From assembly GCA_017506865.1 (NCBI GenBank), contig JAFCMP010000095.1, positions 62,001-126,000 on the forward strand: a stretch of DNA of 64,000 bases, given 5' to 3'. This DNA is from Tribonema minus. Its lineage: Eukaryota; Sar; Xanthophyceae; Tribonematales; Tribonemataceae. The position numbers and the translations under genes are program-made. Positions within the stretch are counted from its first letter, which is position 1. Each line of letters opens with the position of its first letter. Shown piece after piece: positions 1 to 64,000 of the stretch. The notes below the pieces were generated by a model. That model did not search any database. It saw only the letters and a list, made by a program, of their open reading frames with translations, and had not been told where the DNA came from.

Positions 1-886
1 GTGTCCATCTGTTCCCCCCTCGACTCCGCCATGTGCGTCACAACGCGCAAAGCACTACCTACCCGGCCAGTGCAGTATACTGAGTCTACATAGTCTCATG
101 TATGTACACATCGCATCGGCACGCTCAATACTGCGGCAGGGGGGTGAGAAGTACAAGTTGAGACAGTTTCAGACTGCCACACGACATGTAGATTCCGTAC
201 AGCAAGCTTCAAGTTAGATGCCATTCATCTGAGCTTTTTCGCGCCCTGAGCGAGAAATAATAAAAAGTACAAGTTAATAAAAAGTACCCAGTACTTCCCC
301 TGCAGTACATGTACTTTATTTACTTCCGCTGGACGGGCGGAGACCCCATGAAACATGCAAGATATGCAGCTCGTGTGCTCGCGTCAAGCGTGTTCTGACA
401 TGCGTTCATGTACGCAGCTGAACACATGTGCTACCTACACTTTGAAACGGTCACTGACCGCAAGGCAACTACAAATTGGCTTCCATGAGGACTTCATCCG
501 CCTCAGAATCCCCGCTACTGCCTCTACGAACTGGTGCTGCCAGATACGACACCGTTATGGTGTGCTGAGTCTACATACTCCTGCGTATACTTTGTAGTAT
601 ATTTCAAAGGTTTCAGCAATTTTGGCACAAAGGCAGTTTGCATACTCCTGTGTATACTTTGAACTAGTATATTCTGGATGTACTTGCAAACTCCCATGTA
701 TGTACAGAAGTAGCTGAGCGTCATCACGCACTTGCTCGACCGCGCACAGGTGGAAGGGATGTATTGAGCGAGAATTGACAAAAAGCACTACCCTACGTTT
801 AGTATATTCTGAGTCTACATACATGCATACACGCATGTAAAGAAGCGCGTGAGCATCATCACACATCTGCGCGACCGCGCGCACAG
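1..886. other. Upstream intron/flank sequence, no confident exon
   Basis: I see no confident coding exon here. The stretch lies 5' of the Frizzled-like exon at 887 and probably includes its upstream intron. It holds repeated fragments around a TGAGTCTACATA core (near 80, 564 and 810) and several TACTTTGAAGT-like pieces. Around 721-760 there is a diverged copy of the acceptor and first bases of the exon at 887 (an exon-edge echo). Bases 1-32 can be read as an exon end before a GTGCGT donor, but the frame cannot be fixed. Confidence 0.5.
161..270 (+). repeat. Dispersed element, copy 1
   Basis: This stretch is about 85% identical by eye to 34321-34420. Shared blocks are a TTTCAGACTG start, an ACATGTAGATTCC block, and a TTTTTCGCGCCCTGAGCGAG hairpin-like core followed by AATAAAAAGTAC. 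Shorter, more diverged copies of the core occur at 6840-6862 and, inverted, at 34595-34640, 39341-39394 and 42775-42815. No coding capacity is seen. It may be a short non-autonomous transposable element; the class is unknown. Confidence 0.7.
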
Positions 887-3800
887 GTGGAGGAGAAGTA
901 CTACCCGGGTAGCAGCGGCACTGTCGGCAGCTGCACCAACTTCGACGACAGGTGCGTGCTCTTCAAGTTTGAAGTTACAAGTAAAACCTCCTGAGGGCCA
1001 GGTGCGTGCTTGGCGCCTGCGATACCTTACTAAAGTTTAAAGTTTTAACTCCAACCTGTTGGCCAGGGTTAGAGGTAAGGCTTAGAGGTGCTGGCCCGTT
1101 GGAACAAGCCAAGCAATCCGCCTGCTGGACAACAGGGCTTCAACAACAGGTGCGCGCTCCACGCCGGCATTGCCTTCTTCAAGTTTGAAGTTACTAGACT
1201 CTCAAGGCTGGGGTTGGTGCTAGGGTTGGTGCTACTGTAGTACAAGGTGCGAGGCAGAATGAAATTTGCACCCCCCGGAAAAGTGTTCTGCTCCTACCGT
1301 CCCGGTGGCCTGCATACGCGAAGCCTGCATGTCTGGACATAGGGTCTGCACTTCGCTGCGGCAAGCGTATCAAGTGCGTCAGCGCAGCCCAGGGGTGCTG
1401 CTCACTCTAAGGCTAGGGTTAGGGTTAGGGTTAGGGTTAAGGTTAGCGTTCCGACACTAACCCTAACCCCAGTGGGTCACGCGGTTCACCGAAGGGCGGG
1501 GGCGACTACAGGGGGGACGCGGGACTGTGATGAGCGCTGCTAACCCTAACGCTAACCCTAACTCCAACCCTAAACAGGGCAAAGCAGGCTGCGGCGTGTT
1601 CCGAAGTAAGTCTACCGTTAGCGACATGTTTCATGTCGACGCCTCAGCATTTCCATGCGCAAACCCCTGCCTGGGAACAAGTTAGGGTCGGGTTACCCCT
1701 GCCGCTAACCTTAAATCTAACCCTAACCCAAACCCTGAATGACCCGCGGTAGGCATCTGCTGTAGGGTTAGGGTTAGGGTTAGGGTCTACGGTCTCCACG
1801 TCGGACGTGTCTGGGCCGGGAAAGTAACTGTGCTGAGCGCGCTGCTACACGGCAAGGACTGTGCTTGAATCCACGTCACTTTAGATGATGCATCCGAGCA
1901 TACCATTTGGTGTTGTCATCATTGGTATCAGCATCGCTGCCTGGGAACAAGTAGTTGAGCCAACCGCAATGTGCATTTGCCGTCGGCTTGCTTACGACTA
2001 CATGCGCATGCCTCCTTGTAATACTTCACAGTGAAGTATCAACGTACACAAGAGTATAAGCGCGCACTGCCACATGGTAGTATGCGGATGACCGACCGCT
2101 TCGCGTCCCCGACCGCAACTGCTGCCCGTGCAGGGTCTCCAGGCTGTGCGCGCCTGATGAAACATTTCACGACAGGGTGCGGTGCCGCCAGCTTACCTGT
2201 GACCGCATGTGCACGCCTCTAGTTGTACGTGTTATAATAATACGTGCACATAGTTCAAACATGTACATGGCCATGAGCGCGCATCGCCACATGGTAGAGA
2301 ACGTGTGACCGCTACGCGTAACTGTCCGTAACTGCTGCCCCTGCAGGGTCTCCAGGCTGGCCGTGTTCGGGCCCGAGAAGACCGTTTGGGACACGGCGTA
2401 GCGCCGCCAGCTGTTATACGACGACACACGCATGCCTCTAGTATACGTAATTAAAACACTTCGCAGTATCAATGTGTACATGACTATAAGCCCGCATTGC
2501 CGCATGACAGCAAGTGGATGACCGAACTGCAACGCGCAACTGTCCTCGCCTGGCGCCTCTGCAGGGTCTCCAGGCTGGACGTGTTCGGGCCCGAGACCAC
2601 ATCATGCGACGCGGCGCAGTGCCACCAGCGTACATATCACTACATACGCGTGCCTCTTAGCGTCTGTACAATACTTCGAAGTATCCACATATACATGACT
2701 GCAAGCGCGCACTGCCGCATGATGACCGCTACGCGTAACTGTGCGTAACTGCTGCCCCTGCAGGGTCTCCAGGCTGGACGTGTTTGGTCCCGAGAAGACG
2801 TTTCGCGACACGCCGGACTGCCGCCAGCTTGCATACGACTACACACGCATGCCTCTAGTATACGTAATTGAAATACTTCGCAGTATCAATGTATACATGA
2901 CCATAAGCCCGCATTGCCACATGGCAGCAAGTGGATGACCGACCTGCCACGCGTAACTGTCCTCAACTGCTGCCCCTGCAGGGTCTCCAGGCTGGACGTG
3001 TTCGGTCCCGAGAAGACGTTTCGCGACACGCCGGACTGCCGCAAGTGGGTGTACGCCTATACGTGTCTCTGGTGGGGCACAGACAACGCGCATTTCGACA
3101 ACCGCTGCGGGTCCTTCGCCAACCGGCCGCCGTGCCGGTCATTCTGCGTGCAGGTACGCATGGCGAATGTACTGTTCAGAAGTACAAAATACACAGAGCT
3201 GTGAAGTAAGACCCTGATCTTGCGTGCTCTCAGTTGCCGTGCTGTTAGACAACCGTTGCGCGCCCTTCTCGAATGACCGCCGTGCTGCTCGTTCTGCGTA
3301 CAGGCACATGTAGAATTCAGAAGCACGGAATGCACAGGTACTGCAGTGAAGTGCGCTCCTGGTGCGTCTGTTTTGCCTCACACCTCGCGTGCTCTTAATC
3401 GCCGTGCTATTTGACGGCCGCTGCGGCACCTTCGCCAACCGACCGCCGTGCCGGTCATTCTGCGTGCAGGTACGCGCGCTTGATGTGCGTGAAGCATGAC
3501 CTTCATGCATTTCTTTGCCCCGTGCGTGCATTGCGTGTTCTCAACTGCCGCGCTTTTTGACAATCGGTGCCGCGCGCCTACGCCACCGGACCACTGTGAC
3601 GCTCATTGCGTGAACGCACGTACACATAATTCGGAATGATAGAAGTATAAGACACTTGTTTTGAAGCATGATCAGCTTCTGTCAAATACTTCTGTGAAGT
3701 ATCAAATACTCCTGTCAACTGCTTCAAGTATAAGTATGGCATACTCCTTGAAGTATGGTATGCGATGCATTATTTTGCCTCAAGCCTTTGTGGTGCTCGT

Positions 3801-4941
3801 CGCCTGCTGCAGTGCCTTGGCCAACAACCGCTGTGCCTCTCGTTCTGCCTTTCATTGCCCGTGCCTCGGAGAACCTGTGCCGCTTATTTACCGCGCTTTT
3901 TGGTACTCAAGGTGCAGACCGTTTGTCAACTGACCGCTGTGCCGATCGTTCCACGCACTTGTGCAGCCTTGTACCTGGAACTGTTTGTGGTTTCAATGAA
4001 TGTGTTTGTTGACAACAGGTGCGATGCCTGCCGCAGACCGCCTGCCGCGGTCTTGAAAACTTCAAACCTGCAGTTCAATCCAGTTCATCGGTGCACAAAC
4101 ACTCTCATTGTAACGCGCCCTGGAAGTGCGGTCACCATCACTTTGCTTTCAATGAGTCACGAGCGCCACTGGTGTCCGTACATGTGCTGAGCGTTGATGC
4201 CACCGCTGCCGCCGCCGCTGCCGCCACCGCTGCCACTGCCGCCGTCACCGCTGCCGCCGCCGCTGCCGCCGCCGCTTGAGTCATGAGCTCCATTGGTGTC
4301 CGTACATGTGCTGAGCGCTGATGCCGCCGCCGCTGCCGTCACCGCTGCCGCCGCCGCCGCTGCCGCTGCTGCCGCCGCCGCCGCTGCCGCCGCCGCTTGA
4401 GTCATGAGTGCCGCTGGTTTTCGTACATGTGCTGACGACCGCCTCTGCCGCTGCTGCTACCGCTGCCGCCGCCGCTGCCGCCGCTGCCTCCGCCGCCGCT
4501 CAGGTCGCGGAGGTCTGCGCGAACGACCCCGGCTGGAAGTAATCCGGTTCATCGTTGCACAATCACTCTTCTTGCAACGCGCCCTTGAAGTGCCGCCACG
4601 ATGACGCCGCTTCTGACGAGTCACGAGTGCGCGTACACGTGCTGAGTGCCGCTGCCGCCGCCGCCGCTGCTGCCGCTGCCGCCGCTCAGGTCGCGGAGGT
4701 CTGCGCGAACGACCCCGCCTGGAAGGCGCTGTGCGCAGGCATCGCGTGCCCGCCCATCGCGGACGACTGCGTCCCCGGGCCGTTCGTCACGCACCCCGTG
4801 GAGCCCGACGCGTGCTTCCTGTACGAGTACAACTCGCCGCTGCAGGGCGGCGCGGCGGCGGTGCGCGGCAGCGGCGCGGCGGCGGCAGCGGCGCTGGCGG
4901 CGGCGGCGGCGCTGCTACTGCTGCTGCCGCTGCTCGGCTAG
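887..4941 (+). CDS. Frizzled-type cysteine-rich-domain protein, GPI-anchored (5'-partial)
   Basis: The exons are 887-951, 2982-3153 and 4690-4941 (TAG stop). Phases agree: exon 1 ends AG and exon 2 begins G, making Arg; exons 2 and 3 join in phase 0. The joined product runs YYPGSSGTVGSC, then CRKWVYAYTCLWW, then PPCRSFC, then VCANDPAWKALC. That spacing, with the C-R-x-x-C helix and a terminal Cys pair, is characteristic of Frizzled/Smoothened cysteine-rich domains, which bind lipidated or hydrophobic ligands outside the cell. The C-terminus has a small-residue stretch and an Ala/Leu-only hydrophobic tail ending at the stop. This is typical of a GPI-anchor signal, although a single membrane helix is possible. 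The signal peptide and first exon(s) are not identified and may lie before position 1. A Cys-rich reading at 1284-1373 does not fit the phase. Acceptors are CAG; donors are GTGCGT and GTACGC. Confidence 0.75.
1408..1446. repeat. Interstitial TTAGGG array
   Basis: About five tandem TTAGGG units with one variant lie inside an intron of the Frizzled-like gene. Similar short arrays occur at 1763-1786, 11370-11392, 11888-11916, 17632-17648, 23069-23093, 27838-27869 and 38857-38881. Degenerate CCCTAA/CCCTAG text is scattered through many introns. Confidence 0.9.
2130..2840 (+). repeat. Tandem copies of the 5' edge of exon 2982-3153
   Basis: Four diverged copies of the acceptor and exon start (core CTGCAGGGTCTCCAGGCTG) begin near 2130, 2340, 2557 and 2758, ahead of the intact exon at 2982. 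They are interleaved with similar intron text (CACGCATGCCTCTAG). The later copies also keep GACGTGTTCGG and CCCGAGA; the copy at 2758 is the longest and closest to the real exon. Frames are interrupted in the distal copies, so I treat them as decayed duplicates rather than exons. Confidence 0.85.
3235..3615 (+). repeat. Tandem copies of the 3' edge of exon 2982-3153
   Basis: After the donor at 3154 the exon end (core CAACCGGCCGCCGTGCC...TTCTGCGTGCAGGTACGC) recurs in decayed form near 3250-3310, 3415-3480 and 3560-3610, with a weaker copy near 3820-3860. The copy at 3415-3480 keeps both the exon end and a GTACGC donor nearly intact, so it could compete as a splice donor. Confidence 0.85.
4140..4689 (+). 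repeat. Tandem intron units with GCC/GCT tracts and an echo of exon 3
   Basis: Four units, each starting GAGTCAYGAG and running through GTACATGTGCTGA into a long GCCGCT-rich tract, repeat at about 4150, 4280, 4398 and 4617. The third ends in a copy of the exon 3 start (CAGGTCGCGGAGGTCTGCG at 4500). The fourth runs into the true acceptor at 4689/4690. Ala-rich reading frames here follow from the trinucleotide tract and are not exons. Confidence 0.8.
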
Positions 4942-5262
4942 CGGATGCATCTGCGACCACGACTGCGTCGCGAGCCCACTTGTAAAGCTTTTGCTGCCCG
5001 GTAGAAGTATACGGCACGCCGCTGCACGGCAGTGCCCCAACAGGGGCGATCAGGGGCAATCTGATCCCAATCTGCGCTGGCGCGCTGCGCTGCGGCAGCG
5101 GCGACGGCGGCGGCTCCGGTGGCGGTGGCAGCGCTGCTGCTGTGATGATGCTCAGAGGGACGCTTGCGCGCGCAACTGGCGATGCTAGTCACGTGTCTGC
5201 TGTGCGACTCGTACAACTTACAACTGCATGGCGCTGCGTACAGCAGTGCAGCTGGGCAGGAC
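4942..5262 (+). repeat. Copies of the terminal Frizzled-gene exon beyond its stop
   Basis: Two decayed copies of the last exon follow the stop codon. At about 4945-5040 the text matches the segment from GCGGACGACTGCGT to the CGCCGCTGCAGGGC region. At about 5195-5245 it again matches TACGAGTACAACTCGCCGCTG. Neither is open. Duplication past a stop codon shows that the echo process is not limited to introns. Confidence 0.65.
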
Positions 5263-7458
5263 AGGGCGTGACGCCCCCCCCCCCTGGCCTTGATGGTCTT
5301 TAAAGGGCATTTTTCGAGGGCGCTGTACCCCCCCTGACAAAGCACAGAAGGAGGCCTGCAGCCCCCCCCCCCCCCTTGCGAGCCCGCTTGCCACTGCGCT
5401 GACAGCGCACGCTCGAAGGAGCCTGTTGTACAGCTCGGTCGAAGGATGAGCGGCCGCAGCAGCAGCAGCAGCGCTCAACTTACAGACCAGGCGCATACAT
5501 ACCCATGCGGTCACCGTGGTGCCCCACAGGCGGGCAGGGATTGGCGTAATGCCCCTCGCTCTGTCAGCAGCGCTTCTCCGCAAAGCCGCGCAGCGTCCCT
5601 TCATGTTCCACAGCAGATAGTCTTGCCTGCCCACGCTGTCAATGACGGTGTACGCGGAGGAACGTACCTTGAGAACAGTGGGGAGCTTTCACCGCCTCAG
5701 GTTCTGGTTCCGTCACTTCTACAATTGCTGCTGCTGCTGCTGCTGCTTCGCCTGCAACAGATTGTTGCGCTCGTCTGGGCGGCTTCCCGCAGCAGTTGTG
5801 AGGGCTAAGTAGGGTTACAGCTAGACGTTGAAGGTGGACGCGGCGCGCTGCCGCCAGCTGCGCGGTTGCCGTAAGTATTGCCGTCGGCAGCGTTTGTGGA
5901 GAAGTTGGCACTTGGCGCCCCCAACCCCGTGTGCGCTGCGGACGTAGTGCTGCTGCTGCTACGCTGCCGGCAGACAGCACGGGGGGGTGGTGGCACTGCT
6001 CAGCAGCAGGGGGAACTAGGAGGGGGACAGCGAATAATTTCACTGGATTACAACATCTCCATTGGTGCGCTTTATGTGTTCTGCCAGCTGTTGCCATGTG
6101 CACTTTTGCCATGCGCACGAGAAAAATCACCATCATGTTGCGCTGACGCTTTGCGCGACGCCAATCACCTTGACCCCGAGGGCTGTGCTGAGACGTGCTT
6201 TGTAGGCAACTGCCACAAGCGCCGCGCTAGCGTTCACGCAGCTGCCTGCGATGCATGCTACAGTAACATGAAAACACACCAACGCTACTGTATGTGTGAC
6301 TGCTTCTACAGGGATCAGACCCCCATCTCTGATAGTTGCATTGTGTGAAGCCAAGCTTTTGCAGGCCTGCCGAAACAGCACCTTTTTTCTTTTGTCATCA
6401 TACATGCGGTTCGTATGCCTGCCCAAACAGCGCATGTGGTAACCATGCCGAGGACCGGTTGCTGTTCAATGCCGCATTGTCAGACCCCCCATCCTCTGCA
6501 TTATTGTGTGAGTTGCACCATTTGCGATGCTGCCAGAACGCCGCATGGCGAATACTGCTGTCGCTGCTGCATCGGCCACACCCTCATCATCTGCATTGTC
6601 ATGAGTCACGCCGTTTGCAGGGTTCTCGACATTATATATGACGTCAACAGGATGGAGATGTGCTCTGTTGCCGCGTAGCGGCGCGCGATCAGAATGCACA
6701 ACTAGGTTTGTAGACCAGGTGCAGTAGTAGGTGCCATTTGGCGATGTCGTTTACAAGTGGTCATCAGAGCGCATTGAGACACCTTCACATTGCCACAAGA
6801 ATGCCCGTAGATTCTGGCAGCCAGCTCTTCGTGAACGATTTAGGCTTTTTCGCGTGATGAGCGAGATACAATGGGAGGGAAAGTGTTGTGTGTGCAATCA
6901 GCGTACGGCAGTGCGCATACATACTCAAACCAGCAGTAGATGCCATCTGGGGATGTCGTTTAGAAGTGATCGCCAAGGCGCATTGAGACACTTGGTCACA
7001 AGATTTATATAGGCTCTGGTAGCGAGCTTGACGTTAAATGTTGGGCTTCTTCGCGCATCAAAGAAGGGTCGGTATGTGATCACGTTTGGCAGTGTGGATA
7101 CATACTCAGCCGGCTGGGAGTATGCGAGGTGCTGCCCACCTGACATTGACCCACTCGGTCTCGCGTGCGCACATCAGAACTTGTGCAGGTCTAGCGTATA
7201 CATGTACTTCTGCATGCACTTCACGTCATATCTTCCGCAAGTGCATGCTCCCGACATGTGCTTTCTTGAAGTCAGTACACAAGTATGAACTTCCATGCAC
7301 CAGGCATGCGATCGCATCGACGACGCCTGAAATGCACATGAGCACTGAACACTGATGCATGCACCGACAGGCAGCAGATGAACAACAACGAAAAGCGCCG
7401 ATTCAGCTCGCTCGAGTAAATGGCGTGTGCACATTAAACTGTTTCAAGAGCAGGCCTG
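5263..7458. other. Region without a confident gene
   Basis: Long C/G homopolymers sit at 5274-5286 and 5362-5376, and a CTG run at 5727-5750. A Cys-rich reading frame on the plus strand (about 6131-6348) has CxxC and CxCxC clusters ending in a stop. A similar Cys pattern repeats at about 6510-6580, so it may be a duplicated Cys-rich exon of unknown function. Between 6727 and 7060 a unit of about 210 bp is tandemly repeated and carries fragments of the dispersed element described at 161-270. Confidence 0.4.
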
Positions 7459-10400
7459 CTATGGCTGCTCTGCTTCCCCCGCGCCTGAGCTGGCTGCCAC
7501 CAGGCTGTTGCCATCCTGCGGCAGCGCTCAGCAGCAAACAGCAGCAACCAACAGCTCAGCAATGGCAACACCTAAACCATCAAGTGTAGACTAAGCTGCT
7601 AGAATCTACCACTTTGTGAGGCAGCGCTCAAGAGCAAACAGCAGGATCTCAGCAGCGCTACACACATACCCACGCCGGTGCAAGCGGAGCTGACCCTGCT
7701 CGCCACCGATGAAGCGTCGCGACGTACCGCAGCGGACACCTTGGCGCAGCGCAGACGCAGCGTCATGCTGTCACTGTTGGCATCGCATCGCAGGAGCGCT
7801 GCAATGTACATCCAGCGCATCAAATTGTGAATGTAGAGCTAGCCCTGAACCTACCCGTAACCCAGACTCTAACCCAAACCCTGACCCGAAGCGCACCTCA
7901 GCGGACACCTTTGCGCAGCGCAGGCGCAGCGTCATGCTGCCGCCATCGCCACCACATCTCAGGGGCGCTCGCTGCATTGTACATCCAACTCATCAGATTG
8001 TGAATATGGAGAGCCAGCCCCAACCCTAATGGGAAAAACAAACAGCCCTGCCCCTGACCGGGAGTCGCGTCTCTGAGTTTCCTTTCCAGATCGTAAGGTT
8101 TAGTGTTCGGGTTAGGGATTTAGGGTTAGGGGTAGCGCACCTCAGCGGACACCTTGGCGCAGCGCAGGCGCAGCGTCATGCTGCGCGGCGCGGCCTGCGC
8201 GACGGTCATGATGGGCGTTGCGTTCATGTTGTGAGCGGAGACGACGCAACCCTACCCCTTACCCATAGTCGACTGTAGACCTGATGAGTCATGGCACCCA
8301 ACCTTACCCGAAGCCTAACCCCTGACCCTAAGCGTACCTCTGCGGACACCTTGGTGCAGCGTAGGCGCAGCGTCATGCTGCGCGGCGCGGCCTGCGTGAC
8401 GGTCACGCGCAGCCCTAACTCCGACTCTCACCCTAGCCCTAACCCATAGTCGTCCTCAGCAGACATCAAAGATCAAACTCTACCCTTGACCCTAACCCTA
8501 GGTGATGGCTTTGAGCGCACCTCGGCGGACACCTTGGCGCAGCGCAGGCGCAGCGTCACGCTGCCGCCCTCGCCATCATATGGCGGCACCGCAATCTGAT
8601 ACAGGCACCGCTACATACATACCCACGCCGGTGCAAGCAGAGCCGGCCCTGCTGGTAAGCGACGATGCTCCTCGACGCACCTCAGCGGAGACCTTGGCGC
8701 AACGCAGGCGCAGCGTCATGCTGCGCGGCGCGGCCTGCGCGACGGTCACGCGCAGCGCGTCCCCCGGCTCCATCGTGATGCTCGTCTCAGGGTGCTTGAC
8801 GACGGCCCCCAGCTCCTCCAGTAAAATGTCGTATATCACCTGGCACAGAGGGTTGGTAGGTAAGGTAGGGTATGGGTAGGGTATGTATGCTGGGTGCTTG
8901 ATGACAGCGCCCCGTTCCTCCAGTAGAATGTCGTATATCACCTGCACGCAGGGGTGGTAGGTAAAGGTATGGGTAGGGTAGGTATGATGATGCATGGTGA
9001 TGCCCATCAGGGGGGTTCTATACCCAGTGTGCGGTATGTCGACACGCGCCGCAGGTGCTCTACCTATACCTGCATACCCCCTGAGCTGAGCCATGATCGC
9101 GTGGCTTAGCTCAGGGGGTATGCAGGTATAGGTAGACTACTTGCCGCGCTCGTTGACGACTCGGACATGCACATTGCGTGCTGTTTTGAGGTACCAATGA
9201 CAATAGGGAGGAGGGCGGCAATTTGCCGCCCCTTTCCCTGTTGTCATTTGTACCCCAGAACAGTGTTGCATTTCAACGACGAGCGCCGCAGGTACCGCAG
9301 GTACCTCCCTACCTCCACACAAGTACTTTGAATCATAGCTGAGCCATGCTGCGCGCTCACCTTGCCGCCCCTCTCCCTGTTGTCATTGTAGCCCAGCACA
9401 TAGGCTACATGCGGCTCGTCGGCGGTGCGACGCAGGTACTCAATGAGCCAGTAGCGCGAGCTGTCGCGCGCAATCTTGTTGGCCGCCTGCAGCGTGCCCT
9501 CCTGACTCGCGACGAGCTTCGCGACATCTGCGCCTGAGAGTGGCGTCTGGCCGTGCAGCCACCGCTTGACCTGCGAGTTGAAGACGATGTGAAGTTAACG
9601 TTCAACAATAGCAACTTCAACAGAAAAATGACCTCGAAGCCGTTGCAAATATAGAGTTCAAGCTGATGTTCGACAACATGTTGGCCGCCTGCAGCGTGCC
9701 CTCCTTGCGCGCGACGAGCTTCGCGACGTCTGCACCAGAGAGGGGCGCCTGCCCGTGCAACCAACGCTTGACCTGCGCATTGCAGAGATGAAGTAAATTT
9801 GAAGTTGATACTCAAACACCAGCAACTTCCACAACTTGAGCTGACAGTGCAGGCGCGAGTTGCGGAGAGGACGTGAAGTTGAAGTTGATGTTCAACAGCA
9901 TCAACTTTAACAGAAATATGAGTTTCGCGACGTCTGCGCCTGAAAGCGGCGTCTGCCTGAGCAGCCACCGCTTGACCTGACAGAGCAAGAGAGTTGCGGA
10001 GGGGCAGAGTTGAAGTTGGTATTTGAACCAAAATCATTGTCAACAACATGAGCTGACGAGTTGCAAATGTCATGTTCAAGTTGAGGTTCAACAACATCAA
10101 CTTCAACAGAACCACGAGCTTTGCGACGTCTGCGTCACACAGCGGCGCCTGCCCGTGCAGCCGCCTCTTGACCTGACAGAGCAAGCGGTTTGTGGAGATG
10201 GGATTAAGTCGAAGTTACAATTCAACAACAGCAGATAACAACCTGCCACAAGAGGCGTCTGCCCGTGCAGCCACCGCTGGACCTGACAGAGCCAGCGCGG
10301 CAGAAGCGGAGACGAGGTCAACTTCAAGTTGATTCACTTCATCAACAGTGTGACATTGGGGACGTCGGCGCCACCAAGGGACGTGCAGCCACCGTTCCAT

Positions 10401-13400
10401 CTGATGGTGCAAGAGCGCAGGGGGGTGGGGGGGGGGGGGGGCGTGCAGCAAATTTTGTTGGCCGTCACTCCAGCAGAAAGAACACATTGCTGACTTGTAG
10501 AACAAATGCTGACCGCAAACAGCCGCCACAGCATCACCAGTCATCTTAGACAACTTGTGCAGTAGTTGCCTGGCAGTGCACCACCAGGTCAGCAAGGGCC
10601 GTATCGGTGATGACCACTGCACGTATCTCGTTCAAGTATTTGAATGCACTTCCAAGTAGGTGAAAAGTCAATTCAACATGTACTTTTCCTCGTGTATTTG
10701 CAGCTACTTCATTTGTCACCCGAAGTCATGTAGACTTGCCTGCCAGCGCACGACGAGGTCGTTGAAGCGGTATATCGGCGACGACCACTGCACGTATTCT
10801 CGTTTGAAGGCTTGATTGTACTTCAAGTTTGAAGTCTTCGATTGACATCAAACTTAGGCCTAACAATCCATAGCCAACATGACTGAGTATATCAGTTGAA
10901 CTTGCCTGCCAGTGCACCACGAGGTCATTGAAGCGCCACCACTGCACGTATCTCGTTCAAAGTATTTGAATGTACTTCAGGCATCTCATTCAAAGTAATG
11001 TAAACTTGCCTGCCAGTGCACGACGAGGTCATTGAAGCGCCGTATCGGGGACGACCACTGCACGTAGCCTCGTTTGAAAACTTTGAATGTACTTCAAGTG
11101 TAAATATATCATTTAAAGTCTTTGTTAACTTGCCTGCCAGTGCACCACGAGGTCATTGAAGCGCCGTATTGGCGATGACCACTGCACGTAGCCGTCAAGA
11201 CCCAGGCCCCAGTGTATGCCGGGCTCCGCAGAGACGATCGCGCCCGACATGAAGCGGTAGCTCGCCACCGCACGGCAGTACCTGTGACACAATGAGCAAG
11301 AGAGGGGTCATTGCATCAGATACTCTGTGCTCACGCTCAAGGAAGCCGTACAGCCAGTGACGTACCTGTAAACCCTAACCCTAACCCTAACTCAAGGAGG
11401 GCCCGCGGATAACTGTCCGTTGGCTCGTGTGCGGTGCCGTCTTCGCGTCTGCGTCACAGCGTGAATTTGCGCTGAACTTGCGCAATGCTGTGGTAGAATT
11501 TCACTCCTAGGTCGGTTAGGGATGCGATGTTGCGCACTAGCACAGGCAGCAGAGGAGGCTGAGAGGCATCGCCAGACCATGGGTGCTGAGCTTATGAGAG
11601 CGAATATCACTACTAGTAGAGACACGAAGCAGAATGTAACCGTCAGACGGTAGATGTAACCGCCAAGCAACGCACATTCCCGAGAACACAACTGACACGT
11701 GCCATGAAACTGCTGGGTCTGAACCCCCCCCCCCCCGTAACAGATGATTGTGACAGAAGCAGGAAACGGTCCATACTCTAACAGGTTGAGCATACCTCAT
11801 CACCTCACGGCAGAGAGCTCAGAGTGATCGCATCTACGTCTGTTCACAACATGCAAGCTCGCACAGCGCGCTCTGCAGGGACAGAGTAAGGTTAGGGTTA
11901 GGGTTAGGGTTAGGGCCAGGATCAGCGCATCGGGTCCGCGGCGTTTGAAAGGGGACGCTTCCCACGCCTCATGTTCACATCAGCCAACGACTTCAACTTA
12001 GCTATAACACAACTGTGTGCGTGCGGGCTCGTGCTGGCGGTGGAACGGCACAGCGACGATTGCGTTAAATTTCACATATGCGAGCAGCAGTGTCAGCACT
12101 TGGCCGCAACTCTGACTCGTGAAAGACTTTGACTCCACGCTCCACGCCGAGCCACGCGGAGTGCCTGGAGCCTCCCTCTCATCCCCCCGCTGACACAAGC
12201 TTCAACTGCAACTTCAACAATAACTTCAACACCTTCTTCCACTCAACTTCCACCGTCACCGGCCAGGAACGTGCCGCAGGTGGGGCGCAGCGACGCGTCA
12301 CCTCCAATGCAACAAAACTTCAACTAAAAAAAACTTCAACCTCCAAACCCCCACTCACCGCGCCGGGAACTGCTCCAGGTAGCCCTCGTCTGGCGGCGAC
12401 GCGGGCGCGCGCTGGCAGCGGAACGGCATGCCAATGCCCTGCTCCCTGCCGAGGCGTGCCATGCCCTCGCCGCTCATGATCATGAGCTCGGTGACGAGCT
12501 GCACGCTGGAGCGGTCGGGGTCGTCAAGAGAGACCACGATGCCGCGGCCGTCCTCCGCTGCGGCGTCGGGCACCACCTGCATACATGTATACCCGTGCAT
12601 ACATACTTCAATAGGGCACACACTTCGGAAAGCGTGCTTGGTATGAGCATTTGAGCATCCTTTGCAGTAATTTCACAGTCAGCGCGACGATGATGCCGCG
12701 GCCGTCCTCCGCTGCGGCGTCGGGCACCACCTGTGTATATACATGGGTATACGCACTTCAAGAGTGTGTTTCGGTTTGAACATTTGGATCGCAACGCGAT
12801 GTCACCTTCTCATTTTTTGTTCAAATAACTAATTTGCAGTAAGCGCAACATCGATGCCGCGGCCGTCCTCCGCGGCGGCGTCGGGCACCACCTGCACACA
12901 GGTAACCATGCGTACATGCTTCGAATGGGCATGCTTGGAGAGTGTGCTCCGTGTGAGCATTTGGAATGCAGGCTTGATATCTCCTCTGCAGTCATTAGCT
13001 GGAAGGGAGGCGGCGAAGGGAGACAACTATGCCGCGACCGTCCTCCGCTGCGGCATCAGGCACCACCCGCATACATATATACAGGTACTCCAAGATTGTG
13101 TGCGGTGTGAACGTTTGGATCGCAATGCGATGTCACCTTCTTGCTTTTTTGTAGAGGTAGTAACTTTGCAGTAAGGGAGACGACGATGGCACGACCATCC
13201 TCCGCAGCGGCATCGGGCACTGGCTGCGTACATAGAAGTACATCATACACGCATACTTCTTGAGTGCAGTTCAACGTGCCGTGGCACGAGCGAGCGCAGC
13301 GTTTCACCGACAGCACCAGCAGCAGCAACAGGCAGCAGCAGCAGCACCACCAGCAGCAGCAGCGGCAGCAGCGCTCACCTTGATGGTGTTCTGCGGCGCG

Positions 13401-16400
13401 CGCTTGAAGCGGTCCACGCTGCCGTTGCTGGAGCGGTACTGGTACCGCAGCCTGCGCAGCGGCGCAACAAGCAGCAAAGCCACACACAATCAGCAAGTGC
13501 GAAAAGCGCAGCAACTTCTGATGTTTCCGTTGCTGATGCTGGCACACCACGGTCAACTGCAGCAACCCCTAGAAAAACTGCATATACTCCCGAAATACAC
13601 TCCCGAAGTACACAAAATGCGCAGGTGATCGTGAAGCTTCCTGGCCCATTCTGGCACCGTCCCACGTGTGTCATAACAAATGGTTGTTGCACAGCCTTGT
13701 AATGCGCGCACCCCGGTGATATCAAGCACATCAACTCCTTTGAACAAGCCTGCTCAGCACCCTAGGGCCTACCCCTAACCCTAGCCCCCCTAACCCAGTA
13801 CCCACCCCTCGCCGCCCTCGGCTTCCCTGCCGTCTTTGATCCCAACCCTAAATTCACAAGTAACCCACACCCTAATTTTAACCCAACCTCAAGCCCTTGA
13901 CCCTGATCTGAATACTGCACTTGGTGTAGTGCGCATGCCTACCTAATTCCTACCCTAACCCTACGCCCCTCCTGATCCAAAATGCACCTGGCGCAGTGCG
14001 TGTGCCTGCCTAACTCCCGCTTGCCCCCTTCAGCGATCATGCCGCCGTCTAACCCTAACCCTGCCCCCGTCCCCAACCTTAACGCCAACCGTACCCCTAC
14101 CTCTGCCCGTATGGCTAACTCTAGCCTTAGCCACACCCTCACCCTACCCTCAACCCTAGCCCTAATACCGCACCTGGTGTAGCGCACGAGCCTGCCAATT
14201 TCCCACTCCTCGCCGCCCTCTACGGCCATGCCATCGTAACTCCAAACCTACCCCTTCCCCTCACCCTCACCCTCATGCCAAGCGTATCCCTACACCTGCC
14301 CTGATGGCCAACCCACACCTTCAAATTCTCGTTCTAGTCCTGATACCGCACCTGGCGTAGTGCGCGAGCCTGCCAAGTTCCCACTCCTCGCTGCCCTCTA
14401 CGGCCATGCCGTCTAACCCTAAACCTACCCCTAACCTCAACTTTCATGCCAACCGTACCCCTACCCCCTCCCCTTACGCCTAACCCTGACCCAAAAACGA
14501 ACTCTAACTCTGGCCCTAGCTCTAACCGAGCCCTAATGCTGTACCTCACGTTATATTCAAGCCTGCCCAGTTCCCACTCCTCGCCCCCCTCTCCGGCCAT
14601 GCCGTCTAAACCTACCCTAATGCCAACCGCACCCCTACCCCTGCCCATACAGCTAACCCTAACCCTAGCCCTAACCCTAGCCCAAACCTAGCCCTAATAC
14701 CGCACCTAGCGTGGTGCGCAAGCCGACTTCCCACTCCTCGCCCCCCTCAGCGACCTTGCCATATATCCCTTGTTACAATACCAAACTTACCGCTGCCCCT
14801 ACCTACCCCTAGCCCTAGCCCTAGCCCAAACCCTAACACAGTACCTCGCGTAATGTGCAAGCCTGCCAAGTTCCCACTCCTCGCCCCCCTCCACGGCCAT
14901 GCCGTCGTACAGCATCTCATCCACGTGTTCGTAGGTCAGCCTGGCGCGCGGGGAAGATGCAAGTTCAACAACTTGCAGTTAATTTGAAGTTGTGGACTGG
15001 CGACGCAGTTTAGATGGACGCTAACGGTCGTAGGTGCCTCACCTTCAGATACAGGGCGCTTGTGAAAGACGGTGTATATGTGACGCGATAGGGAGGTGAC
15101 AGCATGCGCCTCATCTGTGTGTATGTATTTGTCGTACAGCATCTCGTCCACATGCTCGTAGGTCAGCCTGCGCGCGCGGGGCAGACACAACTTCGAGCGG
15201 CGCACTTGGACAGTAGGCCATTCACTCCAGAAGCTGCCTCGACTGCAAAGCCAGGATACATGTCGTGCAGTGCTCGCGCACACGCACATGCCGGTGCGTC
15301 ATAACTGCGGTCCTGAGCGCTATGCTTCAACAAACTTCCCGTATGGCAAAGTAGCTTGGGCTTCGGCGCCCCAAGCCGCGCACAACAGACACTTCAGAGT
15401 CGTGCGATAGTGCAGGGCGGTGGGGCGTACGCACACAGCAGCAAACTGAATTGTACGTGACCACAATCGTGCTCGCCACCACAGTCAGGTCCTCTATCGC
15501 GCCAGCGGCGTTCAGAATGACGCCCATCCTGAGCGCTGGGCACGGCCAACCCATTACGTTGTGCTTAAACACTGTATTATGATTACATCAAAGTACTTGA
15601 GCGCTGCTTGCTGGCTGCAGAGAGCCTGAACCGCACATGAAAGGCGCACTTGCCGCCGGTATGTTACCACTGCCGTACTCAACGCTATGCCTCCGACCAC
15701 TTCAACAATGATAACGAAATCAACATCCTAACGCAACACAATGATACTTCACAACCAGTGTCGTACAGCAGTGCAGAACGACGGATCATACTTCAGAGGA
15801 GCGCACTCACCTGTACGTGACCACAATCGTGCTCGCCACCACGGTCAGGTCCTCTATCGCGCCGGCGTCGTTCAGAATGACGCCCATGCTGAGCGCTGGG
15901 CACGGCCGGCCCGCCGTCAGGCTGAGAACGTTCTCCGCGAGGTCCCTGGGGAACATGGGCACGGACTGTTCCGGCAGGTACAGCGTGGTCTGGCGCCGCG
16001 CGGCGTCCTGGTCGAGCGCTGAGCCCTGCTGCACCCACCTGCGGAGTTGAAGTTGAAGTTTGTAGTGTGGAGGAGTTTGAGGGGGGGGGGCAGCGGAGTG
16101 AGCTGTTGCGGTGGAGCCGATTAGGCGCCGTCTGCAATGAGTTAGGGTAAGGAGGGTTTTGAAGACCCACCCATGAAGTTGAACCTTCTGTTGTTGACAA
16201 AATTGTGGGGGCGGGGCAGGGTGAGCGCGTGTGCGATAGAGCCGATCAACGGCCGGGTGCGAAGAGCAGAGTTACGGGCTAGGGTCAGGGGTTTATGTTA
16301 ATGTTTTCATCCCTGACCCTAACCCTAGATGCTGATGATGGACTGTTTCGGCAGGTACAGCGTGGTCTGCCGCTGCGCGGCGACCTGGTCGAGCGCTAAG

Positions 16401-19400
16401 CCCTGCTGCACCCACCTGTGGAGTTGAAGTTGAATTTGTTGTTGATGAGGACTTTCCGTTGTGGAGAAGTTGGTGGGGGGGTGAGGGGCAGGGTTAGCTT
16501 GCATTGACGTTGAGCCCTGCTGCACCCACCTGTGGAGTTAGAGTAAGAATTTCTTTTGTGGAGTGGTTTTAGGGGAAGGGGGGGGGGGGGGGGGGGTGAG
16601 CTGTTGCGATGGAGCCGATCAGGGGCCGCTGCGATGGGTTAGGGTGACGAGGGTTGTTATTTAAGATGAAGTTTGTGTTGTGGAGAGCTTTTTTTGGGGG
16701 GGGGGGAGAGGGGGTTAGCTCGTGTACGACAGAGCCGATCAAGGGCCGTCGGCAATGGAGGAGAGTTAGGGTCACGGTTGTGAATTCTAACCCCAACCCC
16801 TGACCCTCAAGGGTCCTGGCACAAGCAGGGGGAGGCTGCCCTGCTGCGTGTGCACAAGCTTAAAAGCCCCGGTGATGAAGCCGGAGTCACCACGACGACG
16901 GCAGCCGTTCACATCTCAGCATGGGTGCACGTGCTGCCAGACGTTATTGAAGCACTTTTATGAGAGTTGAAGTACGGGCACTTGGGGCTTGCGTTGCCCG
17001 CAACGCTCACTGCGCCACAAACCAGATGCCGCTGCCAGAAGCGAACTCTGCCCCAAGTTCTTGAAACGTCTCGACCGTCAATGGCACGGTGCCGATCACC
17101 ACCTGCTGCTGCGAAACCGAGACTGCAAGGGCGGCTGTGGCCTGCTCTGATGCGCGCCGCTTTGACGGCACGTGACGTGGACAGATGCAGGCTTAGGGTT
17201 AGGGTTAGGCTTAACCCTAACCCTAACCCTAACCCTAAGCTTCACGATGCCGTGAAGTACGAGCGCATGTCCGGGGCAGTACAAACACTTGTCTGATAAT
17301 GAATGACGTGTGAATGGACACAAACCAAAAGATCGTAGAGCTCTAGGCGACAAGGTGGGGCGAGCCGCAGATGCCTTCTACCAATAACCGCGGTCGCCGC
17401 TGTGTATGCTGCATCATGGTTTAGTTGTGCAGCTGACGTTGGCGCATGAGTTGTTGGGGGCACGCGTCAGCGTAGCTGGCATGTGAGACAGACACTACCT
17501 ACTTGCTCACATCCCGCACGAGTGATTGAGCAGCCAATCGTACCTGCTGACGTCGGCTATGTGCACCCACACGCGCTCGCGCCCGTTGGGCAGACGCTCT
17601 ACGCTCACGGCGTCGTCGACCTGCGGCAGCGGTTAGGGTTAGGGTTACACGTTTAGACCGTTCCTCTGATTCACCACGGTTGATGCCAGGGTCAGGGTTA
17701 GGGTTAGGATGAGGGTAGGATGTGGGTTACACGGCCTGCGGCGGCGGCTACACGGCAGTTGCGGCTGTCACGGCATCGTCCACCTGCGGCAGCAGCGGCA
17801 GCACAGCGGCGGCGGCAGCAGCACGGCGTACAACGCGGGGAGCAGGGGTTGAGGCGATCCAGTAGTTAACATACCCAAGCCTTGGTGAAGTATGGGTCAA
17901 TGCTGTTGACTTTTGGTCAAGATGGTTGAAGTTCGCCTGCGGGCAGCCGCTCTACGCTCACGGCGTCGTCCACCTGCGGCGGCGGTTACGCGGCGGTTGA
18001 GGTTAGGGTTGAGCGTCGTGCACTACGGCGCACAACAAGGGCAGCTGTCGCGCTTTGCCCTGCTCTACGCTCACAGCATCATCCACCTGCGGCGGCGGTT
18101 ACGCAGCGGTCAGGGCAGCGGTTACCTGCGGCAGCGCACCACGAGGGAAGGCGATCAAGTATACAATACACTCAAACGTTTGGGTCCACCTGTGGCGGAA
18201 GACGCGGCGCACCATGAAGGAGGGGGCGGGGGGGGATGAGGCGATAAAAGAATAGAAGTATTACATACTCAGACCCCTGTGGACTCTCTGGACTATGCTA
18301 TTGAGGTTTTGGTCATATATGGTTGAAGTCCACCTGCTGTTGAGGTCCTAGTCGAGATGGTTGCAGTCCACCTCGGCGGTGCGTGCGGCGTGCTCAGGGG
18401 CGGGCGAGGAGCTCAAAGCTGTTGTTCATTTGAGCTTTGGGTCAAACGGTGAAGTGAAACTTGAGGTTGTGAAGGGTTACGGCAACCCACACGTAGGCGA
18501 TGTGGGCCTGGGGGGGGGGAGTAGGCCTGTTGAAGTGTGCGGTGAGCTCTATTTATTTATTTATGTATTTATTTATTTTATCAATTTGGCCAGCTGCTGG
18601 GTGGTGACAACTTTCGCTATCATGAATGATCGACGGTCGAGCGCTGTCATCGCTGAGCAATTCCCTAGCAGGCGGACCAAAGTTCAAGTCTGGCTGGAAG
18701 GCAGTGCTCTGCAGAGCGGTCTCCCGACGACAACAATGAGCCAAACTCCGTTGTGTGTGTCCGTGCTGTCGATGGCATGCGCCTCGCAGTGCGTGAGGTC
18801 AGCTTGAAGTATACTTGGAGTGATCAACATGCACGGCGGTTCTCTCACCCCGACTCTGCATTTGGCATGTACTCTCCGCTGCTTTCAAGGCAGCAGCGCT
18901 CCGCAAACGCGCACCTCCGTCGTGTCGGCGCTGTCGATGGCGTACGCCTTCAGCCGCGTGAGGTCCACGCGAACCGCCGCGTCGGGGTCCTCACCACCGT
19001 CCGCAGCAGCGCTCAGTGCTTCCGCCGCTGTCGCCGCCTCAGCAGCGCTCCACGAATGATACGATGCGATGCGATTCGATACGCCGCACCGTTGGCGGCA
19101 CAAGACCGTGAGGCACGTGCAATGAACTCGTTCACTGCAACAATCGGTTCGTGTTCTTAGGGTTAGGGTTAGGATTAGGGTTAGGGTTAGGGTTAACCCT
19201 AACCCTAATCCCGCACCTGTCCGCGCTGTCGATGGCGTACGCCTTCAGTGAATGAAGCTTGAAGTAGACTTTTGAAGAGTAATCGACGTGCACGGCGGTC
19301 CTCTTAAGCTGACGGCGAACACGCACCTCCGTCGTGTCGGCGCTATCGATGGCGTACGCCTTCAGCCGTGTGAGGTCCACGCGAACCGCAGCATCGGGGT

Positions 19401-22400
19401 CCTCACCACCGTCCCCATCCGCAGCAGCGCTCAGCGCTTCCGCCGCCGCCGCCTCCGACGCGCCCCTCTCAAAGTCGGTGCCGCGCAGGAAGAGGTTCGC
19501 GTGGTCGTCCAGTATGCCGAGTTGGACGCAGAGGCGGAACGCGTTGGCGCGCGTGGGCAGGCGCGCGAGGCGCGAGAGCAGCGCGCCGCCGTCGACCTCG
19601 TCCGGGTGCGGCGGGTCGCGCCCCATGCAGCGCCCCGCCATCGCCGCGAGCGAGCGGAGCGCCGCCACGTCTGCGCACGGGGGGAATAGGGGTAGGCAGG
19701 TGTATAGGTATATTAGAGCAGCAGCGCTCAATCAGTGGTATCGTCCGGGTGCGGCGGGTCGCGCCCCATGCAGCGCCCCGCCATCGCCGCGAGAGAGCGG
19801 AGCGCTGCCACGTCTGCGCATGCGTGCACAGTGGGGTACGCATGCATGCACGAAGCTCAAAACTTGCCGGCAGCGTGCTCAGGACCAGGTGATCCACGTA
19901 CCACCACGGCTACGCTGCCCAGGCCTGGTTTCCCATTTATCCATGTACTTCAACTCTCGAGCTATAACCGCATAGCCCACATACCCACCAGCTTCGGAGA
20001 GGGCGCCCTCGGCATCCGGCAGGCTCGCCGCGGCCCCCTCCGCAGCGTTTACGCCGGGGTCTTGACTTCAACTTTGAAGTGTAATCAGGAGCACATAGCC
20101 TACATACCCACCGGCTTCGGACAGGGCGCCCTCGGCGTCCGGCAGGCTCGCCGCACGCGCCCTCCGCGGCGCTGACGCCGGGACAACGCGGGGCTTACAC
20201 TTCAACTTTGAAGTTTGAACCACGAACAGCACCGCATACCCTACATACCCACCGGCTTCGGACAGGGCGCCCTCGGCGTCAGGCAGGCTCGCCGCGGCCC
20301 CCTCCTCGGCGTTGACGCCGGGGACGACGGCGGGCGACAGCGCGCGCCCGGCGCCGGCGTTGAGAAGGTCCTGCAGGCGCCGCCGCAGCGCGTCGCGGCG
20401 CGCCTCCTCGGCGGCTTCGGCGTCGCGCTTGCGCACTAGCTCGTCGACGAGGTACCTGCGCGCGGGGACACACGCGCATGCGGGTTGCACAGTGTGTAGG
20501 AATTGGGGTTAGGGTGAGGGTTGGGAAGTACAGTAGGGATCACGGGGAACGTGTTGAGTTTTGTCAGCCACACCGGCGTAAAGAACGTTCTGCAGGCGCC
20601 GTCTCAGGGCGTCGCGGCGCGCCTCCTCGGCGGCTGCCGAGTCGCGCTTGCGCACCAGCTCGTCGACGAGGTACCTGCGCAGCGCGCGAGGGGGGGGGGT
20701 TGGCGGGGGTGCTGCTAAGTGACTCTATGAATTCTAAGAGCGACGGGCATGGCACAGCATTGTGAAACATCATTTTCAGTACTGTTTTGATTGAAAATGG
20801 TCGAAGTGAGCATCATCAACTGGGTTGGGGACTAGCCCTAGAGATAGGGCGCGCTGCCGCACCAGCTCGTTGACGAGGTATCTACATGTGTGGGCGGCGG
20901 GGGGGGGGACAGTGGGGTAAGGATTGGGGTTAGGTTTTGGGGGTGACGATGGGCAGCAAGGGATCACCGGGAACGTCAAGGTATCGTTGAATGCGTACGT
21001 ACCCCGCGCGTGCCTCGTACGCGCCGTCACCCTTGGCCTTGAAGTAGAGGCGCCCCCACTCCCCCGTTAGCAGGCCGAACGCCGCGAGGCAGTCCTGGGG
21101 GGTGCTCCCCCCCAGAGCTAGCTCCGCGAACGCGCCGGGGGTCAGGGGCCCTTCCAGCAGATCTGTGGGGTGTAAGAGAAACATGAGGGGGGGTTGAATG
21201 GGGGGCGACGTTCTTTGGCAGTCAGGGGCCCCTTGACACATCCGTGGGGAGTAAGAGAAATGCAAGGAAGGCATCTGGGGCCAGGGCCCTTCCAACAGAC
21301 CTGTGGGGCGTATGAGAAAGATGAGGGAGGGATGAAGGGGGGGCGACGTCTGCGGCAGTCAGGGGCCCCTCCAACAGTTCTGCGGGGTGTGTGTGAGAAA
21401 GACGAGGGAGGGACGAATGGGGTGGCGACGAACTTTGCTCTGCTTTCAAGGCACTGCTTGTGCCGATTGAACAGGTGCGGTCGAGGACACGGTGCTGTGA
21501 GACATGACAGCTTTAGTGACGTGTCTGACTAAGAAGTGTGATTGGCTAACCTTAACCCTATTGTTGGTGTCAGTTGCATGACCCTAACCCTAATCGTAAC
21601 CAAACCCTGACCTCGACCGTAAACCTCACCCTAGTCCTAAGTGCCAACCGACACCACCCGAATGACACAAGCGACGATGATCACTGCCAGCAACACATGC
21701 ACTAGCTGCGAGTCTTGCGTCTGCTTGGGGCCCTTGGATGATCGATTCTCTGGCAGAGGGTGCTTCAAGCGACAGTTTCAACGTCAAGCGCAAGAGTGCC
21801 AACTTCAAGTCAAAGCTGTCAACTGCAAAAGCAGCAGTGCTCACCGGCGATGTGATGTACGCCCTCGACCACAGTGCTAACTTCAAGTTAACATGCTAAC
21901 TTCAGAGCGGCAGTGCTCACCAGAGCCTCCACCACCAGCTCTCACGCGGCGTGCACGAGCGTTTCCTCGTCATCTGCGCTGCCCTCAAGAAGCAGTGATA
22001 ACTTCAACTTGAAGTGACAGCTTCAAGCGGCAGCGCTCACCTGGGCCCTCCGCCAGCAGCTCCCAGGCGGTGTGCACGAGCGTTTCCTCGTCTTCAACAG
22101 TGCTCTGCAAGTAACTTAAACCCAAGCTGACTTCAACTTGAAGCTTTAACTGAAAACCGGCAGTGCTCACCTGGGTCTTCCACTAGCAGCTCCCAGGCGG
22201 TGTGCACGAGCGTTTCCTCGTCCTCTTGAGCGCTGTTCGTAGCCGCCGACGCCAGCCCATGCCGCTGCTGACTGCGAGAATGCAATACGCGACGAGGGGG
22301 GGAGGGGGGGGGGGGGTATAGTTCAGCATGAAGTTGCAGCTGAAGAGGGGTGCATGCGGGGCCAGCGCGCGGTGTGCGTGCATTAATCGATGGGCAAGAT

Positions 22401-25400
22401 ATGTACGAGCATGTACATTCAGTAGTCATGATGTGGCATTGTTATTTGCTGCAAAGCAACGTACCGCACCTTGTGTACGTGGCTCCGCCTACCACTGACA
22501 ATGGCCCTAGCCTTAGCTCATCCTAGCGTTAGGGCCAGGTTTAGTATTTTTTTTCAGACTAGTTCTAGTCCTAGCTAATCCTGACCGCTAACCCGCACCC
22601 ACCCCCCCCACGCGCGTGTTGTGCCCTAGCTAGTCCTAACCCCAACCCTAGCCCCCCCCCCCCCCCCCCCACGCACCTGGGATTTGCTCTAGCCCTAGCT
22701 AGTCCCAACCCAACCCGCACCACATCCCCCCCACGCACCTGGCAAGTTGTTTTCTTGCTAGCTCCAACCCTAGCTAGTCCTAACCCTAGCCCCCCCCCCC
22801 CCCGCCCCCCCCCCGCCCACGCACCTGGTGTAGGAGGCTCCGCCCGGGAGCACGTATCTGACCGCCTTCGGCGCCACAGACAGTTTGCCGGTGGGACCCT
22901 CCACAAGAAAATTGCGCTTGCCATCGCGCTCCGTAACGAGGCCTAGCACCGCCTGCAAGTAAGAATCAGCGTTGGGGGACGCCAAGCATTGGTGAGCGTT
23001 GGTGAGTGTTACCGTTAGAGTTTCTCTCTTTTTGCGCCGATGGATGTAGTGTGTTCGAGGTGGCTCTAACCCTAACCCTAACCCTAACCTTAAATCACGC
23101 GTCTCTGAGACAGTTTGCCGGTGGGACCCTCCAGGAGAAAGTTCCGGTCGCCGTCGCTCCGTAACGAGGCCCAGCACCGCGTGTTAGAGTTAGAATTAGG
23201 GTTGGTGTTTGAGTGAGAGACGCGAAGCGTGAAGGTTATGCCAACCCTAACCCCAACCCTAAACCCAGTCCTGCGGAGCCGCTCGCGGTTTTGGTCTGAA
23301 AGCCAGCCATTGGCCGGTCACATGTGCTGACTGCCTACTACTATCACTGTTGTACATTGGCTCTCTGTGGAGTGCACAGGCCTCAGCCGCATTTGGCCAC
23401 CCTCCCCAACACATCGACCTGTCGCTGATGCCGGTGGGGGATGGAGAGGGGGGGGGGGGGGGGGGGGGCAGTAACCCTCATGTGCTGCTGCCAAGAGGTT
23501 TGCTGTTCGAGGGGCAGGTTGACTGCCCAGACAGTTGTCAATGTCATTCACCGACAATCCCACACTTGGACCCATCACGCTGCTTGCTCTGGCCAGTTGA
23601 AGTATTGCACGGGCAACTTCAACAAGGCAATTGGGTTAGGGTTAAGACTACCGTTAGCCTATCTTTAAGGGGGGCACAGCGGCGCCACAGTCTCCTGGTC
23701 TGGGCTGGCTGCGTTGTGCTGCCGTGCTCAGCGCGGACGCGGTTGAAGTTGCAACTGCAACTGCGCACAGCCCCCCCCCGTCACGCCCGTCTCACAGCGG
23801 ATGGAGCATCAGGGAGCTCGATGGGCGCGCAGCGCTCGAGCTGTGCGGTCAACTTGCGTGCAAGAAGTGCGCTCGGAGATTCAGTTGTGACGGAGCAGAG
23901 GCAGCACATGTTGAGGTTGGGTCCTGGGTGCGCACTGACGTGCCACCTCAGACAGGGTTCGCATCGTGTGTACTAATTCACTTGTTTCTGTTGGCAACAC
24001 ATGCTCGCTTGAATCGTGTCTGCTCGGCTGCTTGATCGACCGCCTCTGGCACGGTGGTGGCGCTATGCGCTGTCAGAGTTGCGCAAAAGCTGATTTGTGT
24101 CCCGCCTGCAGCGCCTGGCGTTGCTGATGACAGCAGTTGCGCAACAGCGCTACGCTTATACGATGGACTTTGATTATACCCCACTTGTGGCTGTGGAACT
24201 GCCATGCTGTAGGGGTGTCGCCTTGTTTTCACTCTTGGATGTAGCATGCAAAGCTTGCATGCCACACCCCGCCCCCCACATCACCCCCCACAAAGCACCC
24301 GCAAGCGACTGTCCCCCACATACTAGCAGGGATACCAAACAATGATGCACTTCCTCGAATCGCAAGGCGGGATGCATTGTGTGTCGCTGAGCATCGGCCG
24401 CCCCCGCTGACCCCAACGCTACCCCTAACCCCTGCATCTTCACGCATCGCGTGAGCCGTCCCCATGAATCACAAACTCATTCAAAGTAACAGCATCGTGC
24501 AGGCCTGGTAAGCACATGCCTTGAGGTCAGGCCTCATCAGGTCAAACATGACCCCTGCAAGCAGCCATTCATTCAAATTATACCTCATTCACTTCGCAGC
24601 ACGTTGGTGATGACTGTACAACGTATCATGACTACTCTCTACATGTCACGACTCCGCCCCAGGCAGCTGCTTCCACCTCAATAAAGGCTGTGAGGTAGGG
24701 GGGAACGCCCTGCAGTCGTCGTGCATTGCGCTCAAGTGGTTGAAGCAGTAGCAATCGCGGTCGCTGCACTGCAGCAAGATGAAGGCGTCGCTTCTTCAAT
24801 GGGCATTCGCGTCCAGAAACCACTTTGTCCGGACGATGACTGCTGTCAAGTCACGATGACGTTTTGGAAGGCGCCTGTCGAATCAGCATGTAGCAGCAGG
24901 CGCTTGCTGTACAGCTGCTGCTCTGCCGCGCAGGTGTGTGCAATATGTGATACCCAGCAGAAGGTGTATGATGTGCAGTCGCTGCACTGCCGCGCATGTG
25001 TATGCACTAATTGGTACCAAGAGGTCGTGCTGCGACGACCGCACGGCTGTGTGTCAGTTTTGACGAGCTTTCCTGCGCGAGCTCATACCTCCTCTGTACA
25101 GCGGCAGACCAGCCGCAATCATTTGCAAGCTCTGTGCGCAGAGCTGGCCACAGCAGTAGTTAGACATCACAGAATCGATGCAAAAACTTCGCAAGCTGTG
25201 GTTCAACTCACTTGGTCACCGGAGTTCCTCTCAAACATGATCAGACAACCGGGCTCTATGTCGAATGCCGCCATGTGCAGCGTCCGTCGCCGTCTCCAGC
25301 TGCAATGATTTTGCGCCACCGCTGCATGACATCGCAACCGCCCTCCGCAAAAGGCTCCTGATAATTGTCTGCTGCTCCCTGACCACGCGTCGCCGATGCC

Positions 25401-25502
25401 GCAACTACTGCTGCTGCTTAATTGCGCGAAGCCAGCACACAGGCCGCAAAGTGAGCAGGACACGACTGCAGCGGCGACGACCCATTTCGCCACCACCACC
25501 AT
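7459..25502 (-). CDS. RNR1: Plastid-targeted RNR1/RNase II-type exoribonuclease
   Basis: Minus-strand exons in transcription order are 25502-25212, 22952-22825, 22271-22171, 21162-21003, 20455-20253, 19670-19327, 17620-17544, 16038-15811, 14940-14845, 13451-13379, 12576-12359, 11281-11134, 9570-9361, 8839-8681 and 7515-7459. All phases agree, giving about 830 residues. The start is the first ATG of an open frame. Its Lys-Trp plus hydrophobic leader ends in CAGFAQ, resembling the bipartite plastid signal of red-lineage algae. The RNB core follows plant RNR1: RVDLTRLKAYAID, DTTEVDDAVSVE, VHIADVSRWVQQGSALD, LPEQSVPMFP, LTYEHVDEML, ELMIMSGE, HWGLGLDGYVQWSSPIRRF, RYWLIEYLRR, then a degenerate S1-like end. 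Three of the four metal-binding Asp are present; the fourth position reads Glu. Known RNR1 trims plastid rRNA 3' ends, and that role is inferred here. The last exon (18 residues) is the least certain. Confidence 0.92.
7709..8575 (-). repeat. Five copies of the 3' edge of RNase exon 8681-8839
   Basis: Decayed copies of the exon end (core CACCTCAGCGGACACCTTGG on the plus strand, which includes the donor) occur at about 7709-7790, 7887-7960, 8138-8215, 8331-8405 and 8511-8575. Several keep a usable GT donor and an open frame reading MTLRLRCAKVSAE. They lie downstream of the real exon in the transcript. Each is separated from the next by CCCTAA-rich text. Confidence 0.9.
8885..8955 (-). repeat. 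Copy of the 5' edge of RNase exon 8681-8839
   Basis: This copies the acceptor and the first 13 or so codons of the exon that starts at 8839. It still reads VIYDILLEERGAVIKHP with a CAG acceptor, about 100 bp upstream of the real start. If used as an acceptor it would remain open into the following intron text. Confidence 0.85.
9059..9136. repeat. 35-bp stem inverted repeat with 8-nt loop
   Basis: The arms 9059-9093 and 9102-9136 are complementary with a single mismatch around the loop TGATCGCG. The stem contains ACCTATACCTGCATACCCCC. It lies in the intron between the RNase exons at 9361 and 8839. Near-perfect pairing over this length stands out against the decayed surroundings and suggests a recent event or a maintained hairpin RNA or element. 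Confidence 0.9.
9190..9254. repeat. Inverted pair of RNase exon-end copies
   Basis: The right arm (9222-9254) is a direct echo of the 3' end of the exon at 9361-9570 (plus-strand core TTGCCGCCCCT...CCCTGTTGTCATT). The left arm (9190-9221) is the same sequence inverted. Together they make an imperfect hairpin of about 32 bp. It is the only inverted exon echo I noticed. Confidence 0.8.
9680..10410 (-). repeat. Five copies of the 5' edge of RNase exon 9361-9570
   Basis: Copies of the acceptor and exon start (protein VKRWLHGQTPL) occur at about 9680-9785, 9920-9990, 10115-10190, 10225-10295 and 10365-10410. The copy nearest the exon extends furthest into coding text and the farthest is shortest. 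Spacers are rich in GAAGTTGAAGTT/CAACTTCAAC. Confidence 0.88.
10556..11075 (-). repeat. Four copies of the 3' edge of RNase exon 11134-11281, including its GC donor
   Basis: The exon end encoding SSPIRRFNDLVVHWQ and the following GCAAG donor are repeated at about 10556-10625, 10730-10800, 10904-10960 and 11005-11075. All four copies preserve the TTGCC / TGCCAG(T/C)GCAC junction with a GC rather than a GT donor. Confidence 0.88.
12687..13235 (-). repeat. Four copies of the 5' edge of RNase exon 12359-12576
   Basis: Copies of the acceptor and the codons VVPDAAAEDGRG lie at about 12690, 12853, 13028 and 13185. Compared with the exon over 43 nt (12538-12580), I count about 0, 1, 5 and 9 differences in order of distance. 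Many are G-to-A or C-to-T changes. This is the clearest age gradient in the window. Confidence 0.92.
13915..14765 (-). repeat. Six copies of the 3' edge of RNase exon 14845-14940
   Basis: The exon end encoding MAVEGGEEWELGRL, with its donor, recurs near 13919, 13985, 14170, 14345, 14540 and 14698. Copies are separated by CCCTAA/CCCTAG-rich text. Acceptor-side echoes of the same exon lie at 15123-15180. Confidence 0.88.
15457..15555 (-). repeat. Copy of the 3' edge of RNase exon 15811-16038
   Basis: About 100 bp matches the exon end (plus-strand core GTACGTGACCACAATCGTGC through GCCCATCCTGAGCGCTGGGCACGG) with few changes. Acceptor-side copies of the same exon occur at 16335-16425 and 16503-16540. 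Confidence 0.88.
17192..17238. repeat. Head-to-head TTAGGG/CCCTAA junction
   Basis: TTAGGG units meet CCCTAA units at GGCTTAACCC, forming a near-palindrome in the RNase intron between exons at 17544 and 16038. A second such junction lies at 19157-19209. Inverted telomere repeats of this kind can arise by end-to-end fusion or foldback repair. Confidence 0.88.
17322..17402. repeat. Second dispersed intronic element, copy 1
   Basis: This matches 54681-54765 at roughly 80% by eye. Shared blocks are AAAAGATCGT.GAGCTCTA, GACAAGG, and CCAATAACCG.GGTCGCCGCTG. Both copies lie in introns of minus-strand genes. No open frame or known RNA fold was recognised. Confidence 0.75.
17750..18100 (-). repeat. 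Copies of the 5' edge of RNase exon 17544-17620
   Basis: Acceptor-side copies (plus-strand core CTCTACGCTCACGGCGTCGTCCACCTGCGG) occur near 17765, 17935 and 18053. The exon itself carries the DDAVSVE active-site segment, and the copies keep parts of it. Confidence 0.8.
18545..18580. repeat. ATTT microsatellite
   Basis: About nine ATTT units with one variant form an AT-rich island in otherwise GC-rich intron sequence. Confidence 0.85.
18750..19255 (-). repeat. Three copies of the 3' edge of RNase exon 19327-19670
   Basis: Copies at about 18750-18810, 18895-19045 and 19210-19255 repeat the exon end encoding LKAYAIDSADTTE, which contains the first catalytic Asp. The middle copy spans about 150 bp and keeps a GTGCGC donor. 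An acceptor-side copy of the same exon is at 19735-19830. Confidence 0.88.
19157..19209. repeat. Second head-to-head TTAGGG/CCCTAA junction
   Basis: Six TTAGGG-type units run directly into CCCTAACCCTAA, between an exon echo (19210-19255) and upstream intron text. Confidence 0.88.
19975..20185 (-). repeat. Two copies of the 3' edge of RNase exon 20253-20455
   Basis: Copies of the exon end and GTGGGTATG donor (plus-strand core CCGGCTTCGGACAGGGCGCC) lie at about 19975-20050 and 20090-20185. The 5' edge of the same exon is echoed at 20580-20690 and 20845-20890. Confidence 0.88.
21220..21400 (-). repeat. Three copies of the 5' edge of RNase exon 21003-21162
   Basis: The acceptor plus GGGGCCCTTCC-type exon start (protein LLEGPLT) repeats near 21220, 21283 and 21355 with a period of about 70 bp, together with the same intron text (GAGAAAGAYGAGGGAGGGA). 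Confidence 0.85.
21905..22110 (-). repeat. Two copies of the 3' edge of RNase exon 22171-22271
   Basis: The exon end (plus-strand core GTGTGCACGAGCGTTTCCTCG; protein DEETLVHTAWELL) recurs at 22030-22110 and 21905-21985 with donors intact. Either could mimic the real exon in an automatic gene model. I chose the most upstream copy because it alone has a good polypyrimidine tract and an in-phase acceptor. Confidence 0.85.
23105..23185 (-). repeat. Copy of the 5' edge of RNase exon 22825-22952
   Basis: This matches the first half of the exon (plus-strand core GACAGTTTGCCGGTGGGACC) with few changes. A CCCTAA array (23069-23093) lies between it and the real exon. Confidence 0.85.
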
Positions 25503-25606
25503 GTGGGCCACCTCGGTTCCTTCTGCATGTCACCTTCTTCAGCTACTGGACGCACTTCAACTTCCTACTGATAAGCTGCGCAGGCAAGCACAGCACCGGT
25601 GTGCCC
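25503..25606. promoter_or_regulatory. Compact divergent start region
   Basis: Only 104 bp separate the start codon of the minus-strand RNase gene (25502) from that of the plus-strand thioredoxin-fold gene (25607). If neither gene has a distant 5' non-coding exon, this segment must hold both promoters and leaders. No TATA box is visible. Confidence 0.5.
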
Positions 25607-28600
25607 ATGCGTGTGCTGCTAGGGCTGGTGGTGCTGCTGCTGGCGGCGAGGCCATCGATGGCTGGACGGGGAGCTGGAGCGGCTCGGTCGCCTGCAGCTA
25701 TCGCCAGATCTAGAGCAAGGCTGGCCCTGCTGACACACGAGCACGTCTCGCAGCAGCTCAGCAGCCTGGAGGGATACGCGGTGGTGAGTTGCATGGCTGT
25801 TGTCTGAAGCTATGCCCTGCAATGGCTTCCTCGCTGCGCGGCTGCGCCAGGGTTGTGATATTTGGACTCTGAGCTCTGCTTCCGACTAGACTAAGCCTTA
25901 CCACAGGTTCCATTGTTATTACCGCTGATTGCGAGACGCACCGATGCAATAAGGGCACTTGTGCAACGCGGCTGTCTTCAAAACATTTTTCCTGGCCTGT
26001 CTCACAATTTCGAGTCGCAGGTAATGAAACCAGTAATGCAGAACGTGAGCGCTGGCGTTAGTGTGTCCTGTTTGGCACACAGATGGCAAGGGAACAGCAA
26101 GGCACAGCGCTTGTCCTCATCAATCATCCTGCAGCTACATGCATGAACGATGCTGACAGTGGCCACAGGCACAGGTAGGACCACTGTGCAAACCTCCCAA
26201 ACAACTTCGTGCAAGAGGCTTCCCAAAGGTTGACTCCCATGACCATGACTGACCCGACTCTAACCTATACGTCTGATACACTACAGCGGCACTTTCACTT
26301 GCCCGCCGATGGCCTGCTGAGCAGTGGTCCGGCACAACGACTTTTGCACAAATAACCTTTGCGCATACTCAAAGACCACTGTAGCGCATGCTCTTTCACG
26401 ATGAACCTCCGCGTGCGCCGCTGAAAACCTACGTACAGTGTGGTTCGAAACGGTCGACCCGCCGTTGACTTTCCTGCAGCCAGGTTCATGGACCGCCTGG
26501 CGGAGTCACTGCAAGCCGAATACTATTGGCTGCGATCATCTTAATGGCTTCTTGCTCAAAAAGCCATCGGAAGGGATCAGGACAGCTGAAAGACAGCGCC
26601 ACGTGCTGCGCTGCGCGCTTGCTGCTGCGCCCCCCGCTGAGCGCTGTGCACTCGCCGCTCTGCCAAACCCGAACCCAAATGATGCTTTCCGCGTCTTGCA
26701 GCTGCGTGACGATGGCCCAGCCCTAACCCTAATCATGCTTGCCGTGCGTTGCAGCCGCAGGACGATGATGCGTTCTGTGTGCACTTGCCGCCCTGCCTAA
26801 CCCTAACCCTAACTCTCCGCGTCTTGCAGCTGCACGGCAGTGCCACCTGCCGAGCGATGCGCACTCGCTGCCCCGCTCAACGACATGTCAACGATGCGTC
26901 TTTGCATGACAGCGCCTGGCCTTAGCCCAACCAGTGCTCTCTGCCCGTCGGCCTGATCCCAATGCTCTCTGCGTCTCACATGACCCTAGCCGTTGCCCCG
27001 ATGCTCTCTTACGCCAGAGTTAGGGGTAGGGCTGACGACTTGCCTGACCCCCCCACTCTAACCCCAGTGCTCTCTGCGTCCACGCAGTTCTTTACCTTCA
27101 GCCCCAACCCTCCCTGTGTCTCACCGCTGCACAAGGCGCCGGACCCATCCCTCACTTCAAGTGTAACCCTAGCTAGCCCTGATGATGCTCTTTGCACTTC
27201 AATGACCCTCACTTTTGCGTCTCGCATTACTTCGTGTTCAGTCCCAACCCTCTCAGTGTCTCACCGCTGCACACGGCGCCTGACCCAGCCCTAGCCACAC
27301 TTCAACCCTAGCCTCAATGACGCTCTGCGCACTTCGCAGCTGGCTCAGAGTCTAACCCTAGCTCTGATGATGCTCAACCTCACTTCGCAGCTGGAGGACA
27401 GCGCCACGTGCCCGCAGCACATGTCGGAGAACGCGACGCTGCGCGCGCTGCACGCCGCCGTCGACTTGTGCCCCAGCCCTTTCTACAGGTGTGTGTGTGT
27501 GTGCATGTGTGAGTGCGCGCGTGTGTGTGCTCATATGCGGGCCACGCTGAAACCTACACATGTGAGGCACGTCCGCACTTCAATGCTCTGTGCGCCAGCG
27601 CTCGTCCGAACAATACGTGCGTGCATGTGGATCGTATGCTTCAGTGTGAAAGGGGCACGCTGAAAGTGAAGTGCGCGAGGCACGTCCCAACTTCAACGCT
27701 GGGTACAGTGGCGGGAGGCGGCTGCACATTGCACGGTGGCCTGCGATTCAGAGACACTTCTGAGGCATGTCGCAACTTCAACAATCACGGATTGCACGCC
27801 GCACACTGCGCAGTGGTAAGCTGTACAGCAGAGTCAGGGGTTAGGGTTAGGGTTAGGGTTAGGGTTAGGCGCACCGCACGCGGAGTCTGAAAACTGCTGG
27901 ACGCAGTGCAGCAGCAGCAGCCGCTTCTGGTGGTCGCAGACCGTGCGCACCCTCTGAGCGTGCGTAACACTTTGCATGCCCCTTCACCAGGCACCTTGCC
28001 ACTGCGGTACGTACAGACGCGTTTATATGTGTCCACCATCAGGTACCTAGCTGCTGAGGTGACGTCATATCGCGTCGGTACCCGTATCTCGTACCTGCCA
28101 CAGTCATATGCCTTTGTCGATGCTCAGGAGAGCTGAGCGCTGCCCCCCCTCCCCCTTATTACCCTCAGGCGTCCCCAAGATTGCCGTCGCTACGCATGCC
28201 GCACACTGCAGGGTACTTCAAGAAAGCGAAGCAGCCAGACTTCAACCTGGCCTCGTCGCAACAGCCGTTGTCGATGCTCAGCTCTCCCCTCCCACCTTGC
28301 TACCAGTAGATTTCTTCAATGAGCACAAATGCAAGGCTTGCCTTACCTCATCACGACCTCATTGCAGCTGCCTGCATTAACCCCACCCCCCCACGCATAT
28401 TTTACAAATTTAGTAGATTACCTCAGTTACTGAGACAGCAAGGCTAACCTGATCATATCCTTAGTCGCAGCTGCCTGCATCGATGCTGACCCCTCCCCCC
28501 CTGCCCACCCCCCCTACCCGCCCCCCTCCCCCCCCCCCTGCCCCCCCAGACTGCGCGAAATACACCCGCGCCACCTCGTCTGGACGGAGCCGGACGAAGA

Positions 28601-30839
28601 TGAGGACGCAGACTCCGAAGAACATTCCCTAGAACCTTCCTCCTCATCGGGAACGGCGCCCGCGCGCAGCGGCGGCGGCGGCAGGCGCAATAAGGCGGCG
28701 GCGAGTGACCCCAACAATTCGTTCGTCGGTTTCCTCATGAGCGCGCGCGGCGAGTACTTCAGCCAGGAGATGGAGGCGGTGGTGGCGGCGCTCGCGCCGG
28801 CGTTTCCGGGGGTGTGGTTCGTGCGCGCGGAGGGCGCGGAGTTCACGCGGTTCACGGCGCAGTACATGGTGAGTCCACGGCGCAGTCGCGCAGTACACGT
28901 TGCGGCTCTGACTCAACAGCACGTGACTCGGTTAATGCGCCATCACGGCGTGGTACAGAGGTGGTGGTGGCAGCGCTCGCGCCGGCGTTCCCGGGGGTGT
29001 GGTTCGTGCGCGCGGCGGGCGCGGAGTTTACGCGGTTCACGGCGCAGTACATGGTGAGTCCACTGTGCTTTAGTTGATGCTTTATGGCTCAATCGCGACC
29101 CATGTAGCATATTGTTCATGACAGTAAAACGGGCAGTAAACGGGCAGTACACAGACAGTACATGGGCAGTACACAGACTCCGTACATGCATGGTGAGTTG
29201 CCGGCTCAGTCGCGCAGTACACACGAGTACACACGAGTTTCGTGCAAATGTTGGCCGGCTTGAAACTGAAGTTGCTGCGCGTTTGACCACCGAGACACGC
29301 AAGCGCGGACGACAAAATAACGGGCGTGGTTCGTGCGTGCGGAGGGCTCGGCGTTCACGCGGTTCACGGCGCAGTACATGGTGAGTCCACGGCGCAGTCG
29401 CACAGTACTCACGAGTTTTATGCAAGTTTGGGCCGGCTTGAAATTGAAATCAGTGCATGTTTGACACTCAGAACGCGCAAGCGCAGAGGACAACATGATG
29501 GGTATGGTTTGTGCGCACAGAGGGCGCGGAGTTCACGCGGTTCACGGCGCAGTACATGGTGAGTCCACAGCGTAGTACACACACAGTACGCTTGCCAATG
29601 TAGGGCGGCGTGAAACTGAAGTTTGCGCGTGACTGACCACCGACAGTACACATACCTCGTACAGGCGCAGTCGTCACCGCGAGCGAGAGCTCGAAGCCGG
29701 CTGCTGTTCACCCTTTCTGCCTGCTCCGCTGCATGAGCGTTGGCATACCGTGACACTTCATTGTTGAAGTACACCAAAGCGGCCGTGGATTATATTCATT
29801 GCGTACTCACTGCTCGTCAGCGCAAGCCTAACCACCCTAACCTTACCGCAGTTTTGCAGATTCCAGCACAACCCTAACCCCGCCCAGAACCCCGTCTCAA
29901 CCCTGGCCTGACTTCAACTGCGTGTATTGGCGTGCATACTGCTTCATTGTTGACGTACATGAAAGCAGCCAGCGTTCACTTGCATGCGCTGCATGCCAGC
30001 GCAACCATTACATCAACTTTACCTTAACGCTAACTCAAAACCCTAAATGCAGGTGCGAGGATTCCCGCGGCTGCTGCTGTTCAAGGGGGGGCGGCTGCAG
30101 GGGCAGTACAGGCAGTACACGGGCAGTACACCAACAGTACAAAAAAAATAACTTCTTGACCCTTGGCCTGGCCTGATTTCAACTGCAGGTGCGGGGATTC
30201 CCGCGGCTGCTGCTGTTCAAGGGCGGGCGATTGCAGGGGCAGTACAGGGGGGAGAGGCACGCTGCGACGGTGGCGGCGTGGCTGGCAGCACTCAGCGACC
30301 AGCTCCCTAGGTACGTATAACATTTGGACTTTGCCTAGGAGTAGGGCTAGGGCTAGGGCTAGGGTCAGGGCTCATGGCGTGGCTGGCAGCGCTCAGCAAC
30401 CAGCTGCCTGGACAGGCGTCCCCAGTGCACTTCCTGCCCCCCCTGAGCCATCTGTATGCTGCTGCCGCCGCTGCTGCTGCGCCAGGGCCGCGGTGCTGCC
30501 GCCGCGTGCGCCGCCGCCGCAGCGCACGCCCGCTCACGCATTGATGTTCTCAGTGCACTCCCCGCATGTCGCCGCCCTGCTGCTGCTGCTGCGCCTAGAT
30601 TGCCTCCAACACGTGTTGTCGCTCACCGATGCAACCGCCGCCGCCGCCGCTACTGCTGCTGCTGCGCCAGGGCCGCGGTGCTGCCGCCGCGCGCGCCGCC
30701 GCCGCGCGCGCTGCGCCTCGACGACGCGCGGCTGTGGGCTGCGGCCGCGTACGTCGCGCTCAACGTGCTGCTCTTCGCGCTGCGGCGGCGCTGGCCGCGC
30801 GAGGCGGCGCCGAGCGCGGGGGACGAACGCCGCCCATGA
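25607..30839 (+). CDS. Membrane-anchored thioredoxin-fold protein without CxxC (TXNDC15/APR-like type)
   Basis: The exons are 25607-25783, 25907-26020 (less certain), 27391-27488, 28550-28868, 30189-30310 and 30671-30839 (TGA). Phases agree throughout, giving about 330 residues. The N-terminus is a signal peptide (MRVLLGLVVLLLAARPSMAG). The middle has a Ser/Gly/Asp-rich linker and then a thioredoxin fold: FVGFLMSARGEYF at the active-site position, AFPGVWFVRAEG, and the cis-proline strand VRGFPRLLLFKGG followed by YRGERHAATVAAWL. A helix LWAAAAYVALNVLLFAL and a basic tail end the protein, so it is likely a type I protein of the secretory pathway. The active-site loop has no cysteine, so redox activity is unlikely; a binding or chaperone role is inferred. 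Family resemblance rests on architecture (thioredoxin domain, then membrane helix). A further exon between 26020 and 27391 cannot be excluded. Confidence 0.8.
26580..27345 (+). repeat. Weak copies of the 5' edge of exon 27391-27488
   Basis: Fragments resembling the CGCAGCTGGAGGACAGCGCC exon start occur near 26580, 26695, 26751, 26826 and 27331 in the intron before it. They are separated by CCCTAA-rich and CTCTGCGTCTC-rich text. These copies are short and strongly decayed, so this is my least certain echo set. Confidence 0.5.
28955..29575 (+). repeat. Three copies of the 3' edge of exon 28550-28868
   Basis: Copies of the exon end (core TTCACGCGGTTCACGGCGCA, then GTACATG and a GTGAGTCCAC donor) lie at 28960-29065, 29325-29405 and 29500-29575. 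The nearest covers about 90 bp of exon and the farther two about 60-65 bp. All keep the GTGAGT donor and an open frame into it, so each could act as a donor or pseudo-exon end. Confidence 0.92.
30046..30110 (+). repeat. Copy of the 5' edge of exon 30189-30310
   Basis: The acceptor and first 20 or so codons (GTGCGAGGATTCCCGCGGCT...) are repeated about 140 bp ahead of the real exon with very few changes. A donor-side copy of the same exon lies at 30373-30420. The start of the last exon is copied at 30474-30530. Confidence 0.88.
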
Positions 30840-30855
30840 GGAGTGATACATACAT

Positions 30856-31008
30856 ATGCCGCCGCTGCCGCCGCCGCGTTATCTGGTGTCGCTCGGGGCA
30901 GCTGTGCCGGTGGCGATGGTGCTTCTGGCGACGCTGCTGCTGACGCGGTATATATATATGTGCTGGGAGGGGGTTTACGGAGATGCGACGCGTCCGGGCG
31001 GGAGCTGA
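30856..31008 (+). CDS. Possible 50-residue membrane ORF
   Basis: A short open frame (ATG to TGA) starts 17 bp after the stop of the thioredoxin-fold gene. It encodes a Pro-rich start, a hydrophobic segment (VAMVLLATLLLTRYIYM) and a short tail. It may be a decayed echo of the preceding terminal exon, which also has Pro residues followed by a membrane helix, or part of its 3' UTR. No independent support exists. Confidence 0.2.
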   Translation: MPPLPPPRYLVSLGAAVPVAMVLLATLLLTRYIYMCWEGVYGDATRPGGS

Positions 31009-33328
31009 GGTGCGGCTTGCTCACGGCCAGTCAACTTCAACACTTGCAGTTCAACACTTGAAGTTCAGCAGCAGAGCAGCGGAGCGCAGCGGCGTTCGGG
31101 GTCGCGGACGCCTCACGGAGGTGCTGGCATCGCCTGGTGCCGTGACAGCTCCTGCGCGGATTGATGAGCTGCGGCTTATCCGAGAGGCGTTGCGCGCTCC
31201 CCCCCGCTGCGGCGGCGGCGCTGCCGCTGCGTGGAAATGTCAGCGATAACCAGGGACGAGTGGGGGCAGGCGCGACCTAGCGTCGAAGTCACCGCACCGT
31301 ACCTGCCGCAAGCCACTGCTGCCTCCTGAGCGCTGCTGCTGAGCACCGCTCTTCAGAACTGCCCTCGGTCTGAGGACGCACGCCGCTGCCGCCCTAGCGC
31401 GCCTAGCGCCGGCCGCGGGACGCGCCCCGCTGGGCAGCAGCGCTCGGAAAAGGCAGCGCTTGCCGCCGCCCGGGGCCACGGAGGCGACCCGGGCGGGTCC
31501 TCCTGCGGCTGCGCCGTTGCCGCCGGCCTTGCGCTCTCGCATGTGTCACGCGGTCGGCAGTGTGCCGCGCGATTGGTGACACGTCAGTCTGCCCACATCC
31601 CCCCCCCCACACCCCCCCCCCACCACCCCGGGGCGCATGTCAGCGTGCCCCCTGCTTTCTTCGTCGGAGCCCCCGCGCGGCGCTGAGCGATGCGTTGTGG
31701 CGGATAGAGCGGCGCAAATAGCGCGCTGCTTGGGGACCCTCGCGGTCTGAGCGCCCCAAAGGCGTGCGAGCGTCGACCCACATGCGCGCTGGTACAGCGA
31801 CACACGTGACAGAGTTGGGGGGGGGGCAGGGGTCGCGCCATCGAATGCAAGGCGTGGGGAATTCGGACTCTTGAAGGGCCGAGGTTGCTTGGTGCCTATC
31901 ATGACGTAGCCTCGCTGACTCAACGTTGGGGTACATGAGGTTCTGTTCGCATGGCTCTGTTGGTGTACATGCATGCACATAATAGGGGGGGGGGGGGGGG
32001 GCGTGGGGGGCGGCGTTGCCTGTGTTTGCTGCGTAGAGCATGGAATGTGCTGCCTGGCAGAACAGGCCTGCACTCATGATGATAGACCGATCATCAGTGC
32101 GAATGTTTCGGTAGTAGCAGATGCCACGCGCTGGCACTGCATACCGCATTGCCTGTGCCTGCGCGCGGCACCAACAAAATGCCTCTCAGGAATACAGGTG
32201 CATAGTTGAGTGCGCGCTGCAGCTTAAATACCAACTTCAAGTGACTGTGTCGGCAGCCCCAGCGTCAATGCGATGGCAGTCAGCACGCCACGGCTATGAT
32301 TCAACACAGGTGCGCCAGAACAGTTGGCATTGCTTGCGCTTGCGCAATGGTATCACATGTGTGCTTTGCCGATTTGTGGCGTGTGCCTGCGGCGATCTGA
32401 AAGGAATCTGTGTATACCCCTGTATGGCTTGTGATGTACAGTAACTTCAAGTGATGCTCGCTTGCAGCTCTTTCGCACACTTTCAGTTCAAGTGAATGAG
32501 TACTTGGGTGTGCATTGTATAAGCCGAGGTGCAGCTGCAGTGGATCAACGTCACATGCCATAGTGTTGCAGATAATTTTGTGCGGACAGCGAAGGCTGGA
32601 ATGTCACTTAACATGGCTGGCATTCATACTTGAGGGCTGTGAATCTCTTGCACACACCAGTAACGGTGTGCACCTGTTGTCGCCAGCTACAGCCTTTGCG
32701 AGGAAACTTTCGTTGGTGCCTGCCCTATGATTTGTATGCGTGGGCACCTGAATGGTTTGCGATGCAGCTGATGGTACTTGGGGCTCAAACATGCCGATGA
32801 GCGCAAGATCACTACAGGGGGTGTAACACTTCTGCATGCACCAGCAACCCGTCTGCACCTGTTGCTGCAGGCCACACTTGCTGCATCTACATCGCAACCT
32901 GCCCGACCATACATTCGTACATGGGTTCATCCAAACTGCCCCCCCCCCCCCCCTTTTCTTCATTGTGTTCTTCATTCAAGAGTTTGTCCTGCCAGAATAC
33001 AGATGCTGTTAGCTCATACTCACTCTCTGCACATGGCCCTTCCCGATCGGATCGCTTTCTTTTTCCTTGAGCGAGTCGAGTTCCTGAGTCTGCAGAAACG
33101 GTTGGGAACAGTCAGGTGGCAGTAAGGAGCACAGCGCAACGGGGGAGTCAAAGGATTCTGGCAGCTGGTGACGTGAGTGCATCATTCTGGAACAGCTTGT
33201 GCTGCTGATGCAGGCGAGCCTCACGTTGTGTCTCTCTTGACATCACGTGCCACCTTGCTATCAAAAAACCCACGAATGCGTTTAAGCTTGATACCACATC
33301 TGCTGCATCTCCTGGTGCAGACCCGATC
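31009..33328. other. Intergenic stretch, no confident gene
   Basis: I see no exon with family support. The stretch contains poly-C/poly-G runs (31600-31621, 31985-32000, 32941-32952), TGAGCGCTG motifs (near 31330) and TTCAAGT palindromes. An acceptor-like GTGCAG at 33320 just before the kinase start codon may mark the end of a 5' UTR intron. Confidence 0.4.
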
Positions 33329-41942
<8,614 letters not shown>

Positions 41943-43413
41943 GGGCAGCAGCAGTGCTCCGCAGCAGCGCTCCGCAGCGGCTGCAGTGCTCCGCAGCGGC
42001 TGCAGCGCTCAGCGGCAGCAGCGCTGCTCAGCAGCCTTGTGGCACGCGCGGCCTTGCGGCATGCGCGTGCACACGTACACACTCTCTCTCTCTCTCCGTT
42101 GCTCTCGAGCGGTGCATCGGCAGCGCTGCCGCCGCCCCTGTAGAGGAGGTTGAGCGCCGAGGCTGGGCATGGATAGGGGGTTCGAAGGGGGGGAGGGGGG
42201 GGGGGGGGGAGGAGGCAGGGGGAGCGGGGTAAGGAAACGCCCGATCCGGCGTGCAGCGCCCGGACCGGTGCGCTGTCGCAAATAAACACGGCGCGGCCTT
42301 TTTTGGTGCCTGTGACACTCCATTAGCAGCGGTACGACGCGCGCTGAGCCGCGCTGTCGGGGGGTCTGAGCGCTGCCACCAGACGGCAGTAATGACCAGA
42401 GGGGTGGCGACGCGTGACTGGCGGCGTGCGCCGCGACTCACGCGCGCCGGCCATTGGTACAGAGTGTTTTGCTGTGGTCATTCGTGCGGCCGCCGCTGTT
42501 GAACTGGCGACTTCCATCAATGTGTATGTCCAGTCGAGCGACGCCACGTGCATGTATGTATGCGCACTTCCTATCTCTGTGTGTGCGTCGCGCTGAGGGT
42601 ACAGGCAGTACTTGTGGACTTGTATTCATGAAGGCCCCAAGGGACGCCAGGTGCCACACGTATCCGTTTGCAATGCCATCTTGAAGTTTACTGCTAATGT
42701 AGCAGTCTAGTCCGCAGGGTTGTTTTGCAAGCCTGGACCTTTGTGCACGCAGACATCGACTTGCTTGTGTTGTCAGTTTGATTAGATTTTCGCTTGAGGG
42801 GCGAAAAACCCTGTAGCGTTCAGAGTTTGTGCAGTGGTGGCACTTGCCTACCACTGAAAGGTTGAATATAGCTGCAGGTTTCATGATTGGGGCTCACTGA
42901 ACCCACCAGCTGCTTTGAAGCGGCTGACAGTGACGCATCCAAACAGCACCACCGTAAGGAACACCATCAGCACATCATGATTTACTGAGCCATTGGATGT
43001 TGACCAGATGCGCCAACGACAGCACGTGCCAGCGGGGACTTCCTTTCAAAAACGCTTTCCGTTTGCAGGAAAGTACAGAGCAGCACCCAGGCAAACATCA
43101 GGCAGGAAAGCAGACTTTATGAGGCTCACTTCAGCTTGCTCCACCAGCGCTCGCTTGAAGAGGTGAATGCGAAAGCGGATGCATGAGAACTCTGGCGCAA
43201 GATTTGCTGTTGCTGCGCTGCTTGAATCTGCTTGCATGCCAACCAGGAGTCAAGTATGCAATCGGAGACCTGGCGCATGCAGGCGCAAGTGACGAGGGCA
43301 ACTGTATGTATCGCGCTCTCGCTCTCTCCGCACTTCAACGCGAACTTTAAGACTTCAAGACATTTTCTGGAGTTCCAGCTGGCCTGCTTTTGCAAAGTCG
43401 GTGCAGCAGATCG
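41943..43413 (+). other. Kinase 3' flank, no further gene
   Basis: CAGCGCTC-type repeats (41945-42045), a CT microsatellite (42081-42097), a G-rich run and a consensus AATAAA (42281-42286) that may be the kinase polyadenylation signal. Diverged copies of parts of this flank recur at 46390-47130 and 48690-48780. No coding exon is supported. Confidence 0.55.
42281..42286 (+). terminator. Candidate polyadenylation signal
   Basis: A consensus AATAAA lies 339 bp after the kinase stop. It is followed by a T-rich stretch (CCTTTTTTGGTG) resembling a downstream element. Confidence 0.4.
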
Positions 43414-44628
43414 ATGGTGCTCACTAGATCTACGAGAAGATCGCTGGCATCTGCGGATCCTTTGCTCGATCCACAGCTGCTGCAATACATCCTGGCCTTT
43501 CTTCGACCATCTCTCATGATCAGAAGCACATGCCGCGCATTCCGCTGCGCTCTGGAGACTCACGAAGCCGAAAGAAAGCACCAGACAGTGGCAGAAGATG
43601 CTGTCGCCAGCGTCGCGCTCTTTGAATGGGCGAAGCTGAACGGCCTGCCATCAGATTTGGCGCTGAGATCTTGCGTACTCTGCGACAACATCGACGGTCT
43701 GCGCCGTTTTTGGTCGGGAACCCGTTTCCGGTCACACTCTGACGATCATTGCTTTCTTGCTGCCCGCCACGGGCACTTGCAAGTTTTGCAATGGCTGCGT
43801 CGGAGCGGCTTCAGCTGGAGTTCCTCCACATGCGAGGAGGCTGCGGAGGGCGGGCACCTGGAGGTGCTGCGATGGGCTCGTGCCAATGGTTGCCGTTGGT
43901 CGGCGAGAACGTGCTCCGCCGCTGCTGGGGTCGGTAACCTTGAGGTGCTGCAGTGGCTCCGAGCCAATGAGTGCCCTTGGGATGAAGGCGTGTGCATCTG
44001 CGCCGTTTACCAAGGGCATCTGCATGTGCTGCGGTGGGCTCGCGAAAACGGGTGCCCGTGGAACGAACACGTGTCCTTAAATGCTGCGCGCGGCGGCCGC
44101 CTAGAGGTCCTTCAGTGGGCTCACGCAAACGGGTGCCCATGGAGTGCGAGCGTGCGCAGTTCAGCTGCGTCTGGCGGGCACCTCGAGGTGCTGCAGTGGG
44201 CTCATGAGCAGGGCTGCTCCTGGGATTCGTACGCGTGCAGCCAAGCCGCTTACTACGGCCATTTCGCGGTTCTTCGCTGGGCCCGCGCGCACGGGTGTCC
44301 ATGGGATCCGACAACATGCAAAAATGCTGCGCTCCACGGCCGTTGGGAGATCCTTCAGTGGGCTCGGGCAAATGGGTGCCCCTGGGATGCGGGGACATGC
44401 AGCGCAGCCGCACAATGCGGAAATCTGGAGATGCTGCAGTGGGCTTGCGCGAACGGGTGCCCTTGGGATGCGAGCACGTGCAGCTCCGCTGTGTATGGCG
44501 GGCACCTCGAGGTGCTGCAGTGGGCTCGCGCTAATGGCTGCCCGTGGAACTTCATGACACGCTTTCATGTAGAAAGGAGTGGGCACGTCGAGCTGAGGCG
44601 CTGGGCGCAAGCCCATGGGTGCCCTTAG
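43414..44628 (+). CDS. Intronless F-box-like/ankyrin protein with GCPW repeats
   Basis: One uninterrupted frame encodes 404 residues. I start at the first ATG (MVLTRSTRR); the frame is open a little further upstream without an ATG. Residues about 15-45 (LDPQLLQYILAFLRPSLMIRSTCRAF) resemble an F-box, which would link the protein to a Skp1-Cullin ubiquitin ligase. From about residue 115 there are ten complete 27-residue repeats and a partial one, consensus GHLEVLQWARANGCPWDxxT, then CSxAAxxG. This is the GCPW subtype of ankyrin repeat often present in large families in algae, oomycetes and giant viruses. Its target is unknown. The gene lacks introns, exon echoes and telomere repeats, unlike its neighbours, which may indicate retroposition, recent arrival or viral exchange. 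The 81-bp units are more similar to each other in the second half, suggesting recent repeat growth. Confidence 0.85.
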   Translation: MVLTRSTRRSLASADPLLDPQLLQYILAFLRPSLMIRSTCRAFRCALETHEAERKHQTVAEDAVASVALFEWAKLNGLPSDLALRSCVLCDNIDGLRRFWSGTRFRSHSDDHCFLAARHGHLQVLQWLRRSGFSWSSSTCEEAAEGGHLEVLRWARANGCRWSARTCSAAAGVGNLEVLQWLRANECPWDEGVCICAVYQGHLHVLRWARENGCPWNEHVSLNAARGGRLEVLQWAHANGCPWSASVRSSAASGGHLEVLQWAHEQGCSWDSYACSQAAYYGHFAVLRWARAHGCPWDPTTCKNAALHGRWEILQWARANGCPWDAGTCSAAAQCGNLEMLQWACANGCPWDASTCSSAVYGGHLEVLQWARANGCPWNFMTRFHVERSGHVELRRWAQAHGCP

Positions 44629-45899
44629 CTGGTGCATATCCATCGACACACTCAGGTGAGTATCTTGAATACCTGAACATATCATCAAGCTGCCACTGCG
44701 TTGTCGTTCTGAGTGCAGGGGCCTGGTTGCCTTTTTGATCAATATTAGCCCTCCTCAGGGCGTCTGACTCCTCACACGAGATCGTCAAGCATTGACACGA
44801 GTACCACTAGTCAACAACTAGGTTTTTCAACAACTAGATTTTCTAGATCGTGCTGTATATCTCCTTCACACACTGTCACCTACACTGTGGCTTCCTGATG
44901 TGCCTTGCTACTGCAAGCCACACATACGCTGCGCTCCTGTGCATCTGGTGTGAGACCGATGGCAAAAAACAGTGGCCTGCTACTGCCGGTGGCCTGGAGC
45001 TGTGTCAGTTCTCAGCCCTCCTGCCTGCCTTCTGAGCGCTGTCAAAGCCATCGCTCGCAGCCACTACAGGTGGCAATAATTAATTTACATTTGATTTGGC
45101 AATTACATGTGGCAGTTGCATTTGACAACACACGGTGTCACTACTCTGCTGCGCATCAGCCGCTTCCCCATCTCTCACACTGTATTTCTACTTATGTTGC
45201 CGCTGGTCTGTTCCCTGCGAAACTGCTGTAGCTTACGCACACTTTGAGCGAGAGCCATGGCAAATTTCCAGGAGGCAAGGGGGGGAGAGGGGGGGGATCA
45301 CTTACTGCTGCCACAACTGCGGTCCTGCTCGCATGGAGCTGCCTCTACCACCCCTGCAGCAGTGGTATTTGGTGGACTAGGATGCGGTGCATGTTCAAGG
45401 AGCAGGTAAATCATCAAGCAAAACTGTCAATCTCTTTGTACTTCTTCATATTTATGATGTGTGTTGTTCATCACCATCCATAAGGGAGGGAGACACAGTC
45501 CCCTGAAGTACGCATGCTTGTACCCACATCCTGCTAGGCGTGTGCTGGTGACGGTTTAACTTTCTCGCCCGCCCCCTGCTGCAGCACTTGACTGTGTGCT
45601 GCTGTGCATGCTCCATGCAGGGCCCGCAGTTGCAGCAACGAACTGGTGAGGGTCAGCCGCACCACTTCTACTGTATGAGTGATTACTTCACCCCCTTTCC
45701 CCCCTCAAGCCTCCATGACCAGATGAAACAAAAATAAAAGGCTCCTCCAGTCCCCACAAAGACATGATAGTAAGCAGCAGGGACCACAGATCAGACGCGC
45801 CACCTACAAGCAAGCGTTAGCATGCAGTCATTCAACAGCAGCGGCTGGCTTAGCACAGCACACATGTACGTGCGGGTAGACTATGCGTTTAAGATCTAC

Positions 45900-45965
45900 A
45901 TCTTGTGCGTCTACGCTGCGCACCCTGTGCTCATCCTCAAGTCCCTTCACAAGCCAGGTGGGTGC
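45900..45965 (+). pseudogene. Decayed fragment of the PKA exon 2 end
   Basis: The text GTCTACGCTGCGCACCCTGT followed by GCTCATCCTCAAGTCCCTTC and an ACAAGCCAGGTGGG junction matches the end of kinase exon 36713-36940 and its donor, about 9 kb away. It is diverged at many positions. Together with 46390-47130 it suggests a second, decayed copy of part of the kinase locus. Confidence 0.6.
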
Positions 45966-46389
45966 CCGGGCGGCAGTACGTAGGTTATGCAACATTTTAC
46001 TCCACGCATATGGGCGCTTTGAGTAGTTCATACTTTCACTTGCCACACCTTTGCGTACTCCGCTTGCTGTACGTACTTCAAGTGTGTATGTGTAGCATTT
46101 CAACTCCTGACGCTAACCCCAAAGCATAACCTATCTAACAACCACACCACGGCAGCAAACAAAACCTGCTCTCTGCACGCCCGACATGATGGTGCTGTGC
46201 AGCTTAGAGTGAGGGGTGCCCCTAGCTATCCCAATTCTGATATTCCTACCCTATGTTGTAATTCCGACCTCATCATGACCCTTATCCTAACCTATAATAC
46301 ATGCACTCTCAACATGATTCTGTTGCGCATCACTCCAAATTAACACTTGTGCGATGATGCTCGCTGATGATGTACAGCCCCCCAGCCTG

Positions 46390-47130
46390 TTCGCTCAACA
46401 GACGACAACGCCGGCAGCGACAGGGCGCGGCGCTGACTGGCTGGCGCGGTGTGTTCTATGCGACGGCAGCGGGCCCGTTCGGCGCTGCCCGGTGCTGAGC
46501 GCTGAAGCTGGGGGATCATGAAGGGGTAGGAGGGTTTGGGAAGGGGCCTGGGGGGAGAGGCTGGGGGGGGGGGGGGGGGGGGGGGGCGAAATGTCAATCC
46601 AGTGTGCAGCGTCCGGGCTGGCGCTCTGCTGCACATGCAGTGTGGTGAGGCCGTTTGGTGCCTGCCACGCGCAATGGCAAGGCGCCGATGGCACACCTAT
46701 TCAGGCAGACGCGCACGCGGCGCACGCTGAACAACGCGGTCAGGGAACGTCAAGATCGGAGCGCCAGCAGCCGCCGCGACAGCGGTAACCAAAGGCGGTG
46801 GTGACGTGTGGCGCGTTGATTCACGCACTCCGGCCATCAGTGCTTCAAGCGGCTTTCAGCTTTGGTCATTTGCGTGGCCGTCAAATGTATGTGTGCAGTG
46901 AAGTGAAGCGCCGGCAGCCGCCCTGGCAGCGGTGACCAAAGGGCGGTGATAGCGGTGTGCGCGTTGTGATTCATGCACGCCGGTCTTCAGCGCCTTCGGC
47001 TGTGGCCATTTGCGTGGCCGCTGTTTGGGGCGGCCAAAGTCGAGCCTCTGAGACGCCAATGCGCACGCACGGTGTGAATGCACTCGCAGCAGCAGCGCGC
47101 GGAACGCGCACCTCCCGTCTCTGTGTGTGC
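46390..47130 (+). repeat. Diverged duplicate(s) of the kinase 3' flank
   Basis: The order of blocks parallels 42120-42600: a CGGCAGCG-rich start, a GCTGAGCGCTGAAGCTGGGG / G-run segment, GTGCAGCGTCCGGGC, TTTGGTGCCTG, GCGTGNNTCACGCNCGCCGG and CTCTGTGTGTGCG. A further internal duplication runs from about 46745 to 47040 (CCGGCAGCCGCC units). A third piece at 48690-48780 parallels 42600-42720 (TATGGACTTGTATTTATAAA versus GTGGACTTGTATTCATGAAG). Confidence 0.6.
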
Positions 47131-50114
47131 GTTTCGCGGCATGTTCAGAGCGTCTCTAACTCTGCTTGTGTGGACAGCTTCTTGTACCAGCAGTCATGGG
47201 CTTGGATTGTGCTCTCTGGCGATGGCTCCATGCGCGCAGGCAGATAGCATCATTGCTCGCCTGTTTTTTCTGTGGAAGCTCGTTGTGTGGGGGGATTGTT
47301 TGAGTGCGCGTCCAGGGAGAGCTGAAGTTATCGTTGCCATCCATGTCCGACCGCTCAATCAGTAGCAAGCTGAAGTGCAACAGTCAAACGCGTCGCATTA
47401 ACTTTGTGTGTGAGCGTTACGAGGATTGCAATCCTGCTGTGATCTGTGATGGGGACAGCAGAGTACACGCACCTCGATACGGTCTAGACACCCTTCAAGT
47501 TCCCCTGGGGGGGGGGGGGGGGGGGGAGGCTGAGCACTGTGCTCTGCCAGTTGCTCAGCGCTGTTCACAGCGCACGCATCAACAGCACGTGAACAAGCGT
47601 GCGGCGTGGAGCACCATGGCAGCCAGAGCCGTTTTGTGTTGCATGCATGCGGAGAATTGCGATGCCGGCAAAAACCTGGGTCGGGTCATTCCGGGGGGCC
47701 AGTGCCGTTGCGCCTGTGAGTGCACCCGTGGTTTTCAAATCCGTTTCGAGAAACATAAAAGGTCCTTGTGATGTAGATTTCGCCTGTGGAGGCAACACAA
47801 AAGAAGGACAATCGGCCTTCTCAACTGGCGTTCCCGCAAGCACAGTCTGGCATGAAAGTCAATCTACTGTGCTGACGGTGCAGCATCATTGCATCAGCAT
47901 TCAACATCGTATTGCTACTCATTTTTCATTGTTGGCATGCGTAGCAACGGCTGTAGCACTAGATAGTGAGGGCCAATACCTCAAAGCCCCCTGAACCAAT
48001 CTCTGCACCAATCCGTGCATGAACAACAATTGACAGTGAGAGGTGGCGACGGCAGTGCTCAGCTGACTGCATTGGGAAAAGGAGCAGCTACACACGCTCC
48101 TGCGCAAAAGATGTTGCGCTGTAGCGTGGACTTCTAGTTGTTTTATGAGCCTCACGAGGCTCGTTCGCATGATGGTCGATGTGGCATACGAAGCATGATG
48201 CGCATACTCTGTCACGGCTAGCCGAATAGCTGTCACTCAAAGAAAAAAGGCATCTTCAGCCAGTTGAAGATCATGTTAATGTTGAAGTACACCTTGAGAA
48301 TGCACGGGAGATGTCCCCCACTCTCATGCGTCTCAAGGAAGGACATGGAGCGATGACAGTCGAAAAAGGCACACGCATGTGCCAGTTTTGTGCTCGGATG
48401 TATTAATGATGTTTTGCATCACATGACACAAGTGAGTGCTGTGTCATGACATCACAGCAGAATTCAGAGAGGATGAGAGGAAATGAGGCTCATGGATGCA
48501 GTCCTAACATTCATGCATGATGTATACAAAAACAGCCCTCGGTCATCGTGCCATTTCAGAAAAGCAGGCAGCAGTATTTTTCAAAACTGTAGATGTGTTG
48601 CATGCTGTATGCACTGAACACACACTCACAATGGTCATTGCCTACAGACTCTGCCGTTCCTGAAGGCCTTCCCAGCCTCACTGCGGTGTATGCGTGTGTA
48701 TTTACGTATGGACTTGTATTTATAAAGGCCCAAGGGAGGCCGGGTTGCCTATGCAATCGAAAAGCAGCCTAGTCTGCGCAGTAAGTATGTACCGTACATA
48801 ATGTACGCACACACGCGAGTATTGGGGCTTTTTCCATTCCACCTCCTGGAGTGATGCAAATCTGACACACACCACAGCACATGCATCCAATGATGTACGC
48901 CAACAGCGCATGCTTAGCTACTCTGAGGCAAGACCACAGCCTGCATCACACTTATCACATCCGGCCTTCCCTCAGCAGCAAGCACCAGCAGGCAACAAAT
49001 AGGCAGCAAACAAACGCCAACATCGCGCGGGTTGTCTGAAAAAAGTGCATGTGTGTGTTGCCGTGTCCACCGCTCTACTGCATGCGGACTCTCTTCAGAC
49101 TTGCCATGCAATCCTTTTTGTCCGCCGCCGCTGCCGCCGCCGCTGCTGCCGGCAACGGCGCACGCTCCTCGACACACAAGGCACACGCGCACACACAGAA
49201 ACTGCCACACTTTACAAGACACTCTCTCTCTCGCGCGCAAAGACGCATCGCGCAGTGGCGGCACCGCGGCGGGAGCTGCGCGCTGCTTGTCGCCCGCCGC
49301 GCCGCCGCCGCGTGAGGGGCGTGCGCGCGCGATTCTTGCGTCTCTTCGGGTCTCGCTTCTCTTTTGACTAATGGCTTGCGGGCATGCATCCGCTCTGAGG
49401 GGAGGCGACCCCCCTCCCACCCCCCCCCCCCCCAAACTTCTCCCGCGCGGCAAATTGCTGGGGGCAGAGCTCAGTTGCCGATTCTCTCGTATAAAGGTGG
49501 GTAGGCAGGTGGTGGGCGAGGCAGGTGGCTAGCTTGTTTCTCATGCCTGAAAGAATCTGCCCCTGTACAGGAAAACTTGACTCCAGGGGGGGCAGTGCTA
49601 CCCGAGTCTTGTAATGTGGGTAGCGCTGGCGCCCTGACATGCAGAGCTGCATACCTGCATACCCCCACCAACCGACCCCCCTCAGCCATGTCCCGTGTGT
49701 TGCCAGTGCCGCTGCCGAGCTCCCATAATTACAAGCGCGCAAAAAACGGAAGCGGCATATGCCGCCCAGGGGGGTGGGGGGTAGGGTGGGTAGTGGTGGT
49801 AGGGGGTGTGTGTGTGGGAGGTGACGGGTAGAGCATAGGGCAGTGTGAATGCAGGGTATCGGCGCCTGCCCTGCTGCTGCTGCTGAGCAACAAGGTCGCT
49901 AGCGCCGCCCCCCCTTGAAACAAACTATACGCACCGCGCTGCCAACAGGGAACTGCGTGGGAACCACCGCGGCCGCCGCCGTCATGTCGCTGCCGCCGCC
50001 GCCACCACCGCGCGCCGCAGCGCTCGCAGCAGCAGCGCTTCTGAGCGCTGCCGCGGCGCTACGCCGAGCGCTGCTGCCGCACGCGCCGCGGGAAGGGAGA
50101 GTCACACCTGCCCG

Positions 50115-53100
50115 TCACCGCCGCGCCTTCTTGAGGCTGCTGCCGGGTTCCGCGGCAGAGGCGGCGGCGCTCGCGTCCGCGTCCGCTGCGGCAGCGGCGG
50201 CGTGCCGCAGCGGCGAGCCAGCGGCAGCGGCGGCGGATTGCCGCAGCGGCGAGCCGGCGGCAGACGCGTTGTCGGCGGGGGGGCTCGCGGCGCGCGCGCG
50301 CTTGCTGCCCGAGGAAGCCTGTTTGATGGCGGGGAGCGCAGCAGGCAGGTACGGGCGCAAAGCGTGAGGGGGGGGGGGCACAGGCATGTGTGCTCATAGC
50401 GGGGGGGGGGAGGTATGCACACTGGGGGGTTTCTGAGCAATGGTTTGTTGGAGCCGATTGCAAGTTCCCATCAGATTAGTTCACAAGTCAACTACGATTG
50501 CACTCCAAATCATGTCGCGCACGGTCTTCGCTTCGCCTTTCCTGTAAGACACGGTGCAGATGACAGTCTGACCAGCAGTCGCACTAGTGCACGGATGAAT
50601 CAAGCACACGCAGCACTCACCCTCTCCTCCAGTCACTGCAAGCGGTGCGCGCGCAACTGACGCATGATTCAAGGTGGATCGTTGGGGACAGATTGTAAGT
50701 CGCAGTCACACTACCAACTCAAAGGATACTTCAGACGCGCACAGCGCCGCCGACTCTGACTCTGATCACCCTCTCCTCCGCGGACGACGCCACTGACGAG
50801 TTGGCGGCGCGATCGCGCACCTCCTCGTTCGCCGCGACCGACTCATGATTCAAGTTGTGTTGTAGCATTTGACTCCATGTCACAGGCGGACTACTGGCGC
50901 AAGGATAGTTCAAACGCGCGCAGCACGCAGCGCCGCCGACTCTGACTCACCCTCTCCTCCGCGGATGACGCCACCGACGAGTTGGCGGCGCGGTCGCGCA
51001 CCTCCTCGTCCGCCGCGACCGACTCGGCGACGGCGAGGATCTCGCGCTCGGGGAGCGCGCGGCCGGAGAGCGCCGCCACCGTGATGGTCGCCGCAACGGC
51101 CTCCTCCTCGAGGGTCCCCTGCGTCGCGCCCGCCTCGGACGCACGGCAGACGAGTTCGCGCACGGCGGCGTGCAGCGTGTCGTGCTGCGGCGGCGGCAGC
51201 AGGGAGACCGAGGGCGCGCCACCCAGTAGGGCGGCGGCGGCAGCAGGGGGGGGATTGGCAACGACAGGCGGCGACGGTGCGCGCGGTGGCGGCGGTGCGT
51301 GCGCGCCAGCAGCAGCAGCAGCGGCGGCGGCGGCAGCGTCAGCAGGCGGCGCGCAGTGCAGCGAGGGAGCATCACTCACAGTGACGGCGGCGGGGAGCAG
51401 CGGCAGCCGCCCCCCAGGGGCCGCCTCCGAGGGGATGGGGGAGGGGATGGCGCCGGGGGGGGTGGGCGCGCGCGCTGCAGCGGAGGCGCGCGCCGCCGCC
51501 GTTGTGTGCGGAGGCGTGCTGCGCGTCGGCGGCTGGCGGTTGCGCAGGTCCGCGATCGTGTCGCGCTGCTCCTGCACAGTGGCGTCGCGCGCAGCGACGT
51601 CGTCCTGGAGCTTCGCGAGCATGGCCTGAAAGGGGGGGGGGTAGCGGGGGGGGGGGGGGGTAGGGTAGGAGTTAAGGTTTTGGGGGAAGGAGGGGTGAGG
51701 GCAGTGCGCACAAGCTGCACCCGAAGCTCGGGAGGCGTGTCTGTGCGTGGGAGGGGGGGGGGGACACGAGGCATGCACAATGGGCACGTTTGCTGACGCA
51801 CACAGCACACTGAACATTGGGCACCAGGCAGAGGAACAGAACAGAAGGTGTTAGAAAGCGTGATCCATGCAGCAGCACTCAGTGGACAGGGTGCCCACAA
51901 CTTCCAAAATCGGTCAGCGCAAAAGGGGCGGTGGCGGACAGGGCGTAAAGCAGACCGGAGGGGGGGGGGGGGGGGGGGCTGTGACGAAACACAGCGCTCG
52001 CCTGCTGCTTGGTCAGGAGGTCCTCGTAGAATGGGGGTGGGGGGGGGGACAGCACATGAATTCAAGCAGCAGCAGCGCTGCACTAGTGCTGAGAATCCGG
52101 CAGAGCAAGGGGGGTAGGGGGTACAGCGTGACTCTCGCGGCGGCAGCAGCGCTCACCTGCTGCTTGGTCAGGAGGTCGTAGTACTTGCCGGTGAGGGCCA
52201 CGAGACCCTCGCGCTCGGTCGTCGCGCCCGATTCGGCCTTCGCCTGCGCCTGTGCGTCAACTGCTGCCTGCACGTCTTGCGCGTTGCACCGGTCGTCCGT
52301 CGAGCTCACGCGGTCTGCGCACGGGGGCAGGGGGGGGGGGGGGGGAGTTGAGGCACAAAGGGGCTGCAGAAGGGGACAGGGGGATGCTGTCACTGTTGAC
52401 ATGGCGACAGCGTGAAAACATAGTAGGCGCGCGCTGCGTCCCCCGGAGAGCAGAGGCGCTCAGGAGCGATGCTGGCTGCGCACGCAAGACAGACGCGCAT
52501 ATGCAGTTGAAACTTCAACTCCACCAACAGGGACCTTCAGGCGGCGCAAGCGTCTACGCGGTCAATCTGGCTCGGTTGCCGTCGCCATGCGAGCCATCAA
52601 GAGATATTGCAAGGTGCCTCGCAGCAAGGCCAAACTCTCCTACAATTGCAGCTCCACAGAGAACCACGCAAGCACAACGCTGATAAAGTGGCGATCCTCA
52701 AATACTCTGCAGCTTCAAGACTGTCTTTGGATGCATGTCCAAACCTCCCAACAGGGTGCTTGCATGCCTGAACTACTGCCGGCGCACTCGCGCATTAACT
52801 TACCCATAAGACTAGCTGCTTGGACACACGAAACACGTAGACGCAGTGTGGGGGGGAGGGGGGGGGGGGGGACAAAGGGAAGCAGGCACAGCGAGCAGCA
52901 GACACATCAGTTAGAACAAGACCTTGATACGGTCAACGCAGGCAGGCGCCAATGTTTGGAGATGCTCAACGCAGGCGCCTCCGCTGAGAACTTGCGGGAA
53001 GTACAACAAGTAAGCTCGAGTGCAGGGCACCGACAACTGCGGGCACCTGTGGGCGTAGTAGCACAAAAGCGCTACATACATAGGATGTGGGTACGGGAGG

Positions 53101-56100
53101 CACGCCCGCTCGCGAGGGAATGTGCACGTACGCAGTGACATTTGCATGCTGCCTGCTGCCATGCGCAGTTGCGCCCCAAGACACACCCATGCTTGGGTCA
53201 GGGTTTGGGTTAGGTTAGGGTTAGGTTTGGACATGTCCATGCCTGGGCGCCCATCTCGTCCGCCGCTGACGCGGTTCCATGCGCAATGACGCATGCAGAT
53301 GCGTACGGCAAAATCAGTACACCTACTTACTGTATGTATACTCTACCTACCCTAAGCGTCCACACGGCGGGGGGGACATACAGCGTACGAAAGGGGCGGC
53401 AACACGCAAGCGTACATACATACCTATCAGCGGCAAAGCTGGCCTCCACGCAATTCTACGCTACCTACATACCCTTGCCAACATCCTCACCCAAAGAGCA
53501 AGCGTACGCGGTGCATGTACCCATCAGAGCAAGCGCGCGACACTGCATGTACCTATCAGGGCGCGGCTGGCCGCCTCCTGCGCGGCAAAGCTGGCCTCCA
53601 CGCCATTCTACGCTACCTACATACCCTTGCCATCACTGGCACCAGAAGAAACACAGAGACACACAGCATTCGGTACATACCTATCAGCGCGCGGCTGGCC
53701 GCCTCCTGCGCGGCAAAGCTGCGCTCCTGGCGCTCAAACTTGGCCTCCATGACGCGCGCCATGCTCAGCGCGTCGGCGCGGGACTTGGCCTCTGACTCAC
53801 GTGCCGCGTCAGCAGCGAGCTGCGACTGCGCAGGGGTGGAACCAGGTGGGTGGTGGCCGGGGAACCACGACCCCTGTTTAGACGTGTTGATGAAGGGCAA
53901 GCGCTGGGGGGGTTCAAAGACTGATGAAGGGGGAGCACGGGGGGGGTTCAAAGACGGATGCGCGCGTGTGCGAGTGCGCGTGCGTGTATGTGAAGAGGAA
54001 GGGGTTGGGTGATAGGGGGGGGGGGCGGAGGGGGCAGGCGGGTGGTGGTAGAGGGACCAGACCCCCCTTTTTAGACGTGTTCATGAAGGGTGAGCACTGG
54101 GGGGGGTCAAACATGGATGCGCGTGTGTGTGCCAGTGCGTGTGTGTGTGAGGGGGGGCAACACAGCACTGAACACTCTGTCATAGCCCGCAGTAACTCTA
54201 CACGAGCGCAACAAATGAGCGGCAGGGAACTTGACCCTGAGCAGCTCTGGCCAACAGCAACCAGCACAGTGAATTGGCGTGGGGGGTCTCAGTGTTCCGC
54301 TACGCGTCAGTCAGCGCTCACCTGCTTGAGGATGGCGTCTATGGCCAGCTGCTGCTTCTCGTACATCTCATCGCGCTTAGCCATCTGCTCGCGCATCTTG
54401 CCAATCTGGTCGCGGTGCTCGGCGCTCGCAGCCGTGGCGACGTTGCTGAGCGGTGATGAGATGGAGGAAGCGGCGCACGTGCGGTGAGCGCGTTTGTCGG
54501 GCCATTGGGCACTCAGAGCTTGCACGCATTCAGCTCACGTCCCATTGCGGAGCGGTGCCACGAGGACAAGAAGGCGAACGCACATGAGGTGAAGTCTGCT
54601 CAAAGGTTATAAAGTGGCTCCTAGTGCTTGCACGCTCCGTTGCCAAAGCTCAGCTGCGGCAAGAACAGCTTAAATGAAAAACGAATCAAAAAGATCGTTG
54701 AGCTCTAAGGTGACAAGGGATGGTTAGCCGCGAGTGCCTTCCACCAATAACCGTGGTCGCCGCTGCTGCAGTCATTGGCCACGAGTCAAACAGTGCCACC
54801 GTATCCACCAGTCAAAAAAGATTTCTGTGTGCAAGCTTTCTAGCGTTCGAGGCATGGGTGTAACAGCTTCAATGTCATCTCACCACTAGCGACTCAACTT
54901 ACCACACATGTCTCCGCGCTCAGCGAGTGCAGTGCGGAGCCCATACCTGTGGGTCCAAGCGCAGCAATGCGCTGCATGTCGATCGATCGCTTCTGGCAAT
55001 GCTGGGCGTCGACAAGGCGCTGACTGGTGTGACTGGCAGTCTGAGTCATGACCCAGCCTCTTCCTTGAGACCCAGCCTATGACTCACAACTCAGGTCCTA
55101 TACTCACACTCTGATCCAAATCCAAATATGCAGAGCCAGGACCATACAAACCTGTCTTGTCACTGAAGTTCACAAATACTGCAAAGTGTCATTGGGTGAT
55201 TAATCAAGCCACGCCCCACAGCCTCTTGATCACGGCTCAGCCACCACCCGCCACTTCCACTCAGCTGAGCGCGCGCAACTCAGCTTCAAGCCCGCGACGC
55301 TCCACAAGCGCAACGCTCTGCAGTGTGCAGAGGCGTACATACCTGAAGTCCCAGAACTTAGCGTACGACGCATGGTGATCTCACCGTAGCCGTGCTCAAC
55401 ATCAACACAGCGCACTAGCTGCGTGACTCTAAATCTGAGTTGTGGGGACTCGGGGGGCCCTACAACTCACCTGAGCCCCCTGGCCCCCAGCGACTCAGAC
55501 TCTACGACGTCGCGACTCAACCTCGGACTCAGACTACTGACCTCGTGCCAGCGGGATGCTGAGCAGCGCTGCCACCTACGTCGGCGGGGTGCTGAGCAGC
55601 GGCGGCAGCGGCAGCGCCGCCGCCGCTGCCGGATACGTACCTGTCTTCCCACAGCTTGGCGATGCGCTGCATGTTGATCTCGTTCTGGCCCTGCTCAACG
55701 TCGACGCGCCGCTCGAGCTGCGCCTGGACGTCCATGAACTGCCCCGCGCGCTGCTGCGTCGCGGCCTGCAGCTGCATGATGGCGCGGTTCTGCTGCTCCG
55801 CCACCTGCGGCGGTTCGAGCGCGCGCGCGCATGAGAAGGCCGGTGAGTGAGCAGTGCAGGTGGGCGTGCGTGAGGGGCGAGCGGGGGCTGCATCGCGCAG
55901 CGTGGAGCCGCAATTGCGCTGCATGGTGGCCTAGTGAGGGGCGCGGGCGAGAAGGCGAGCGCACGTACGTCCCACATGATGGAGCAGTTCTACTGCCCCA
56001 TGATGTGGTGGGGCGCTTGAGCGAAAAGGCGAGCCCGCGCGCAGGCAGCGCGGGCCGCACAGCAATGAGCGCGCTTACATCAAGCCTTCACACAGGTTGC

Positions 56101-58688
56101 GGTAGGGGCGCGCATGCAAGCGTCCCTCGCCGTACGTCTGCACCAAGCCCTCGCGCAACACCCATACAGCGGTTGCGGTCGGGGCCGCGAGCGCAGGCAT
56201 CATCTACCACGCAGCACCGCAACGAGCGGCTGTGCACGCAGCGAGCCCCCCTCACACAACAGCCATCGTTACAAAGCCAAGGTTCAAAGGTGGCTGACTG
56301 CGGCTGCTCACCTCCTTGTGCAGGAAGGCCGTCTTCTTGAGGATGGCCTCGAAGCGGCTGATCTGCTGCGCGACGCCGACGATCTGCTGGCCCTGGCGCT
56401 CGCGCGCCGCGACCTCCTGGTCGATGACCCACGCCTGCCGCGCCTGCACCTGCTCGAGGCGCGAGTGATCTTGGGCCGTCTGCACACACGCGCAGCAGTA
56501 ACACAAGCACAGAGGCGGCGTGGTCAGGACGTCTGACGGGGACACGGCGTATGGAAACGGAGCTAGGCGGCGGCTGCTGCAACGGCTGCCCGCACGCATG
56601 ACTACCAAATGGACAACGTAGGAGTGCGCGCGCACGCGCACAACAGCAAAGGCGTCCGGGCCGCAAGAGCCCGAGGGCGCAAGGGGCGGGGGGCGCTGCG
56701 CGCACGCGAGCGCCGCCTGGCGCTTCGTGCCACAGCCGCAGATGCGCAACCTGCCGTTGCACCGCAGCATGTGATGAACACTTCCCAGTAAGCGCGCAAG
56801 AGCGGATGATCAGGGCAAGGGCGAGGGGGGAGGGGGGCAGCGCAGCATACGTTGAACACATCCCAGTAAGCGCAAAAGAGGGGTGGGTAAGGGGGGGGGG
56901 TGGGGGTGCACGAACCTTGGTGCGCAACGCGTCCACCTCTATCTGCTGGCGCGCGAGCATCTTCTCAATGAGGGAGAACGCCTGGACCTCCGCGCCCGTC
57001 GTGCCGGGCGCCGTCACCTCGGACGACGTCGGCTCCGACACGACCTTGATGGCCTCGCTGCCCTCGAGCTCATTGAGCTCGAGAATGGTCTCCGAGTCGA
57101 GGCACTGCAGCGGGCGCCGCCCGGAGTGGTCCACGACGTCCGTGGACGCGCCGTGGTTGACGAGGTACTGTGGGCAGAGGAGTGGGGAGGTGGGGGGGGA
57201 GGAGGGGTGTTAAGGCAGTGCTTCCAGGGCTGTGCGGCGCAAGATGTGTGTAGGGCAGCTAGCACTGGCTGCTAAATGAGTGCCTCTTGTGCAAAGAGTG
57301 GTGATGGGCAAGGGCAAAAGCCTTCAATGATTTGAATAGGTAGCAGGACTGTGGGCGAAGGCATTGGCAACCCCCATGGTGCTACACATGCCAGCTATGA
57401 GCTGAGTACATAATGTAACTTCATATACAAGCAGATCAATACAGGACGCTTTGCCGATGGCCTGAGGCAACCGGAGCAACGTGAGCAGCTCTCATGGGCT
57501 TGTGTAAGGACTCATGTACTTCATCACACAAAAGTCAGCCATGTTGCCCAGTCCACAGCAGCCTAGTGAGGCTGGGGTGCATCCAGAACGATCTGTGAGG
57601 TGAAGCAACTCTGCTTGCACAGTTACAACTGCTGTCTGTGAGGTAACCACCTCAGCGGGGCTCGCCTGCTGCACGATCATGGTTCTTCAGCAATCCCCCT
57701 GCGTGTACACAGCAAAAGCCTACGCAGCGTCAGGCACGCAAACCATGCTTACCTGTATGATTCTCAGCTCGCCCCAGTTACACGCCGTGTGCAAAGGCGT
57801 CTTCCCATCCTGATCCGCAATATTCATGTCTGCGCCTGCCGAGACCACGAACTCCACTATGTCCAGGTGCCCATTGGCGCAGCTGTAGTGTAGCGGCGCC
57901 ATGAGATGCTGATCCACGGCATCAATGTCCGCGCCGGCATCCAACACCAGCTTCGCCACCTGCAGACCGTCACGGCAGCAGCCGCCAGCGCAGCTAAGAT
58001 ACAACCTCCCTGGCGGTAACATTTTGCGCCAGCCAACACAAGGATCACACGCAAACAAAGGGTATGCTCCGAGGGCGGAGCAGCAGCGGAGAGACTGGCG
58101 AGTGGCTAACCGAGCCGTTGTTGCGCCCACCGCACGAGAGATGTGCTTTTCAACTACTGCCGTTGACAGCGTCGAAGAGACGAATTGGAACCAACAACTC
58201 ACCTCGACGTGCCCGTAGATGCAGGCGCAGTGAAGCGGCGCCTGCTGGAACTTGTCCCTGGCGTGCACATCCCCTCCCTTCTCCAGCAGACACCGCACCG
58301 AAGTGAGCCCCCCGCTGATGCAGGCATAGTGCAGGGGCGTCTGCTGGCACTCGTTCCTCTGGTTCACCTTCGCCCCCTGGCTCAGGAGCAGCTCCACGAT
58401 GGTGGTCTGGTTGTTCAACGCAGACTTGTGCAGCATGGACTCCTGCCACTTGTCCACGCCATTCACACCCCCCCCCGCCGCCAGGTAAGACCGCACATAC
58501 TCCACATCGCCAGATATGGCGGCGGAGAAGTGGGGCTTGAACTCCACGCTGTTGTCGGACGACGCGGGCGTCGTCGTCATGCATGCCGGGCCCATGTGGG
58601 CTCCCAGCTTGCTCCTCTTGTGCCTCTCCTGGCTGCCGCCCCTAGTGCTGCCACGCTCTGCGGTGTCGGGCAAGAACTTGGCTCTCAT
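50115..58688 (-). CDS. Ankyrin-repeat and coiled-coil protein, probably nuclear
   Basis: Minus-strand exons in transcription order are 58688-58203, 57959-57753, 57167-56916, 56479-56312, 55804-55641, 54445-54322, 53825-53681, 52314-52157, 51625-50951 and 50318-50115. All phases agree (860 residues). After a basic N-terminus (about 50 residues) there are six ankyrin repeats to about residue 255, with LLLSQGAKVNQRNECQQTPL and VVSAGADMNIADQDGKTPLH as the clearest. Next is an acidic linker, then some 330 residues of Gln/Ala/Glu-rich predicted coiled coil (LARQQIEVDALRTK, MREQMAKRDEMYEKQQLAID and similar). A Pro/Ala-rich region, an acidic helix (AAVRELVCRASEAG) and a Ser/Ala tail follow. GSKRARA and the terminal KKARR look like nuclear localisation signals. 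The function is unknown; a scaffold role is inferred. Intron 1 (58202-57960) is 243 bp without a stop, so its retention would insert 81 residues inside the ankyrin array. Confidence 0.9.
50605..50845 (-). repeat. Copies of the 3' edge of exon 50951-51625
   Basis: The exon end encoding DEEVRDRAANSSVASSAEE is repeated almost unchanged at about 50755-50845. A shorter copy at 50610-50660 keeps CACTCACCCTCTCCTCC. Both keep the splice-donor region. Confidence 0.9.
52000..52040 (-). repeat. Copy of the 3' edge of exon 52157-52314
   Basis: The exon end (plus-strand core GCCTGCTGCTTGGTCAGGAG) recurs about 150 bp downstream in transcript order. Confidence 0.85.
53410..53625 (-). repeat. Copies of the 3' edge of exon 53681-53825
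   Basis: Two copies of the exon end (plus-strand core CATACCTATCAGCG...GCGGCAAAGCTGGCCTCCA) lie at about 53545-53625 and 53412-53450. Both include the GTATGT/GTACAT-type donor and a TACGCTACCTACATACCC spacer. Confidence 0.88.
54681..54765. repeat. Second dispersed intronic element, copy 2
   Basis: This matches 17322-17402, including AAAAGATCGT.GAGCTCTA and CCAATAACCG.GGTCGCCGCTG. It lies in an intron of the ankyrin/coiled-coil gene. Confidence 0.75.
54925..55430 (-). repeat. Copies of the 3' edge of exon 55641-55804
   Basis: Three decayed copies of the exon end (protein region QNEINMQRIAKLWED) occur at 55325-55420, 55135-55185 and 54930-55025. The outermost keeps GCAATGCGCTGCATGT from the exon. 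Identity falls with distance from the exon. Confidence 0.8.
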
Positions 58689-60446
58689 CGATCATAACAC
58701 GGGAAGCGCCTCTGGATGCTCCGGTACAAGTGATTCTCACAGGCCAGCTGATTCTTGGTGCTTGCTGTGCTTTGCGTGACTGAAATAACGCTAACAGACA
58801 TCACGCCTGGCTTCGCTATCGCTCCGACACACCGTCACCGGTTTTTCCAGAATGTTCGATGACTGGGGGCAGGGGGGAACACCGAGGAAAGCTTAGTCAT
58901 CGGCGGTGTATCATCGTGCAACCTTGAGAAAAGCGGGCTATTGTCAGGGAGCTAGTTTTGCTTCAGCCCGCATGCTGGCTAACAATCCATGATGGCTGCA
59001 ACGACAGACAGCTGGCCACCCCCAACCATTGTGCATACATGGACTCAATGGAACAATGCATTCTAGATTGAGGCAGCTGCAGAACCTTTGGGGAAAGGAA
59101 ACCCGTTCGTTCCAAACCATTTGCGTAGCAGACTACTGCTGAGTGCTGCTTGAAAAAAGAACTCAAGCAAAATACACACTGCCTAAGCCACAAGCTGACA
59201 CGCTGTTTCACAGTGCAGTGTTGCCTTTGGGACGATCCGACATGAGTGACGTTGCCTCTAACGAATAGCGAACTTCAATGACGAAGGATGAGTCACAAAT
59301 GTTCGCTGAGGTGTGACGGCGCGGTCGTCGGTTGCCTACATAAGCGGTTGCCTATTTTGATGGAGTGATCTCACACTTGGTGTCCTCTTGGGAGGACACC
59401 GCACACATTGTGGCATCATGCTGGCAGCGTAGTCACCACCACACCACACGCTTTACCAACCCACCACAATCACTTGAAGTTCTGCTGGCAAAGAGCCAGT
59501 GCTCAGCAAGAAAAAAAGGGTTACCCCCGCCCCCCCCTAAAAAGGGAAAGCGGAAGGGTATTGCAAGCTGTTGACTTCGCTGTCCAATTCTACTTCGCTG
59601 TCCGTATTGCAACTGCAAAGCAATGACATCGAGTACACCATGTTCCTAGGGACGAAGTCACTAGGTCTCCGTTTGCACATCGTGCAAAAGACCCAAAATC
59701 GCAATAACTTCTGAACTAGAAGCCTGTTTCTCATCCTGTTTGGTGCATGGTACAGACAATACTGTTAGGTATAATGATGATGCAACAGATCTGCAGCAGA
59801 CCAGTTGTGTCATGCTGTGGATAATTACAAAGCCTCAAAACAGGGTTTATTCGGATTAAAAGAGCTTGTCTGTCTGTGTGTGCACCGAAAACCCCGATAT
59901 ATCGCCGGTATTCATGTCACATCACATGAACAGCTGGCTGTGCTACAGCACAACGCGCGAACAGTGCAGCGGAGGTCATGAGCCTGTAACAAGGGAATGA
60001 TCTACGACGTCGGGCGTCATACTATGAAACCCTAAGCCAAGTAGGGCAAGCCATGGCGAATGCGGCGATTGGGTGTGTAGATGAGCGGTCATAACCTACG
60101 GTCAATCAAGTAGGAATTGATGTAGGTTTTGCATCACCAGTGCCAAATCAGCAGGCATGCAACACCCAGGACATCGCAGTCAAGCACAGGCAGGGCGGCA
60201 TTGTGGTTTGTTGTGAAGGATACGGGCAATTTGAGAGCGTATGGCACAGCATGCTGCAGTGAGCAGGCCACGGCGGCACAGTGTAAAGCATCACAGGGCA
60301 CACATTCATGTATGCAAAATCATTATGGTGGGGCAGAGACTGAGCCTACTATTGCACTGCATTTAATTTGGGCAAATGTAAGCACACGCGGACTATGTAG
60401 TAGTTGTTCCAAATATGTGAGCTCGGACAGTTCAGGGGGACATGGT
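58689..60446. other. Intergenic stretch, nothing recognised
   Basis: Composition is closer to balanced than in the gene-rich part. It contains the 5' flank of the ankyrin/coiled-coil gene, a poly-C run near 59525-59537 and a TGTCTGTCTGTGTG stretch. No exon, RNA gene or element is supported. Confidence 0.5.
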
Positions 60447-61175
60447 TCAAGGACCATATGATTTTGAACGCTGAAGACTGGTGGGCATAACAGCACTCGA
60501 TGTGCGCAGTCGGTAGGCTTTGTACGGACCTATGCATTCGCTACAGATGAAAATTGCAGGTTGAACGAAATGAGCATTGCTGTGCATAGCTTGCTCACAC
60601 ATGTCATGGGTCTCCTGTGGCCAAGCTCCATGATACACACGGCAAGACTCAATTGGCAGGAAATACAAACGGTTATAGAACTCCTCTGCCAACCCTAGAG
60701 CATGAGGACTCTTGAGCAAATCTGCATGTAGAGGCAGCCCATCCGGTGATCCTCCTGTAGCTGGTTGCCCGTGTAGCAATTGCACATGCGCAATTTGAGG
60801 GTCCGCACGTGATAAATCACCAGGACTGAATGCGTCCTCGGGTGAGACATTCACCGATGAATTCATGTCAGTTGTGCGCGTTTGTCCAAAACGTATTGTT
60901 CACTCTACGAGAAGCCACTCTGGCACTATCTGCAACACGTCGCTGCTCACGTTGCTGCGGTATCTCTCGCGCATGAAAATCAGACTGCCTAGCACGACGC
61001 GCAGCGAGACGTTGCTCACGTTGCTCTGGTGTTTCTCGCACAGACCGCCTAGCACGGTCAACAGCAGACCGTTGCTGACGTTGCGCTGTTGTTCCTCACA
61101 TAGGCCGGGCCGCCTAGCACGGTCCACAGCAACCCTGTTGCTCACGCTGTTCTATCGCGGTGGACACGACTAGCC
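60447..61175 (-). pseudogene. Decayed Helitron-like transposon fragment
   Basis: On the minus strand the distal part reads VDRARRSVRETPEQREQRL, then ARRARQSDFHAR and REIPQQREQRR, in imperfect units of about 65 bp with frame breaks between copies. Such D/E-R-A-R-R...ETPEQREAR repeats are familiar from the N-terminal region of Helitron and other helicase-encoding transposon proteins. A second frame (60866-60447) reads LGLAEEFYNRLYFLPIESCR and later IFICSECIG, resembling the degraded Cys-cluster region that follows in those proteins. No Rep or helicase domain is in this window. The assignment is by motif memory and is moderate. Confidence 0.5.
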
Positions 61176-61619
61176 ACTCTTCGCTTGCGACCTTGCTGCT
61201 CTGATGCGACGGCCGATGAAGTGCTACTGCTGCACGTTGCGGCTGCTGTTACTGCTGCTGCCACTGTCGCCGACACTGCGCCTCGCCTCCTCTGTCGCCG
61301 ACACTGCGCTCATTTCTTCAAAAGTGGTTTCGGTTTCGAAGTTCAAGTTTTGCGGACACACATACTTGAACTTTAAACACCATCCCTAGGCCTCGCACGT
61401 GAAGTAGAAGGCGTGCGCACGGCGCGCGCTCGCTTGCGCTCGCTCGCGGACCGTTGACGCCCGCCGACAAGTGAGACTTGTTCAAAGCGTAGGCGCGCAC
61501 AGCTCAAAGATTAGGCGTGCGCAGCAAGACGAAGGAGCAGCGGTGTGGTACAGCTCGCGGAGGACAGTCTGTGGCAACACTGCCTTCAGCGAGGCAAGGC
61601 AGGAAGTCCCGAGTGAGGT

Positions 61620-62880
61620 GCACAGTCCTTGCTTCACGGTAAGCAGTGCTGGGCCACGTGTGGCAGCAAGTGCTGGCGCTGACTACGGCAAATACAACCC
61701 ATGCATGGCGGGGACGCAGCAACTTGTGTGGCTTGTGAACTGATCATGTCAAGGCTCAGCTGCTATGTGTCTGCCAGCATAAGCCCCCAGTGTGCCTGTT
61801 GAGCATGGCGTGGGCTGCCTGTACGGACGGAGCTTGTCGTGTTACGACGATGGGCTGCTGCAGGCAAGAACAAGGTAATGCTACTCGACCAGCAGGAGGA
61901 GCAAAATACTGGTGGCTAAGGTAACATGCAGATGTGCAGCAATTTTTGGTCAGTTGACTTGGCGACCCATCAGCAATCAACCCTTGCTTCACGGTAAGTA
62001 GCGCTGAGCCACGTGTGGCAGCAAGTGCTGGCGTTGACAACGGCAAATACAACCCATGGCAGGGAAGCAACGTTAGTGTGGCTTGTGAACAAGATGATAA
62101 GGCTCAGCCAGCTACTCAGTACACGTCTGCCAGCATAAGCCCCCGTGCAACTGTTGAGCAAGCTGTACCCATGGCGTGGGCTGCCTCGACGGACGAAGCG
62201 CGTCGTGTTCCGACGATGGGCTGCTGCAGAAAAGACCAAGTTAAGCTACTCGACGAGCAGGAGGAGCACGACACTGGTGGTCAAGGTGACATGCAGATAT
62301 GCAGCAAATTGTGGTCGGTTGATTTGGCGACTCGTCAGCAATGAACCTCCATGTGTGGTGCTTGCCAAACTGTTCGCAATGGCGACTGGCCTGGCTGGCA
62401 GCTGGAGCCATGATTCAACATACAAGCCTGAGGCTTGCAGAGCCGCATGCTGTCAAATGAGGCAGTAAGCAGGCAGAAGACTGCGATCGATTGACTTGGC
62501 AACCCATCAGTCGTGAATTTTTATGGCTGGTACTTACCAACTGTTTGCAACGGCGACTGGCCTGGGCTGGCTGCAGCGGAAGACATGTGCAACATGCGAG
62601 GCTTGCAGAGCTGTCAGTGCCTGCTGTCACACTGGGCCGTGTATGCAGTGAGCACGTATCAGGTTGCGGTCGGGTGAATTGGCGACTCATAAGCATTGAA
62701 CTGCCATGGCCGGTCCTTGCCACCTGTTTGCGATGGTGACGTGACTGCCTTGGGCTGACTGCAGCTGAAGACATATGCGACATGCGAGGCTTGCGGAGCT
62801 GCCTGTGCATGCTGTCAAACTGAGCCATGTGTGCAGTGAGCACGCAGCAAGTTGTGCTCGGTTGACTTGGCGACTCGTGA
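61620..62880 (+). repeat. Tandem repeat block with units of ~357 and ~175 bp
   Basis: Two units of about 357 bp start at 61624 and 61981 (CCTTGCTTCACGGTAAG to GTTGACTTGGCGACCCATCA). Three units of about 175-180 bp follow, with CTTGCCAAACTGTTCGC-type starts at 62359, 62533 and 62715. All end in GTTGAYTTGGCRACYCRTMAG. The last unit runs into an open frame at 62852, so the block may be a set of acceptor-side echoes of one exon. Confidence 0.8.
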
Positions 62881-63062
62881 GCATTATCCTGCCATCTGGC
62901 AGCAGGTGCCTGGTAATGCATTCTTCATGAGGCCAGGTGATACCAACGACGCACTGGTGTCAACAGCATCATGTGGTATGAGAGCAGCTGAGGCCCAGAC
63001 TAAGCTGGCACAGCAGGACGTGTTAGCACACTTCTGCCACTGCCAAGAAACCTGCATGGAGT
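62852..63062 (+). CDS. Possible exon of unknown protein
   Basis: An open frame reads SVDLATREHYPAIWQQV, then GNAFFMRPGDTND, then AEAQTKLAQQD, ending near a GTAAGT donor-like site at about 63061. The preceding repeat units all keep the SVDLAT(R/H) segment, which fits the echo pattern around a real exon. I recognise no family. The start is not defined. Confidence 0.35.
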
Positions 63063-63629
63063 AAGTGCATGCCTCTGGACAGTGTATGCGCTTGAAGCTA
63101 CATCATGTGGTACATTGTTTTTCTGAACTCCTGCTTTGCCATGCTTGCCAACATACACAACTGCAGTGTGCAATGAAGCAGCGTCGGTTGTGGTTATGCC
63201 TTCGATAACCCCAAGCGGTGGAGCAGTCATTACAGAACTCAGTGGAGTCGCGCAGCCCTTCATACGCACATACGCACAAAATGGCTGCTTACCTGCAGCT
63301 CAGCATGGCTGACATTTGCGCTTGAAATCTCTCAAGTTTAGGGGGAAGGTTATGCCCCCGTGTTGTTTCGCAACCAGCTTTTGGGCATTTGTACACATTG
63401 TCACACAATGCCGCCGCCTGTGTCCCCTGCTTCCTCTGCTGCTGTGCATGCATTGACAACGGTGTGCCTGTTTGCATGGCTAGCTTTCCAACATGTTCGC
63501 AATACAACAACCCTGACATCAAATTTCCACAGCTTTTGAGCAAACACAATACTCTTGTCGCTTTCTGTAGCGCCATGGTGCACTCTATCTGCTTGCGTCC
63601 CTAGGACTCTCCCCCAGCCCGCAGGGCTA
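63063..63629. other. Unassigned stretch
   Basis: Open frames exist on both strands, for example one with YKCPKAGCETTRGHNLPP on the minus strand around 63310-63420. None has a recognised family or supported splice sites. Confidence 0.3.
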
Positions 63630-64000
63630 TTATGCAGCATCTGCAGCTGCAGTCCGCCACCTGCTTGCTGCTGCTGCACCGGCGCGAGGCGCCGCTGCCT
63701 CCGGGTGCTGCCCAGGCCGTTGCAGTGCCGGGGAGACGACGATGCGTGGCGGCGGCTGTTGCTGTTGCTGTTGCTGCGGCGGCCATGGGGCTGCTGCGGG
63801 TGGCAGCAGTTGTTTGATCTTCTCAGCTGTTGCTGCTCGCAGAGAGGTGGCAGGTGCGGAAATCGTCTGCATGAGGGGCAGGTGCGCCACCCCTAGCGCC
63901 GCTGCGCCTTGCAGCGCAACATTGCTGGAGTGGACTCTGGAGCACACAGCACGTGCCGAAGCTGCCAGTGCAGGCGTCAAAGCAGCAGCGCGTGCGCCGC
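63630..64000 (-). CDS. Possible 3'-terminal exon of a gene entering from the right
   Basis: A minus-strand frame ends in TAA at 63630 and is open to at least 63980. It reads ATSLRAATAEKIKQLLPPAA, then PWPPQQQQQQQPPPR, then an Ala-rich end. The poly-Gln/Pro segment comes from a CTG/CAG repeat on the DNA, so composition alone could keep the frame open. No domain is recognised. Confidence 0.25.
   Translation of the reverse strand, partial: GARAAALTPALAASARAVCSRVHSSNVALQGAAALGVAHLPLMQTISAPATSLRAATAEKIKQLLPPAAAPWPPQQQQQQQPPPRIVVSPALQRPGQHPEAAAPRAGAAAASRWRTAAADAA

What the first reader, a model, noticed from the sequence alone, without database searches (positions are those of the whole stretch)
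700..58700. Exon-edge echoes: introns built from serially decayed copies of their own splice junctions
Across five multi-exon genes on both strands, most exon borders are followed or preceded by one to six tandem copies of that border, including the splice site and 20-150 bp of exon. Donor-side copies sit at the start of the following intron and acceptor-side copies at the end of the preceding intron. The copy nearest the exon is usually longest and most similar. This implies repeated local duplication anchored at exon borders, enlarging introns while leaving the functional exon outermost or innermost in a fixed way. I know of no named system that does this.
Basis: partly seen in the sequence, partly recalled or inferred. 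Interest (0 to 1): 0.96.

Follow-up and report, generated by a model that had tools for sequence, protein, structure and literature searches.

The report
Introns grown from exon-edge copies
In this eukaryotic genome many introns contain several worn copies of the exon ends beside them, most likely left by repeated small DNA duplications that gene splicing hides, which gives a readable record of how introns get longer.

Summary
With gene models for five window genes and nine genes on other contigs (108 exons), 42 of 95 exons have a degraded copy of their 3' edge region in the following intron and 26 of 95 a copy of their 5' edge region in the preceding intron. No match reaches the wrong edge (0 of 87, 0 of 52). 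Foreign introns give 0 of 380; the opposite strand 1 of 95 twice. In the window 32 of 64 borders carry echoes.
Best reading: frequent short, local, same-strand duplications straddle one splice site. They are silent because the copy still joined to the exon keeps being spliced, so introns lengthen. The fixed polarity follows from that geometry.
Not settled is anchoring. Border-spanning repeats exceed uniform placement about five-fold in odds, partly from detectability. In 56 of 122 copies homology ends within 17 bp past the splice site. "Nearest copy longest and most similar" is weak (18 and 14 of 29 arrays).
One boundary-crossing duplication is known (potato, PMC4974935); a serial, genome-scale record did not appear in my 10 searches' listings. 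Also noticed: internal telomere repeats meet head-to-head 295 times against 16 the other way.

The parts
2347..2827 (+). Gene A, exon 2982-3153: three acceptor-side copies 2347-2410, 2565-2623, 2764-2827
   Evidence: flanks shared with the working copy
3245..3469 (+). Gene A, exon 2982-3153: donor-side copies 3245-3303, 3410-3469
4504..4539 (+). Gene A, exon 4690-4941: acceptor-side copy, 97%
21928..22095 (-). Gene B (RNB ribonuclease), exon 22171-22271: donor-side copies 22041-22095, 21928-21981
20573..20880 (-). Gene B, exon 20249-20455: acceptor-side copies 20573-20674, 20850-20880
   Evidence: for the nearer copy homology ends 6 bp past the splice site
19985..20194 (-). Gene B, exon 20249-20455: donor-side copies 20108-20194, 19985-20059
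19741..19813 (-). Gene B, exon 19327-19670: acceptor-side copy, 97%, homology ends 7 bp past the splice site
18915..19248 (-). Gene B, exon 19327-19670: donor-side copies 19218-19248 and 18915-19051, with the head-to-head telomere tract 19157-19208 between them
17941..17973 (-). Gene B, exon 17544-17620: acceptor-side copy
16340..16529 (-). Gene B, exon 15811-16038: acceptor-side copies 16340-16415, 16508-16529
15452..15547 (-). Gene B, exon 15811-16038: donor-side copy, 96 bp, 96%; clear homology ends at the exon's last bases; spacer 15552-15790 matched only itself in the genome
15131..15167 (-). Gene B, exon 14845-14940: acceptor-side copy
14189..14760 (-). Gene B, exon 14845-14940: donor-side copies 14722-14760, 14545-14606, 14352-14413, 14189-14238
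12686..13220 (-). Gene B, exon 12359-12576: acceptor-side copies 12686-12730, 12852-12891, 13016-13066, 13173-13220; flank of copy 1 matches copy 3, of the working copy matches copy 2
10570..11069 (-). Gene B, exon 11134-11281 (GC donor): donor-side copies 11010-11069, 10906-10937, 10740-10796, 10570-10625
9679..10282 (-). Gene B, exon 9361-9570: acceptor-side copies 9679-9772, 9920-9976, 10114-10172, 10251-10282
9223..9262 (-). Gene B, exon 9361-9570: donor-side copy
8892..8941 (-). Gene B, exon 8681-8839: acceptor-side copy
7730..8564 (-). Gene B, exon 8681-8839: donor-side copies 8521-8564, 8338-8413, 8141-8208, 7897-7940, 7730-7770; only the farthest shares a long flank with the working copy
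28958..29558 (+). Gene C (thioredoxin domain), exon 28550-28868: donor-side copies 28958-29053, 29322-29380, 29500-29558; spacer 28879-28957 matched only itself in the genome
30053..30112 (+). Gene C, exon 30189-30310: acceptor-side copy
30376..30409 (+). Gene C, exon 30189-30310: donor-side copy, ending 2 bp short of the splice site
30486..30525 (+). Gene C, exon 30671-30838: acceptor-side copy
36546..36651 (+). Gene D (PKA-like kinase), exon 36713-36940: acceptor-side copy
36991..37043 (+). Gene D, exon 36713-36940: donor-side copy with a stop in the exon's frame
37741..37991 (+). Gene D, exon 37623-37709: donor-side copies 37741-37795, 37841-37893, 37938-37991 in a tandem array
39735..39906 (+). 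Gene D, exon 39602-39658: donor-side copies 39735-39767, 39873-39906
40973..41029 (+). Gene D, exon 41110-41249: acceptor-side copy (shorter further copies from 40550 in the self-comparison)
41357..41394 (+). Gene D, exon 41110-41249: donor-side copy, 38 bp, 100%
54964..55423 (-). Gene F (ankyrin repeats), exon 55641-55804: donor-side copies 55349-55423, 54964-55021 (weak, 72-78%, not quite reaching the edge)
53553..53599 (-). Gene F, exon 53681-53825: donor-side copy
52002..52028 (-). Gene F, exon 52157-52314: donor-side copy, 27 bp

Best explanation
The echoes are scars of frequent small duplications. A segment of some tens to a few hundred bases is copied in direct orientation a short way off (typically 100-200 bp), often with unrelated filler between the copies. 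Shown here: copies are same-strand and local, hold at most one exon edge, and sit only downstream of donors and only upstream of acceptors. Why the polarity is fixed (follows from splicing, inferred): when a duplication straddles one splice site, the copy still joined to the exon body goes on being spliced and the other copy falls inside the intron, so the mRNA is unchanged. Duplications inside an exon, or carrying a whole exon, would change the mRNA and are mostly removed by selection. The silent copies then decay roughly as intron sequence and are themselves re-duplicated in blocks, so introns lengthen. The molecular cause is inferred: error-prone repair of staggered breaks (fill-in of both ends, then end joining with filler) or short template switching.
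For: No match at the wrong edge among 139, 0 of 380 foreign controls, same in homology-modelled and hand-built genes. No full-length exon copy; the largest copy holds 85% of its exon. Direct, local repeats: 115 of 118 same-strand window self-matches within 4 kb; in nine stretches picked at round coordinates local direct repeats cover 8% and inverted 0.5% on average. Intron-only repeats of similar spacing occur beside the border ones (ten genes). Copies decay roughly like neutral intron: GT kept in 56 of 70, AG in 40 of 45, stops 11 among 344 non-synonymous changes, close to the neutral share. Block re-duplication: in 8 of 17 arrays the working copy's flank matches a more distant copy better than the nearest (my count of scores of 30 or more). 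Echoed introns are longer; of two paralogous chaperonin genes one has short introns and 0 echoes, the other 15. Two fillers matched only themselves in the genome, in a search that skips very common words. Contigs C2 and C3 start in telomere repeats and fetched contigs reach 2 Mb, which speaks against a short-read artefact.
Against: Uniform random duplication plus selection predicts 27 border-spanning pairs; 80 were seen (intron-only 60 against 113 expected). At 90-95% identity the gap is wider, 18 against 3.3. Slower decay of the exon side can account for part of this, by my estimate under two-fold. In 56 of 122 copies, and in 12 of 25 with at least 95% exon identity, homology stops within 17 bp past the splice site; a plain tandem unit should often carry more intron. 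In ten genes only 14 of 46 border-spanning nearest pairs abut as plain tandem units would. The synonymous share of changes is 0.51 counted once per array (95% interval 0.46-0.55) against 0.43 expected for a neutral copy. Three of 14 genes have no echo and one has a single one; I do not know why. One repeat inside an exon was kept (gene F). No reads, transcripts or relatives were available.
Confidence: 0.62

Rival explanations
1. Edge-anchored duplication: breaks or template switches start preferentially at splice junctions (for example at lesions coupled to transcription or splicing), so the exon edge plus about 5-20 bp of intron is the copied unit.
For: Border excess of about five-fold in odds, larger among similar pairs. 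Intron-side reach 17 bp or less in 56 of 122 copies although the exon side has median 55.5 bp. Copies with unlike flanks in one array, e.g. exon 8681-8839, copies 1 and 3.
Against: Other copies share more intron, up to the 120 bp compared, and exon-side ends vary within arrays. My search sees only copies with about 22 bp or more of exon, which biases towards short intron parts. Intron-only repeats exist in number. Local repeat coverage is nearly flat along introns, 0.19-0.34, with a rise to 0.37-0.39 only over the last 40 bp of exons and none at acceptors (ten genes).
Confidence: 0.25
2. Old tandem arrays whose exon-like blocks are kept similar by gene conversion with the working exon, while the flanking spacers drift apart.
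For: High exon-block identity beside unalignable spacers; shuffled flanks; fewer gaps in copies, 30 in 7,401 columns, than in intron-intron pairs, 1.75 per 100.
Against: No conversion tracts were demonstrated; the homologous blocks are only 22-143 bp; the excess of synonymous change is not explained by conversion from the exon.
Confidence: 0.08
3. Assembly or consensus artefact.
For: The arrays are repetitive and no reads could be examined.
Against: Copies are 72-100% identical with distinct flanks; the pattern recurs on 6 of the 7 contigs from which genes were used (C5, C51, C95, C235, C279, C516; none on C511) with strict polarity; fetched contigs are 0.29-1.97 Mb and at least two contigs start in telomere repeats.
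Confidence: 0.02
4. Functional alternative or decoy splice sites kept by selection.
For: GT and AG are mostly retained; synonymous share somewhat above the neutral expectation.
Against: Retention is about what 10% divergence alone gives; stops are as frequent among changes as expected; 22 of 30 gaps shift the frame.
Confidence: 0.03

Closest known systems
Tandem duplication across an intron-exon boundary, potato RdRp gene (PMC4974935, abstract and passages seen)
   Same: A direct duplication straddling one splice site, with most splice signals inherited from the parent junction.
   Different: One event that created a new intron and added exonic sequence; here many events sit at existing introns and leave the modelled mRNA unchanged.
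[quoted passage not shown] Daphnia direct repeats cited there)
   Same: Duplicated splice-site-bearing segments; direct repeats around inserted sequence; break repair as a proposed cause.
   Different: Those models make introns; here no new intron was shown, only copies inside existing ones, several per border.
Small tandem duplications from CST and Pol alpha-primase fill-in at breaks with 3' overhangs (PMC8355091, abstract and passages seen)
   Same: Duplication of some tens of bases by filling both overhangs before end joining.
   Different: Shown at Cas9-made breaks in cultured cells, scored there as adjoining copies; no tie to splice sites; whether it acts here is untested.
Introners (PMC9860276, seen in a search listing only)
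   Same: Large-scale change of introns in one genome.
   Different: Introners are elements copied into many genes; the two fillers tested here matched only themselves and repeats are local.

Membership tests
Tandem genomic duplication | Copies in direct orientation and close together | tested here: met
Tandem genomic duplication | Copies abut head to tail without filler | tested here: inconclusive
   Repeat length at least 0.8 of the copy distance in 14 of 46 border-spanning nearest pairs and 18 of 58 intron-only pairs; the rest have other sequence between (ten genes)
[quoted passage not shown]
   Only echoes at existing introns were seen; there was no relative to show presence and absence
Introners | Homologous sequence in many introns across the genome | tested here: not met
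   Spacers 15552-15790 and 28879-28957 each matched only themselves in 158 Mb, two of many spacers, in a search that skips very common words
Tandem exon duplication | Whole exon with both splice sites copied | tested here: not met
   0 full-length copies among 139 matches of 108 exons
Repair of staggered double-strand breaks with fill-in | Direct repeat flanking inserted filler | tested here: met
   other histories can give the same picture
Repair of staggered double-strand breaks with fill-in | Dependence on end-joining and fill-in factors | not testable with these tools
   needs a genetic experiment
Interstitial telomeric sequences | Short internal tracts of the organism's own telomere repeat | tested here: met

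The most novel reading that the evidence does not exclude
Splice junctions in this genome are themselves hot spots of duplicative repair: the exon edge with the first bases of the intron is the preferred unit that is copied into the adjoining intron again and again, so that introns carry a dated series of past versions of their own exon ends and intron length is largely set by this process.
Probability: 0.27. Interest if true: 0.9.

Novelty: new variant of a known kind. Interest (0 to 1): 0.72.

Why it matters
How introns grow is mostly told through transposon insertion (my general knowledge). Here is a genome where part of intron growth can be read directly as decayed local duplications, with a built-in sieve: splicing lets only edge-straddling or intron-only copies survive. 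The copies record past states of exon ends and could be used to time intron growth, to measure the small-duplication rate, and to ask whether splice junctions are break hot spots. Paralogues with and without echoes give a natural comparison.

Tried and rejected
Introner or transposon filler: two spacers searched in the whole genome, each matched only itself. Coding function of the copies: stops and frameshifts as in neutral sequence; the excess of synonymous change shrinks but persists when context-dependent mutation is allowed for and when each change is counted once per array; I leave it unexplained. CpG effect as its cause: too small. Telomere repeats as the cause of the echoes: the CCT gamma gene has 13 echo matches and no TTAGGG or CCCTAA in its introns, and 3 of 15 head-to-head tracts examined (L057, L059, window 19157) have non-telomeric direct repeats of 26 bits or more on both sides; for eight of the 15 only about 130 bp of flank was held. 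So the tracts look like a separate repair scar. GC content as the cause of differences between genes: no clear correlation (14 genes). A strict distance gradient: mean rank correlation of distance with identity -0.43 over 16 arrays with three or more copies, but the nearest copy is the most similar in only 7 of the 16. Naming the species: not attempted beyond one paper look-up that was not held and a listing; an alga was a guess from memory and is not claimed. Rows dropped before counts: exons whose ends the alignment left unclear were set to unknown (in the gamma, alpha, C235b, C279b, cpA and cpB models), the flank was then limited to 1,500 bp; the loci on C135 and C544 were modelled once and not used; a false 28-bp exon of the kinesin model was removed and its donor moved by hand; the C516 gene was mis-modelled by reading echo copies as exons and was redone.
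Full report
Setting. The window is G000:C95:62001-126000 of a eukaryotic assembly of 158.2 Mb in 554 contigs. GC is 52-69% per 2 kb. Contigs from which stretches were fetched measure 0.29-1.97 Mb, and C2 and C3 begin with long CCCTAA arrays. No reads, transcripts or relatives were available.

Gene models. Gene D is a PKA-like kinase (best PDB match E 2e-111). A spliced protein-to-genome aligner that I wrote recovered seven exons from the human PKA chain. Gene B is an RNB-domain ribonuclease (PDB E 2e-28; Pfam RNB E 1.5e-35); it was aligned in part and completed by hand from reading frames and splice consensus. Gene C has a thioredoxin domain (Pfam E 3e-6) and gene F ankyrin repeats (E 3e-33); gene A gave no Pfam match. 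Genes A, C and F were built by hand. For an independent set I located chaperonin and kinesin genes, fetched ten chaperonin loci and one kinesin locus, and modelled CCT gamma, eta and epsilon and a kinesin from PDB chains, three more CCT-type genes with the eta chain, a paralogue, and two Cpn60-type paralogues (my reading of the family) with a query made largely from this genome. Splice sites of the first ten genes are printed and of the others; inner borders are GT-AG or GC-AG.

Observation test. Each exon was compared with its own two introns, with the opposite strand, and with introns of other genes (with 77 exons in ten genes, repeated as with 108 exons in 14). Downstream introns hold a copy for 42 of 95 exons and upstream introns for 26 of 95; opposite strand 1 of 95 and 1 of 95; foreign introns 0 of 380. 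Downstream matches never reach the exon's 5' edge (0 of 87) and reach its 3' edge in 76 of 87. Upstream matches never reach the 3' edge (0 of 52) and reach the 5' edge in 47 of 52. The picture is the same when only the ten genes modelled mainly by homology are counted: 28 of 69 and 14 of 69 borders, 51 of 56 and 25 of 30 matches at the proper edge, none reversed. No whole exon was found copied.

Anatomy. Copies hold 22-143 bp of exon. Donor copies keep GT in 56 of 70 and acceptor copies AG in 40 of 45, about what 10% divergence gives. Nearest copies lie 125-188 bp apart in the middle half of border-spanning pairs; in ten genes the repeat length is below 0.8 of the copy distance in 32 of 46 border-spanning and 40 of 58 intron-only nearest pairs, so other sequence usually lies between. 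In some arrays the whole unit, exon edge plus intron, is repeated (e.g. 37623-38112, where Tandem Repeats Finder sees periods of 86 and 99). In others homology ends just past the splice site although the exon part is 95-100% identical (e.g. 28868, 41249, 19670). Over 122 copies the intron-side reach against the working copy is 17 bp or less in 56; among 25 copies with at least 95% exon identity, in 12; the extension score behind this measure is rough. In 8 of 17 arrays the flank of the working copy matches a more distant copy better than the nearest one (scores of 30 or more), which suggests that blocks of copies were duplicated again.

Is the border special? Local direct repeats cover 32.5% of intron bases in the 14 genes, from 0 to 64% by gene, and 0 to 46% of the chaperonin loci; nine stretches picked at round coordinates average 8% with 0.5% inverted. 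Coverage along introns is nearly flat, 0.19-0.34, with 0.37-0.39 over the last 40 bp of exons and no rise at acceptors (ten genes). Yet when observed repeat pairs are placed at random under the same splicing constraint, 27 border-spanning pairs are expected and 80 seen; intron-only 113 expected and 60 seen. By identity class the odds ratio is about 5 below 90% identity and 23-42 above, with or without low-complexity masking; the class of 95% and more has only 6 pairs. Exon sides decay more slowly because one copy is under selection; from substitution rates I estimate a bias under two-fold, and intron sequence also gains gaps faster (1.75 gap events per 100 columns in intron pairs, 30 in 7,401 exon columns). 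A residual excess of two- to three-fold is therefore likely but not proven.

Decay. Of 746 differences between working exon and copies 402 are synonymous, 333 not, 11 stops. A neutral copy beside an exon that changes only at synonymous sites should give a synonymous share of 0.43; the observed share is 0.54, or 0.51 with each change counted once per array, 95% interval 0.46-0.55. Stops are as common among the non-synonymous changes as expected. The modest excess of synonymous change is unexplained.

Mechanism. The polarity needs no machinery: a duplication across a donor leaves the first copy joined to the exon and puts the second in the intron; across an acceptor, the reverse. Both leave the mRNA as it was. 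Duplications within exons or of whole exons change it and would mostly be lost; one repeat within an exon was seen, in the ankyrin exon of gene F. This is inferred from geometry and known splicing. The cause of the duplications is inferred too. Filling of staggered break ends before end joining makes small tandem duplications in cultured cells (PMC8355091, abstract and passages seen), and the frequent filler points the same way. Genes differ strongly: the C235b and alpha CCT genes and one Cpn60-type paralogue have no echoes, eta has one, the other Cpn60-type gene 15. Introns with echoes have median 884 bp against 468 bp without (46 and 40 introns, Mann-Whitney p 4e-7; within genes that have any echo 884 against 585, 46 and 21 introns, p 0.003). 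Longer introns also offer more room, so cause and effect are not separated.

Known work. A single duplication across an intron-exon boundary made a new intron in potato (PMC4974935, abstract and passages seen); tandem duplication and break repair are proposed routes of intron gain (PMC3443670, passages seen). Ten full-text searches listed no paper whose title or opening abstract lines describe serial exon-edge copies in introns; three of the lists were cut short, and most subscription journals are not in that library.

Second feature. Telomere-type hexamers are frequent in introns (102 in 55 kb; 1 in 13.6 kb of exon, ten genes). Where the two orientations meet within 30 bp, TTAGGG runs into CCCTAA 295 times in the genome and the other way 16 times, overlapping matches counted, reversed-pattern control 0. 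The repeat at the starts of C2 and C3 is the same and one telomerase RNA-binding domain was found (E 3.6e-19). The order is that of two capped ends joined; action of a second telomerase on the other side of a break has been proposed for two mouse lemur loci (PMC8537989, passages seen). It fits heavy error-prone repair in this genome but does not look like the source of most echoes.

Noticed in passing
window 17193-17238, 19157-19208, 1419-1466, 1682-1726, 37113-37130; genome-wide: Internal telomere repeats that change orientation mostly do so head-to-head: 295 TTAGGG-to-CCCTAA against 16 CCCTAA-to-TTAGGG matches in 158 Mb, overlapping matches counted, as if both ends of a break had been capped by telomerase and then joined. 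In 252 kb examined 7 of 47 tracts switch and all 7 have this order.
   Followed up: partly
L038 (C511) and L043 (C516): Two paralogous Cpn60-type genes share several exon sizes (107, 238, 141 and 207 bp) but one has short introns and no echoes, the other longer introns and 15 echo matches.
   Followed up: partly
window 11134 (donor of exon 11134-11281, minus strand), copies 10570-11069: This exon uses a GC donor, and three of its four downstream copies (near 11010, 10906, 10740) keep the same CTGGCAGGCAAGT junction; the farthest has changed (sequence).
   Followed up: no
window 43351-44628: Open frame of 425 codons with many ankyrin-type repeats (GHLEVLQWARANGCPWD type, period 81 bp); Pfam Ank_4 E 2.9e-23.
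   Followed up: no
window 61627-62895: Large local direct repeats (355 bp apart, 81%; others 172 and 188 bp) in a stretch where I modelled no gene.
   Followed up: no
14 genes, exon parts of copies: Synonymous share of differences between exon and copy is above the neutral expectation (0.51, interval 0.46-0.55, against 0.43); cause unknown, allelic donors or conversion are possible.
   Followed up: partly
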